A stretch of DNA of 64,000 nucleotides from Ashinkailepas kermadecensis (lineage: Eukaryota > Arthropoda > Thecostraca > Neolepadidae). The position numbers and the translations under genes were made by a program. Numbering within the stretch: the stretch's first letter is position 1; every line of letters begins with the position of its first letter. The notes beneath the pieces are model-generated. The model made no database searches and was not told where the DNA came from. It saw nothing but the letters and a program-made list of their open reading frames with translations. Shown here piece after piece: positions 1-64,000 of the stretch. The DNA lies in the NCBI GenBank assembly GCA_034440615.1, contig JAOTOM010003955.1, forward strand, positions 50,001 to 114,000, in the 5' to 3' direction.

Positions 1-369
1 GGCCTGGAAGCAGAAATTTCTGACGTTTGCTGATTTACTACTCGGAAATTTTGTGACGACAGATAGCCTGTGAAGCCCGTTGATTGGCTAGATCGGCTTT
101 TAGTATTTTTGGTGATTCTCTTGCATATATATTTTCACTTTATAAATGATTAAGCATAATTTTGCGGCAATGATACTCAGATAGCTGAGACTTGGGGGAC
201 ACGGAAAAAAATTGAGGGGGACAAATCGCCACCTTTCAGAAATTGGGGTGAGGACATGTACCACCGCCCCTCCCCCCAGTGGTTACACCCATGCCATTCA
301 CTCCCCAGTTTGGTCCGGACGGCCGGGGGAATAAAAACCAAAAACAGGGGAAAAAGGAAAATTTCCCTT

Positions 370-481
370 ATAACTCTTTCATGCAAAACCCCCCAAAAAA
401 AAAACCCCCCCCCCCCCCCCCCCGGGTGGGGGAAAAAAAAAAAAAAAAAAAAAGGGGGGGGGGTTTTTTTTTTTTTTTTCA
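370..481. repeat. Homopolymer block (A, C, G and T runs)
   Basis: Successive long runs of A, C, G/A, G and T follow each other with almost no other sequence. A biological origin is possible (poly-A or low complexity), but four different homopolymers in a row look more like a consensus or sequencing artefact. Reading frames across it are meaningless. Confidence 0.8.
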
Positions 482-1857
482 CGTCAACGCCGTAGGGCTA
501 TTTAGTCATTAATTTTCCGAATTTGAGGAGGCCATCCCCTACTCGTCGCGCTGCCGCTGCCTAAGCTGCCATATCTCCGATCGCATTTTTCCCCTTCCTC
601 AGCAGTGGCAGAGTGATAAAGGACGATAAAGGACGGTCCGCTAAAGGACAGGCCCCGATCGCAACGGACCAACTGGCGCTGCGCAGGGCCCCGCACGCTT
701 CCCATCGTTGACCCACTTCTCCTGAGTCGCCACTGACGGCGGGCCAGACCGGAACGCCCCCCCCCCCCCCCACATCGCCAGCGTGACAGCGCACGACACG
801 AGCCGAGAACGCGGCGTGATTTACGGCCGGGGGTCGCCATCAGGCCACCGTGCGAGATTTACCACCACATCACCCTTCACCGGACCTCCACACGGCGCGC
901 CGGCGATCAATGCCAGTAAGAGTTACTGCCAATAAGGCTGTCAGGGCCTAACGATCGTCATTGTGGGATGTGCCATTTCCGACTTTATTGACTGGAGATA
1001 TTATGGCTCATTTTTCCATAACGGCCCTACAAATCTCCGTTGGGAATGGCGCCGGCGATAGATGGCGCCGTAACTTGTCGGCTCTCCAGCTGGCCGCACG
1101 CGATTTACGACCTTCGCGACCCGCGGCGGACGGGCGGCCGCTCGTCGGGACGAGGCTCGCCGCCGGCCAGATGGCACGTGGACGAACGGCCGCAGCTGAT
1201 GGACGAGCCCGGACGAGCCCGGACGAGCGGATGAGGACCAGCCGTTCGCCACCATCCTGAACGAGCACTTCCGACTCCGATGTCTGTGAGCACTGAGTTT
1301 GGCTTCAGCATTCGGAACGTTTTCTTTGGCCCTTGGGGTAGAACCTAAATGGGACTGCAGCTAAATCATTGTGGTGCGGACGAACAATATTTCGAAAACA
1401 TCTGTCAGCTGTAACATTTCCAGGTAGGAGCATGGTTTTCAATGTTGGTCCTTCCCAGGTTTCCGAAAAAGCAAACGTGCCACCGTAGGTGGGATTTGTC
1501 TCCTTAAATTAGAAAGTAGCGCACCAAGACCTACAAGTTCAATCAAGCAATTATAAACTTTCAGCACGTGATCGATGGGGCAGAATATAGCAAGAAGAGT
1601 CATAAAGCTATCAATCCCATTTATACATCTAATGCACTTTTCCACGTGGATAACCCAACAATAAACCTAAAACACACACTGGCACTGGTAAACATGTACT
1701 GGCACATTATTCAACTCGTTCAGCTCCCCTTACCCCTGGCTGTCACTGTGAAAGTAGACTGTGCCGATTCACACCGTTTGTTGGCTGGGTGTTCTGCGCC
1801 GCTTCACCTTTAGGCTTTCGGTGACAGAACAGTGGCAAGATGACAATCGGCTAGTGT
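482..1857. other. No gene recognised
   Basis: Mixed GC-rich and AT-rich DNA with a poly-C run near 760-775 and a short GGACGAGCCC repeat near 1200-1235. Open frames are short, overlap on both strands and resemble nothing I know. The stretch near 1297-1345 resembles 2618-2665 (a shared segment around AACGTTTTCTTTGGCC), so it probably holds a piece of an old dispersed repeat. Confidence 0.5.
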
Positions 1858-1988
1858 TCAAGGACAGGTCACGTCAAGGTCACAAGGACAGGTCACGTCA
1901 AGGTCACGTCACGTCAAGGTCACAAGGACAGGTCACGTCAAGGTCACAAGGACAGGTCACGTCAAGGTCACAAGGACGGGTCACGTTT
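1858..1988. repeat. 24-bp minisatellite
   Basis: About five copies of a unit built from GGTCACAAGGACA and GGTCACGTCAA. One unit is shortened in the middle. There is no coding meaning. Confidence 0.9.
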
Positions 1989-3045
1989 GCAGTCGTCACG
2001 TGGTCACATGCTCTGCAGCCATCAATTGAGAGAGATGGGCTGACGACGAGGTCGTCAGTACAGGCCGTGGCGGTGATGTCAATGGAAGAACGGCACTGAT
2101 GGGCACGACGAATAACATCCAGAAATACCTCCGTGTTTTCACACCCACCGTATAATAGTAGAATTAGGAAGAACAAAACTTTTTTTTAATCTCAGTTCTT
2201 GCTAGGGTGCCTTTATGAACCAGGGTCCTATTGCTAAGCAGAGCTTGTTGCGTGAACCCTGGCCCCAACACCCGATCTATTAATTCCAGTTCAACGGCTG
2301 AAAAGCTTAACGTGCCGTCAATGCACCGACACGGCCGCCCGGTAGCTCGTCCCCGGCCTTATCGGGCCAGCTGCCAACTGACCCTCCCAGCCGGGGGCTA
2401 AATGCGAGCGCGCGAAGCGACTCGAGCCCTGTGTCGCCAGGACAGGAGAGACCAGAGCAGGCCAGCGCTCCAACCAACTGCGCTTCCGGGGCATTTAGAT
2501 GCAAAGGCGTTACTTCCTGTCTAGTTCCGGGGCTAGAGGTGGGCCGCGGAACTGTGGATTGAGCTCCTGGAGCTTTGCATTGCCCCCCCCCCCCCCCACC
2601 TCCCCCTGAACCTTCGCTTCAGCCCTCGGAACGTTTTCTTTGGCCATTTGGGTAGATTTGGCCCCTATCCAGATCCTTCGTGTTTTTAGCGAAAACATTT
2701 TCTCTGCTCAAATCCCTCAAGACCGGGATTCCGGAGTAAGCAGTGCTTGGGCCCAGTGGCGGATCACGAGATCCAGAGGTGGGATCACGCCCACCTTGAG
2801 CACGGATCACCCTCTCCTTAAGCACTTTCAACGAATTTGTACACATCGCGTTCTTGTTGAAGTCAGGCTCTTCCGAAAATAGTGAAGATAACTGTCCGAA
2901 ATGTATGAAGTTGCTGGTTTTTATTTGCGTTTCTTGGCTTTTCCTTTTCGTGATCCTTCGTGCCTGAACCACTCCTCACTCTGCCAGACCATCCACAATG
3001 TTAGCATGAGACACATGTTTGAAGTCGTAACAATTAATGAATCGA
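1989..3045. other. Non-coding; contains dispersed repeat pieces
   Basis: No convincing gene. 2196-2480 is one copy of a dispersed repeat seen again near 7275-7535. A poly-C run lies at about 2583-2596, and 2618-2665 matches 1297-1345. The sequence around 2753 (GTGGCGGATCACGAGATCC) has the look of a DNA-transposon end, but no partner end was found. Confidence 0.5.
2196..2480. repeat. Dispersed repeat, copy 1
   Basis: This copy shares ordered blocks with 7275-7535 in the same orientation: TTTATG...CC, GCTAAGCAGAG, GTTCAACGGC, GACACGGCCG and GCGACTCGAGCCCTGT followed by GCCAGGACAGG. Between the blocks the copies differ by small tandem expansions. The family is not recognised. Confidence 0.6.
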
Positions 3046-3205
3046 TCAATTCTAGCGCAACATCCCTAAGCTTTTCACATGTCAGCACTATCCCCAGCCG
3101 GCCACACGCTTCTTTTCGTTGAAACGTGGTAAGAGACGAAAAGCTCGTTCCTCCTTTTGATGATCGCATGAAGAGGATGCGAGGCGCAGGAAGACTGGCT
3201 TCAAG
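3046..3205 (-). pseudogene. Decayed LINE ORF1 fragment
   Basis: The minus-strand translation contains LPAPRILF, then FSSLTTFQRKEACGRLG, then CEKLRD. These align in order with LPAPRILIL, LSSLSPFERKRGCDRLG and CEKLRDG in the ORF1 of the full-length LINE at 57.3-63.8 kb. About 50 residues are recognisable, upstream of where the CCHC fingers would begin. The homology ends abruptly on both sides and no ORF2 or 3' tail is attached. It is a relic of the same clade, not a gene. Confidence 0.75.
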
Positions 3206-4019
3206 GCCGGGCCCTGCAAGAGTCATGCTCGAATTCTTGGTGGATCAGCTGGTCTGTCACCTACTGAATGTGGCAGGTGAGAATTTGTTTGTGTTTGAGG
3301 TTGCCATGTGTTTGTGTTCGGTTCGGTTCGGTTTTGGCTTGACAGGTTGGCTTGAGTGCAGATCTTGACTAAATATACATCAAACACCTCTCAATTACGT
3401 TAAAACCTCCGCCGAAATCTTCATGCGCCTCAATTATTTCCCACACTTGTGTATGAAAATTACAAAGAAACTTACATCACCACCTTTAGCCGTACCTGGA
3501 ACCTACCTCGATGAGCAAACTAATTTCCAACATGCCAGAACTCACATAAGCGCCCTATAATAATTATTATCGACGTATCGGATGAAAAGCTCAGCTCCTG
3601 AATGGACTGCGGTACAAGCCAGGCCCCCGAGCAACTCCCCTGGACCCTCCTTTGACTGAAATAGTATTTCCAAACTTCCACAACGTCCGTCTTATGCGCC
3701 TGTTTGAGTAGAGATCCTCACATGCAATAACCATATACACCTGCGAAACTAGACCCGGTCATCCCCTCTCACAACTCACCTACTGCATTTGCCCCTGAAC
3801 AAAATGTAAGTTCTCAGCTTTCAGATACTTTGTACAATAGAATGATAATAAGTGCTACAAATTTGTTTTGGGGAAATATCCCAAGTCTGTTCAAGGGCTC
3901 AGAATGATGACCTTGACCTCGACCTCAGATGACCTTTCCTTCTTGTGTCCCTACCCCCCCGCCAAAAAACCTTTCGAGGAACTTTGACCGAAACATAGTT
4001 ACGAACTTGTCTCAGATGG
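3206..4019. other. No gene recognised
   Basis: AT-rich, apparently unique sequence with stops in all frames. A short GGTTC repeat lies near 3318-3335. I see no transposon ends or RNA genes. Confidence 0.5.
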
Positions 4020-4104
4020 ACGATTTGTTACCATTACCATTACCATTGCCATTACCATTGGAAGTACCATAGCCATTACCATTGGAAGTACCATAGCCAT
4101 TACT
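4020..4104. repeat. CCATTA-type microsatellite
   Basis: Imperfect ACCATT/GCCATT hexamers with the variant TTGGAAGTACCATAGCCA repeated. It leads directly into the 176-bp satellite, whose unit begins with the same ATTGGAA, so the short repeat and the satellite share their start. Confidence 0.85.
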
Positions 4105-4860
4105 ATTGGAAATTAATTCGCTAATGTAGAGCATCTGATATGCAATTAAAAGGAATACAATATGCTGATTCGAGACAGGAATCCTGGAATTTAGTGCAAA
4201 AATGACAGGGTTAGGTATCTATGAAAGTAGTCGAGTATGGCATCAGAAGGCAGCTGATTTTATGTCGGTTTATTTGAGACCATTGGAAATTAATTCGCTA
4301 ATGCAGTACATATGATATACAATTTACATGAACACAATGTTATAATTCGAGACACAAATTCTGGAATTTAGTGCAAAAAGATAGGGTTAGGTATTTATAG
4401 AAGTAGTCGATTATGGCATCAGAAGACAGCTGATTTTATGCCGGTATATTTGAGACCATTGGAAATTTATTCGGTAATGTAGAACATCTGATATACAATT
4501 TAAAGGAATACAATGTGATAATTTGGGACCAAATTCTGGAATTGAGTGCAAAAGTGACAGGGTTAAACCTTCATGGAACATATTCAAGGTGATATAAAAA
4601 TGTAGCACGTTCGATATTCGTTTAGTTAAGAACATTGGAAATCGTCAGCACATCACACAGAAGATGTGTGACGCGTTTTTATTACAAGATGTTGAGTAGC
4701 CAATTGCTCCCATTTCAATTTAATTGCAAAGCGACAGGGTGGAATGATTTGATAATAAAACGAACTACACATAATAAGAGAGCTGGTGTCAATGTTGTTC
4801 AAATTTGACCATTGGAAGTTACTTGCACCTCCTCTAGGAACTAGGATATAGCATTAATCA
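4105..4860. repeat. 176-bp satellite, four units plus a partial
   Basis: ATTGGA recurs at 4105, 4282, 4458, 4634 and 4811, spacings of 177, 176, 176 and 177 bp. Units 1 and 2 align over their whole length (TTAATTCGCTAATG, TGGAATTTAGTGCAAAAA, CAGCTGATTTTATG). Units 3 and 4 are progressively more diverged but keep the period. The unit is AT-rich with no open frame. Confidence 0.85.
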
Positions 4861-5639
4861 TAGCAAGTCCACTCTGGTGCTGTTCCTTTACAAACCCACC
4901 ACCAGAGCGGCGCCGCCGGTATTATGTCCGCTCATGACGCCTAACGCCTTTCCCACGGGCCCAGAGTCAGCTGGGTGGTGGAGATAGCCAACGCAGCAGA
5001 CAATGGACACGACCCTCCAAGAAAGAAAATGTCTCCGAGTTCCTGGTTTGCGTACTCGATGAACCTGACGTACGGCGGGAACGAGTTTTCCGCTCGCATC
5101 TCGTGCCTTTACAAGCAATTTAGCACTTGCAGCGTGTGCTATAATAATTTTAAAAGAATGAGAAGCTACAGAATCTCATGAGCAAAGTAAAAATACTGGC
5201 ATTGGAAAATAAAACCACATGCTGTTACAATGTCGACTACTTCATCAAAATTAATTCTACCTCATACTCGGGAACGCATAATTTCCCTTATAATGATTCA
5301 TAATTTTTACATATCTTTAACTATCTTTGGAATAATTCTTCACTGTGACACCTCGGTGAAGAACAGCTTTCGAACCCTGCCAAAACCCCACATGATAATA
5401 ATAACTAAGACAAATGATGTGCCTGCTGACATGCTCGCCACCCCTCTGTACAAACTTCCTCGCCCCTGAGCATCAGCATCCGTCCCGGTGTTCCAATGCC
5501 ATCTGCTGTTGGCTCCACGTCACGTCTGTTGGATCCACGTCAGCCGCTGCATCTACGGACCGGCCCTGGCATGCTCATCAACGAGCACGACGACCCACAG
5601 TGTCTCACCCCGCAGGCGCACTGAAGTCCCACCAACACA
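4861..5639. other. No gene recognised
   Basis: 4870-5110 is GC-richer with open frames on both strands of up to about 75 codons, none with recognisable motifs. 5110-5470 is AT-rich. It appears to be unique sequence. Confidence 0.45.
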
Positions 5640-5840
5640 CTGCCGCTAAGTCCGGCCATCCGGCAGTCCGGCCGTCCATAGTCCGGTCGTCCATAGTCCG
5701 ACAGTCCAGCAGTCCGGCAGTCCGGTAGTCCAGCAGTCGGGCCGTCCATAGTCCAGCAGTCCGGCAGTCCGGCAGTCCGGCAGTCCGGCTGTCCATAGTC
5801 CGACACTCCGGCCGTCTATAGTCGGGCCGTCTATAGTCTG
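5640..5840. repeat. About 10-bp minisatellite (AGTCCGGC)
   Basis: Tandem AGTCCGGCAG/GTCCATAGTC variants. Apparent open frames on the minus strand (GLPDCRTAG-type peptides) are a by-product of the repeat. Confidence 0.9.
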
Positions 5841-6164
5841 GCGGCGGTCGTGAGTGACGACGTGGTGGCGGCCATGTCGGCCGCCTTCAACACACTCTAC
5901 TGACCGACGATGACCGGCCGACCACCATGGTAATGCGCTCCATGGACGATTTATATCACCGGCCTAAGTGGCCATTACCATTCCGGCTGGCCGTACGTCG
6001 GCGGCCGCCAGCCAGCGATTTCACCGTGCATCGACACGTCGATAAACGTAATGGGCCAACGAGGCCTGGTTGTATATGACGTCATTAGCCAGCTGACCAC
6101 CCTGGCGGAAGTCTCACGGCTTGTGTGTTGGCGGACGTTCCGGCTGACGCTGGGTCTTGGGCTG
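5841..6164. other. No gene recognised
   Basis: GC-rich single-copy DNA. The stretch near 6068-6092 (TATATGACGTCATTAGCCAGC) resembles part of the SINE-like sequence at 15.79 kb. Confidence 0.4.
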
Positions 6165-6262
6165 TGGAAGGGGTTGTGGGAGGGGCTGTGGGAGGGGCGG
6201 TGGGAGGGGCGGTGGGAGGGGCGGTGGGAGGGGCTGTGGGAGGGGCGGTGGGAGGGGCTGTG
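6165..6262 (+). repeat. 11-bp G-rich minisatellite
   Basis: About eight copies of GTGGGAGGGGC with C/G variation at the last positions. The plus strand has regularly spaced runs of three and four G, so G-quadruplex formation is possible. Confidence 0.9.
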
Positions 6263-7274
6263 ACGCCGGTGCGGAAGTCAACGCCCGGGAAATGACCGTA
6301 CGAGTGCAGATCGAAATTTGAATCCAATTGAAATTAATTGAGATTGAATAATACGAAGAGGACCATAGAACTGAGCCATTGTGCTGCTCACCCCAGCGCT
6401 TCTCCTTTTATCTTATCTCTTATTATCTGATCTCTTATCCCTTGGCTTATCTTTGTGCTACCCTTGTGCTTACCCTCAACCTTCTTTTGTCGGTGGTGGT
6501 CCATTTTTGTTTTATGTCGCATCGACTGCGTTGGTCATTTTGCGTCCAACCTTGTTTTGTTGATTCCATTCGTTTTACAATGCCTGCTACATACTGTAAA
6601 TCAATACATACTGCCAGGCATGAGCATCAGAAAGGATGTATTTTAGATGTGGGTGGGGGGGGGTACCTTTCTATCCGTCCATTAGTGTTCAATGATCATG
6701 CACCAGGAAGCCTAAGTGCTGCGACCACATAAGTCGCAACGCCAAGGGTGTTGTTTTATATACTTTTGAGGGGACAAATGTCCCCTTTATCTCGGCCCTT
6801 CCCAAAAATAATTCCCATCTTGTATTGTGCCCCCCCTCCCCCTGGAATAATTTTCGAAAATAAACCCCCGTGCACAGGGCACATATGCCTCGTGAGCCCA
6901 AAATTCGCCTTAATGGTTTATCCTCATGGCATCCATAATTGCATATTTGCAAGTAGCTCATTTAGAATAGGCATTGGATCACTAATAGGAAGTAACAATC
7001 AACAAGCAACAATTTGTTGGTTGTTGGTTGTTGGCCGGCAACAAATGTTTCATCTGCACGTAAATGAGGTCAACGATTGCTTGAAAAAAATAGTAGTAAT
7101 TCTTACTGGCTTAAGGCATTGCTAGGATTAATTGAACATAGTTTAATATTAACGAACGAGATTAAAATAAGATTAAGAGAAGAAATAATATAATTAATCA
7201 GATGAAATGAAAATAAAATGGCTGAATATACGATGAATGAAAAAAAAGAATTAAGCATACTAATTAATACGGAT
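6263..7274. other. No gene; decayed LINE tail near 6510
   Basis: 6512-6550 keeps TCGCATCGACTGCGTTGGTC and a following TTTTGCG, the core of the LINE 3' hairpin found elsewhere in the window, but both outer arms are mutated. 6650-6900 is C/G-run rich. The rest is AT-rich with no open frame of interest. Confidence 0.5.
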
Positions 7275-7535
7275 TTTTAAGGCTTTATGGACCTTAGTTT
7301 TATGCTAAGCAGAGATTATTGCGTGACCCCACCCCCGATTCAAGTTCAACGGCAGACTTTTGACCGGGAACTTAGCGCGCCGTCCCCGACACGACACGGC
7401 CGTCCACGACACGACACGGCCGTCCACGACATGACACGGCCGTCCCCGTACCGGGCGTCCCGCCTACTGATCAGTAGCCAACGAGCGTGGAGCGACTCGA
7501 GCCCTGTTCTGCCAGGACAGGGGATACCAATGGTT
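7275..7535. repeat. Dispersed repeat, copy 2
   Basis: Same family and orientation as 2196-2480. It contains an internal 24-bp tandem (GACACGACACGGCCGTCC) at about 7380-7447 that copy 1 lacks. Confidence 0.6.
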
Positions 7536-7640
7536 CAAATGCGCTGTTCCAATGGTTCAACGGTTACCAATGGTTCAAATGCGCTGGTCAACACTCTACC
7601 CAACTCCGCCATAAAATATAAAATTCTTCATGCAATTCAA

Positions 7641-7710
7641 AAAAAATCTTCTGAAAATCATCGGCGAAGGGCACAGGTGCCCTTCGCTGATAATTTTCTG
7701 AAGAATTTTC
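7641..7710. repeat. Near-perfect inverted repeat, about 34-bp arms
   Basis: The arms meet at GGGCAC-AG-GTGCCC (centre 7675/7676) and extend outward through CTTCTGAAAAT / ATTTTCTGAAG with a handful of mismatches. This is a snap-back structure typical of a small foldback element or MITE remnant. Confidence 0.8.
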
Positions 7711-9329
7711 TGAATAATTTTACCTCGTACCAGCTGGCCAATTTCATTGAACGAAACGTTCGTGGGTAGGTAAGCACAGCCCAAAAGGTGAAGCGCAAAG
7801 TGGCACAAAATCATATACCAGCAAGAATCTGACGTATGCTGTGACAGCAGATAGTTCCGTGTATTGTGCACCCCACGTATGTTAAGGAAACACACACTGA
7901 TGGCTTGCACGTATGTGGTAGTACATGGATCTAAATTGTAGTTGATAGCTTTTAAATTGTAGCTTTTAAGCATAAGTAGGTTTGTAGGCTGAGGCTAACA
8001 ACAAAGCACAATTTATCGATTAACTATAGCCTGTGTATGGATGCTTGCCAAGGCAATTGATACATTAAAGATATAGGTTCACTCATGCACTTTTATTCTT
8101 GAGCTTCATACCTTTTGCAACCAAGGTCAAATTTAGCGTAAGGCTGAACTAATGTCCCATTTTTGGTCATAATTTTCTTTTGGACTTCATTTCTGATCGA
8201 CAAATCGTGAACAATCACCAAGTAAGTCCTTCATCGGAAATCGGTTCAATTTACGTTGAGAATCTCCGAAAAGCAACAACACTACCGCGACCGCATCGTC
8301 CACTTCTGACCATGACCTTGTGTTTGGCGCCCGCGGCGCTGGACTGCCCCACTGACCCCATGACCTTTGCGAGTCGACAGGCGCGACCTGCACGCCGACA
8401 CGGCGTCCAAGTCTCCCCAGCACGGACAGATGCATCGTTCACTGTCCGCTGCGATCGTTAGCGTGAAAAATCGCCCGACACGTCGCCAATTTATCTGCAC
8501 AGACTGGATTTGGATAAATGAACGGCGCCGGTGCGCATTACAAATCTGCATCGAGCTCGTTAGCGCGTTCTCTACACCCCGAACGGCAGTAAAACGATCC
8601 GGCGTTTTACGCGCCGTCGTTCCGGGCCGATGTTGTTTTCGAATAGGCGCGACGGAGGCGACGCCGAGCGTCGGAAGGTGTTGGCGGCGGCGCAGCCACC
8701 AGCTTCTCTGCACGCCGCGAATGTCAACACGACGGGAGAGTAATGGCGTCAGGTGGAGATCCGACGCTCGGCTGCCACATCTCTGGGGGGGCAGTGGTGG
8801 AGACAGGCAGATGCAGCAGTCGCTCAGCTGTTAATAATCGTTTTCGTTAATCCGCACGGGCGTCGCATTCAAGGAAATAACTTGTAAATGCTTTTGTCCC
8901 CTCAAGACAGCTGTCAACTACGATACTTTGGGAGGAGGGACACACGAAGGTCTGCTAAGCGAGGGCGACTTCCTTAAGCTCGTGGTCAGCGTGATCTGCA
9001 CCCCCCCCCCCCTTCCCCTGAGAAGATCCGGCTATCTCTGAGAAGATCGTGGATTTCCCCCTGTGTCTGGAGCTCCCCAATGTTAACCACTTTCCACCAG
9101 ACGCGGTATCCATCCTCCCTCCGTACCAATCCCTCAGCGAAGGAGTGGGGACGCTTGACATTTATTGCCCGGGCGCAATGCAGGAGGACGAGCGCTGGCA
9201 ATTTGGCTTGTGGAGCCCACCCCCATATGGTCCCATGTTAGGAAAGAAAAAGTTGGTGGGGACAAGACAAAGATGGTCGGGCCTAGGCCCCACGAAAAGC
9301 ATAGGAATCTCCATCCCTGCAAACCCGCT
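7711..9329. other. No gene recognised
   Basis: 7711-8180 is AT-rich. 8180-8830 is GC-rich with overlapping open frames on both strands (longest about 155 codons) that show no domain or motif. A poly-C run lies at about 9001-9012. No evidence allows a gene call. Confidence 0.45.
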
Positions 9330-9440
9330 ATTGTGAGTTGTGAATGGTGTGAGCTGTGAGTGGTGAGTGGTGTGATCGGGGAGTTGTGAGTCTTGTGAGC
9401 TGTGAGTTGAGTTGTGTGAGCTGTGTGTGAGCAGATGTGA
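9330..9440 (+). repeat. Degenerate GTGAG-rich tandem
   Basis: Irregular repetition of GTGAGTTGTGAG and GTGTGAGC units. Low complexity only. Confidence 0.7.
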
Positions 9441-9854
9441 GCACTCTTTGGGAAAATTACCGCCGTTCGGCATGCCCGACGGAAATTCGTTCTGAAATCA
9501 GGCGGCGACTTCTCCGTCTGGGCGCGGGCACATGCTCTCCAGTGTGCACCCCCCCCAGTGTCCGAGCTCCGTCAGCTGACTCGGAGCCCAACGGCGCGTC
9601 AGTCCGGCGTTCGCAGGTGTGACGTCACGCACCAAGACTGACACGTGGCCAGTCACCCGAGAGCGTGGAGAGTCCGCCCAGTTTCCGACAGCCAGGCGAA
9701 AACGACTGCGGTCCGGTCGGCACCGGTTGATGTAGGTCAGGCGTTGCCAAGGAAACAAGTCAGGCGTTGCCAAGGGAACAAGTGTGAGGGGAGGGGGAGG
9801 AATACGAGCGCGGCCGGGAAGAAAAGCGGAGGAAGCTGGGGAACATTCACGAGA
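9441..9854. other. No gene recognised
   Basis: GC-rich sequence with a poly-C run near 9550, one TGACGTCA near 9621 and a short duplicated GGCGTTGCCAAGG near 9740-9775. Confidence 0.4.
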
Positions 9855-10045
9855 GCGTGAACGGGGACCAGACCGCAGCTAGGGACCAGGACCAGACCAC
9901 GGCCAGGGACCACTAGACCGCGGCCAGAGACCACCAGACCGCAGCTAGGGACCAGACCACGGCTAGGGACCAGACCACGGCCAGGACCAGACCACGGCCA
10001 GAGACCACCAGACCGCGGCCAGAGACCACCAGACTCCGGCCAGGA
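9855..10045. repeat. About 22-bp minisatellite (GACCAGACC-type)
   Basis: Eight or so imperfect copies combining GGGACCAGACCACGGCCA and GAGACCACCAGACCGCGGCCA. Confidence 0.85.
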
Positions 10046-10360
10046 CCAAACCGCATAAGCGGAGGCCTCGCAGAATCATTGGCTTCGCCAGCATGGGATT
10101 CGGCCACATTGGTTTCATGTAACGGCGCACACTGAGTGCTGAGTCGTGGAAATGGGCAGTGCTTCATTGGCCGAACCAAAGATACAAGTGCTCCCATCAG
10201 CGACAACGCCTGGTGTGCTCAGTTAAATTGAACAGTATTTGCATGTTTCTTTGAAAGGAATTTGGTTCCCTGTGAATTTCGGGTAGTGAGTACCGGAATT
10301 GGGTCACCATCATGCGAGCTATCAAAATATTTGTGCTGCATGGCAACACTCATATTTTGA

Positions 10361-10384
10361 TTGGTGTTGCAACGGCAACACCAA
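10361..10384. repeat. Perfect 10-bp hairpin
   Basis: TTGGTGTTGC, loop AACG, then GCAACACCAA. Both arms are exact. It lies in unique sequence before the 23-bp minisatellite and its role is unknown. Confidence 0.8.
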
Positions 10385-10412
10385 AAGTACGCATCGCCGC
10401 TGGCAAACTGAT

Positions 10413-10650
10413 GCATGCATCAGTCCGGATGACTATCATGCATCAGTCCGGATGACTATCATGCATCAGTCCGGATGACTATCATGCATCAGTCCGGATG
10501 ACTATCATGCATCAGTCCGGATGACTATCATGCATCAGTCCGGATGACTATCATGCATCAGTCCGGATGACTATCTGCATCAGTCCGGATGACTATCATG
10601 CATCAGTCCGGATGACTATCATGCATCAGTCCGGATGACTATCATGCATT
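10413..10650. repeat. 23-bp minisatellite
   Basis: About ten nearly identical copies of ATGCATCAGTCCGGATGAC plus TATC. One copy near 10575 has a small deletion. The high homogeneity suggests recent expansion. Confidence 0.95.
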
Positions 10651-10822
10651 GCAGACAGCAGTCACCAGTCACCAGTCAGTCGATGAGGGATGATGATAGC
10701 GGCGAAGACCAGCAGTTTGTGGTCGAGCGGTATGACTCACCCACTTGGAGTTCATCTCGTGTCGGACTTCAGGTGCACTTATAGAAGCAGTCCTGAACTC
10801 TCGGGCGGGTGTGGTGCTCAGT

Positions 10823-10977
<155 letters not shown>

Positions 10978-11158
10978 ATGCAAGCTTTATTACAAAGCTA
11001 ACACCGTCACAACGTTGAGACCAATTGACAATGCGGCCACCTACTGCATTTGCAACTGCAAACAGTGCAAGTAGCCGGTGCAAGTGCAGACTACAAAGGT
11101 CAACGAATCCAATCCGGGAGCGCGGGGAGCGGTTGCATATTCCAACGTGTACCAGCAC

Positions 11159-14100
11159 GGGTGATCACGACACTGCCCACAGGTGACGTCACTGGTCACG
11201 ACACCGCCCACAGGTGACGTCACTGGTCACGACACTGCCCACAGGTGACGTCACTGGTCACGACACCGCCCACAGGTGACGTCACTGGTCACGACACTGC
11301 CCACAGGTGACGTCACTGGTCACGACACCGCCCACAGGTGACGTCACTGGTCACGACACCATCCACAGGTGATGCCATTGGTCACGACACTGCCCACAGG
11401 TGACGTCACTGGTCACGACACCGCCCACAGGTGACGCCATTGGTCACGACACCGCCCACAGGTGACGTCACTGGTCACGACACCGCCCACAGGTGACGTC
11501 ACTGGTCACGACACCGCCCACAGGTGACGTCACTGGTCACGACACCGCCCACAGGTGACGTCACTGGTCACGACACTGCCCACAGGTGACGTCACTGGTC
11601 ACGACACCGCCCACAGGTGACGTCACTGGTCACGACACCGCCCACAGGTGACGTCACTGGTCACGACACTGCCCACAGGTGACGTCACTGGTCACGACAC
11701 CATCCACAGGTGACGTCACTGGTCACGACACTGCCCACAGGTGACGTCACTGGTCACGACACCATCCACAGGTGACGTCACTGGTCACGACACTGCCCAC
11801 AGGTGACGTCACTGGTCACGACACTGCCCACAGGTGACGTCACTGGTCACGACACCATCCACAGGTGACGCCATTGGTCACGACACCGCCCACAGGTGAC
11901 GCCATTGGTCACGACACTGCCCACAGGTGACGTCACTGGTCACGACACCGCCCACAGGTGACGTCACTGGTCACGACACCGCCCACAGGTGACGTCACTG
12001 GTCACGACACTGCCCACAGGTGACGTCACTGGTCACGACACCGCCCACAGGTGACGTCACTGGTCACGACACCATCCACAGGTGACGTCACTGGTCACGA
12101 CACCATCCACAGGTGACGCCATTGGTCACGACACCGCCCACAGGTGACGTCACTGGTCACGACACCGCCCACAGGTGACGTCACTGGTCACGACACCGTC
12201 CACAGGTGACGCCATTGGTCACGACACCGCCCACAGGTGACGTCACTGGTCACGACACCGCCCACAGGTGACGTCACTGGTCACGACACTGCCCACAGGT
12301 GACGCCATTGGTCACGACACTGCCCACAGGTGACGTCACTGGTCACGACACTGCCCACAGGTGACGTCACTGGTCACGACACCGTCCACAGGTGACGCCA
12401 TTGGTCACGACACTGCCCACAGGTGACGTCACTGGTCACGACACCGCCCACAGGTGACGTCACTGGTCACGACACCGCCCACAGGTGACGTCACTGGTCA
12501 CGACACTGCCCACAGGTGACGTCACTGGTCACGACACCATCCACAGGTGACGCCATTGGTCACGACACTGCCCACAGGTGACGTCACTGGTCACGACACT
12601 GCCCACAGGTGACGTCACTGGTCACGACACCATCCACAGGTGACGCCATTGGTCACGACACCGCCCACAGGTGACGTCACTGGTCACGACACTGCCCACA
12701 GGTGACGTCACTGGTCACGACACCGTCCACAGGTGACGCCATTGGTCACGACACTGCCCACAGGTGACGTCACTGGTCACGACACCGCCCACAGGTGACG
12801 TCACTGGTCACGACACTGCCCACAGGTGACGTCACTGGTCACGACACCGCCCACAGGTGACGTCACTGGTCACGACACCATCCACAGGTGACGCCATTGG
12901 TCACGACACTGCCCACAGGTGACGTCACTGGTCACGACACTGCCCACAGGTGACGTCACTGGTCACGACACCGTCCACAGGTGACGTCACTGGTCACGAC
13001 ACCATCCACAGGTGACGCCATTGGTCACGACACTGCCCACAGGTGACGTCACTGGTCACGACACTGCCCACAGGTGACGTCACTGGTCACGACACTGCCC
13101 ACAGGTGACGTCACTGGTCACGACACTGCCCACAGGTGACGTCACTGGTCACGACACTGCCCACAGGTGACGTCACTGGTCACGACACTGCCCACAGGTG
13201 ACGTCACTGGTCACGACACTGCCCACAGGTGACGTCACTGGTCACGACACTTCCCACAGGTGACGTCACTGGTCACGACACCATCCACAGGTGACGTCAC
13301 TGGTCACGACACCGCCCACAGGTGACGTCACTGGTCACGACACTGCCCACAGGTGACGTCACTGGTCACGACACCATCCACAGGTGACGCCATTGGTCAC
13401 GACACTGCCCACAGGTGACGTCACTGGTCACGACACTGCCCACAGGTGACGTCACTGGTCACGACACCATCCACAGGTGACGCCATTGGTCACGACACCG
13501 CCCACAGGTGACGTCACTGGTCACGACACTGCCCACAGGTGACGTCACTGGTCACGACACCGTCCACAGGTGACGCCACTGGTCACGACACTGCCCACAG
13601 GTGACGTTACTGGTCACGACACTGCCCACAGGTGACGTCACTGGTCACGACACTGCCCACAGGTGACGTCACTGGTCACGACACCGCCCACAGGTGACGT
13701 CACTGGTCACGACACCATCCACAGGTGACGCCATTGGTCACGACACTGCCCACAGGTGACGTCACTGGTCACGACACTGCCCACAGGTGACGTCACTGGT
13801 CACGACACCGCCCACAGGTGACGTCACTGGTCACGACACTGCCCACAGGTGACGTCACTGGTCACGACACCATCCACAGGTGACGCCATTGGTCACGACA
13901 CTGCCCACAGGTGACGTCACTGGTCACGACACTGCCCACAGGTGACGTCACTGGTCACGACACTGCCCACAGGTGACGTCACTGGTCACGACACCGCCCA
14001 CAGGTGACGTCACTGGTCACGACACCGCCCACAGGTGACGTCACTGGTCACGACACTGCCCACAGGTGACGTCACTGGTCACGACACTGCCCACAGGTGA

Positions 14101-15030
14101 CGTCACTGGTCACGACACCATCCACAGGTGATGCCATTGGTCACGACACTGCCCACAGGTGACGTCACTGGTCACGACACCATCCACAGGTGACGTCACT
14201 GGTCACGACACCGCCCACAGGTGACGTCACTGGTCACGACACCGCCCACAGGTGACGTCACTGGTCACGACACCGCCCACAGGTGACGTCACTGGTCACG
14301 ACACCGCCCACAGGTGACGTCACTGGTCACGACACCGTCCACAGGTGACGCCATTGGTCACGACACTGCCCACAGGTGACGTCACTGGTCACGACACCGC
14401 CCACAGGTGACGTCACTGGTCACGACACCATCCACAGGTGATGCCATTGGTCACGACACTGCCCACAGGTGACGTCACTGGTCACGACACTGCCCACAGG
14501 TGACGTCACTGGTCACGACACCGCCCACAGGTGACGTCACTGGTCACGACACCGTCCACAGGTGACGCCATTGGTCACGACACTGCCCACAGGTGACGTC
14601 ACTGGTCACGACACCGCCCACAGGTGACGTCACTGGTCACGACACCGCCCACAGGTGACGTCACTGGTCACGACACCGTCCACAGGTGACGCCATTGGTC
14701 ACGACACCGTCCACAGGTGACGCCATTGGTCACGACACCGCCCACAGGTGACGTCACTGGTCACGACACTGCCCACAGGTGACGTCACTGGTCACGACAC
14801 CATCCACAGGTGACGCCATTGGTCACGACACCGCCCACAGGTGACGTCACTGGTCACGACACCGCCCACAGGTGACGTCACTGGTCACGACACCGCCCAC
14901 AGGTGACGTCACTGGTCACGACACCGCCCACAGGTGACGTCACTGGTCACGACACCGCCCATTGGTGACCTCACTTGCCACGACGCCCATAGGTGACGTC
15001 ACTCGTCACACCGCCCCCAGGTGACGTCAC
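11159..15030. repeat. 31-bp minisatellite, about 120 copies, each with a CRE-like palindrome
   Basis: The unit reads GGTCACGACAC, then CGCCCACAG or a variant, then GTGACGTCACT. Most copies hold the perfect 10-bp palindrome GTGACGTCAC, whose core TGACGTCA is the CREB/ATF consensus. A minority type has CATCC or CGTCC in the middle and GTGACGCCATT at the end; these two differences nearly always occur together, so distinct unit lineages are interspersed along the array. The last units (after about 14,960) are degenerate, as expected at an array edge. Confidence 0.97.
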
Positions 15031-15284
15031 GAATTGATTGGCACCACTGGCCGCGTGCTCTGGCCCTGTTCAGTGCCGACACCCTGGAAACACGCCCGCC
15101 CTGCCGCAGGACGTCGGACAGCCGAGCTGACGTCACATCGGCCCGGTCACGAGCCGCGTCCCATGTGTCACAGCCGCGCCACATGTGTCGCAGGCGCGTC
15201 CCATCTGTCACCGAGCCGCGTCAGATGTGTCGCCAGAGCGATACATCAGCCGTCGCGCCGTGCCACGTCTGGCAGCGCTCAGAG

Positions 15285-15595
15285 CCGCGGCCTCATGACG
15301 TCACAGCGGGTGTGGCCTGTGGTCTGTGGACTGTGGCCTGTGACCTGTGGTCAGAGCCGCGGCCTCATGCCGTCACAGTGGGTGTGGCCTGTGGTCTGTG
15401 GTCAGAGCCGCGGCCTCATGACGTCACAGCGGGTGTGGCCTGTGGTCTGTGGCCTGTGGTCAGAGCCGCGGCCTCATGACGTCACAGCGGGTGTGGCCTG
15501 TGGCCTGTGGTCAGAGCCGCGGCCTCATGCCGTCACAGTGGGTGTGGCCTGTGGCCTGTGGTCAGAGCCGCGGCCTCATGACGTCACAGCGGGTG
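15285..15595. repeat. Five-copy minisatellite with alternating CRE motif
   Basis: Units of about 55-80 bp begin GAGCCGCGGCCTCATG and end in GTGGCCTGTGGTCA. They alternate between ATGACGTCACAGCGGG and ATGCCGTCACAGTGGG. Length differences come from extra GTGGTCTGTGG blocks. Confidence 0.9.
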
Positions 15596-15692
15596 TCGTG
15601 TTGCATGCTTGAGAGCGAGCTGTTTGCTCTCTGTAGCTTTAGCGAAGGTCAAACGGCCACTCACTCCGTCGCTGCGTCTCCGCGGGGCGGGG

Positions 15693-15850
15693 ATGGTCGA
15701 GCGGTTGAGGTGTTGAGCTCTGGGTCCAAAGGTCCCGGCTCAACACTCGCACCGCTCGGGACTTTTCCCAGTCCCGCGGCCCACCGGCGAAACGGTGTGG
15801 GCGACGTCATTAGCCGTGATCGTGCGTAAAGTGCGTCGAGAACCACCCAA
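15693..15850 (+). mobile_element. SINE-like element with class II tRNA-like head
   Basis: GATGGTCGAGCGGTTGAGG matches the tRNA-Leu/Ser D-arm and serves as an A-box, and TCTGGGTCCAA resembles the anticodon arm. GGCTCAACACTC is a weakened B-box. Downstream, CCGGCGA, CGGTGTG and GGCGACG occur in the same order as in the better-preserved SINE at 17.15 kb, so the two may share a central domain. The anticodon stem is mismatched, so it is not a working tRNA gene. I could not define target duplications. Confidence 0.5.
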
Positions 15851-16388
15851 TAGACAGACTACTTCTCACGCTTCGCTGTATTCTAACACTCCAGAATCCG
15901 CCGACGGAACAGTGTGGCGGCCAGGTCCGGTGACGTCACGTGCGATGACCAATCAGCGGCCGGTACACCGCGCGGCCGCCGGGCCGGTCGGGACGGTCAA
16001 GGTCACGCGGTCGCGGTCACCGACGCGAGCGCTGATCCCACACTCTCGGTGACTGCCTGCCATCTCTCCCTATCAGGGGCGGATGCAGGGGTGCGGGTGG
16101 GGCACGTGCCCCCATGGAGCACTTTATTATGTACGACTGGTTGGAAAACGGAAGGAAGGATGATTATTTTGTTAAAATTTGGTTCCACGGGAAATGTTGC
16201 AGAGCAAATCTGTTGTCCAATCCGCATCATATTTGCCATATATATATTTGCCAAACCCTGTTCAATCATCATCCACACCAAATTCAATTCACTAATTCAC
16301 CACTCAAATTCACTATTCAATCCATTATCCACACCAAACTGATATCCATATGGATATCCAATCCGTGTTATGCTCGAACCGAAGTTCT
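15851..16388. other. No gene recognised
   Basis: 15,851-16,070 is GC-rich with TGACGTCA near 15,932. 16,076-16,130 has a GGGGCGGATGCAGGGG...GTGCCCCC stretch that looks like a transposon terminus without a visible partner. 16,260-16,340 is rich in CAAATTCA-type words, and 16,341-16,358 is the perfect 18-bp palindrome GATATCCATATGGATATC. Confidence 0.45.
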
Positions 16389-17078
16389 CGCGACAGCGGG
16401 TCTGCTCTGTGTCTGACAGCGGGTCTGCTCTGTATCTGACAGCGGGTCTGCTCTGTGTCTGACAGCGGGGCTGCTCTGTGTCTGACAGCGGGTCTGCTCT
16501 GTGTCTGACAGCGGGTCTGCTCTGTGTCTGACAGCGGGTCTGCTCTGTGTCTGACAGCGGGTCTGCTCTGTGTCTGACAGCGGGTCTGCTCTGTGTCTGA
16601 CAGCGGGTCTGCTCTGTGTCCGACAGCGGGTCTGCTCTGTGTCTGACAGCGGGTCTGCTCTGTATCTGACAGCGGGTCTGCTCTGTGTCTGACAGCGGGT
16701 CGTCTGACAGCGGGTCTGCTCTGTGTCTGACAGCGGGTCTGCTCTGTGTCCGACAGCGGGTCTGCTCTGTGTCTGACAGCGGGTCTGCTCTGTATCTGAC
16801 AGCGGGTCTGCTCTGTGTCTGACAGCGGGTCTGCTCTGTGTCTGACAGCGGGTCTGCTCTGTGTCTGACAGCGGGTCTGCTCTGTGTCTGACAGCGGGTC
16901 TGCGGGTCTGCGGTCTGCTCTGTGTCCGACAGCGGGTCTGCTCTGTGTCTGACAGGTCTGCTCTGTGTCTGACAGCGGGTCTGCTCTGTGTCTGACAGCG
17001 GGTCTGCTCTGTGTCTGACAGCGGGTCTGCTCTGTGTCCGACAGCGGGGCTGCTCTGTGTCTGACAGCGGGTCTGCTC
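16389..17078. repeat. 23-bp minisatellite (GACAGCGGGTCTGCTCTGTGTCT)
   Basis: About 30 copies, mostly identical, with partial copies near 16,700 and 16,900-16,955 that shift the register. All three minus-strand frames stay open because the unit has no stop there; this is not a gene. Confidence 0.95.
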
Positions 17079-17152
17079 TGCGTTTGACCATGCCATCTGT
17101 ATGCGTCCAAGAACGATATGTCTGTGCATTGCGCACGGAGGCTAGTCGGACT

Positions 17153-17311
17153 CGGGACGAGTGGTCTAGGGGTAAGATGCTCGTCTCACAATCGAAAGGT
17201 TGTGGGTTCGAGTCTCACCTGTCGCTACTCTTCGCCGGCGACCAATCGGCGTGAGAGATTGGCGACGCTATATGACTCAACGGTCGACGTGTCGTAAAAC
17301 CAATAACCAAC
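17153..17311 (+). mobile_element. tRNA-Val-derived SINE with 17-bp target duplication
   Basis: The first about 72 bases fold like a tRNA: TGGTCTAGGGG (A-box), D-stem GTCT/AGAT, anticodon loop CTCACAA (CAC, valine), T-arm GTGGG-TTCGAGT-CTCAC (B-box). The anticodon stem has lost pairing, so it is a SINE head, not a gene. CGGAGGCTAGTCGGACT flanks it exactly at 17,136-17,152 and 17,312-17,328. The 3' end (17,263-17,294) folds into an outer stem CGACGC/GTGTCG and inner stem GAC/GTC, followed by TAAAACCAATAACCAACC. This is the same layout and tail as the LINEs here, which points to LINE-driven mobilisation through a shared 3' end. Confidence 0.9.
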
Positions 17312-17328
17312 CGGAGGCTAGTCGGACT

Positions 17329-18214
17329 AGATTTGACCGAAGCCGAAGATCTACCAAATGCTTCATCTCGTGCGGGATGCGAGCCACGACAAAATCGAAC
17401 ACCCGTTTTATAGTGTTGTCATGTGGTGGGAAGTGGAGAGACGGTTCACTGATTTGTCACTGCTCATATATCGGTTCACTGGATCACGCAACATGCTAGG
17501 AGACTTCACTGCTTCTCTGTGTGACCTTCCTCAATTTCCCCTCCCCAGTGCTGATCGTTCCCGCTCAGTATTCTGAGGATTTTTTTTTCGTAGGGTGGAG
17601 GAGGTGATGTCAAAGAAGCCAACTGATGTTTAAACATGTACATATATACATGGATAGTGTCTATTAATGAGTGATTTCAAATGACCTTTGTTGATTGCCT
17701 GACGATGATGATATTGGTAATGCTCCTGCTACCTTTGCCAATCAGGGTAGTTCTGCTGCCAGAAGTTATAATCACTTCTAATGACCGAATAAACGCATTT
17801 AATGACTTCGGTTGCGGAAATGACGTTTCGGATGCAGACGGGCACTGGGGAATGTGCCTCCCCGCCCCCAAAAGGAAAAATGACGCTCCTTCATGAGCGA
17901 GGAAAGGCGCGCGTCCGGTGAGGTTCACGCGCTCCCTTCCCCCTCCGCCGCCGAACTGATTCTTGAGGGAAAGGCGCCCCTCTTAGAGGAAAAGTGCCCA
18001 TGCAGAGGAACATGCATGCATTTCTTCGAGGTAATTGCGTACTTCAAAACGAATACCCCACCCCATAAAAAATCCTGGACCCACCATTGCATCATGTGAA
18101 TGTCAACGTAGAAACAAGTGCACAAATGCTATCTCGGCATATGACAGATCCACTTACCGATCATAATTACAAGCCACATCTGATTCTATGAGAATATACA
18201 TTTGGACTACATTA
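17329..18214. other. No gene recognised
   Basis: Unique-looking mixed sequence. Open frames below 90 codons overlap on opposite strands (17,680-17,930) and show no motif. Confidence 0.45.
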
Positions 18215-19264
18215 GGGTGTTGCGCTGGAGGACTTTTCCTCTCGGAGACAAAATGCCATTGTATATTTTTATGTGGGTAGTCAGGAAAACATTCATGGTA
18301 GCAAAAACCCGGGTTTGATGCGACCCCCATCCAGCCGGCTCGACCTAAAGTTTCCCCATTCACTTACTATGGTGATGACGTCATAATGTATGCCCATTTT
18401 TCAAAACTCAACTCGTAGACGTCGTACGGCTACGAATCAGAGACCAGTGGATTGCTCGCAATGAGAGCTTTCAGATGATGCCCATTTTGATGACCTCAGG
18501 TTAATTAAGTCACCTTCCAGGTCAGGTCAAGTTCCTTATTTTACCCAATAAACGTAATGGATATAAACCGTGGGTCAACCGTCAAAACCTTTTAATGAAC
18601 ATGGTTATGTGCCTTTTCAATGGTACTGAAGGTCATAATCCATCGCGTCATATAATTTGAATGTCTCACAGGTCAAGGGTCAAAGCAGAGTCGGATCTAG
18701 ACCAGCTGTTTGGGGCACCCGTTGGATGTGGAACGGGTTTCTGTGATCCCGTAAGCGGGTTTAGTTCACTGTTTGTCTAAATTTGAAGAAAACCATTTTT
18801 GTGCCCGCTTTCGAAGCTCATCAGCAGGATAAAGCCCCATTTACCCCCCCCCCCCACTGTATCCGCCAGTTTCTTGCGGGATGAAGGAACATTTTGGTCG
18901 GAAGACGGACTGTCAAAGGCACAGCCTGTTGACGCAGTACCGGTGAAGCGATGTCTGGCGAGGGCGCCGGGCGGATCCGAGAGGGCGCCGTTCCGATCCT
19001 GGGGGGTGGGAGTGGGGGTGGGAAGCGATGTCTGGCGAGGGCGCCGTTCCGATCCTGGTGGGGGGGGGGGTGGAAAGCAATGTCTCAACTCAATTTACAA
19101 AACTGCCACTAGGATCGCTAGTGCTGCCTCCACTGAAACTTTGGAAGCCGCAGGCTGGATGGAGGTTGCATAACGTGGGATAAAAATGTGATTTTACTTG
19201 TTCCTAGGGCCCCACCCATAAAATCTCGGTATGGCATTTTGGATCTGCAACTAGCGCAACACCC
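18215..19264. mobile_element. 1.05-kb non-autonomous DNA transposon with about 135-bp inverted ends
   Basis: 18,215-18,354 and the reverse complement of 19,136-19,264 align in order: GGGTGTTGCGCT, CAAAATGCCAT, TTTTATG.GTGGG, CATCCAGCC and AAAGTTTC. The outer ends are GGGTGTTGCGC...GCGCAACACCC, each flanked by TA, consistent with a TA target duplication as in Tc1/mariner-type MITEs. The interior has a poly-C run and a duplicated GCGATGTCTGGCGAGGGCGCC, and no transposase frame. The arms are diverged, so it is old. Confidence 0.75.
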
Positions 19265-20095
19265 TACTCTACATACTCTTCCCTCCAGCCAGCGAGCTCG
19301 GTGAAGACTCCTGAATGCCTTTGGCGTTGACGCGTAGCACCTTCCTGCGAGGAAACGCCAACAATTGCCGATCTTCGGATGGAGTCGGCGGGCGCCCCTG
19401 CACGTGCCATGGAAGATCAGACCTACTGAGTGCTATAGCAACAGCAATCACTTTGAGAGACCACATCCGTGCCTCCGTCCGGCCCCGCTGCGAGTTCAGA
19501 ATCCTGCGCCATTTAGCGACAGCACTGCCGTCTGGCGGTCCGACACGACACTACAGGTTTCCGTATTCTACACGCCGGTGCGCTGACTGTTGTTGCCCAC
19601 GGCGACCACAGAACACAACAGGTGGGGTAGAGCCTGGGCCGGAGCAATAGTCTGGTCTGGACCGGAGCCTGGGCCGGTGCGTGGGCGGAGCAGCAGCGTG
19701 GCGGAGCAATAGTCCAAACTCGTGCTCGGCTAGGTGTCTGATGTGAATAAAAACATTCCGGACCTCAAAGGTACAGCTAAAACTGGATAATGTAAGCTAT
19801 TGCTTGCACAACATTATACATTTTTTATTATACGTAATATTTATTATACATTATACATAATAAATAATACATTTTCATGTGTGTGTGTAACACCAAGGAC
19901 TATACAAATATGCGACTAAATCGAATTCATGTCATCTGCATTTTGCATAACATGAACTTCTAGGACGAAACCATCACGGTTGGTTCTTTGGTTGGCTTCA
20001 CAACGCACTACAGGCTAACGGAAGCTGATACATGCCTTAATAGCTATTACATGAAAAAGCCTTCAGCTAATACCCAAACAGCCTTAAGCTAATAC
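19265..20095. other. No gene recognised
   Basis: 19,265-19,740 is GC-rich with overlapping non-descript frames. 19,740-19,900 is AT-rich with TATACATTATACATAATA-type repetition. Nothing is recognisable. Confidence 0.45.
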
Positions 20096-20195
20096 AGGTG
20101 TTGGCTTCCTGGCGGAAGCCAACACCTACCCGCCGACACCGTCGAGGGTTCCACAAGTGAGATGGTCTCACTTGGTCGCGGCGACCCAGTGAGAC
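20096..20195. repeat. Cluster of three exact or near-exact hairpins
   Basis: 20,096-20,127 is AGGTGTTGGCTTCC, loop TGGC, and its exact 14-base complement. 20,154-20,174 is CAAGTGAGA, loop TGG, TCTCACTTG. 20,165-20,195 is GTCTCACT-T-GGTCGC, G, GCGACC-C-AGTGAGAC, with one mismatch. The middle TCTCACT can pair with either the upstream AGTGAGA or the downstream AGTGAGA, so the last two hairpins exclude each other. Confidence 0.8.
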
Positions 20196-20439
20196 GCAGT
20201 GCTGCGGCTGGCTGTGGGTGAACAACACCTCCACTCGAGTCCTGTAGCCCAGCATAGTCGCGTACAGCCACAGCATAGTTACACAGCCATCGGTTCCCTG
20301 AAGCTCCATCCAACCAGGGCACCGCATCTCAGCTTTGGTATCCCAGAGCATAGCTACGACGTCTTCACACTTTGCACCGAGAGCAACCCACGTACCTACA
20401 CACGCGCACTGCAAGGTCTTCGAATTCAACAGCGATGCG

Positions 20440-20535
20440 GCCAGGTCCAGGCCGCACTCCAGGTCCAGGCCGCACTCCAGGTCCAGAGCCGCACTCCAGG
20501 TCCGGAGCCGCACTCCAGGTCCGGAGCCGCACTCG
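20440..20535. repeat. 18-bp minisatellite
   Basis: Five copies of CAGGTCCAGGCCGCACTC with CAGG/GGAG variants. Confidence 0.9.
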
Positions 20536-20607
20536 GCTTCCTGAGCTCAGACGACTGCCAGCTCTGCACGCTGAGCCGGAACGTGACCGGACGCGGTGAA
20601 CTCAGAG

Positions 20608-20977
20608 TTAGTTGGTTAGTTATTTGGGCTTTAGGGCGCGTCGACTGCTGTGGTAATTTTGCGCCCATAACTCTTGGAGTTAACAAAGTGCAGTAGAATC
20701 GAGCTTCACATCGTGGTTAGCCGTCCACCTGGTCCTATTGTGGTACAAAGTTTACATGCGGTGTATATCAGCGAGGGTTGCATATTGCTGTGAACGAAAC
20801 ATCTGATAAAAAATTAATCAACCGTCCCGATTGGACAGTGGAAGAGTTGTCCGACAGAATATCTCTAAGGGAACCCACCTGAGCAGACCCAAAATAGCGT
20901 CTACCTTCGTCAGCATAACAAGGGCATGAGATGAGAACATGGCGAACTGTCAGTTGTGCTTGACTCAGAGACTCAGA
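20608..20977 (-). pseudogene. 5'-truncated LINE insertion (C-terminal ORF2)
   Basis: The minus-strand frame 20,977-20,768 reads LTVRHVLISCPCYADEGRRYFG and ends FLSDVSFTAICNPR-stop. This matches the ORF2 C-terminus of the full-length LINEs here, including the end of the zinc-finger-like HxxxxC motif. The 3' hairpin (20,625-20,675) and a TTAGTTGG-type tail follow. An exact 12-bp duplication, GTGAACTCAGAG, flanks it (20,596-20,607 and 20,978-20,989). Extreme 5' truncation is typical of LINE insertion. It carries too little of ORF2 to be functional. Confidence 0.92.
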
Positions 20978-21009
20978 GTGAACTCAGAGCTGCCGAGTTC
21001 TCCACTCAG

Positions 21010-21392
21010 TGTGTGTGTGTGTGTGGTTAGGGCTTTAGGGCGCATCGACCATGGTAGATCATTCAGCGCCCATAACAGACCAGAGGACCACTTAGTCAGA
21101 GCCATGTCTTAGTGTTGTGGTTGAGTGACTGGTTTTTACTGACCTGAATAGATTATCAAAAATCCCATTTTCATAAAGTATCGACACCTCTTTCATAAGC
21201 AGTCCGAGTCGTCTCGAAGGAGACTGGGGAATGTCCTGTTGGTTCCAAGGTACTGGGCTCTCTCCTGTGCGTAGTGCTGACATGTGAGAATGTGATGTAC
21301 CGTTAGTGGAGAATTGCATCGTGGGCATACTGGCTTGTCTTCATTTATGAGGAGGTGGCAGCGCGTGGTGTATGTGTGTCCGATTCGGAGTC
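21010..21392 (-). pseudogene. 5'-truncated LINE insertion beside host gene stop
   Basis: The minus-strand frame contains LRIGHTYTTRCHLL and CPRCNSPLTVHHILTC, the C-terminal Cys/His module of LINE ORF2, then decays. The 3' hairpin lies at 21,033-21,075. CTCC(A/G)CTCAG at 21,000-21,009 and 21,393-21,402 is a probable 10-bp target duplication with one mismatch. The duplicated site contains the stop codon of the neighbouring secreted-protein ORF, so the insertion landed exactly at the gene's end. Confidence 0.85.
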
Positions 21393-21398
21393 CTCCGC

Positions 21399-22424
21399 TC
21401 AGCCGCGGGGTCCAGTGACGTGCAGGCGCCTCCCCCCGGCCTGCAATGGCCTCGTCCTGCCGCCCGACCGGCCGCCACAGTTCACCGACCTGATGCGGAA
21501 CTCGCGCCCTGGGGCCGCGGCGCCCGACCCGGCCGCCTTCTTCGCCGGCCGCGGACGCAGCAAGTCCTCCAGCGACACCGCCAGGTTCTCGACGATCGCC
21601 TTGTCCAGCTCCTCGGCCGCCTTCCGCTGCTGCTTCTGCTGGTTCTTGCGCCAGAAGCGCAGCGCCAGCAGCGTCACCAGCGGGCTCGCCGGGTCGCCGA
21701 ACACCCGGTTGAAGAACTTGCCCACCGTGGACTGGATGTTGGCCTGCACGTGCACCCCGGCGAAGTCCACCGCGACCGACGTGTTGCTGGGCATGACGGA
21801 GAGCCTGCCGTCGGCGCCGACGTCCACCGCCAGCGTCGTCTTCAGCCTGCCGGTCGTCCTGGCAACGGTGACGGTCGGCCGCGCCGACACCGACGCGCAC
21901 ACCTTGAACACGACCCAGACGCAGTCCTTGGCGCGCGCGAACAGCTCGGCGCGCAGGTTCTCCCACGAGAGCGTCGCGTCCACGGCGACCGTCGACGGCG
22001 TCGGGAACGTCAGCGACAGGCGGTCGACGCCGAAGCAGGAGAGGCCGAACAGCTGGCCGTCGCGCACGGACAGCACGCCGGACGACTCGTCGGGCAGCGG
22101 CAGCGGGTCGGCGACGCGCGCCACCTCCGCCCGCTGGTCCAGCAGCAGCGCCCGCACGCACCGCGACAGCGCGTCTGGCCGGTCGAGGCTGCAGTCGAGC
22201 TGGACGTCGGCGGCGCCGCCGGCGCCGTGCCTGCTGCGGTGTCCTGCCGACGACCCTCCCTGCGGCGACCCGCCGCGGCGCCCTGCCGACGATGACCTGC
22301 TCCGCTGGCCGGTCGGAGAACTCCCGCTGCGCCGCCTCGCCGACCCAGTCCTGCTGCGCTGCTGACTCAGTGTCGGCGCGCAGCAGCAGACGAGCAGCAC
22401 GGTCGCCATGGCAACGAGTCGCAT
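21399..22424 (-). CDS. Putative secreted protein, possibly BPI/JHBP-like fold; host gene candidate
   Basis: 341 codons without interruption. I start at the ATG at 22,424 because it places a hydrophobic signal peptide at once (residues 1-19, LVAMATVLLVCCCAPTLS); an ATG twelve codons upstream would bury it. Residues 20-70 are Ser/Arg/Gly-rich linker. Residues 72-258 look like a beta-rich domain with cysteines at about 78, 89, 130, 168 and 176 and a GxLSVRDGxLxGLS pattern. Residues 258-292 form a basic amphipathic helix. The pattern recalls secreted lipid-binding arthropod proteins of the takeout/JHBP or group-7 allergen type, but this is a weak resemblance. Very high GC and codon use unlike the LINEs suggest host origin. 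It may be one exon of a larger gene, or a retrocopy. Truncated LINEs lie at its stop and a full LINE about 190 bp upstream. Confidence 0.6.
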   Translation of the reverse strand: MRLVAMATVLLVCCCAPTLSQQRSRTGSARRRSGSSPTGQRSRSSSAGRRGGSPQGGSSAGHRSRHGAGGAADVQLDCSLDRPDALSRCVRALLLDQRAEVARVADPLPLPDESSGVLSVRDGQLFGLSCFGVDRLSLTFPTPSTVAVDATLSWENLRAELFARAKDCVWVVFKVCASVSARPTVTVARTTGRLKTTLAVDVGADGRLSVMPSNTSVAVDFAGVHVQANIQSTVGKFFNRVFGDPASPLVTLLALRFWRKNQQKQQRKAAEELDKAIVENLAVSLEDLLRPRPAKKAAGSGAAAPGREFRIRSVNCGGRSGGRTRPLQAGGRRLHVTGPRG

Positions 22425-22479
22425 GACTGGACGCCGGCCGCGTCCTTCGATGGGCCGCAACTAGGCAGGGAGGCTGTCG

Positions 22480-22575
22480 CAAGCAAGGTACACAGCACCG
22501 CACAGCTGTGCACAGCGCCGCACCGCACAGCACAGCACCGCACAGCACAGCACAGCACAGCACCGCACAGCACAG
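22480..22575. repeat. CACAGCACCG microsatellite/minisatellite
   Basis: Repeated CACAG and CACCG words directly upstream of the secreted-protein ORF; this would be its 5' flank or leader. Confidence 0.85.
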
Positions 22576-22610
22576 CCAGCTGACGTCTGCTCCTGGGCGG
22601 CAGCTGACGA

Positions 22611-22675
22611 TTGGTTGGTTGGTTATTTGGGCTTAGGGGCGCATCGACTGCGTTGGTCATACAGCGCCCATAACG
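22611..22675 (-). promoter_or_regulatory. LINE copy 1 3' hairpin and AACC tail
   Basis: Outer stem GGGCGC (22,637-22,642) with GCGCCC (22,664-22,669), and inner GAC/GTC within the loop. The tail on the sense strand is AAATAACCAACCAACCAA. By analogy with LINEs that use a 3' stem-loop, this is the probable RNA recognition site for the element's reverse transcriptase. The recognition role is inferred. Confidence 0.75.
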
Positions 22676-22769
22676 ATGTTAAATGGTGCCAGTGGTCTTA
22701 AACGATTCAACAGTAGCACACCAACTTACATAATGCAGGCAAGTCATTCCGATCTTCTACCGTTACATG

Positions 22770-25700
22770 TCAGTGAGGTGTATAAATCGCTCTAAAGTCG
22801 ACATCTGAAAGCAAGCGAAGAAGCTGTCCCGAAGTTACTGCGCGCGAGTGCTCACCTAGGAGATCGCGGAGTGACAGCGACCGCACGACTCCAAAGAGGC
22901 GTCTGCGATCGTCGGCCAGCAGAGGGCACGCAATCAGAACGTGGCGCACTGACAGCGGTGAGTGACATCGAGGGCAGGTTGGCCTGTCCTCTCCACAGAG
23001 AAGATGGTGGTGTGTTGGGTGGGTATGCCCAAGCCGAAGACGGCAGAGCACGACCTCGTCCCGCCTCGTCCTGCGATAGGACGAGGCCCACTCTCCAAGG
23101 CATGGCTTGATCGTTCGTAATTTGTTGTCCTGCAACGTGTTCCAACTATTCTGCCATTTTTCAAAAACAAAGGTCGTAATTGAGTGGCGATGTTCCCTCG
23201 CTGGGAGCGGCATAGACCGCCGGTACGGGGCTTGGGCTGCACGTTTCGCAGCAGCATCCGCTGCCTCATTTCCCACGATGCCGACATGACTCGGAATCCA
23301 GCAGAGGACAGTATCCTTCCCAGCTTGGGCCAGTGATGTGAGACGCAGCAGAATATTCTGTACAATGGGGTCAGATGGGTTGAACTGCTCTAGCGCCCAA
23401 AGGCTGCTGAGTGAATCGGTAAAAATGACGTGCGTGGAATCCCGCCCTACTTCGATAAAACTGAGTGCCTTGATGATGGCAACCAGCTCTGATGTGTATA
23501 CCGTTGCATATGGTGGCAATGAAAAAGACCGCGACAGGGAACCAATAACAAATGCACTCCCAACACCCGAATCAGTCTTGGATCCGTCCGTATATATCGG
23601 GACGTAGCCGTGAAAGGAGGCTATGTGCTCTAGAGCTTGTAACCGACGGTCGTGTGGTGTAGCATGTGCTTTCTTCACCGCAGAGAGTGACCGGTCTATT
23701 GTTGGGTGTGTCACCTGCCAAGGCGGTGTTTGTAGAGAACCGACCCGCATAATTCCCCTCAATCGAATTCCGCTGTCCTCAAAGAGTCTTCGCATTCTGA
23801 CGCAAAAGGGGGTGCCATGCACAGTGCGCGCTCGACCGAATGTTGCAGTCAGGCGCTGGGAGAATACATGCGCATAAGTGGGGTGGTCGGGGAATTGACG
23901 CAGTTTAGAGGCGTAGCGCATCCCGAGCATCTCGCGCCGGAGCGAGAGTGGTGGCTCGTGGGCTTCAGCCAGAAGGCTCACAGAAGGCGAAGTGCGGAAA
24001 GCGCCGGTCACGATGCGGAGCGCTGAATGATGTATCACATCCAGTGATCGTTTGCTTGTTGTACATGCACCGTCATATATAAAACATGCGTAGTCCAACT
24101 TTGAGCGAACGAGGGAACGGTACAACAGGAGCATAGTTTTCCTATCTCCTCCGTAGGACGTGCGTGCGACCATCTTCAGTAGGTTAAGTGATGCAAAACA
24201 TTTCTCCCGGAGTGCTTTAAAGTGTTCTTTGTAACTAAGACGGGCGTCAAAAATTACTCCCAGAAACCGGGCAGTGCGCTGAAAGGGAATTTCCTTCCCA
24301 TACAGCTGGAGAACAGGGTCTGGGCAGCTTCGGCGACGTCGGCAAAAATGCATCCCAACGGTTTTTGAGACAGAGAACTGTAACCCGTTCTTGGAGCTCC
24401 ATCTCTCCAAGCATGATGTAGCCAACTGCAGCTGCCGTGCCATTGACGGTGCACTGGATGTGCAGCACCAAATCGCGACGTCGTCCACGAACAGTGATCT
24501 GCCAACATTTTGTGGAAGAGAGTCGCAGATATCATTGATCATGATTGCGAACAGCGCCACGCTTAATACGCTACCCTGTGGTATCCCTTCAGTTTGTGGG
24601 CATCGGTTTGATAGACAGCTTCCGATCCGCACTCGAAAGAAGCGCCTGGACAAAAAGTTCTGGAGGAAGAAGCCCATAGGTCCACGAATTCCATGTCCGA
24701 AAATTTTCCTCAGGATGCCGTAGCGCCAGGTGGTGTCATACGCTCCGTGAATGTCAAAAAATACTGCACCAATATGACGATTTTGCTGAAACGCTGCCCG
24801 TACCACAGTATCAAGAGATAAAATATGGTCAACGGTGCTGCGGTTTTTCCTAAAACCACACTGTGCGTTATTTAAAATACCATGTCGTTCCAGGAACCAG
24901 GTCAAACGTACGTTTACCATCTTCTCCATAAGCTTGCAGAGTGATGAAGTGAGCGATATTGGTCGGTAGCTCGCCGGGTCTGCGCTGTCTTTTCCGGGCT
25001 TCAAAATTGGGATCATAGTGGCCTCACGCCAAGTGGGTGGGAAATCTCCTCTCTCCCACAGCTGGTTCAGCGTTGCAAGCACGGCATCAAGTGTGCATGA
25101 AGGGAGGTGTTTGAGCATATCGTTGTGTATTTGGTCGGGGCCTTCAGATACGCTCTGAAGGGTAGCAATAGCGGCACGCAGCTCGGACATCGTAAACGGC
25201 TCGTTGTAACTCATACGTTCAGAAGTGAAAAAGTTTAGTGGTTGTCTCTCGCAAGCGGTTTTGTGGCGTGCGAATACGTCATCACTGTAGCACCTACATC
25301 GGTTCGAAATTGTGCGAGCCATCTCATTGGCCACGTCGACCGGCTGGGTGATATCTCTGCCGGCGACTCGTAGTACTGGCAAAGGGGTGGAGTTGAATTT
25401 ACCGGCGATACGCTTGATTCTGGACCATATCTGTGACACAGGTGTGGAACGATTTAGCTTGTTCACGTAGTCCTTCCATGAGGCACGCTTAGCGTCCTGG
25501 ATAGTGCGTCGAGCAATGGCTCGAGCTTGCCGGAAGGCGATGAGATTGGCCATGCTGCTCCTTCGGTCAAAGGCCCTGAAGGCGCGTCGTCTTGCCCGAA
25601 TTGCCTGATGACACTCCTCCGTCCACCACGGGACGGGCGCACGACGGGGAGTGCCAGAGGTGCGAGGGATGGACTTAGTTGCAGTCTGCACCAGCAGGTT

Positions 25701-26495
25701 TGTGAGTCCTTCCACAGAATTAGGGGTGGTACCGGGCCCCACGGAAAAAATATCCTCTAGTTGCATCTCGTATGCTGGCCAGTCGGCCTTCTTAAAATTC
25801 CATCGGCATGGTCGCGTTCCGAGTGCTGCGCCATCCTCGTAATCCAGCCACACCGGAAAGTGGTCGCTGCCTAGGGGGTCGTCGGACACAGACCAGCTAA
25901 AAAGTTGTGCGAGTTGTGGACTACACAAACTGAGGTCCAGGGCAGAGGTATGACCAGAGGGCAGGGTGAGGTGGGTCTTTGTTCCAGTGTTTAAAATGCA
26001 CAAGGATGCATCGTGCATAAATGATTCCAAACATCGACCCCGTGTGTTAACATCATCACATCCCCATGCCGTATGGTGAGCATTAAAATCACCTAGTATT
26101 AAGACCGGTGGGGGCAACTCGGATATCAGTCGTTGTAGCTCAGTAGACGGGAAACCAGTACCGGGTGGCAAGTATAGTGAGCAGATAGAAATAGGACGGT
26201 AATTAAAATGCACTCTTACTGCGACGGCCTGCAGCTTGGCGTGCAGCACTAGTCTCTGCGCCGCCACACTATGGTGGACAGCCAGCAGCACTCCACCATG
26301 TGCAATGGTGCCCGAGGGCAAGTCCTTTCGAAAAACTGAGTAGCATTTTAGGTTATATAAATAGTCCGGTGTCACCTTGGTTTCTTGAAGGCAGATGGCC
26401 GCAGGACAGTGGCGGTTTAGGAGCACCTGGAGGTCTTCCGTGCTAGTCCTCAGCCCCCTACAATTCCATTGTAAAATAGACCGCGGCTGATGCAT
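22770..26495 (-). CDS. LINE ORF2: AP endonuclease, reverse transcriptase, RNase H (copy 1)
   Basis: 1241 codons, uninterrupted. This is the enzyme that nicks target DNA and copies the element RNA onto it. Residues 1-220 are an APE-type endonuclease (LQWNCRGLR with N11, QET with E38, LGDFNAH with D136/N138, SDHFPVW with D211/H212). Residues 480-760 are reverse transcriptase (YRPISL, FFDIHGAYDTTW with D581, GIPQGSVLS, LFVDDVAIW with D671/D672). Residues 962-1085 are RNase H, with D970 (YTDGS), E1003, D1027 and D1080 all present. Residues 1155-1190 form a Cys/His module (CPRCHSPLSVRHVLIAC). It starts directly after a TAA of the ORF1 frame (TTTTAAATG). RNase H points to the I group rather than true Jockey. 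All catalytic residues I can check are intact. Confidence 0.95.
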   Translation of the reverse strand: MHQPRSILQWNCRGLRTSTEDLQVLLNRHCPAAICLQETKVTPDYLYNLKCYSVFRKDLPSGTIAHGGVLLAVHHSVAAQRLVLHAKLQAVAVRVHFNYRPISICSLYLPPGTGFPSTELQRLISELPPPVLILGDFNAHHTAWGCDDVNTRGRCLESFMHDASLCILNTGTKTHLTLPSGHTSALDLSLCSPQLAQLFSWSVSDDPLGSDHFPVWLDYEDGAALGTRPCRWNFKKADWPAYEMQLEDIFSVGPGTTPNSVEGLTNLLVQTATKSIPRTSGTPRRAPVPWWTEECHQAIRARRRAFRAFDRRSSMANLIAFRQARAIARRTIQDAKRASWKDYVNKLNRSTPVSQIWSRIKRIAGKFNSTPLPVLRVAGRDITQPVDVANEMARTISNRCRCYSDDVFARHKTACERQPLNFFTSERMSYNEPFTMSELRAAIATLQSVSEGPDQIHNDMLKHLPSCTLDAVLATLNQLWERGDFPPTWREATMIPILKPGKDSADPASYRPISLTSSLCKLMEKMVNVRLTWFLERHGILNNAQCGFRKNRSTVDHILSLDTVVRAAFQQNRHIGAVFFDIHGAYDTTWRYGILRKIFGHGIRGPMGFFLQNFLSRRFFRVRIGSCLSNRCPQTEGIPQGSVLSVALFAIMINDICDSLPQNVGRSLFVDDVAIWCCTSSAPSMARQLQLATSCLERWSSKNGLQFSVSKTVGMHFCRRRRSCPDPVLQLYGKEIPFQRTARFLGVIFDARLSYKEHFKALREKCFASLNLLKMVARTSYGGDRKTMLLLYRSLVRSKLDYACFIYDGACTTSKRSLDVIHHSALRIVTGAFRTSPSVSLLAEAHEPPLSLRREMLGMRYASKLRQFPDHPTYAHVFSQRLTATFGRARTVHGTPFCVRMRRLFEDSGIRLRGIMRVGSLQTPPWQVTHPTIDRSLSAVKKAHATPHDRRLQALEHIASFHGYVPIYTDGSKTDSGVGSAFVIGSLSRSFSLPPYATVYTSELVAIIKALSFIEVGRDSTHVIFTDSLSSLWALEQFNPSDPIVQNILLRLTSLAQAGKDTVLCWIPSHVGIVGNEAADAAAKRAAQAPYRRSMPLPAREHRHSITTFVFEKWQNSWNTLQDNKLRTIKPCLGEWASSYRRTRRDEVVLCRLRLGHTHPTHHHLLCGEDRPTCPRCHSPLSVRHVLIACPLLADDRRRLFGVVRSLSLRDLLGEHSRAVTSGQLLRLLSDVDFRAIYTPH

Positions 26496-26664
26496 TTAAA
26501 ACGAGTTAAAGTAGGTATGTATAATTATCAGTTATTATCACAGAAGACACTCACAATCCTAATGGTCCATCGTAGAACTAGTGAGTGTATAGATTGACGA
26601 CGTTTAACGTATGTAAAATGTGTGAAAAATGTATATTTTAAAGAGGGAGGTAAAACAGGTCGGC

Positions 26665-28458
26665 TCACGAAGAACCAACCGGGGCCCACGAATCAGCCGG
26701 TGCCTCAGAGGGCACACAGACACTCGGTCCAAGGGACTGGGTCCTGGGGCGGGAGCTCGGCGATCCTTGGCCCGGCGGAGAGCCAGACGTCGGAAGGCCT
26801 CGCTTCTGGGAGCCCAGTCGAGGTGGGGGTGGGGGAGGGCCCATGCTGTACGAAGCCGGTCCCTCCACTTTCCGTCGTGGCGACGGGGTGGCCGGCCTTT
26901 GGGGTGGAGCCTTGTCAGCCCCTTGGCGGCTCGTCGCTCGGGCCTTCTCCATATCGATGAGCCGCGCTCGCTTCGCTTCACGAGCTCGCCTCTCGGTTTC
27001 TTGATGAGTAAGTCTAGCATCGGATATTTGAAAGGGTCGGTTTGTACTACGAGACGGCGATGGAGGTGCGGAAGTAGAGGTTGAGTGTGAGGGCGAGGTC
27101 TGACTCGGGGGAAGGGTGGAGGGTTCAGGGAGGGAGGAGGTGGAGAGGAGGGATTTGGAGGTGGTGCCGGTACATGGGGGAGGCGAGGGGGGATTTGAGG
27201 AAGGACGTGGAGTGGGAGGCGGGGGATTCGTGGTGGATGGGCAGGGGCTGGGCTTGGGTGGAGGGGATCTAGCAGGTCTCTTTGACCGCTGGATCTGTGT
27301 CCACTCCCCACCCCTAGATCTTGTTCGGGATGAGGCCTCGGACGGTTCGTCAGCGCTTCCACTGGTGGTGGGTGGGGCTATGGTGGTCTCGGCACCACTT
27401 TGGGTGGACCGACCCTGCCTCACCGGAGACGCAAGGGGCACACCAAAGGCTCGAAGGAGGGCAGTCAGTTGATCGATGAAATCAGAGGCCTTATCGGGCT
27501 GTAAGTGCTGTGCAGGTGTCAGATTCGGGCCTGGTAATGTATTTTTTACTTTCGAAGCGTAGGACGTTTTTTGATGGGATTGTTCATATAAGTCTCTTGC
27601 TTCCCGGAAAGTTATTTTTTGTGTGTGTTTGATTGCTATGATTTCTTTTTCTTTCAAGTAGGACGGGCAAGTTCGATCAGAAGAAGTGTGGTGGTTTTGG
27701 TCCCTCACGCAGTTCACACACTGGGGGGTCGCGGAAGTGCACTGTTCAAAAACATGGTCGTTGGAGGCACATTTGCCACATGCTGGGCGATTTCTGCAGA
27801 ATTGTGTCGTATGTCCATACCTCTGGCACCTAAAGCAACGCATTGGGTTGGGTAGGAAGACACGCACTTTCACACGCACATACCCCACACGTATTTCCGA
27901 TGGTATGTCTGGTGTGTTAAAGGTCAAAATTATGTTGTTTGTCGGGACTGTGTCCGCGCCTCTCCTCACCCTTATCCTTCTCGCTCCCGTGACTCCAAAC
28001 TCTGACAATCCATCAACTATCTCGTCCTCCGGTACGTCGCTCAGGTCATAGCAGTTGATAATGCCTCGCGATGTGTTTTTCGTTTGGTGAGGTTCTATTT
28101 TTATTTCAATTCTCTCATCCACTCTCGTATCACCTTTCCGCACACTGTACACAAACTCCGATAGCTTCAGGGCATTCTCCGCCTCCTTGGCCACCACAAA
28201 TTCCACTTCCAAACCACCATCCTTTAACTTTTCGCATCTAGAGATCCTTCCAAATCTGTCACAGCCATTTCGCCTCTGGAACGGAGACAGAGAGGCAAGA
28301 TTCTTCGCAATTCCTCTGAATATAAGGATACGCGGAGTAGGGGGAACGCTTCCCACACCTCTGTCTGGATTAGACAAGCTCACACCCGCGAAGGGTCGGA
28401 GGCTGGTCTGGCCCCTACGAGAAGGGCCAGGGGTGTTTTTGTTTATTATGGTTGCCAT
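26665..28458 (-). CDS. LINE ORF1: CCHC nucleic-acid-binding protein (copy 1)
   Basis: About 597 codons from the ATG at 28,458, chosen because copy 2 has an ATG at the same place (63,182). ORF1 proteins of this clade coat element RNA and act as chaperones in the RNP. An N-terminal RRM-like stretch (FQRRNGCDRFGRI, CEKLKDGGLEVEF) is followed by three Cys/His fingers: CFRCQRYGHTTQFC, CGKCASNDHVFEQC, and a CVNC...H...C form. The C-terminal third is Pro/Ser/Arg-rich and probably disordered. In copy 2 this frame continues to a TAA touching the ORF2 ATG. Here it stops 169 bp earlier and the remaining sequence has stops, so the C-terminus is probably truncated. Confidence 0.9.
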   Translation of the reverse strand: MATIINKNTPGPSRRGQTSLRPFAGVSLSNPDRGVGSVPPTPRILIFRGIAKNLASLSPFQRRNGCDRFGRISRCEKLKDGGLEVEFVVAKEAENALKLSEFVYSVRKGDTRVDERIEIKIEPHQTKNTSRGIINCYDLSDVPEDEIVDGLSEFGVTGARRIRVRRGADTVPTNNIILTFNTPDIPSEIRVGYVRVKVRVFLPNPMRCFRCQRYGHTTQFCRNRPACGKCASNDHVFEQCTSATPQCVNCVRDQNHHTSSDRTCPSYLKEKEIIAIKHTQKITFREARDLYEQSHQKTSYASKVKNTLPGPNLTPAQHLQPDKASDFIDQLTALLRAFGVPLASPVRQGRSTQSGAETTIAPPTTSGSADEPSEASSRTRSRGGEWTQIQRSKRPARSPPPKPSPCPSTTNPPPPTPRPSSNPPSPPPCTGTTSKSLLSTSSLPEPSTLPPSQTSPSHSTSTSAPPSPSRSTNRPFQISDARLTHQETERRAREAKRARLIDMEKARATSRQGADKAPPQRPATPSPRRKVEGPASYSMGPPPPPPRLGSQKRGLPTSGSPPGQGSPSSRPRTQSLGPSVCVPSEAPADSWAPVGSS

Positions 28459-29154
28459 TAAGTGTGATTGTGTTCTGCTCCCCGGGCGCCCCACCACACA
28501 GGGGCCCAACTGGGGGGACGCCTGGGTCCCGCGGACAGGAGGACGCCAGGCGCCCGAAGAGCTATACGGGGCAGGCGGCGCCTTCGCCCGGCCGGGAGAG
28601 AGAGACTCACCACCCCGACCAGGATCCAGCGCCGCCCACCCCTTGACCCCAGCCGGCCGGGCCGGCAGACACTGGGAAAAATTCCCAGGTCCCCGGCCCG
28701 AGGCGACCGGCCACTTGACCCGCGTGAGGCCCCACGGGCCCGCCCGCCCCTCCGGGATATCAGGACCAAAGAGGCGTGTTGGTCCCCCGTCACAACTAGC
28801 ACCGTGCGACGGGGGACCTCAGCCTCCAGGACTCCGTCCGGATTGGGGTTTAGGACTCCGTCAACCCCGGGGGACGGGCCGAGGGGGCGCGGCTACCCCG
28901 ATAAAACTGAGCTGGAGGGCAGGACCGGGGAAGTTGTCCTGCCTGCTGACAGTAGGGATAGTTGGTGTTGCAGGGCCAGGTGAAGGATATGGATGTTGGG
29001 ATGAGATGGGCATTGGAATGGGAGCGTACGGATGGAAGGACGAGTGAGGCACTCCTAGTCTGGCCCCTCGCCGGCTCACCGATGGACTGGGATTCCGGGT
29101 CCTTAGGGCACTCAATCCCCCCACCACGTAAAGGTGGTGCCTCGTCGGGGGGGG
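28459..29154 (-). promoter_or_regulatory. LINE copy 1 5' region, probable internal promoter
   Basis: About 700 bp, very GC-rich, closely similar to 63,183-63,846. Both begin with a C-run, GACGAGG and a short hairpin (CACCAC...GTGGTG). Elements of this group are transcribed by RNA polymerase II from a promoter within the transcribed 5' end; that role is inferred here. Long plus-strand frames are by-products of GC content. Confidence 0.65.
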
Positions 29155-29157
29155 CGG

Positions 29158-29470
29158 CAGCTGACGACAACCAGCTGGTGCTGACAGGCAGGCTCAGAGC
29201 TGACGGGCGTCTCTCTACACCAGCTGACGACAACCAGCTGGTGCTGACAGGCCGGCTCAGAGCTGATGGGCGTCTCTCTACACCAGCTGACGACAACCAG
29301 CTGGTGCTGACAGGCCGGCTCAGAGCTGACGGGCGTCTCTCTACACCAGCTGACGACAACCAGCTGGTGCTGACAGGCCGGCTCAGAGCTGACGGGCGTC
29401 TCTCTACACCAGCTGACGACAACCAGCTGGTGCTGACAGGCCGGCTCAGAGCTGACGGGTGTCTCTCTAC
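29158..29470 (+). repeat. 63-bp tandem repeat, five units, in-frame
   Basis: Five nearly identical 63-bp units starting CAGCTGACGACAACCAGCTG and ending GACGGGCGTCTCTCTACAC. Since 63 is 21 codons, the plus strand reads a five-fold peptide repeat (ADDNQLVLTGRLRADGRLSTP) without stops. No start or splice context makes it a gene. Its last 24 bp resemble the unit of the following 22-bp array. Confidence 0.92.
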
Positions 29471-32400
29471 ACCAGCACTGATCAGCTGACGGGTGTCTCT
29501 CTACACCAGTTGACGGGTGTCTCTACACCAGCTGACGGGTGTCTCCACACCAGCTGACGGGTGTCTCTACACCAGCTGACGGGTGTCTCCACACCAGCTG
29601 ACGGGTGTCTCTACACCAGCTGACGGGCGTATCTCTACACCAGCACTGATAGCTGCCGGGTGTCTCTCTACACCAGCTGACTGGTGTCTCCACACCAGCT
29701 GACGGGTGTCTCCACACCAGCTGACGGGTGTCTCTACACCAGCTGACGGGTGTCTCCACACCAGCTGACGGGTGTCTCCACACCAGCTGACGGGCGTCTC
29801 TCTACACCAGCTGACGGGTGTCTCCACACCAGCTGACGGGTGTCTCCACACCAGCTGACGGGTGTCTCTACACCAGCTGACGGGTGTCTCTCCACACCAG
29901 CTGACGGGTGTCTCCACACCAGCTGACGGGTGTCTCTACACCAGCTGACGGGTGTCTCTACACCAGCTGACGGGTGTCTCTCTACACCAGCTGACGGGTG
30001 TCTCTACACCAGCTGACGGGTGTCTCCACACCAGCTGACGGGTGTCTCTACACCAGCTGACGGGTGTCTCTACACCAGCTGACTGGTGTCTCCACACCAG
30101 CTGACGGGTGTCTCCACACCAGCTGACGGGTTCTCACACCTGTCTCCCCCACACCAGCTGACGGGTGTCTCCACACCAGCTGACGGGTGTCTCCACACCA
30201 GCTGACGGGTGTCTCCACACCAGCTGACGGGTGTCTCCACACCAGCTGACGGGTGTCTCCACACCAGCTGACGGGTGTCTCTCCACACCAGCTGACGGGT
30301 GTCTCCACACCAGCTGCGGGTCTACACCAGCTGACGGGTGTCTCCACACCAGCTGACGGGTGTCTCCACACCAGCTGACGGGTGTCTCTACACCAGCTGA
30401 CGGGTGTCTCCACACCAGCTGACGGGTGTCTCCCTCTCCACACCAGCTGACGGGTGTCTCTCACACCAGCTGACGGGTGTCTCCACACCAGCTGACGGGT
30501 GTCTCCACACCAGCTGACGGGTGTCTCTACACCAGCTGACGGGTGTCTCCACACCAGCTGACGGGTGTCTCTCACACCAGCTGACGGGTGTCTCTACACC
30601 AGCTGATCACCAGCTGACGGGTGTCTCCACACCAGCTGACGGGTGTCTCCACACCAGCTGACGGGTGTCTCTACACCAGCTGCGTGTCTCACAGCTGACG
30701 GGTGTCTCTACACCAGTTGACGGGTGTCTCTCCATACCAGCTGACGGGTGTCTCCACACCAGCTGGCGGGTGTCTCCACACCAGCTGACGGGTGTCTCTA
30801 CACCAGCTGACGGGCGTCTCTACACCAGCTGACCTGACGGGTGTCTCTACACCAGCTGACGGGCGTCTCTGTACACCAGCTGACGGGTGTCTCTACACCA
30901 GCTGACGGGTGTCTCCACACCAGCTGACGGGTGTCTCCACACCAGCTGACGGGTGTCTCCACACCAGCTGACGGGTGTCTCTACACCAGCTGACGGGTGT
31001 CTCCACACCAGCTGACGGGTGTCTCTCCACACCAGCTTTCTACACCAGCTGACGGGTGTCTCCACACCAGCTGACGGGTGTCTCCACACCAGCTGACGGG
31101 TGTCTCTCCACACCAGCTGACGGGTGTCTCTACACCAGCTGACGGGTGTCTCTACACCAGCTGACTGGTGTCTCTACACCAGCTGACGGGCGTCTCCACA
31201 CCAGCTGACGGGTGTCTCTACACCCAGCTGACGGGTGTCTCTACACCAGCTGACGGGTGTCTCACCAGCTGACGGGTGTCTCCACACCAGCTGACGGGTG
31301 TCTCTACACCAGCTGACGGGTGTCTCCACACCAGCTGACGGGTGTCTCTACACCAGCTGACGGGTGTCTCCACACCAGCTGACGGGTGTCGGTGTCTCCA
31401 CACCAGCTGACGGGTGTCTCCACACCAGCTGACGGGTGTCTCCACACCAGCTGACGGGTGTCTCTACACCAGCTGACGGGTGTCTCTCTACACCAGCTGA
31501 CGGGTGTCTCTCTACACCAGCTGACGGGTGTCTCCACACCAGCTGACGGTGTTCTGACGGGTGTCTCACACCAGCTGACGGGTGTGTCTCCACACCAGCT
31601 GACGGGTGTCTCTACACCAGCTGACGGGTGTCTCTACACCAGCTGACGGGTGTCTCCACACCAGCTGACGGGTGTCTCTACACCAGCTGACGGGTGTCTC
31701 TACACCAGCTGACGGGTGTCTCTACACCAGCTGACGGGTGTCTCTCCACACCAGCTGACGGGTGTCTCTCCACACCAGCTGACGGGTGTCTCCACACCAG
31801 CTGACGGTCTACGTCGGGTGTCTCTACACCAGCTGACGGGTGTCTCTACACCAGCTGACGGGTGTCTCCACACCAGCTGACGGGTGTCTCTACACCAGCT
31901 GACGGGTGTCTCCACACCAGCTGACGGGTGTCTCTACACCAGCTGACGGGTGTCTCTACACCAGCTGACGGGTGTCTCCACACCAGCTGACGGGTGTCTC
32001 TACACCAGCTGACGGGTGTCTCCACACCAGCTGACGGGTGTCTCCACACCAGCTGACGGGTGTCTCCACACCAGCTGACGGGTGTCTCTACACCAGCTGA
32101 CGGGTGTCTCTACACCAGCTGACGGGTGTCTCTACACCAGCTGACGGGTGTCTCCACACCAGCTGACGGGTGTCTCCACACCAGCTGACGGGTGTCTCTT
32201 ACACCAGCTGACGGGTGTCTCCACACCAGCTGACGGGTGTCTCTCCACACCAGCTGACGGGTGTCTCCACACCAGCTGACGGTGTGGGTGTCTCCACACC
32301 AGCTGACGGGTGTCTCTACACCAGCTGACGGGTGTCTCCACACCAGCTGACGGGTGTCTCACACCAGCTGACGGGTGTCTCTACACCAGCTGACGGGTGT

Positions 32401-33385
32401 CCGGGTCTACACCAGCTGACGGGTGTCTCCACACCAGCTGACGGGTGTCTCTACACCAGCTGACGGGGTGTCTCCACACCAGCTGACGGGTGTCTCTACA
32501 CCAGCTGACGGGTGTCTCTACACCAGCTGACGGGTGTCTCTACACCAGCTGACGGGTGTCTCCACACCAGCTGACGGGTGTCCCACACCATTCTACACCA
32601 GCTGACGGGTGTCTCCACACCAGGCGGGTGTCTCCACACCAGCTGACGGGTGTCTCCACACCAGCTGACGGGTGTCTCCACACCAGCTGACGGGTGTCTC
32701 TACACCAGCTGACGGGTGTCTCCACACCAGCTGACGGGTGTCTCCACACCAGCTGACGGGTGTCTCCACACCAGCTGACGGGTGTCTCCACACCAGCTGA
32801 CGGGTGTCTCTACACCAGCTGACGGGTGTCTCCACACCAGCTGACTGACGGGTGTCTCCACACCAGCTGACTGGTGTCTCTACACCAGCTGACGGGTGTC
32901 TCTTACACGCAGCTGTCTCATCAGCTGACGGGTGTCTCTCCACACCAGCTGACGGGTGTCTCTCTACACCAGCACTGATCAGCTGACGGGTGTCTCTACA
33001 CCAGCTGACGGGCGTCTCTACACCAGCTGACGGGCGTCTCTCTACACCAGCACTGATCAGCTGACGGGTGTCTCTCCACACCAGCTGACGGGTGTCTCTC
33101 TACACCAGCACTGATCAGCTGACGGGCGTCTCTACACCAGCTGACGGGTGTCTCTCTACACCAGCACTGATCAGCTGACGGGTGTCTCTACACCAGCTGA
33201 CGGGCGTCTCTCTACACCAGCACTGATCAGCTGACGGGTGTCTCTACACCAGCTGACGGGTGTCTCTCCACACCAGCTGCCGGGTGTCTCTCTACACCAG
33301 CTGACGGGTGTCTACACCAGTTGACGGGTGTCTCTACACCAGTTGACGGGTGTCTCTACACCAGCTGACGGGTGTCTCTACACCG
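29471..33385. repeat. 22-bp minisatellite, about 175 copies
   Basis: The unit CACCAGCTGACGGGTGTCTC plus TA or CA, with two-base length variants (TCTCTA, TCTCCA, TCTCTCTA). Many copies carry small indels that reset the phase. From about 32,960 a higher-order form appears with a CACTGATCAG insertion every second or third unit. Since 22 is not a multiple of three, minus-strand frames cycle through the same peptide in three registers (METPVSWC, DTRQLV, RHPSAGV); these are not proteins. Confidence 0.97.
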
Positions 33386-33598
33386 GCACCGGGCCGCACT
33401 GTCATCATGTGGCCGCGGCCGGCCGCTATAACCACGCTCTCGCCGCCGCACGCCGCTGGAAATTCCGACCACGATCTGACGTTGGCGGCCAGCCCGACCC
33501 GCCGTGCTTGGCTGTGCGGACTTCTCCTTCCCCGCCGTTTGCACCGTTGTTCAGAGGGCGCGACCGTCGACCTCAGGTGCGCCCGGTCGCAGAGCACG

Positions 33599-33669
33599 TG
33601 GTTATTTCGGGTTAAGGGCGTTTCGACCGAAGCGTGATCATTTAGCGTGATCATTTAGCGGGCATAACT
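33599..33669 (-). mobile_element. Solo LINE 3' tail, rearranged
   Basis: GGTTATTTCGGGTTAAGGGCG followed by a hairpin loop in which CGTGATCATTTAG is duplicated. No coding sequence is attached, only the tail module. Confidence 0.65.
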
Positions 33670-33710
33670 TTCAGTTCAGCGTTTCAGTTGTGATGATGAT
33701 GAATCAGGGG

Positions 33711-34015
33711 TTAGTTAGTTAGTTATTTGAGTTTAAGGGCGCTTCGACCAAAGCGTGATCATTTATCGCCCATGATTTTCAATTCAGCGTTTCAGTTAGT
33801 TATGCGGACACTACAGAAGGTGTCATCGGGGTGAGTAGATGGCTCGAAAACCGATCGCTCTCAGAAAGCGGAATACGTTCCCAGAATGAACTATGTCCGA
33901 GTCATCGCGACATGTGTCGAGCCGTGTATAATTTCCATACAACATCCTTCGGTCTGTTGAGAACTGTCTGTCTGCTGGCACGAGAAATGTAAATGACGTG
34001 CGGTCAGGTTTTCCG
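33711..34015 (-). pseudogene. LINE 3' fragment (end of ORF2 plus tail)
   Basis: The minus-strand frame ends FRFLRAIGFRAIYSPR-stop (stop at 33,823), the ORF2 C-terminus of this clade (compare FRAIYTPH). One frame upstream has RHLHFSCQQTD, matching RHVLISCPLL, so there is a frameshift. The hairpin GGGCG...CGCCC and a TTAGTTAG tail lie at 33,711-33,775. The 5' side runs into the minisatellite at 34.0 kb, so the break point is unclear. Confidence 0.8.
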
Positions 34016-34440
34016 AACAGGTCGCAGGGTACGGCGGTGTACAGGGTGCAGGGTACAGGGTCGCAGGGTACGGCGGTGTACAGGGTACAGGGTCGCATGG
34101 TACGGCGGTGTACAGTGTACAGGGTCGCAGGGTACGGCGGTGTACAGTGTACAGGGTACAGGGTCGCATGGTACGGCGGTGTACAGTGTACAGGGTCGCA
34201 GGGTACGGCGGTGTACAGTGTACAGGGTCGCAGGGTACGGCGGTGTACAGTGTACAGGGTCGCAGGGTACGGCGGTGCACAGTGTACAGGGTACAGGGTC
34301 GCATGGTACGGCGGTGTGCAGTGTACAGGGTCGCAGGGTACGGCGATGTACAGGGTACAGGGTCGCAGGGTACGGCGGTGTACAGGGTACAGGGTCGCAG
34401 GGTACGGCGGTGTAGTGTACAGTGTCGCAGGGTACGGCGC
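34016..34440. repeat. About 31/42-bp minisatellite (GTACAGGGTCGCAGGGTACGGCG)
   Basis: Eleven or so copies combining CAGGGTCGCAGGGTACGGCG with one or two GTGTACAGT blocks. Frames on both strands are repeat artefacts. Confidence 0.93.
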
Positions 34441-34480
34441 CGGTGGAAACGTGCCCGGAAACAATGCGTCATAGGCGGCG

Positions 34481-35001
34481 GTTAGGGATTGATCATTAGG
34501 GTTTTTGGGTGCGCCAACCCCAATTGGGTTATTTTGCACCCAGAACACGATTAATTCAGCTTTTCATGTCCGGAGAGCTATAATTCGATGGCACGAGTAA
34601 TATTCAAATCTACCCAGGTGTTATGTTACTTGGAATCCTACCGCCGCAAGGCAAAGAAACTGCTCTATTTTGGGCAAATCACGAATTATCACCGAGTAGG
34701 TCCGAGTCCACCAGCCTCAGAGTACACGAGTTATGTCCGAAATGGCGCCTGCGTTCTTCCGTTGTTCCGTGCAGTTCAGGCAAGATACCAACACATGGCG
34801 CACAGTCGGTGCTGCGTCACACCTCACACATTTGAGCCTTTCATTCCCGCATAATAAAAACCCATGTGTAGATAGTGTGTGTCCAATTCTAAGGCGACAG
34901 AGGGCCACCTCGTCCCGTCTACTGTGGCTGAGGGACGAGGGCCACAGCGCTAAGTGTGGTTTAATTTCTGTCAATTTGTTGGACTCCACCTGGCCCCATC
35001 T
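34481..35001 (-). pseudogene. 5'-truncated LINE with 13-bp target duplication
   Basis: The minus-strand frame has LALWPSS, LCRLRIGHT, CVRCDAAPTVRHVLVSC, the end of LINE ORF2, with later frameshifts. GTCATAGGCGGCG flanks it exactly at 34,468-34,480 and 35,002-35,014. The 3' hairpin is a covariant version: outer stem GGGTGC (34,507-34,512)/GCACCC (34,536-34,541), inner stem AACCC/GGGTT. It belongs to a different family from copy 1 but the same clade. Confidence 0.92.
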
Positions 35002-35046
35002 GTCATAGGCGGCGCACTTGCCGCGCCGGTCGTCTCTGACCGACTG

Positions 35047-35276
35047 GTGGTTGGTTGGTTGTTTGGGTTTGGAGGCGCATCGACTGCGTTGGTCATACAG
35101 CGCCCATAACGACGTTAGATGGACAACTTAAGAAGATTGGTGCCGACAGTAATAAACGGACCTTCACAATAAAGGCGGATCATTTCAAGCTTCTAGTGTT
35201 GCATGTCAGTGGGGTGTAAAAATCGCTCTGATGTCGACATCCGAGAGAAAGCGAACGAGTTGTCCTGAAGTTACAA
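35047..35276 (-). pseudogene. Very short LINE 3' insertion
   Basis: The minus-strand frame reads TSGQLVRFLSDVDIRAIFTPH-stop (stop near 35,215), then the 3' hairpin and a CCAACCAACCA tail, nearly identical to copies 1 and 2. TGA(C/A)CGACTG at 35,037-35,046 and 35,277-35,286 is a likely 10-bp target duplication with one mismatch. Confidence 0.85.
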
Positions 35277-36369
35277 TGAACGACTGACGGACGGACTGAC
35301 GGACGTTAGAGGCAGATGTTGCTGTTGCGGTGCAGATCCGGGTTGAGTGCGTGCTGTGAAATAGCCTAATGACAAAGCTGTGCACTTGCGAGGAGTGAGA
35401 TGACGAGACTGCACATCTGCCTCCATCCGCTCCCGCTAGTCAACTGCGGCATTCAAACTGAACCTCATTGGAGGAAAACAGACTATGGGCTACTAATAAA
35501 TACATGTGTAATTGCGTAATTACGCTATATGCTAGGAAACGAAAGTAACGTTTTTCTTCACACACTGCAAAACAAGTTAAGTAAACCTCTTTTAGAGGTT
35601 TACTTAACAGTTTAAGTAAACCTCTCCACGCCAAACTGTGTGTGCTTGTCATCACACCCATTTTACATTTCCGGTGCGTCGCAAGTCATTTGATGGCACC
35701 ACGATCATAGCTGGAGGAGGTCGCGTTCATTGAATCGCCTACTGCAGCGAGACACGGCCATTGCGTATCTGTATAGAACAGTTGAGTATGTCCAGTTTTG
35801 ATTAACTATATCATCATTTGATGAACACATTCCGTGAAGTAAAACCTGGTGCAACGTTTTGGACCGCTGGCTAATCCCATAGAAGGTCCCTCAAATCAGC
35901 CTCCATCAACGCGCCTGGCGGCGATATACCGAGGGCGGCGCTAAAATAGTCATAAGCAGGTTGGTGAACAGGTTGGATTTGTTCTGGGGGGGGGACGGAT
36001 TTCGAGGGGGCTCATCTACCCCCATTGTAAACGCCCTGGGATTTCGACTACTATTATCTCAAAGGGATCTATTTCTAGTTTATTTTTTTAAATAAAATCA
36101 TTAGTGACCAACTTAATTGTCCTGTGAATGGTACCAAATCCACCACCATCGTTTCTGAGTCACCGGATTTCAACCCTAATTCCCCATCCTGTTCGAAGGT
36201 TTTTCTTTTGATATCCCTTGATAGGTCATCCTACACTGCCGAAATCACACTTATACAAATTAAAAAAAATCGTTGCGACCATCGACGCCGATTTTGGAAG
36301 TTCCGAGCGGAACTTTGATGCCCCTACCATCATTGATGGGACTACAGACGGGAACTGTGGGTCCCGGGC
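35277..36369. other. No gene; one clear hairpin
   Basis: Mostly unique sequence. 35,577-35,607 is an exact hairpin (see separate entry). A poly-G stretch lies near 35,980. Open frames are below 75 codons. Confidence 0.45.
35577..35625. repeat. Hairpin with a third copy of the arm
   Basis: TTAAGTAAACCTC, loop TTTTA, GAGGTTTACTTAA, exact 13-base arms. TTAAGTAAACCTCTCC follows again at 35,612, so the right arm could pair with either flanking copy. Confidence 0.8.
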
Positions 36370-37345
36370 GCGATATTATGGAGACTCGGTGCGCGTTCGC
36401 GGGCCGCGCTGTACACAGCTGGGCCCCAGCGCGATTTTGGCGGGCTCCGGCGCAAATTTTCGGGCCCGGCGCGAGGTTTTTTGTGCATGCTTATCTATTT
36501 AGAGCCCCCGACGCGAATTTATGGGCCCCAGAACGATTTTTTTACCCCGGCACGATCCTTGGGAGTCTACCCACCCGTTCAGGAGGGGGAGGGAGAATTT
36601 GTATCTTTGGTACACCACTGCGGCTGCTCAACGAGTTATTTTTTTTTTACCGACGGCACCCTTCAGAACAGAAAGGCCCCTCGGCGAACTTTCTTTCCGG
36701 ACCTGGTCTGAATTTTCTGGTGTTCGGATCGATTAGATTGAGTCCCTTTGTGATTAATTGGTGTAGAGTTCTATTTTTTGTAAGTCCCCTGTCCGGTATT
36801 TTTTGGCTACGGTACGATTCTTCGGGTTCCCGGTGCATTTTTTTTCGGTACCCAAAACGCTTCTTTTCTGGTGCAAGACGCATTTCTTCGATCTTTGGCG
36901 CAATTTTTGTGGCGACAGTGGTATTACGGGTAGGCTTAGATTTTCTGAAAGCCAGCTGTGACTTGTGGGGCTCCGGCGCGACTTTTTGGGTCACCAGTGT
37001 GATTTTGAAGGGCGGAGACGCGACTTTTGGGGTCTAAGTGCGATTTTTTGGCCCCGTCGTTATTTGTTGGGTATCTAGCGCGAATTTTAGTGTCCTAGAC
37101 ACGTTTTTTGGGCGAAACACTTTTTCGTTTTGGAGTCTTAGAGCAATTGCTTGGACCCCAATCATTTTCCATCTCCGGACTTTTTGTTTCGTTGCCCCGG
37201 CTTCATTTTTGGGCGGCCCCGAGGAGACGTGTGGGCTCCGGCGCTACCTGTCGAGCCCCTAGCGTGACTTTCAGGGACCCATGTGCGAACTTTTGAGGCC
37301 CCCCCAGTGTAATTTGCAGGGACCCCGGCGCGAACTTTTGAGGCT
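36370..37345 (+). repeat. Very degenerate about 21-24-bp tandem array
   Basis: The motif GCGCGA-TTTT(T)-GGG(C/T)CCC recurs across almost 1 kb with heavy substitution: GCGCGATTTTGGCGGGCTCC, GACGCGAATTTATGGGCCCC, GTGCGATTTTTTGGCCCC, GTGCGAACTTTTGAGGCCCC. The 254-codon plus-strand frame beginning at 36,273 follows the array and is probably not a gene. It looks like an ancient minisatellite. Confidence 0.7.
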
Positions 37346-37937
37346 CAAGCGTGGGTTTGGGGGGGGGAACTTCCCCCGGTACGTGGCTGTTGTTGACATG
37401 GTATAATTTAAATGAGGAAAAATCCTCATTTTTCTTTCCTCGTGGCTTCTTAATGGCTTTTGACACAATCCTGCAACAATTCATAGTACAATGCCCATCA
37501 GCCGTTATGGGGCACACCACTCACTCACATAGGTTCCCAGGCAGCCTGTGATATTCGTAACATGCACCTATATCCCATACATCGCCTCGAGATGCGACGA
37601 TATTCACAGGAGTAAATGCAAATCACTACAGGAGTAAATGCAAGTGGCGTCGCCTTTGTCAACGCGCCGTTTAAAAACTACGATAGATGGCGCTAGGTGG
37701 GCGATGCCAGTGGCTGCCGGCTGGAACATCCTTGTGCGGACGGAAGGGAGAGCCAGACTTAGCGTGGTACTGTATGGCGAACGAGTTGAAGTGCGATAAA
37801 GACACGAGAAGAAAAAAAACGACACGACCGATGCAAGGCTGATATTGTCGATGTGTGGCTTTCAAGCATTTGGTCTTGGGGCGCGTTTTACCCACCCTTT
37901 CACTTCCACAGCGGGTACGCCGCTTTTGGTTTGGGTT
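37346..37937. other. No gene recognised
   Basis: Unique-looking sequence with a G-run near 37,360 and a direct repeat of ACAGGAGTAAATGCAA at about 37,605-37,643. No recognisable product. Confidence 0.4.
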
Positions 37938-37949
37938 TATATATATGTA

Positions 37950-38027
<78 letters not shown>
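37938..38027. repeat. (TA)n microsatellite
   Basis: A long alternating AT tract with a few TGTA interruptions at its left end. Confidence 0.97.
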
Positions 38028-38028
<1 letters not shown>

Positions 38029-38227
38029 CCCCAATAAATGTTGTCTAGAAACAATGACTTAGTCGTGAAATACAGTAAAATTCTGAAGAAAGAACACCGC
38101 ATAGTTGAACGCAATGACCAAGCCGCACGATCCGTCTGGGTCAGCTTCGTGTGGAGCCGCCATGCTGTCGAGTGCACAGGCAGACTGCACAGCGGAGCGG
38201 AGCGCACCGTCGGGCGGCCGCGGTGAC

Positions 38228-38352
38228 AGCATATGGCAGCTGTCGGGCCGACATCTGGCAGCTGTCGGGCCGACATCTGGCAGCTGCCGGGCTGACATCT
38301 GGCAGCTGTCGGGCTGACATCTGGCAGCTGTCGGGCTGACATCTGGCGGCTG
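38228..38352. repeat. 22-bp minisatellite
   Basis: Five to six copies of ATCTGGCAGCTGTCGGGCTG plus AC, with C/T variants. Confidence 0.93.
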
Positions 38353-38522
38353 CCTTCGCGGGCCGCCGACGTCCGGGACTCGCGAACGGTGCTGCCAGGC
38401 AGTGGCCAGATGACGTACCTGGGACCAGAGGACCGGCACGGTGTCACACTGATGCGTTTTTCGCTCCATGCTAGAATTCTAACTTCGACAACAATCGACA
38501 ACACAAATCAAATTTTTAAAAG

Positions 38523-38590
38523 GAGGTTGGTTGGTTATTGGGGTTTAGGGACGCATCGACTGCGTCGACAGCGCCCCTAACTACGTTAGT
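38523..38590 (-). mobile_element. Solo LINE 3' tail
   Basis: GGTTGGTTGGTTATTGGGGTTTAG is followed by GGGACGC...GCGCCCCT with a shortened loop. No coding sequence of the clade is attached upstream that I can recognise. Confidence 0.7.
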
Positions 38591-39321
38591 CGCGCCAGGT
38601 ATAAACGTACCGGTGTCAAGTAAGGGAGATAGTACGACATTTCGTGATCTCGTTATTTTAGGTGACTGATAGCCACCAACCAGCCATGACAACCAAACAA
38701 CCGCCAGCCAAGGAAGCCAGCCGAAAAGATCCAGGAAGGTTCGAGAAAGAAGACAAACCTGTAGCGGCAGAAGCAGCGAAGACTCGAAGACAGCAAGAGC
38801 TCCAGGCACCCTAGACGAGCAATCCTGCGACTCTAGAAGGAACACATCTCACACCAAATTTCTACCTTCTGTCTCCCAACTAACCTTCACCCCCCCTCCC
38901 AGAAGAAACCTAACGGTGACGAGCCCACTGCCCTGGGCCATTGCGGCCGGGGCAGGGACCAGAGGGCGAAAGCTCGGTCCAAGGGTGCAACTAATCCGGG
39001 TATTTTTTTTTCAGTCGGGAGGGACACCGTGCGGGGGCGGGACCGACCCACACACACCATCAACGGCGTGTACCACCCGCACCACAAAAGGCGCACACCT
39101 AGTAGGCATCTACACAGAGCCAGGCCACACCATCACGCGAGAGTAGTCTTTTTCACTCCCACGCAGACACTCCGCCACATTCTACAATCAGCGCACTTCA
39201 CGATCAACAGACACACCACCCACATCGCTCAAACGCAGAGCAGCGCCGACACACGAACGCTTCCACACAACAACCGGCGCTGCTCCTTAAAATAGAGCTC
39301 TCATTCCGACATCTCATTCCA
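38591..39321. other. No gene recognised
   Basis: 38,680-38,815 on the plus strand encodes a 43-residue Lys/Ala-rich peptide with no known motif. TATTTTTTTTTCAG at about 39,000-39,014 has the form of a 3' splice site, but I could not find a convincing exon on its right. Confidence 0.35.
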
Positions 39322-39480
39322 TGGTTGGTTATTTGAGTTTTAGGGCGCATCGACCAGGTTTGGTCATTTAGCGCCCATAACTAATAGTGTGCTACCTGCT
39401 AAAAAAAAGGACAGACATTCTTCCGAAGTATACAGTTTCACACGCCTAAGTCACAGGTATACATGCACGATAAAAGCATA

Positions 39481-42400
39481 CTACAACGATGGACAGATGA
39501 CATGGAGCTTAATGTCGGAGATATATTCAAATAATGTGCCCGTGTGGGTAAAACGCGAATCGTGACCTAGAATGTCAGCAAGAGTAAGCGAGTCTACTCG
39601 TTATCCAAAATGCCGTCTTCGCTGCACTCGAAAGCGGGGACATGACAACAGGGCATGACGCACTGTGAGGGGTACATCACAATGGTCGCAGATCGGCCTG
39701 GACTCGTTCATCAGCAAGTAAATATGGGTGGCGTATGTGTGACCTATCCTCAGCCTAGACAGTACTATTTCTTGACATCGGGATTTTCTTACGGATGACT
39801 TCCATAACACTAGGCGGCTTTTCAATGTTTTTAGCTTATTATTCTCAATTGAGTCCCACGCTTTCTGCCATTTGAGCTCGAAGAATGCGTTGATGGTCTG
39901 GTTGAGATTTGTGGCAGGAAGGGGAAGTACATGGCTTACCGGCTGCCCTCTTTGCCGCCGCATCAGCCATGTCGTTTCCGGTAATGCCCACATGGCTAGA
40001 GACCCAGCACAGCGTGACGCTTTTTCCAGACTGGCTGAGGGTATTAAGACGAATCGCGATGTCCTGTAAAAGGGGGTCACGTGGATAAAAGGACTTCAGA
40101 GCCGAAAGACTGCTTAACGAATCTGAGACAACAACATGAGTACTTTCATGCCCCACTTCAATGAAGCATAACGCTTTTTGAATGGCCATCAATTCGGCGG
40201 TATACACGGACGCGTGTGCAGGCAGTGTAAATGACCTTGTATTGGACCCACTCACGAAAGCACAGCCCACACCACTCGCAGTCCTTGAGCCGTCGGTATA
40301 AGTAAAAACACACTCATGATAAGTTTCCAGGTGCTCTAGGGCTTTCATGCGAAAGAGTTCTGGAATCACCTTCGTTTTGCAAGTGTCCGCCAAGTGGATG
40401 TCTATCATAGGAGGAGTCAGTTCCCAAGGCGGAGTTCGTATTAACTCCATCCTCATGATGCTGCGCAGGCGAATTCTGCTCTCCTGCAGCAACTCTCGAA
40501 CGCGAAGACAAAATGGGTTCGAGCTGGTGCCTCTTCGCTGCTGGAATATCTCCTGGATGCGAGAAGAAAACACAGACTCATAAGCTGGGTGCGTGGGGAA
40601 TTGCTTTAGCCTACAAGCGTAGCGCAGTCCGAGTTTTGCTCTTCTCATTGATAATGGCGGCTCATGAGCTTCCGCCAAGAGACTCGCGACTGGCGAAGTA
40701 CGGAATGCTCCCGTAGCGATCCTCAAGGCTGCATGGTGGATGGTGTCCAGTATGCGTTTGCTTGAGGTGCTGGCCGAGCCGTAGACAAAGCAGCAGTAGT
40801 CAAGTTTGGATCGTATAAGTGATCGGTATAGCCGTAGAAGGGTAGTTTTGTCCGATCCGTATGTAGTCCTAGACAGGCATTTCATGAGATTTAATGAACT
40901 ACTGCACGATTCGCGCAGAACTTGTAGATGGTGTCTATAGGTGATACGGCTGTCAAAGAGGACACCCAAGAATCTTGCTGTCGGTCGGAAAGGTATTTCT
41001 TGTCCGTAAAGCTGGATTTTTGGATTGTAGCAGTTTCGACGACGGCAAAAGTGCATAGCTACTGTCTTTGTCTTGGAGAAACGGAAACCATTTACAATAC
41101 TCCACCTTTCCAGATGCGAGACCGCAATCTGCATCTGTCTGGACAGGGATGATGTACGTGATGCTGAGGACCAAATTCCGACGTCATCGACAAACAGCGA
41201 TTTACCAATTCCACGTGGAAGACTATCTCCAATGTCATTGATCATGACTGCGAACAGCGCAACGCTCAAAATACTTCCCTGAGGGACACCGTTCACCTGA
41301 GTGAAAGTATCGGACAGAACATTCCCAATCCGTGCACGGAACGTCCTATCGGCCAAAAAATTATTCATAAAGGTAACCATATGTCCGCGGACGCCAGCAT
41401 TCCAAAGTTTCAGAAGTATACCGTGCCTCCATGTGGTATCATAGGCGCCCTCGATGTCGAAGAAGATAGCGCCTACGTGTCTCTTTTGTTTAAAGCTGGC
41501 TCGGATTTCCGTATCAAGTCTTAAAACATGGTCAATTGTAGAGCGGTATTTTCTAAACCCACACTGCGCGTTCGTAAAAAAAGTTTCGTTCCTCCAAGAG
41601 CCATGTAAGACGCAGGTTCACAAGTCTTTCCATCAATTTACATATACATGAGGTGAGCGAGATTGGTCGATAATGCAAAGGTTCAAAACCGCTCTTGCCC
41701 GGTTTCAACAATGGGACTACGGTAGCTTCTCGCCAAGCGGGCGGAAACTCGCCTCCGCTCCAAACAGCATTAAAAGTCCTGAGGAGCATTTCAAGCGCGT
41801 TTGCGGGGAGGTGACGAAGCATCTCGTTATGCACATTGTCTGGTCCCTCAGACACACAGCGTAAAGAATCAGTTGCTGAAATCAACTCAGTCAGTGTAAA
41901 GGGTAAGTTGTACGAGTGCTGGTCCGGGGTTTCAAAATCAACAGGCGTAGCCTCGCAGTAGGCTTGATGCCGCCTAAACCTGGAGTTACTGTTGCGGTTC
42001 ATGCTGCGTTCTGCAAGGGCGCCAGCGATTGTATTTGCGACATGGTAGGGTTCAATAACGACGCGGCCATCCACGTGTAGAGTTGGTAGTGGAAGTGACC
42101 GAAATTTCCCCGATATACCTTTTATTTGAGACCACACTTGCGATGATGGCACAGAGCGAGTCAGATTGCTGACGTACGCCATCCATGACGCCTTCTTTGC
42201 CTTTCGGATCGTGCGACGTGCAGCCGCCCTCGCTTCCCGAAAAGCTAATAGGTTATCGTTGGTACTATTTCGGCTAAATTGCTTCAGGGCACGGCGCCGC
42301 TTCCTAATCGCTGTTCTGCACTCGTCAGTCCACCACGGGACTGGTGTACGTCGAGGAGAGCCAGCAGTGCGAGGTATGCACTCGAAAGCGCACTGCAAAA

Positions 42401-43193
42401 GTATGGAGGTAATAGTTTGCACTGACATTGCACAAGGAGTGTCGTATTCGCTAAAACGTGCTTGCAGCCGAGCTGTAAAAACCGACCACTCAATTTTTCT
42501 AAAATTCCACCGCTGTGGCCTGGACCCCAGAACTGCTCCTTCCAGGAATTCCAGCCAAACGGGGAAGTGGTCGCTCCCGTGGAGATTTTCCTCCGCGAAC
42601 CAGTCGAAATAATTTGCGATCTGTGGGCAAGCGATACTTAGATCTAGCGCAGAAGTATTTCCAGATGGTAGTGATAAATAGGTTTGTGCGCCAGTGTTCA
42701 GAATACATAGGGACTCCTCCAACATGAAAGTTTCAAGGCTTCTTCCACGTATGTTGGTGTCTGCACATCCCCATACTGTGTGGTGGGCGTTAAAATCGCC
42801 CAGAAGTAAAATTGGTGGAGGGAGCTCGGCTAGCAGTCGTCGGAGTGCTGCAGAAGGCAACGCGGATCCAGGCGGGAGATATATGGAGCATATGCTGATC
42901 GAGATATGACCGAAGACTACTTTTGCGGCTACCGCCTGGAGAGACGTACTCAGAGCCAGAGGTTGGGCGGGAGCACTACTATGCACCGCCAGCATGACAC
43001 CTCCATGTGCAACAGTATCAGTGCTGCGGTCCTTGCGAAAAACCTGGTAGCTACTTAAAAATAACGGGCTGTCGGGTGACAACTTCGTCTCTTGTATACA
43101 TGCGACTACCGGGTTCCTGTGATGTAGTAAAATCTGTAGCTCCTGGAGACTGATCCTGATGCCTCTACAGTTCCATTGTAAAACAAAAGACAT
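39481..43193 (-). pseudogene. LINE ORF2 with two frameshifts and one stop
   Basis: It has the same domain order as copy 1: endonuclease (LQWNCRGIR, IQETK, LGDFNAHH, SDHFPVW), RT (YRPISLTS, GVPQGSILS, LFVDDVGIW), RNase H (YTDGSRTASG, YTAELMAI, VSDSLSS, HVGITGNDMADAAAK) and CDHCDVPLTVRHALLSC. The first frameshift is in a run of seven A/T near 41,577-41,583, after RLTWLLEERN. The second is near 39,955 right after DAAAKR. A TAA at 39,601-39,603 interrupts the frame before its natural end at 39,481 (VICPSL-stop). The amino-acid sequence differs widely from copies 1 and 2, so this is another family. It cannot make a full protein unless the frameshifts are assembly errors. Confidence 0.92.
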
Positions 43194-43251
43194 GTTAACT
43201 AGTAGTGACTAGACTAGTACGGACTAGTGGACTAAACTAGACTAGTACGGT

Positions 43252-43435
43252 CTAAAAGTCGGTACGACCAGATGCAGTGTCGAGGCGACCAATCGGCCCT
43301 GTCCCAAGTGAATGGGTTCTCGGACGAGAGCGTGGTGATGCTTCTCTATCCGGCGGGGAGCCGGCCCAAGGTAATGCACGCTTTTGGGGAGCGTTCACGC
43401 GCGGAGGAGGGGGAGGGCGCATTTTGGGCGGGCTA
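43252..43435 (-). pseudogene. C-terminal piece of LINE ORF1
   Basis: The minus-strand frame reads MRPPPPPR, QKRALPWAGSPP, SRPRTHSLG, aligning with MGPPPPPPR, QKRGLPTSGSPP, SRPRTQSLG at the end of ORF1 in copy 1. It stops at 43,252, 58 bp before the ORF2 start. That gap is filled by CTAGT/ACTAG repetition. Confidence 0.8.
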
Positions 43436-43436
43436 C

Positions 43437-46129
43437 TGCCCAAGGTTAACCGGGGTCGTGGCCGCGGCCGTGGGGCGGCTGCGGGTGTGGCGGCTGCCAC
43501 TTCGCCCCACCCTGTCCCGGGGACACCTGACACCCCCCGGGCGGTGACCCCTGCTCCGGCTGAGAGGCGCTTGTCGCCTCTCCAGCAGGAGCTCCTGGAG
43601 CGCCTCCAGGACCTGCTCGATCGCAGGGCCTGTTGGACGGAGGTCGAGCCGGTCCTGGAGGAGCTCTGCCATCGAGCGGAGGAGCTCAACGCCGAGCACC
43701 ATCTCAGGCGTGCGGCCGGCCGGACGGGCGGCGGTCGCAACGGTGCTGGTGCGCCGGGCACTGCCGCCCGGGCACCCGGCCCCAGACCTCCTCCCTCTCG
43801 CCCCCCTAGTCCCCCCTGGCCCCGCATGTACGTGTGCCCGTCCACGGACCCCCTGCCCCACCCCGTCCCGAACCGGCTGTGCCGCGCGGTGAGAGTCACC
43901 GGGTCCCCTGACGGGCCCCGATGCATGACCCCCGCGAGGCCAGCCGCCTCCAGCGGCTCTACAGGACCGATCGCGCCAAGGCGGTGCGGGGCCTTCTCGA
44001 GGGGACGGCGCCGCGGTGTGGGGTGTCTGAGGCCGACCTGCGAGCCCACTTTGCCGCGCCCCTGGCTGCCCAGCCGGGGGAGCGGGAACCGTGGGCGGAC
44101 TGGCCGGCCGGGGCCCCCCAGTTGGGGCGTGCCCCCGACTGCCCGCACCTGACGGCGCCCGTCCGCAGAGATGAGGTCTGGCGCCGCCTGCGTCGTGCTT
44201 CCAACACGGCGCCGGGCGCTGACGGCCTGCGCTATGCCGCGTGGCGCGCCCTGGATCCCGACTGTCTCCTCCTGGCGGCGGCATTTGAGCTGTGCCGGCG
44301 AGCGCAGCGTGTGCCGCCGTCGTGGAAGGAGTCCGAGACAGTCCTGATCCACAAGGGTGGCGACCCCAGCGTGGCTGCCAGCTGGCGCCCGATAGCATTA
44401 GGCTTGACGGTGGCCAAGCTGTACGCTGGAGTGTGGGCGGACCGGCTGAGCGCCTGGGCAGAGGCGGGAGATGTCCTGTCACCCGGTCAGAAGGGCTTCC
44501 GGTCCTTTGATGGTGTGCTGGAGCACAACTTTGTGATCCAGTGTGCGGTCAATGGGGCCCGTCGCTCCAATGAAGGGCGTCATGTGGCGTTTGTCGACCT
44601 GGCCAATGCGTTCGGCTCGGTCCCCCATTCACACCTTTGGAGTGTCCTGGACGCCTTCGGTCTTCCGGCCGAGGCTATGGGCATTCTACGTGACCTATAT
44701 GAGGGTTCGTCTACCAGATTCCGCACTGGTGGAGGCCTGACGGCCCGTGTGTGTCGACACCCTGCGGGGTGTTCGGCAAGGCTGTCCGCTCAGTGGGCTG
44801 CTTTTCAATATTGGAATGGAGCCCCTGCTGCGTGCGCTGGAGCGCGCGGAGATCAAGTGCCTAGCGTTTGCGGACGACCTGGCACTGATCTTCCCCACTG
44901 CCGAGGCTGCTCGGCGTGGGCTTGGCGTGCTCGAGCGCGGCTGCCGCTGGTGTGGACTGCAGTCGAACCCAGCAAAATCAGGACTGCTGTCGGTGCGGGC
45001 CGTCGCCCCGCCCGACCTCATGCTGTGTGGGGTGCTGCTGTCCGCCATCGGGGTGGGCAGCTCTTACCGGTACCTGGGTCGAGAGGTGGGTCACACTCGA
45101 CTCTCGCAGCCGCCGCTTCAGGTGCTGGCTGAAGCTCGTCGGGATGCTGAAAGGCTGTGCGATTCGGCTCTTGCCCCTTGGCAAAAGCTGGACGCGCTGC
45201 GTACTTTCATCGTCCCGCGACTTACCCACTGCCTGCGGCTTGGCGTGCTGCCTAAGGGGCCACTTCGAGCTTTCGACGTGGCGCTCCGCTGGCGAGTGAA
45301 GGGAATCCTCGGCGTGCCGTGCAGTGCCGTTGGGGGCTACCTGTACGCGCCTGTCTCGTCAGGTGGCGTGGGGCTGACGGAGTTTGTGACGGAGGCGACG
45401 TCTTGATGGCGGCTGCCACGTCGCAGTTCCTCCGCTCCCGTGACCCCGAGACGGCGCGCCTCGCCAGCGTCGAGCTCGAGACCGTGGTCCGCCGTCGGCT
45501 CGGCCGGGCACCCACACCAGCTGACCTGGCAGCCTACTTAAATGGGGAGCGGATGCGAGATGGCGGTGACGTGTCTTCACGATTCACGCGTACTCGTGTC
45601 GCCACTGTGGCGCTGGCCTCCCGATCGACCGCACAGTGCTGCGTTTCAGCTGCGCCACAACGCAGTGCTGTCCCGCCTAACGAATGCGGTGCCGCAGCGG
45701 GGCGGCACGGAGCTGCGCGTCAACCGACGGGTGCCGGGCGTGGACTCTGTCCTCCGCCCGGACCTGGTTGTGACGCGTGGCGACGAGGTCTCGTTGGTTG
45801 ATGTTACAATCGCCTTCGAGAACCGAGCCGCAGCGCTGCGTGCCGCCGCTGACGGGAAGCTGGCGAAGTATGCCTCCCTCGTGGAGCAGCTCCTCCAGCA
45901 GGGCAAAACGGCCTCGATCCACGTCTTCGTCGTGGGCTCCCTCGGTACTTGGTACCGGGGGAATGAGGCCGTGCTCAAACAGTTGCGTGTCAGTCGCTTC
46001 TATGCGAAGCTGATGCGTCAGCTGATGGTGAGTGACACCCTGAGGTGGTCCCGTGACGTGTACGTTGAACACGTCACCGGGCACCGCCAGTACCAGCAAC
46101 CCGCGGCCGTACGTCACGACCGTGGATAG
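43437..46129 (+). pseudogene. R2-group non-LTR retrotransposon ORF (RT + restriction-like endonuclease), decayed
   Basis: Read across at least four frame changes (near 43,915; 44,745; 45,395; 45,570). RT: NTAPGADGLRY, WKESETVLIHK, WRPIAL, FVDLANAFGSVPH, then GVRQGCPLSGLLF and LAFADDLALI (FADD at 44,867-44,878). C-terminal endonuclease: RPDLVV (PD at 45,758-45,763) and VDVTIAFE with D at 45,800, the R2-type PD...D spacing, then GKLAKY. A CRHC motif survives in another frame near 45,595. The N-terminal zinc-finger/Myb DNA-binding part is missing; only an R/G-rich and helical segment precedes RT. R2 proper inserts in 28S rDNA; no rDNA flanks it here, so it is displaced or belongs to a relative with another target. 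Confidence 0.85.
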
Positions 46130-46880
46130 GCAGGGTGTTACGCCATATCATGCGGGGCCCTGGGTGGAGGGGGCGAGGGGCCCTCGATGGCTCCGCCCTG
46201 GAGGCTCCTTGTCCTTTCCCAGGACTCACCTACCCCTCGGGCGTTGTGGCGGCGGCTGGCGCTGACTGGAGCAGCGCTGGGTGCTGCCGCCCCGACTTTT
46301 GGCCCGGCCGCATGCTCGCCGTTCTGGCGTGACGGCCGGGCCGCGGGGTGGCGCGCCAATTGTGTGTTGTGCTGGCGCGCCGCTCCGGGCTGGGGCGTGT
46401 GGTGCCCGCGCCGGGCCTGCTCTACGGGCCGCGGCGTGGGAGGTGTTTTTAATCATCTTTGCTTGTTTGTTTTAGGGCGGGCCGTCTCTCGATCCACGGT
46501 TTTCATGGCCCCTTTGGCCGCCGTGGCAATTATTTTTGATCTGTTATGATTGTGTGAAGTGTTTGTTGTTGTTTGTTTTTTTTAATTGTTTTTGTTGATG
46601 GTTTTAATTAGAGGGCGGCCCGCCCGGCATCTTATATGCCATCTTAGCTTTTTTAGCTTTTTAAGCCGGCGTTGCGGCCGCGGCCGTGCGGCGCCGGCTT
46701 TTTAATGTTCTTGTTTTGTTTTGTATTTGTATGTGTTTGGTGTGGTGCGCTCCCGGGCGGCCTGCCACGCCAGGTTTCGGCCGCCGGGGGCGCACCGGAA
46801 CGGATTGTGTGGCCGGGCACCAGCGTGGTGCCCGGGCACGAGGAAATGTCACACAGGAAATGTCACATACATGAAACATG
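46130..46880 (+). other. Probable 3' region of the R2-group element
   Basis: GC-rich blocks alternate with T-rich ones (46,445-46,615) after the ORF stop. Several inverted GCCGGC/GGCCGC words could fold. I found no tail that defines the element's 3' end. Confidence 0.4.
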
Positions 46881-47130
46881 AATGAAACATTTTTACGACC
46901 ACGGTTTTAAACAGATGCGCGTGACTGACGTCCTTCTCCGTGTCGTTTGTAGTGGTGCACGGCCGGCCGGGATCGTGTCTGAGCCTGAAGACGACGCAAT
47001 CGAGAGTGGAGACGGCACGCCCAGATCCCACACACCGGAGCTGCCAGCGCATCCGGAGGTGGTCGGGTTTAGATATTCTGACGGCACGGCGAATGGCACG
47101 CGGTCAGTAGTCAGAACCTACCTAATCTGA
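46881..47130 (+). other. Exon-like module, acidic peptide
   Basis: TCTCCGTGTCGTTTGTAG (ending about 46,950) resembles a 3' splice site. It is followed by an open frame reading SEPEDDAIESGDGTPRS and ending GTRS at a CG|GTCAGT donor-like site near 47,101. AGATGCGCGTGACTGACGTCC upstream is repeated at 47,187-47,207. This may be part of a host gene or of the DDE-transposase transcription unit downstream. Confidence 0.35.
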
Positions 47131-47206
47131 TAAATTAGCTCATCCCTTCCTCGCCGTGTATTTGTTTTCGATTTAAAAAAAAAAAATAGATGCGCGTGAC
47201 TGACGT

Positions 47207-47530
47207 CCTGACCGGCAAAACTTGACCTTGGCGGTCAAATTCAAGGTCAAAGGACGGGGTACCTCATAATGACCCGAATTTACACCCGGATCTTCCTAAA
47301 TGTGGTGTCAAAGTGTTCCTGGGGCCGATGACCAACCGCCGCTGAAGTGGCCTGACCGGCAAAACTTGACCTTGGCGGTCAAATTCAAGGTCAAAGGACG
47401 GGGTACCTCAAAATGACCCGAATTTACACCAGGATCTTCCCAAATGTGGTGTCAAAGTGTTCTTGGGGTCGATGACCAACCGCCGCTGAAGTGACCTGAC
47501 CGGCAAAACTTGACCTTGGCGGTCAAATTC
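47207..47530. repeat. 144-bp tandem repeat, 2.2 copies
   Basis: CCTGACCGGCAAAACTTGACC begins at 47,207, 47,351 and 47,495, exactly 144 bp apart. The first two units differ at only a few positions, and the third is cut after about 36 bp. Confidence 0.93.
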
Positions 47531-47539
47531 CTGACGCAG

Positions 47540-47845
47540 CCACAGGCGACCAGGTCACCTGTGGTCACAACAGTGACACCCGGTCAATATACAGCATATA
47601 TATATCAAATATATACCTTTCCCGTTCCATATTTGTATCTGAACTGTTCCCGGCCAACCCTCGTGACTTACCTGCCTTTTCGTCTGTGTGCCGTCCAGCA
47701 GTGCGCTGTCCTCCAGCCGCGCTGGGTATCTGGTGGACGTGTCGGATGATGAGGTGGCCGACGAGCCCCTGCCGTCCGCTACTGGCGACCAGGTCACCTG
47801 TGGTCACAACAGTGACACCCGGTCAGTATACGGCGTATATGACCT
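47540..47845 (+). other. Duplicated segment, exon-like
   Basis: GGCGACCAGGTCACCTGTGG...GTGACACCCGGTCA occurs at about 47,545-47,586 and again at about 47,784-47,825. The second copy follows a 3'-splice-like site (TGTGTGCCGTCCAG, ending 47,698) and an acidic frame (VDVSDDEVADEPLPS) ending DTRS at a CG|GTCAGT donor-like site. The first copy lacks that upstream part. Confidence 0.4.
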
Positions 47846-47899
47846 AAGAACATGCCGCAACGGCATATATATTATTACGCGGGTGTGTCACTTTAGCCG

Positions 47900-47935
47900 T
47901 TCGTGCCTAAAGCCCAAATAACCAACTAACTAACT
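47900..47935 (+). mobile_element. LINE/SINE-type tail on the plus strand
   Basis: CCTAAAGCCCAAATAACCAAC followed by TAACTAAC matches the tail of the LINEs but in the opposite orientation to all the other LINE tails in the window. GGCGTATATGACC upstream (47,842) matches the 5' half of the hairpin; the rest is rearranged. Confidence 0.55.
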
Positions 47936-48137
47936 CGGCCAACTCTCGTCACTTACTCGCCTGCTTGGGTGAGGAGCCACCGTCCACTCTGCGGCGCGGA
48001 TAAATATGTGGAAAACGTTACGAGTCGCCAAACGCTAGAATTTCATTTGTTGCGGACTTTATGCAACGCGCACTTGCCAATGCTTGTAGAACGAGGCAAT
48101 TATCCTGATATGTATGTATCCTGTGTCTTTTCCTCAG

Positions 48138-50543
48138 CGAGATCCGGAAATCCTTTAGATCATCCTCCTCCGTGGCTGGCGACTCCGGACTGGGCACTGA
48201 TGATGAACAGGAACATGCACCTGACAAGAAAACCAAGACAGTAAATCACATGACATTCCAGCTTACACGGCAGCAAGCAGAGCGCATGTTCGACGGGGAC
48301 AAGCGCCGTAAGGGATGGCCTGGCACCCTGTTCGCCGCGTTCTGCAACAGCGGTGTGGCTGAAATGCCCTGTGTGCTGGCCGTCAAGTACAGCCACATAA
48401 AGCCACTTCAATCTCAACGGAAGACGTCTGCTCCATTTTTCTCTTGTCTGGCACACTGTAAACTCCCGAACTGCTTCTCCTACAAATTCACCATTCAAAA
48501 AAGGCCCGGACATTCACACACAACGGTGCACTGTGAGCAGCGGGGAAATTCCGAAGTGTCCCAACACGCGCACAGTACCTACTGGGCACATCGAAACCTG
48601 GCAGGAGAACGCCGAAAGATCGTGGCTGACGTCACAGACAAGGACGGAGCGTACCTGACACATGTCAACATGGCATCAGAGGCATCCGGTGCGCACATAA
48701 AGAAGGGTAACATGATGGACGCACCACCTGAACAAGTGCTGAGACAAGCAGCGTACGAGCGGCGCATGGAGGAACGGCTGGCGAAGGAGTGGTCACAAGA
48801 CGTCGAGCTGACCATGGACGTCTCTGCCCAGGGCGATTTGACAAGCAAGGTCGTCAAGGGGGCATACAGTCGGTGTGCCGAGTCCCAATGGCTGTGCATA
48901 TGTACCGGGAATACTTTCTGAAGAAGTACCATGGCAGCCAAACGACGATACACATCGACGCAACAGGCTCGGTATCGAAGCAGATGGGAGCCAAACGGCC
49001 ATATCTGTACTTGATTGTGGCAGATGGTGACAGAGTCAAAGGAGATCTTAGCTACCCTCTCGGCATCTCCTGTCCGAGAGCCACATCGTGCCAACGGTAG
49101 CCTACTGGCTGTCTCACCTCAGTCATGGCTACCGACGTGTTAACAATGCCCCCTTCTCTCCTCCCCAAGTGGTCATCGACCATTTGTGGGCCCTCATCCA
49201 TGCTGTCGCTTGGGGTATAGAGAACACAAACCTTCATGACTACCTGGGGGCGTGCTGGAAGACAGCAACAACCGAGTGCAACAAGCGAAAGACCATCATC
49301 AGTTTGTGTGGTGCACACGTCTCACACAGTTTTGTCGGTACTTTGAAGCAGCACGGCGTTAGAAAGGAGGCTACACCTGCATACATGTGGTTATTCGCCA
49401 AGCTACAAAAAGCCAAAACCCTCAGCCAAATCGACGCCGTCTTTCGGAAAATCTGCCAATTGAGCCTCACCAGAGAAGTGCCAGAGGACATTGCCGCGGA
49501 ACTCGAGAACCTCGGAGGCTCGGCTGCCGACGATGAGGAGAGGAACAAAATCATGGACCCCGACGAAGACAATCCCACGACAGGAAGGTACCAATCAACA
49601 CCGTTTGGCCGTCACTTCCACCAAATCAAGAAGTCAGTATCGGAAAATTCAAGACCTGGGACAGCCTGTTGAGAGCCAGTTCTTCTACCCTAAACTTATC
49701 GATCACATGCTGCGGAGTCTAATGCCTCTCGCCCCTCTATGGTCCGAGATCATGTCGCTTCCCGTACCAACAAATGCGGCAGTGGAATCCCATTTCCGAA
49801 TCATAAAAAGACAGTTGCTCAAAGCACGCACCCGCCTCCATCCACCAGACCTAATTCGGAAACTGGTCAACTCGGAAGCGACCAGAGAGAAACTCGATCA
49901 GAAACCCAGCAAGCCAGCACCACGAGGACGGAAGAGAGCACAAGACGATGACACAGAAACCCAGGAAGAGCGGTGGGAAAAAAGAAACTCAGCCAAGAAA
50001 CCCACATGGTACGCGAAAAACAAGCCGCCGTCATGCCTCAACATCGAAAAACCAAGGCACCCACAGAATACCACGACACCCATCAGCCAGTCACCACCGG
50101 TCAGCCAAGCACCGTCCATCAGGCAGTCATCACCGGCCAGCCAAGCACCACCGATCAGACAGTCACCACCGGCCAGCCAAATACCGCCCATCAGCCAGTC
50201 ACCACCGGCCAGCCGCGCACCACCCACCGCCTCTACTCCAAAGTCCGACGCACTCCATTTAACCAAAGACTCGAAAACAACCAGCGCGGACTCATCGTCT
50301 ATAATAGATATCGTGGAGTGTAGCAGCTTAAACACGGGGTATACTTCATTTGGTAGTGAGGGGAACCCCGTGGTCGTTGATGATCACAGCCACCCCGGTC
50401 GACCGGAAAGGCGATGGGATACCATAAACTGCCACCAAGACGTTCTGCAGAGTCTCGAGCCGAAGACCTGGCTCGCCGATGAGGCGATCGACAGAAGGGG
50501 GAAAATGTCCTTCGCCCGCGACGAATCACACCAGACCACCTAA
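48138..50543 (+). pseudogene. DDE-type transposase-like gene with Ulp1-like end, three frameshifts
   Basis: TGTGTCTTTTCCTCAG at 48,122-48,137 looks like a 3' splice site, and the exon frame EIRKSFRSSSSVAGDSG opens right after it. Parts in order: a Cys/His zinc-binding segment (CLAHCKLPNCFSYKF...HTTVHC); IDATGSVSKQ near 48,955, the first-Asp motif of DATGSV transposases; VVIDHLWALIHAVAWG and TIISLCGAHVSHSF, matching the DFSWALI and CxAH blocks of such proteins; NAAVESHFRIIKR; a Pro/Ser/Gln-rich linker; and SLEPKTWLADEAID, resembling the start of Ulp1/C48 proteases. Frames change near 48,885, 49,080 and 49,620. Family assignment (MULE-like versus KDZ) is uncertain. Note ID (not DF) at the second-Asp block. 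Confidence 0.6.
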
Positions 50544-51121
50544 ACCAGTACCCCTGGCTGGCCATTTCGAAACTGGGGGACCGGACTGGCGCATGGTGCA
50601 GCGCATGTGCTCAATTCGGAGGGAGTAGAAACTCAGAGGGCAAAGTGACGGAACGCGGACAGCTGCTGGGGAAGCTGGTTAACAAGCCACTGAACGACTT
50701 TTCGGACCTAACCGGAAAGAATGGCGCGTTGGTGCAGCACAACAAGCACCCACATCACCTCTTGAACATACAGAAGGCCTCCGAATTCAAGGCCCGCTAC
50801 AACAAGGCTGAGCTCGATGTGGCATACCAGGTAGAGACAGCGAGCCAGCGCGAGATGGAGAAAAATCGCGCTATCATCGGCGCCATCGTCGATACTCTGA
50901 AGCTGGTGGCTGTCCAGAATATTCCGCTTCGCGGCCATCGAGATGACGGACGCATTGATCCGAGCGGAGCCTTTCCCACTGACAACGACGGAAACTTCCG
51001 CATGCTTCTGCGCTTCCGTATACAGTCGGGCGACGCCGTGCTGCAGAAGCACCTTCGAGAGGCGAGCAGTAACGCCCTGTATACAAGCAAGAGTGTGCAG
51101 AACGATTCTCGAGGACATGGC
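50517..51121 (+). pseudogene. TTF-type zinc finger / hAT-like (DUF4371) N-terminus
   Basis: The frame reads YPWLAISKLGDRTGAWCSACAQF, the TTF-finger signature of ZMYM1/hAT-like proteins. It continues through LVNKPLNDFSDLTGKNG, HHLLNIQKASEFKARY and FRMLLRFRIQSGDAVLQKHL, the conserved start of the hAT-like domain. It opens in a different frame as the Ulp1-like segment stops, overlapping it by about 25 bp. It ends at about 51,121 where the non-coding repeat block starts, so the catalytic part is missing. Confidence 0.7.
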
Positions 51122-51131
51122 AATGTCCTCG

Positions 51132-52425
51132 CAAATCACGAGGCGCACACTATTCGGCGCAAATCACGAGGCGCACACTATTCGGCGCAGTCCCTTCCGC
51201 CCGGTTGCGTCGAGGGCAACAGGTTTGAGAGTCGGGTGCTGCGTGAACGTTTGATTGCCAAGGTATGCGGTGTTGTCGACTGGTTGATATTGCTTGCTTT
51301 TCTAATGTACTATCCAATGTGTGAAATGCGACGGATATTTACGTGTAACTTTTATGCACATGAAGTTCGCTCAATTACGTAGGTACCTACCTATGTATAA
51401 TACTTTTGTGGCGCAGCTGCAAGATGTATATCCAGACCCTAAATTCTAAGTAAAGTTAATGGTCGAGGTTGGTGAATATGATTGAGTGTGGCATAAGTAA
51501 TAGGAATAATTCCCCTTTACCCATACTAATGGGCATACAGAATAGAACATGCTTTACGCTTATGCTTGTCTCCTATATTAATACAATAATGAAAAATATT
51601 AGGAACCACTTTCTGCGGCATCTTTGGGCCGAATTGCAAAAATTTGCCACCGATCGACGCGTCTTCTGGATGCGGTTGGCGTCGTCGTGGTTACAAAGTG
51701 CTTAAATGCATATTGAGCACGTTTTCTACGTTTACATACCCCATTGCCTAAACGTGGCGATCGCACTTTTTCTCTTCTGCCTAAGTAAACGAGCCAGTGG
51801 CGCACATCAAGGCGATTTCATACGGCGCACACTATTCGGCGCAGTCGCTTCCGCCGGGTTGCGTCGAGGGGAAGAGGTTTGACACCAATTTTTTAATCTA
51901 TAATAATATAATTAACTTTACAAATATTGAGGTATCAAAATACAATTTTTCATGCACAAGAGACTTCGATGTTATAAGTAGCTAAATAATGATTCAATAT
52001 AAGTAAACGGGCCAGTGGCGCACATCAAGGCCATTTCATACGGCGCACACTATTCGGCGCAGTCCCTTCCCCCCGGTTGCGTCCATACGGCGCACACTAT
52101 TCGGCGCAGTCGCTTCCGCCCGGTTGCGTCGAGGGCAACAGGTTTGAGAGTTGGGTGCTGCGTGAACGTTTGATTGCCAAGGTATGCGGTGTTGTCGACT
52201 GGTTGATATTGCTTGCTTTTCTAATGTACTCTCCAATGTGTGAAATGCGACGGATATTTACAAATTCCCCTTTACCCATACTAATGGGCATACAGAATAG
52301 TACATGCTTTACGCTTATGCTTGTCTCCTATATTAATACAATAAGAAAAATCTTTGGAACCATTTTCTGCGGCACCTTTGGGCCGAATTGGAAAAATATG
52401 CCACCGATCGACGCGTCTCCTGTGT
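51132..52425. repeat. Tandem non-coding block with GGCGCACACTATTCGGCGCA
   Basis: GGCGCACACTATTCGGCGCAG occurs near 51,175, 51,829, 52,045 and 52,090, usually followed by TCSCTTCCGCCSGGTTGCGTC. 51,506-51,663 and 52,261-52,420 are also near-identical. There is no coding content. A truncated LINE is inserted at the right edge (tail at about 52,430). Confidence 0.85.
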
Positions 52426-52429
52426 AAGA

Positions 52430-54945
52430 GAGTTAGTTAGTTATTGTGGTTTAGGGGCGCATCGACTGCATAGGTCATTTCGCGCCCATAACTTAGTCAT
52501 TTAAACATAAGAGCGAGTGAACGTCAGTTCGGATAACGAGTTATACGACGATGTCGAATCTGTTCATAATACAACTGGTGAGCAAGTTAATGACCGGTGT
52601 AAATCACGCAAAACCCAACTTTCAAGAGGAATTTAAAAAGGTCTCCTGATTGAACACTGACCGACTCATCCCCCAATACTTCCCGAAGCGAGACAGAGGC
52701 ACGTCCAAAGTGACGCTTCCGTTCGTGGGCAAGCCGGGGACACGATACTAAAATGTGTCGAACTGACATGGGCGCGGCGCATCTCGGGCACCGTGGTGTC
52801 TCGTCACCGCTGAGGAGATACCGGTGTGTCGCATAAGTATGTCCCAAACGCAGGCGACACAGGGACACCTCGTGGCCTCTGTTTCGGTGTGATGATGAAG
52901 CCCACTCACCAATAAAGGGCTTTACAGTCTTCAACTTGTTGTTTGTTAGAGAGTTCCAGTTTGCCTGCCACTTGCCCGAAATATAACCTTTGATAGATGA
53001 GTAGAAGTCCCTGGCAGGTAGCGGGAGGGAACGCGTGTACGGGGCCCGTGCACCTCGCTTCGCCGCAGCATCCGCTGCCTCGTTCCCACAGATTCCCACA
53101 TGGCTCGGAATCCAACATAGAATAACCGTTTTTCCAGCGCAGGTCAGCAGTGTAAGCCTACGTAAAATATCTTGTGCAAGTGGGTTCGACGGATAAAACG
53201 CTTTTATAGTCATGAGACTGCTAAGAGAATCGGTGTAGATTACATGCCGCGTGTCATCACATGTTTCAATGAAACTGAGTGCCTTGTCTAGGGCTACCAA
53301 CTCAGACGTATATACAGATGCATGAGGCGGAAGCGAAAACGTCCTGACGACTGTGCCCATCACAAACGCACAGCCAACTCCTGACTCGGTCTTGGATCCA
53401 TTTGTGTAGGTGCCTGTAAAATGAGTGTAAGATGCCATTAACTCTAGTGCCCTTAGTCTGAATTCCTCAGGAACGACCGTGCACTTTTTGAGATATGACA
53501 GCGAAATGTCAATATCTGGAGATGCCAGTGTCCAGGGAGGGATTTTCATCGTTCCGACGCGCATCACTCCGCGTAATCTTATGTCACTGTCCTCAAATAG
53601 TTTGCGAATCCTGACACAGAAGGGAACAGAGCTCACAGGCCGTCGTCTTCTGAAGAGAGCCAGGACGCTTCGCGAAAACACGGGACGGTACGTTGGGTGA
53701 CTTGGGAATTGGCGCAGCTTGCAGGCATACCGCATGCCGAGCTGTTCCCGACGCATATAAAGAGATGGCTCGTTGGACTCTACCAATAGACTAGAAATCG
53801 GTGTGGTGCGAAAGGCGCCGGTGCAGATACGGAGTGCTGAGTGGTGCACGGTGTCTAGTGATCGTTTGGTGGTCAGAGCTGCGCCGTCATAGACAAAACA
53901 TGCGTAGTCTAATTTTGACCGAATCAGGGAGCGATAAAGCTGCAGCAGGGTTGGTCTATCGGCCCCATACGACGTACGCGCAACCACTTTCAGAACGTTC
54001 ATAGACTTAAAACACCTATCTCTGAGCATCCTAAAGTGATGCCTGTATGTAAGTCGGTTGTCTAGGAAGACACCGAGGAATTTGACATTCGTCTCTGTTG
54101 GAATTTCCGAACCATATAGCCTGATTTTCATATCCGGACAGTTTCGACGCCGGCAGAAATGAACAGCGACCGTTTTTGTCGTCGAGAAACTGAAGCCATT
54201 CACCTTCGTCCAACGCTCCAGCCTAGCGACAGCAAGCTGCAACTGCCGCTGCAATATTGGTGTCGATGTGCTGGATGACCAGATCGTGAAATCGTCTACG
54301 AATAGTGAACGGGATATTGACGGCGACAGGCAGGATCCGATGTCGTTGATGATAATGGCAAACAGGGCCACACTCAGCACACTGCCTTGCGGAATCCCGT
54401 TGACCTGTTTGTACCATCGTGAGAGTCGCTCGCCAACACGAACCCGAAACCGACGGTTTGCTAGAAAGTTTTGTATAAAAATAGCCATACATCCCCGCAG
54501 GCCGTAGTCACGTAACTTCATCAGAATTCGATGTCGCCATGTGGTATCGAAAGCAGCTTCGATGTAAAAAAAACACGGCTCCGACATGTCGATGTTGTGC
54601 GAAAGCTGTTCGAATTGCAGTGTCAAGTGTGACTAGGTGATCAATCGTACTTCTGTTTTTCCTAAAACCACACTGTTCATTTGATAAAACGTTCTTGTCC
54701 TCCAGATACCAACATAGCCGAACATTCACCATTCGCTCCATCAGCTTACACATCGATGACGTAAGAGATATGGGGCGGTAGTGTAGTGGGTCAAGTCCAC
54801 TCCTTCCAGGTTTTAGGACAGGTATAACTATGGCTTCCCGCCAGGCCTCCGGAAATACGCCACTCTCCCACAGAGAGTTAAAGGTAGTCAGCAAGATATC
54901 TTGTGCGCATGGTGGAAGGTGCTCAATCATTTGATTCATAACCCT
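52430..54945 (-). pseudogene. 5'-truncated LINE ORF2 (third family)
   Basis: The 3' tail (TTAGTTAGTTATTGTGG) and hairpin (GGGCGC/GCGCCC, GAC/GTC) lie at 52,430-52,492. The coding part runs from RT (MIEHLPPCAQD, WREAIVIPVLKPG, YRPISLTSS) through GIPQGSVLS, LFVDDFTIW, RNase H (TYTNGSKTESG, YTSELVAL, YTDSLSS, HVGICGNEAADAAAK) to VGFCVIYTGH-stop at 52,587. The RNase H first Asp is replaced by Asn (YTNGS instead of YTDGS). A frameshift in an A/T run near 54,566 splits the FFDIEAAFDTTW motif. The endonuclease is absent because the copy is truncated near 54,945. Confidence 0.92.
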
Positions 54946-55725
54946 TCGTTTATGGCGCGACAAGTCCCCGGCTCCGAGACTGGCGTCGGCCTGTCTGCTG
55001 CCTACGTCAGCAGCCACCGCTCCAACGGAGCCGGTCAGTGGACATTGTACCTTCCCCTCCCCTCTCCGGCCGCCAGGCGCCAGAGACGTGACCCCAATAT
55101 CGTGCAGCCGAGGGTTGTACCTTGACCGCCTCTATCCGACCGGCGCGTACAGTCGCCGTCGTTAATGCTAGATGTAACTGTGTTCACATAAAGTTATACG
55201 TTTGGCTGTCCCGTAATCGTAATTGGTATAATCCTGTAAGCCTTGTGATTGTAAAAGTATACCGTAATTGTAACTGTAAAGAGTGTACAGTAAATATCAT
55301 ATAGTACCCTTCACTATATGGAAGTAACTTCCCTTCTAGAAGGCCATGGAAGCTTCGAGAACATGGATGTGACGTCAAGGGGTGGTTCTGCGCCCTCGAC
55401 CAATCCGCGACCGGGGGTCTCCCGAAGTCACTAGCGGCCGTGCGGCCGCCAGGAGTCGGGCTTGAATACTCTGAGCGAGCGGATCGCTGCTACGCGTGCG
55501 CGCTTCCCAACTAAATTCGGCTTCTAAATTCATAGGAAAGGCAGTATCACGGCTTACCTTCAGAGGAGAACGTACTGTACAGACTGTCTGTCGTTCTCGT
55601 GTGATCGTGGATTGCTGCAGTGCAAATACAGGGCAGCAAAAGGTACTGGTGCTTTCGTGACCGAGGTTATCGCAAACGACGAAGTTGCTAGACTTTCGCG
55701 TGCCAATATAGGACTTTCCTACACC
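54946..55725. other. Unclassified stretch, possibly an LTR remnant
   Basis: GC-rich start, AT-rich 55,150-55,320, then a cluster of heat-shock and CRE motifs, a GC-rich patch and TACTGGTGCTTTCGTGACCG at 55,642-55,661, which resembles the primer-binding region after a BEL/Pao-type LTR. No LTR pair or gag/pol was found. A host promoter is an alternative. Confidence 0.3.
55329..55377. promoter_or_regulatory. Heat-shock element array plus CRE
   Basis: TTC at 55,334, GAA at 55,339, GAA at 55,349, TTC at 55,354 and GAA at 55,359 all lie on a strict 5-bp phase. They form TTCTAGAA and GAAGCTTCGAGAA, textbook HSF sites. TGACGTCA follows at 55,370-55,377. Function depends on a nearby transcription start, which I could not place. 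Confidence 0.65.
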
Positions 55726-56412
55726 TGGATGCGGTTGGCGTCTTGGTTACAAAGTGCTTAAATGTATATTGAGCATGTTTCCTCCGTTTACATACCCCAT
55801 TGACTTAACGTGGCGATCGCACTTTTTCTCTTCTGCCTAAGTAAACGAGCCAGTGGCGCACATCAAGGCGATTTCATACGGCGCACACTATTCGGCGCAG
55901 TCGCTTCCGCCGGGTTGCGTCGAGGGGAAGAGGTTTGACACCAATTTTTTAAATCTACAATATAATTAACTTGACAAATATTGAGGTATCAAAATACAAT
56001 ATTTAATGCACAAGAGACTTCGATGTTATCAGTAGCTAAATAATGATTCAATATAAGTAAACGGGCCAGTGGCGCACATCAAGGCGATTTCATACGGCGC
56101 ACACTATTCGGCGCAGTCCCTTCCGCCCGGTTGCGTCCATACGGCGCACACTATTCGGCGCAGTCCCTTCCGCCCGGTTGCGTCGAGGGCAACAGGTTTG
56201 GAAGTTGGGTGCTGCGTGAACGTTTGATTGCCAAGGTATGCGGTGTTGTCGACTGGTTGATATTGCTTGTTTTTCTAATGTACTCTCCAATGTGTGAAAT
56301 GCGACGGATATTTACGTGTAAATTTTTATGCACATGAAGTTCGCTCAATTACGTAGGTACCTACCTATGTATAATACTTTTGTGGCGCAGTGGCAAGATG
56401 TATGTCCAGACC
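55726..56412. repeat. Second copy of the 51.1-52.4 kb block
   Basis: CTGGATGCGGTTGGCGTC onward matches 51,667 onward almost base for base to about 56,200, with three more GGCGCACACTATTCGGCGCA motifs (55,878; 56,095; 56,143). It then matches 51,235-51,420. It is interrupted at CCAGACCCTAA by the LINE tail at 56,415. Confidence 0.9.
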
Positions 56413-56414
56413 CT

Positions 56415-56762
56415 AATGATGATGATGAATTGGTGTTTAGGGGCGCGTCGACTGCAAAGGTCATTTTGCGCACATAACTGTGTTGATAGCTAATCTATTA
56501 TGCTCCTATAGTAGTCAGTAATTAATAGTCTTCAGGGGCGGCGATATACTACATCAAAACGTGCTTGTTGAAGAAAAGTAAAAATGTATCCAGACGATAC
56601 AACCTCAGATTCATTGTTTAGTAGCATTCGTAAAGTGTCGATGTTTACCAGTCCAAAAATATGGCGTCGGAGGGGGTCCAGTAGTACACAATCTACTAAA
56701 ACATGATACACGGTAAGCGGGTCCGAACAGCGTGGGCATAAAGGTTGGTCATCACCGGTCAG
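56415..56762 (-). pseudogene. LINE 3' end, first of two tandem copies
   Basis: About 345 bp nearly identical to 56,763-57,112: an ATGATGATGAATTGG tail, hairpin GGGCGC...GCGCAC, and the end of ORF2. It stops exactly at CCGGTCAGT, where the second copy's tail begins, so a 5'-truncated copy sits head-to-tail against the longer one. Confidence 0.88.
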
Positions 56763-57278
56763 TATGATGATGATGAATTGGTGTTTAGGGGCGCGTCGAC
56801 TGCAAAGGTCATTTTGCGCCCATAACTGTGTTGATAGTTAATCTATTATGCTCCTATAGTAGTCAGTAATTAATAGTCTTCAGGGGCGGCGATATACTAC
56901 ATCAAAACGTGCTTGTTGAAGAAAAGTAAAAATGTATCCAGACGATACAACCTCAGAGTCATTGTTTAGTAACATTCGTAAAGTGTCGATGTTTACTCGT
57001 CCTAAAATATGGCGTCGGAGAGGGTCCAGTAGTACACAATCTACTAAAACATGATACACAGTAAGCGGGTCCGAACAGCGTGGGCATAAAGGTTGGTCAT
57101 CACCGGTCAGTATATAGCTATGTGTTGCGAATGTATGGCCAATCCTCAATCGGCAGAGCGTTACTTCCTCCCGTCGCGAGGTCCGGTGTGAGGACTGCCA
57201 TATACCCAGTACCGGCTTTATAACCCTCAACTTACTAGGTTTGGAGTTCCAGGTTCGTTGCCATTCGGACCGTATATG
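56763..57278 (-). pseudogene. 3' part of an older LINE, interrupted by LINE copy 2
   Basis: The minus-strand frame runs from SEWQRTWNSKPSKLRVIKPV through LCRLRIGHTFATH and CPRCSDPLTVYHVLVDC to FDVVYRRP-stop (56,880). It then has a hairpin and an (ATG)n-type tail. The frame continues across the target duplication into 63,847-64,000, which supplies the upstream RNase H region. The element was coding-competent over this stretch before copy 2 inserted. Confidence 0.92.
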
Positions 57279-57433
57279 TTGGTTGGTTATTTGGGCTTAA
57301 GGGCGCATCGACTGCGTTGGTCATACAGCGCCCATAACAATTTTAGATGGACAACTTAAGAGGATTCATGCCAACGGTAGTACGCGAGCTTTCAAAATAT
57401 AGGCAGATCATTCCGAGCTTATAGTGCTACGTG

Positions 57434-60400
57434 TCAGTGAGGTGTGTAAATCGCTCTAAATTTGACATCCGAGAGAAAGCGAAACAGTTGTCCTGAGGTT
57501 ACTACGCGTGAGTGGTCACCCAGGAGTTCGCGGATTGACGGAGACTGCACGACTCCGAGAAGGCGTCTTCGAGCATCGGCGAGCAGGGGACAGGATATCA
57601 GAACGTGACGTACTGATAGTGGTGCGTGACATCGAGGGCAGTTTGGCCTGTCCTCCCCACAGAGCAGATGGTGGTGTGTTGCGTGGGTGTGCCCTAGCCT
57701 AAGGCGGCAGAGCACGACCTCGTCTTGCCTCGTCCTACGGTAGGATGAGGACCACTCCCCAAGACATGGCTTGATTGTTCGCAGTTTATTGTCCTGCAGA
57801 GTGTCCCAACTAGACTGCCATTTTTTAAAAACAAAGGTCGCGATAGAACGGTCATACTCCCTCGCGGGGAGCGGCATAGATCGCAAATATGGTGCTTGAG
57901 CTGCTCGTTTCGCAGCAGCATCCGCTGCCTCGTTCCCCACAATGCCGACATGGCTCGGGATCCAACAGAGGACGATAGTCTTCCCAGCTTGAGCCAGTGA
58001 TCCCAGACGCCGTAAAACGTCCTGTAAAATGGTGTCAGGTGGGTTAAACTGCTTTAGCGCCCAGAGACTGCTGAGAGAGTCGGTAAAAATCACATGCGAG
58101 GTATCCCGCCCCACTTCAATAAAACTGAGAGCCTTTGAGATCGCCACCAGCTCTGAAGTGTAAACAGTTGCATGTGGTGGTAGGGAAAAAGATCTTGACA
58201 GAGGCCCAGTAACAAATGCACTGCCCACACCATCATCCGTCTTGGATCCATCTGTGTAAGTTGGGACGTATCCCTCGAACGAGGCTATGTGTTCCAGCGC
58301 ACATGACAGTCGGTACTGTGGTGTCGCATGGTCCTTTCCAACCGAGGAAAGTGACATATCTATTATAGGAGGAGTCACCTGCCATGGCGGCGTTCCAGCC
58401 AGATTGGACTGCATAATTCCCTTCGGTCGAATACCACTGTCCTCAAAGAGCCTGCGTATTCGAACGCAAAAAGGAATGGCATGCAGAAGGCGTCCTCGAC
58501 CAAATGATGCAATGAGTCGATGGGAGAACACATGCGAATATGTAGGGTGACCAGGGAATTGGCGCAGCTTACAGGCATATCGCATCCCGAGCATTTCGCG
58601 GCGGAGCGAGAGTGGTGGTTCGTGAGTTTCAGCCAGAAGGCTGACAGAAGGTGAAGTGCGGAAAGCGCCGGTCACAATGCGGAGCGCCGAGTGGTGTACA
58701 GTGTCCAGTGAGCGCTTGCTTGTTGCACATGCGCTGTCATATATAAAACACGCGTAGTCCAGTTTTGAACGAATGAGGGAGCGATACAACAGTAACATGG
58801 TTTTCCTGTCTCCTCCGTAAGATGTGTGTGCAACCATTTTTAGCAGGTTTAGGGATTTAAAACACTTCTCCCGAAGTGTCTTAAAATGTTCCTTGTAATT
58901 AAGACGAGTGTCAAAAATAACTCCTAAGAATCGGGTCACTTGCCGGAAGGGAATCCGCTCACCATACAGCTGGAGGGCAGGGTCCGGGCAGTTCCGGCGG
59001 CGCCGACAAAAGTGCATGCCAACTGTTTTTGCAATCGAGAATCTAAACCCATTTTCGGAACTCCACTTTTCCAAGTGGGATACCGCCAACTGCAGCTGTC
59101 GTGCCATCGAAGGTGCACTGGATGTACAGCACCAAATCGCTACATCGTCAACAAAGAGTGATCTGCCAATGCTGCGTGGAAGGGAGTCGCCGATGTCGTT
59201 AATCGCGATGGCGAACAGCGCCACGCTAAGTACACTTCCTTGTGGTACTCCATCAATTTGTGGATACCTGTCTGACAAGTAGTTCCCGATGCGTACGCGA
59301 AAAAAGCGTTTGGACAGAAAGTTCTCAAGGAAGTGAGCCATGGAGCCTCGTATTCCATATCTGAAGACCTTCTTCAGAATGCCGTAGTGCCAAGTTGTGT
59401 CGTAGGCTCCTTGAATGTCGAAAAACACTGCACCGACATGTCGGTTCTGGTGGAAAGCTGTTCGTACCACAGTGTCCAGAGTTAAAAGATGGTCGTTGGT
59501 GCTGCGGTTTTTCCTAAAACCACACTGTGCATTACTTAAAATGTCAAAGCATTCCAAAAACCAGGTCAAACGAACATTTACCATCTTCTCCATCAGTTTA
59601 CAAAGTGATGATGTTAGTGAAATGGGTCGGTAGCTCGCCGGGTCTGAGGCATCCTTGCCTGGTTTCAAAATTGGTATCATTGTAGCATCGCGCCAGGTGG
59701 ATGGAAAGTCGCCTTTCTCCCAAAGTGTATTTATGGTGTCTAACATAGTTTCAAGTGCACGTGTTGGGAGATGCTTGAGCATGTCGTTGTGTACAAGGTC
59801 GGGACCCTCGGATACACTTCGAAGGCCTCCAATAGCGGAACTAAGCTCAGTCATGGTGAATGGCTCGTTATAACAGGGCTGCTCAGAGGTGGAGAAGTTC
59901 AATGGGTGTTTCTCACATTCAGCTTTCCGACGTATGAATAAGTTGTCTCCACTGTTACAGCGGCAACGGTTGGATATCGTACGGGCCATCTCGTTTACCA
60001 CCTCAACCGGGTGCGTAACGTCTCTGCCACCCACCCGTAGTGCTGGCAAAGGGGTCGAGTTGTATTGTCCTGCGATGCGCTTTATCCTCGACCAGATCTG
60101 TGACGTGGGCGTGGAACGATTTAGTTTGGCCACATAGGCCCTCCACGAGGTACGCTTTGCCTCCCGGATGGTACGCCGTGCGATGGCCCGAGCTTGTCGA
60201 AAGGCGATGAGGTTGACTGTATTACTATTTCGGTTGAAGGTTCTGAAGGCTCGTCGCCTTTCCCGGATAGCCTGGCGGCACTCCTCCGTCCACCAGGGAA
60301 CGGGAGCGCGACGAGGAGTACCAGAGGTGCGGGGGATGAAGTGAGTGGCGGTCTGCACGAGTACGTTGGTAAATGTCTCAACTGACATAGGTGTCACTCC

Positions 60401-61162
60401 AGGCCGCGCGGAAAAGATCTCCTCTAATCGTGCCTCATATGCTGTCCAGTCCGCCTTCTTCAAATTCCATCGGCGTGGTCGTGTTCCAAGTACTGCGCCG
60501 TCCTGGTACTCCAGCCACACCGGAAAATGGTCACTGCCATGAGGGTCATCAGCCACGGACCAGGCAAAAAGTTGTGCTAGTTGTGGACTACATAGGCTAA
60601 GATCCAAAACAGATGTATGGCCGGAGGGCAGGGTAAAGTGCGTCGGCTTGCCGGTATTTAGAATACACAGGGACTCATCATGCATAAAAGACTCCAAGAG
60701 CCGACCTCGTGCATTGATGTCCTCGCATCCCCATGCTGTATGGTGTGAGTTAAAATCGCCTAGTATTAAAACCGGCGGGGGCAGCTCTGACATCAAATGT
60801 CGTAACTCAGTGGATGGAAACCCAGCACCAGGTGGCAGGTACAGAGAACAAATAGATATGAGGCGGTGGTTAAAATGCACTCTTACTGCAACAGCCTGCA
60901 GCTTGGAGTGGAGCACCAATCTCTGTGCCGCTAAGCTATGGTGGACGGCCAGCAGCACACCGCCATGAGCAATGGTGTCAGAGTGCGTATCCTCACGAAA
61001 GACTGAGTAGCATTTTATGCTGAAAAAGTAGCCCGGCGTCACCTTAGTCTCCTGGAGGCAAATGACCGCAGGGCAGTGGCGGTTTAAGAGTGCCTGGAGC
61101 TCTTCGGTGCTGGTTCTCAGCCCCCTACAGTTCCATTGTAAAATGGACCGCGGTCGATCCAT
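57434..61162 (-). CDS. LINE ORF2: endonuclease, RT, RNase H (copy 2)
   Basis: 1242 codons, uninterrupted, one codon longer than copy 1 and very similar throughout. Endonuclease (LQWNCRGLR, LQETK, LGDFNSHH, SDHFPVW), RT (YRPISLTSS, FFDIQGAYDTTW, GVPQGSVLS, LFVDDVAIW), RNase H (YTDGSKTDDG, YTSELVAI, FTDSLSS, HVGIVGNEAADAAAK) and CPRCHAPLSVRHVLISC are all intact. Its ATG follows the ORF1 TAA with no base between (TAAATG), so ORF2 is likely made by termination-reinitiation or a similar coupled mechanism. Expected role: target-primed reverse transcription of the element RNA in the nucleus. Probably a functional protein. Confidence 0.96.
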   Translation of the reverse strand: MDRPRSILQWNCRGLRTSTEELQALLNRHCPAVICLQETKVTPGYFFSIKCYSVFREDTHSDTIAHGGVLLAVHHSLAAQRLVLHSKLQAVAVRVHFNHRLISICSLYLPPGAGFPSTELRHLMSELPPPVLILGDFNSHHTAWGCEDINARGRLLESFMHDESLCILNTGKPTHFTLPSGHTSVLDLSLCSPQLAQLFAWSVADDPHGSDHFPVWLEYQDGAVLGTRPRRWNLKKADWTAYEARLEEIFSARPGVTPMSVETFTNVLVQTATHFIPRTSGTPRRAPVPWWTEECRQAIRERRRAFRTFNRNSNTVNLIAFRQARAIARRTIREAKRTSWRAYVAKLNRSTPTSQIWSRIKRIAGQYNSTPLPALRVGGRDVTHPVEVVNEMARTISNRCRCNSGDNLFIRRKAECEKHPLNFSTSEQPCYNEPFTMTELSSAIGGLRSVSEGPDLVHNDMLKHLPTRALETMLDTINTLWEKGDFPSTWRDATMIPILKPGKDASDPASYRPISLTSSLCKLMEKMVNVRLTWFLECFDILSNAQCGFRKNRSTNDHLLTLDTVVRTAFHQNRHVGAVFFDIQGAYDTTWHYGILKKVFRYGIRGSMAHFLENFLSKRFFRVRIGNYLSDRYPQIDGVPQGSVLSVALFAIAINDIGDSLPRSIGRSLFVDDVAIWCCTSSAPSMARQLQLAVSHLEKWSSENGFRFSIAKTVGMHFCRRRRNCPDPALQLYGERIPFRQVTRFLGVIFDTRLNYKEHFKTLREKCFKSLNLLKMVAHTSYGGDRKTMLLLYRSLIRSKLDYACFIYDSACATSKRSLDTVHHSALRIVTGAFRTSPSVSLLAETHEPPLSLRREMLGMRYACKLRQFPGHPTYSHVFSHRLIASFGRGRLLHAIPFCVRIRRLFEDSGIRPKGIMQSNLAGTPPWQVTPPIIDMSLSSVGKDHATPQYRLSCALEHIASFEGYVPTYTDGSKTDDGVGSAFVTGPLSRSFSLPPHATVYTSELVAISKALSFIEVGRDTSHVIFTDSLSSLWALKQFNPPDTILQDVLRRLGSLAQAGKTIVLCWIPSHVGIVGNEAADAAAKRAAQAPYLRSMPLPAREYDRSIATFVFKKWQSSWDTLQDNKLRTIKPCLGEWSSSYRRTRQDEVVLCRLRLGHTHATHHHLLCGEDRPNCPRCHAPLSVRHVLISCPLLADARRRLLGVVQSPSIRELLGDHSRVVTSGQLFRFLSDVKFRAIYTPH

Positions 61163-63182
61163 TTAAAATGGGTTAAAGCTGGGTGGAAACATCACATATA
61201 GGCAGCTCTTACTATCTCCACGGTCCAGAGCAAAAGTAGGTGCATGGATGTATCGGGTAAAACTGGATGGCAACTTGAAAATCGTGTTCCGTTCCTTCCC
61301 TTCTATCAGGATCGTCCAAGGACAATCAATGCCAGTAAAACGTAGCACAATCACACTATGAGAGAGATGAAGACGATTTCGGACGAGATCTGGGAGCTCC
61401 CCGCTCGGTGGAGATGGTGTCCACGGGGGTGGCCGCTTACGTCCGGCCGCAGGGGAATCCCAGTGCGCCGCCTTCTCACCACCACGTGGTGGTATTGGAG
61501 GCGGACCCATCACCCTTAGAGTCTGCTGCGTGGTCGCGGGGTTCGCGATTGAAGTTGGTGATGGTGGAGGTGTCGCTCTAGGAGGCGGGCCCATCACCTT
61601 TCCAGTTTCTGCGGTGATCGCAGGGCTGACGTGTGAAGTTGATGATGGTGGAGGTGTCCCTCTAGGTGACGGTCCTCCTACTCGTGCGCTGGGCGAGGGG
61701 TCCCTGGACGCAGTCCGGGCTGCACGGCCAGGCGCCCCCATATCGGGAGCCCTCGGGTGAACCTTGACCGCGAGTTCCGGCCGAGCCGCAGAGGGTGCGA
61801 CCACCGGAACCCGTCTGGAAGCGACGTCGGTCTCTCTCGAAATATTCGGTGGTGGCGGGGGAGTAGGGGTGGGTGTGGACTGGGCTAGCCCCGCCGCCTC
61901 TCTTGGTGTTTCGGAACGAGATCCCATCGGTTCCATCACGGTGGGGGGGCGTTTCGGTCGTATTGGGTGTTGGAAGTGCAGTTTCGTCGGTGCCTTTGCT
62001 CCTTGAGGGGTCGTATGGATCGGCCGCGCGCCCCATCTCCGCAGAGGGGGATGGTGGGCCCCGCTCCGGCAGAGGGGTACAGGTGAGGCCGAAAGATGTC
62101 AATAGGTTGCGTAGTTGGGATAAGAGCTGGGCAGCATTAGTAGGCTGCTGCTGTAGGGGAACGGGTCGCGTGTTTCTCGCCTTCTCTGCGTACGAAATCT
62201 TCGGGTGGGTTTCATCGTATACTTCTCGAGCTTCTCTAAAGGTAATTTGTTTTGAACATTTGATTGCTATGATCTCTCTCTCCTTTATATGCACTGGACA
62301 GGTCTTATCGTAAGCGGTGTGCGGCACCTGGCCCTGGCCGCAGTTGACACACCACACATGTGTGGAGGCGCAGTTATCCCCTATGTGTCCTGACGAACCG
62401 CACCTACCACAGGTTGGGCGGCCGCGGCAGTACTGGGTTGTATGACCGTACCTTTGACACTTAAAGCATCGCATGGGGTTGGGGACAAACGTACGCACCT
62501 TCACCCTCACGTACCCAACGTATACTGCGGCGGGTAGGTCAGTCGAGTTAAAAGTCAGAACAGTGTTGTTGGTCATTTGTAGTTCACCTCCTCGTCTCGT
62601 CCTCATCTTACGGGCATCCATCACACCGTAATCCGACAAGCCGTCAACGATTTCTGCTTCGGGAACATCTCTGAGTTCAAAGCATGTTATCACCCCTTTC
62701 GAACGGTTTTTTGTGTTGTGAGGTGCCACCGATATCGGTATCACAACCTCGCGCCTCCCACCATGCTCTCGCACGGAATATTTAAATTCATTAACTTCAA
62801 GGGTCCTCTTGGCGTCCTCAGCGTTACTGAATTCAACTTCCACACCTCCGTCACGTAGTTTTTCGCAGCGGACTACGTTTCCCAGACGGTCACAGCCACG
62901 TTTACGCTCGAATGGTGAAAGTGATGATAGAGATTTTCCGGAATCACGAGACTTCAAGATAAGTATTCGAGGGGCAGGTAGCCTTGCCTTAGCTGGGCTG
63001 GCGTGGTGGGGGGCACTGGAGGTGTTTGTAATCTGAGACCCGCGCTCGTTCGTAACATTATAAGGAGACCGACGGTATGCTTCTGCTGGGGTTGGATTCG
63101 ATGTCATATTGCCACCCGGTGTTACGGTGGCTTGGACCTCTTGCGAAGGTCCTGGGGGAGTAGTAGTGTTTGATGTATCCAT
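61163..63182 (-). pseudogene. LINE ORF1 (copy 2), one frameshift in a C7 run
   Basis: The ATG at 63,182 matches copy 1. The N-terminal region has LPAPRILIL, FERKRGCDRLG and CEKLRDGGVEVEF. Three fingers follow: CFKCQRYGHTTQYC, CGRCGSSGHIGDNC and CVNCGQGQ...H...C. A frame change at the seven-C run near 61,940-61,946 separates this from a Pro-rich C-terminal part ending SCLYVMFPPSFNPF-stop. Removing one C would join the two frames to about 672 codons, ending directly against the ORF2 ATG. The run length makes a sequencing error quite possible, in which case ORF1 is intact. Confidence 0.9.
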
Positions 63183-63846
63183 GAGAGTTTGTTGGTTTCG
63201 GCTCCTCGGGCGCCCCACCACACAGGGGCCCAACGGGGGGGACGCCTGGGCCCCGCGGACGGGAGGACGCCAGGCGCCCGAGGAGCTATACGGGGCGGGC
63301 GGCGCCTTCGCCCGGCCGGGAGAGAGAGACTCACCACCCCGACCGGGATCCAGCGCCGCCCACCACTTGACCCCAGCCGGCCGGGCCGGCAGACACTGGG
63401 GAGAACCCCAGGTCCCCGGCCCGAGGCGACCGGCCACTTGGCCCGCGTGAGGCCCCACGGGCCCGCCCGCCCCTCCGGGATATCGGGACCAAAGAGGTGT
63501 GTTGGTCCCCCGTCACAACTAGCACCGTGCGACGGGGGACCTCAACCTCCAGGACTCCGTCAACCCCGGGGGGCGGGCCGAGGGGGCGCGGCTACCCCGA
63601 TAAAACTGAGCTGGAGGGCAGGACCGGGGAAGTTGTCCTACCTGCTCATGATAGGGAGAGTTGGTGTTGCAGGGCCAGGGGAAGGACATGGATGCTGAGA
63701 TGAGATGGACATTGGAATGGGAGCGTATGGATGGAAGGACGATTGAGGCACTCTTAGTCTCACCCCTCGCCGGTAAGATGGTCGCCGGGTCATTGGGGCA
63801 CGCAATCCCCCCCCACCACGGAAAGGTGGTGCCTCGTCGGGGGGGG
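63183..63846 (-). promoter_or_regulatory. LINE copy 2 5' region, probable internal promoter
   Basis: About 665 bp closely matching 28,459-29,154. The main difference is a short duplication of GACTCCGTC...TTTAG present only in copy 1. The transcription start should lie at the outer C-run if it behaves like other elements of the group. Confidence 0.65.
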
Positions 63847-64000
63847 ACCGTATATGTGATAGAATGGAGGGGTATATATCACTTGGAGGAAGACGCAGAC
63901 GAACTTCACGGCCATTACTGATTGCGTGCTTAGCGGTTATATCGGCAGCTTCATTACCTGCGAGTCCAACATGGCTGGGGATCCAGCAGAATACGACGTT
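63847..64000 (-). pseudogene. RNase H region of the older LINE, runs off the window
   Basis: The minus-strand frame reads FCWIPSHVGLAGNEAAD, then PPSDIYPSILSHIR, and continues in the same frame at 57,278 after the target duplication. This is the last catalytic region of RNase H in the element whose 3' end lies at 56.8-57.3 kb. The rest of the element lies beyond the window. Confidence 0.92.

What the first reader, a model, noticed from the sequence alone, without database searches (positions are those of the whole stretch)
17263..57338. One 3' hairpin shared by several LINE families and by a tRNA-derived SINE
In sense orientation the LINEs end GGGCGC - TGT - ATGAC - loop - GTC - GAT - GCGCCC - TAA... 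- AACCAACC. The SINE at 17,153-17,311 ends CGACGC - TAT - ATGAC - TCAACG - GTC - GAC - GTGTCG - TAA... - AATAACCAACC. Same order, same inner stem, a different but still pairing outer stem, same tail. At least twelve LINE copies or tails carry it (20.6, 21.0, 22.6, 33.6, 33.7, 34.5, 35.05, 38.5, 39.3, 52.4, 56.4/56.8, 57.3 kb), across families whose ORF2 proteins are quite different. Known precedent: eel UnaL2/UnaSINE1 share a 3' stem-loop recognised by RT. Here the hairpin would be the handle the SINE uses to borrow the LINE enzyme.
Basis: partly seen in the sequence, partly recalled or inferred. Interest (0 to 1): 0.9.

Follow-up and report, generated by a model that had tools for sequence, protein, structure and literature searches.

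The report
Shared LINE and SINE RNA handle
An animal genome is full of LINE jumping genes and a tRNA-derived SINE that end in the same folded RNA hairpin, very probably the handle that the copying enzyme grips, and many insertions are nothing but that hairpin and its tail, which marks where the handle begins.

Summary
The tRNA-Val-like SINE (17,153-17,311, 17-bp target-site duplication) ends in the same shape. Five of nine pairs change on both sides across 11 families (0.7 in shuffles). The SINE family is large: 15,362 pattern matches in the 908-Mb genome, 7 for the reversed control. Two Solemya-associated LINEs (ORF2 about 40% identical) keep the layout with unrelated stem letters. A shared reverse-transcriptase handle is well supported by anatomy but not tested biochemically; as a LINE/SINE pair it is a new member of a known kind.

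New here: 42 of 118 independent LINE-type insertions that I sampled consist of only hairpin plus tail between duplications, with 5' ends piled up at the hairpin base or within its 5' arm (permuted flanks about 0.05). Only 11 other resolved ends fall within 175 nt. None of 11 independent SINE insertions does this. I read these as copies of LINE RNA cut back to its protected handle, or as a stop at the handle edge. They give SINE birth by template switching a natural breakpoint.

The parts
17136..17152 (+). left target-site duplication of the SINE (CGGAGGCTAGTCGGACT)
   Evidence: exact 17-bp repeat at 17312-17328
17153..17226 (+). tRNA-Val(CAC)-like head of the SINE with B box GGTTCGAGTC
   Evidence: ARAGORN 17154-17226; Rfam RF00005 36.1 bits
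17227..17262 (+). short body of the SINE, not LINE-like
   Evidence: shared by the SINE copies
17263..17294 (+). SINE 3' hairpin CGACGC-TAT-AT-GAC-TCAACG-GTC-GAC-GTGTCG
17295..17311 (+). SINE tail TAAAACCAATAACCAAC
17312..17328 (+). right target-site duplication of the SINE
57434..61162 (-). LINE A ORF2 (endonuclease, RT, RNase H), 1242 aa
   Evidence: Pfam
57301..57333 (-). LINE A 3' hairpin GGGCGC-TGT-AT-GAC..GTC-GAT-GCGCCC
22770..26495 (-). LINE B ORF2, 1241 aa, 80% identical to A
22637..22669 (-). LINE B 3' hairpin
39496..43208 (-). LINE C ORF2 in broken pieces
39343..39376 (-). LINE C 3' hairpin
52587..54996 (-). LINE D ORF2, 3' part
52455..52487 (-). LINE D 3' hairpin, tail (AACT)n
56789..56821 (-). 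LINE E 3' hairpin, tail (ATC)n
56441..56473 (-). LINE F 3' hairpin (one outer mismatch), tail (ATC)n
38548..38577 (-). damaged 3' hairpin with internal deletion
35073..35105 (-). LINE G 3' hairpin
34507..34541 (-). LINE K 3' hairpin with compensatory outer (GGGTGC/GCACCC) and inner (AAC/GTT) stems
33737..33771 (-). LINE L 3' hairpin (one outer mismatch)
33616..33668 (-). LINE tail with duplicated hairpin segment (33.6 kb)
21038..21071 (-). LINE H 3' hairpin
20634..20666 (-). LINE I 3' hairpin (one inner mismatch)
6477..6560 (-). handle-only insertion: hairpin 6515-6547 plus tail between imperfect duplications ACAAAACAAGGTTG / ACAAAAGAAGGTTG

Best explanation
The hairpin is the 3' recognition handle of a clade of stringent-type LINEs with endonuclease, RT and RNase H domains. 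ORF2 protein grips the folded 3' end of its own RNA and primes reverse transcription from the tandem tail at a nicked target. A tRNA-Val-like SINE carries the same handle and tail and is copied by that enzyme in trans. Shown: the shared architecture, compensatory changes, common tails, target-site duplications on both kinds of element, a very large SINE family, and conservation of shape without sequence in two Solemya-associated relatives. Also shown: many LINE-type insertions are only handle plus tail, starting at the hairpin base or inside its 5' arm. Inferred: ORF2 binding; that handle-only insertions copy LINE RNA cut back to its protein-bound handle (or arise from a stop of RT at that edge); that the SINE got its handle by a template switch at the same edge.
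For: Architecture far above shuffles. Double changes in 4 of 9 pairs on 14 rows and 5 of 9 pairs on 11 rows, 0 of 500 shuffles as high. The SINE differs from the LINEs by two double changes in the outer stem and still pairs. 41 SINE matches listed, 40 of them near full length at 97-100% identity, from 40 scored of 299 candidates. The 30 SINE copies fetched carry hairpin and tail. 15,362 pattern matches against 7 reversed. LINE core 3,567 against 0 and 4,221 against 0. Solemya L002 and L003: 6-bp outer stem, 4/2 internal loop, 4-bp inner stem ending one base before, or directly at, TAAACC, as RNAfold gives for several window LINEs; shuffled frequencies 0.006 and 0.005. Handle-only insertions: 25 of 76 plus 17 of 42 independent LINE-type insertions, permuted 0.05 and 0.
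Against: No binding or retrotransposition assay. The double changes come from three families (SINE, 34.5-kb LINE, GGGCAC family), so independent events are few, and the controls do not model the tree. The inner stem is nearly invariant and could be read as sequence rather than structure. No LINE with the SINE's outer stem was found, so the direct partner is not identified. Only two Solemya ends were found, so the cross-species statement rests on two elements.
Confidence: 0.8

Rival explanations
1. The hairpin serves another step, such as 3'-end formation, stability or export of the LINE and SINE RNA, and RT recognises mainly the tail repeats or the sequence ATGAC/GTCGA.
For: ATGAC and GTCGA are nearly invariant within the window.
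Against: The SINE has a tRNA-type head and so is presumably a Pol III transcript, with a different 3'-end route from the LINE (inference). In Solemya L002 and L003 the inner-stem letters are replaced while the shape stays. Tail units differ between families, so the tail alone is not the common feature. The copied unit in handle-only insertions is this hairpin plus tail.
Confidence: 0.12
2. Handle-only insertions arise because RT often lets go when it has copied through its own handle (abortive target-primed reverse transcription), not because the template was trimmed.
For: 16 of 35 short events have their 5' end at +1 or further inside the hairpin rather than at or upstream of its base (overlapping data).
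Against: The SINE has the same handle but shows no such stops: 0 of 11 independent insertions against 42 of 118 (about P = 0.01 by my own arithmetic from those counts; a small sample).
Confidence: 0.35
3. The SINE is mobilised by some other LINE and shares the hairpin only by ancient descent.
For: No LINE with the SINE's outer stem was seen among the held loci (46 of 46 GTGTCG hairpins are in SINEs).
Against: Same tail unit (AATAACCAACC), same TAAA junction, same hairpin geometry, similar duplication lengths, and many LINE-type hairpins of this clade in the same genome.
Confidence: 0.06
4. Chance or simple sequence similarity of short palindromes.
For: The bare ATGAC-N-GTC pattern is not enriched in the window; 10 of the 21 architecture hits are not element ends.
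Against: Shuffles, covariation and thousands of genomic copies with control counts of 0 to 18.
Confidence: 0.01

Closest known systems
UnaL2 / UnaSINE1 (eel) and ZfL2-1 / ZfL2-2 (zebrafish), stringent-type L2-clade LINEs (PMC4176376: abstract, introduction and discussion read)
   Same: A 3' stem-loop recognised by ORF2; SINE and LINE share a 3' tail; tandem repeats at the end (TGTAA for UnaL2, per a passage of PMC3747384).
   Different: Different LINE clade: this ORF2 has an RNase H domain. There is a two-part stem with an asymmetric internal loop. Here the inner stem is conserved while the terminal loop varies; in ZfL2 the loop carries the specificity. Handle-only insertions are not mentioned in the parts read.
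Plant L1-clade LINE/SINE pairs with a conserved 3' structure (PMC3747384, passages read)
   Same: Compensatory changes in the stem of a 3' hairpin shared by LINEs and SINEs.
   Different: L1 clade and plants; other conserved letters (CGAG, UCU).
I-clade LINEs with tandem 3' ends (I element, TAA repeats: passage of PMC3747384), and the mosquito SINE Gecko paired with MosquI (recalled; the paper search on it failed)
   Same: Tandem-repeat tails; domain order with RNase H and a SINE with a LINE-like 3' end (recalled).
   Different: No shared hairpin known to me there (recalled). The clade position of the present LINEs was not resolved.
Mollusc and other invertebrate SINE families (V-, Meta-, Nin- and others; the MetaSINE and Matetovici et al. 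2016 papers are not held, nothing read)
   Same: tRNA head plus LINE-derived 3' end (recalled).
   Different: Not compared. The body here is only about 36 bp, and I tested for none of the known core domains.

Membership tests
Stringent-type LINE/SINE pair | SINE and LINE share the 3' end | tested here: met
Stringent-type LINE/SINE pair | 3' stem-loop kept by compensatory change | tested here: met
   phylogeny-aware test not available
Stringent-type LINE/SINE pair | ORF2 binds the stem-loop; mobility needs it | not testable with these tools
   needs binding and cell assays
L2 clade (UnaL2, ZfL2) | L2-type ORF2 without RNase H (recalled) | tested here: not met
   RNase H domain found in ORF2 A and B and in the 3' parts of C and D
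I superfamily LINE (I, Nimb, Ingi) | endonuclease, RT and RNase H in one ORF2 | tested here: met
   (domain order as the mark of this superfamily is recalled)
I superfamily LINE (I, Nimb, Ingi) | grouping with a named clade in an RT tree | not tested
   no named reference sequences at hand; of 379 homologues 120 are listed, few with a name
tRNA-derived SINE | tRNA-like head with internal promoter boxes | tested here: met
   among the 28 further SINE loci given to ARAGORN, 16 are called tRNA-Val, 2 tRNA-Ala, 10 not called
tRNA-derived SINE | many dispersed copies with target-site duplications | tested here: met
tRNA-derived SINE | Pol III transcription | not testable with these tools
   no expression data
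Known SINE core-domain superfamilies | conserved central domain | not tested
   no reference set available

The most novel reading that the evidence does not exclude
Handle-only insertions are a genomic footprint of the reverse transcriptase on its template. LINE RNA is degraded from the 5' side down to the ORF2-protected hairpin, and this residue of about 33 nt plus tail is still primed and inserted. That would make hairpin plus tail the smallest sufficient retroposon, and the hairpin base the breakpoint at which new SINEs are born by switching to a tRNA.
Probability: 0.35. Interest if true: 0.85.

Novelty: new variant of a known kind. Interest (0 to 1): 0.66.

Why it matters
It extends SINE parasitism through a 3' RNA handle to LINEs with an RNase H-bearing ORF2, in a genome with over 15,000 SINE pattern matches. 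It also yields natural deletion mapping of the handle: dozens of independent insertions begin at its 5' edge. That offers a testable statement of what the enzyme needs (hairpin plus tail) and a natural breakpoint for how SINEs acquire LINE ends.

Tried and rejected
Chance explanation rejected. Bare ATGAC-N-GTC motif: not enriched, dropped as evidence. The kink-turn idea for the internal loop does not fit the order of letters (by reading only). Scans of viral contigs with ORF2 found no relative. One search scanned five of these (L001-L005), and only L002 and L003 showed a TAAAC-plus-tail end; L006-L008 were only read. An alignment with the Solemya rows (A3) misplaced L003 and was not used for counting. 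The covariance model R1 was built but could not be used on this genome. A count of TGTTAT before GGGCAC did not complete. A 3'-anchored SINE search (ATGACTCAACGGTCGACGTGTCG) did not complete, so SINE truncation rests on 15 places, 11 independent insertions after collapsing.

Sampling limits: one search uses 98 of the first 100 listed places (628 matches; two were not fetched) and the first 63 of 100 listed places (4,221 matches). Copies were collapsed by flank similarity; one group of 19 is a hairpin fixed inside another repeat. One search left 21 of 118 LINE-type insertions unresolved, and 44 have no duplication in range but share upstream sequence with another insertion. The earlier analyses gave the same peak on overlapping data and are not independent of it. 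Three of the 35 events have duplications of 27-41 nt in tandem sequence and are doubtful; one search drops duplications of 26 nt or more. Among the 30 SINE copies, three (L162, L164, L165) share their flanks and are one insertion copied.

Papers: read in part were PMC4176376 (abstract, introduction, discussion), PMC3747384, PMC4476161 and PMC11203168 (passages only). Search listings only. Some searches failed or timed out. I make no claim that handle-only insertions are absent from print; I only did not meet them in these readings.
Full report
WHAT IS THERE. The window (64 kb of a 908-Mb assembly, contig 3458) holds many LINE copies on the minus strand. Their ORF2 carries endonuclease, RT and RNase H domains. 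The long ORF2s are 55-80% identical and short C-terminal fragments 38-55%, so they are several families of one clade. Relatives at about 60% identity occur in unnamed contigs of public collections. Relatives at about 40% occur in records of bivalve-associated bacteria, which I read as host DNA.

THE HAIRPIN. In sense orientation the typical LINE ends GTTAT-GGGCGC-NNN-AT-GAC-loop-GTC-GAY-GCGCCC-NTAAA-tail. Single-sequence folding gives a 6-bp outer stem, an internal loop of 4 and 2 nt and an inner stem of 4 bp or more in most copies; the 20.6- and 6.5-kb copies do not fold this way alone. The SINE at 17,153-17,311 ends CGACGC-TAT-AT-GAC-TCAACG-GTC-GAC-GTGTCG-TAAAACCAATAACCAAC and folds alike. 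The bare ATGAC/GTC pattern is no more frequent than chance. The full architecture is: 21 hits against 4.6 in shuffles, of which 11 are element ends, 6 one tandem array and 4 chance-like. The 9 hits without outer mismatch (shuffles 0.45) are all element ends. Of the 11 hits followed by TAA (shuffles 0.15), 9 are element ends.

COVARIATION. On 14 aligned ends, 96.0% of cells pair (shuffled 91.8) and 4 of 9 pairs show a double change (shuffled 0.5). On 11 family representatives, two of them from elsewhere in the genome, the figures are 98.0% (92.7) and 5 of 9 pairs (0.7). For these measures no shuffle of 500 was as high, and slid registers collapse. Examples: GGGCGC/GCGCCC in most families, GGGCAC/GTGCCC (L188), GGGTGC/GCACCC (34.5 kb), CGACGC/GTGTCG (SINE); inner GAC/GTC against AAC/GTT (34.5 kb). 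The double changes come from three families, and these controls do not model the tree.

CONSERVATION OF SHAPE ELSEWHERE. Two LINE ends in Solemya-associated records (L002, L003; ORF2 about 40% identical) have wholly different letters (TGTCCC..GGGACA and CGTCTC..GAGACG; inner TAGC/GCTG and AACA/TGTT). They show the same 6-bp, 4/2, 4-bp layout one base before, or directly at, TAAACC. Shuffled frequencies are 0.006 and 0.005. They are the only ends with TAAAC plus a tandem tail among the five loci scanned there; the other three loci were only read.

THE SINE FAMILY. The head is called tRNA-Val(CAC) by ARAGORN and matches Rfam tRNA. A DNA search scored 40 of 299 candidates and lists 41 matches, 40 of them near full length at 97-100% identity, which is a lower bound. 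The 30 copies fetched carry hairpin and tail, and many show a clear duplication; the number of CAAC units varies, as expected for slippage at priming. Genome-wide, a B box followed at SINE distance by the hairpin core occurs 15,362 times, against 7 for the reversed pattern. The 100 places listed look like one family with subfamilies.

HANDLE-ONLY INSERTIONS. Many hairpins in the genome have no LINE sequence upstream. Comparing the sequence after the tail with that before the hairpin reveals target-site duplications that abut the hairpin itself. Two samples were chosen by the 3' part or core of the hairpin, so the 5' end was free. They gave 129 independent insertions after collapsing repeats. 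Among 118 LINE-type insertions, 42 (25 of 76 and 17 of 42) start within -26 to -8 of the GTCGA anchor, the stem base being at about -21. Permuting flanks gives 0.05 and 0. Only 11 other ends (6 and 5) were resolved within 175 nt, against 1.2 and 0.35 by permutation. 44 insertions lack a duplication in range but share upstream sequence with another insertion, as ordinary longer LINE copies do, and 21 are unresolved. In the overlapping data the short inserts are 38-70 nt long, and 32 of 35 duplications are 10-16 nt. Several LINE families with different tails contribute. The window has one at 6,477-6,560. PMC3747384 (passage) states the usual view that LINE copies are truncated at various positions, 100-1,000 bp; a sharp peak at the handle is different from that.

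WHY. Two mechanisms fit. First, the RT may stop or let go when it reaches the edge of its handle; the ends inside the 5' arm (16 of 35) fit this. Second, LINE RNA may be trimmed from the 5' side down to the protein-bound hairpin and then copied. This fits the absence in the SINE: of 11 independent insertions none is handle-only, 4 have resolved ends at the tRNA start and 7 keep the SINE body (one search shows the copies). The difference is suggestive (about 0.01 by my own arithmetic) and the sample is small. I favour the second mechanism slightly or a mixture of both. Either way the 5' edge of the hairpin looks like a functional boundary, and it is where LINE-like sequence starts in the SINE. 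Template switching as the origin of SINE tails has been proposed before (Gilbert and Labuda 1999, as cited in a passage of PMC4476161). Here the boundary offers the breakpoint.

WHAT GRIPS THE HANDLE. In zebrafish L2 LINEs the region between endonuclease and RT binds the stem-loop, a conserved part reading the stem and a variable part the loop (PMC4176376). The present ORF2 has a basic, fairly conserved stretch at about residues 281-360 in that place. That is a candidate only.

VERDICT. The LINE/SINE pair is a new member of a known kind. The handle-only insertions make it a new variant worth a specialist's attention.

Noticed in passing
L299 group (19 members); also L134, L136, L199, L200, L212-L213 and others: Handle-only inserts sit fixed inside other repeat families and have been amplified as passengers; at least two such repeats account for many genomic hairpin copies.
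   Followed up: partly
window 57278-57338, 52433-52492, 20611-20671, 17258-17311: LINE GTTAT just before the hairpin could pair with ATAAC at the start of the tail; in the SINE ATTGG could pair with CCAAT. Seen by reading only; not seen in the two Solemya ends.
   Followed up: no
window 43912-45132 + and 47899-47936 +: A distant RT (RVT_1, E 1e-9; about 25% identical to the LINE ORF2s) on the plus strand, and downstream a similar TAAAGCCCAAATAACCAACTAAC tail without a hairpin that I could recognise.
   Followed up: partly
L002 (Solemya velum symbiont scaffold), L003: Animal LINE sequence in records deposited as bacterial symbionts; in L002 a 517-aa ORF precedes the 1236-aa ORF2 and no other ORF of 150 aa or more follows in the next 5.9 kb, so probably host DNA in the scaffold.
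   Followed up: partly
L005 and L007, ends shown: Two more distant LINEs (29% and 25% identical) end in ATG-type tandem repeats with a possible small hairpin some bases upstream (CATGC..GCATG; CTCGC..GCGAG). Read by eye, not tested.
   Followed up: no
L144 near position 1500: A SINE copy whose tail runs straight into a second partial SINE 3' part, suggesting a template jump or nested insertion.
   Followed up: no
window 10436-10628, 16900-17080, 34000-34420: Short tandem arrays (units such as TGATGCATGATAGTCATCCGGAC; GTCTGCTCTGTGTCTGACAGCGG; GTACACCGCCGTACCCTGCGACC).
   Followed up: no
window LINE tails: Tail units change between families while the hairpin stays: AACC, AACT, ATC in the window, CAC in other copies, ATTCC in Solemya L002.
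   Followed up: partly
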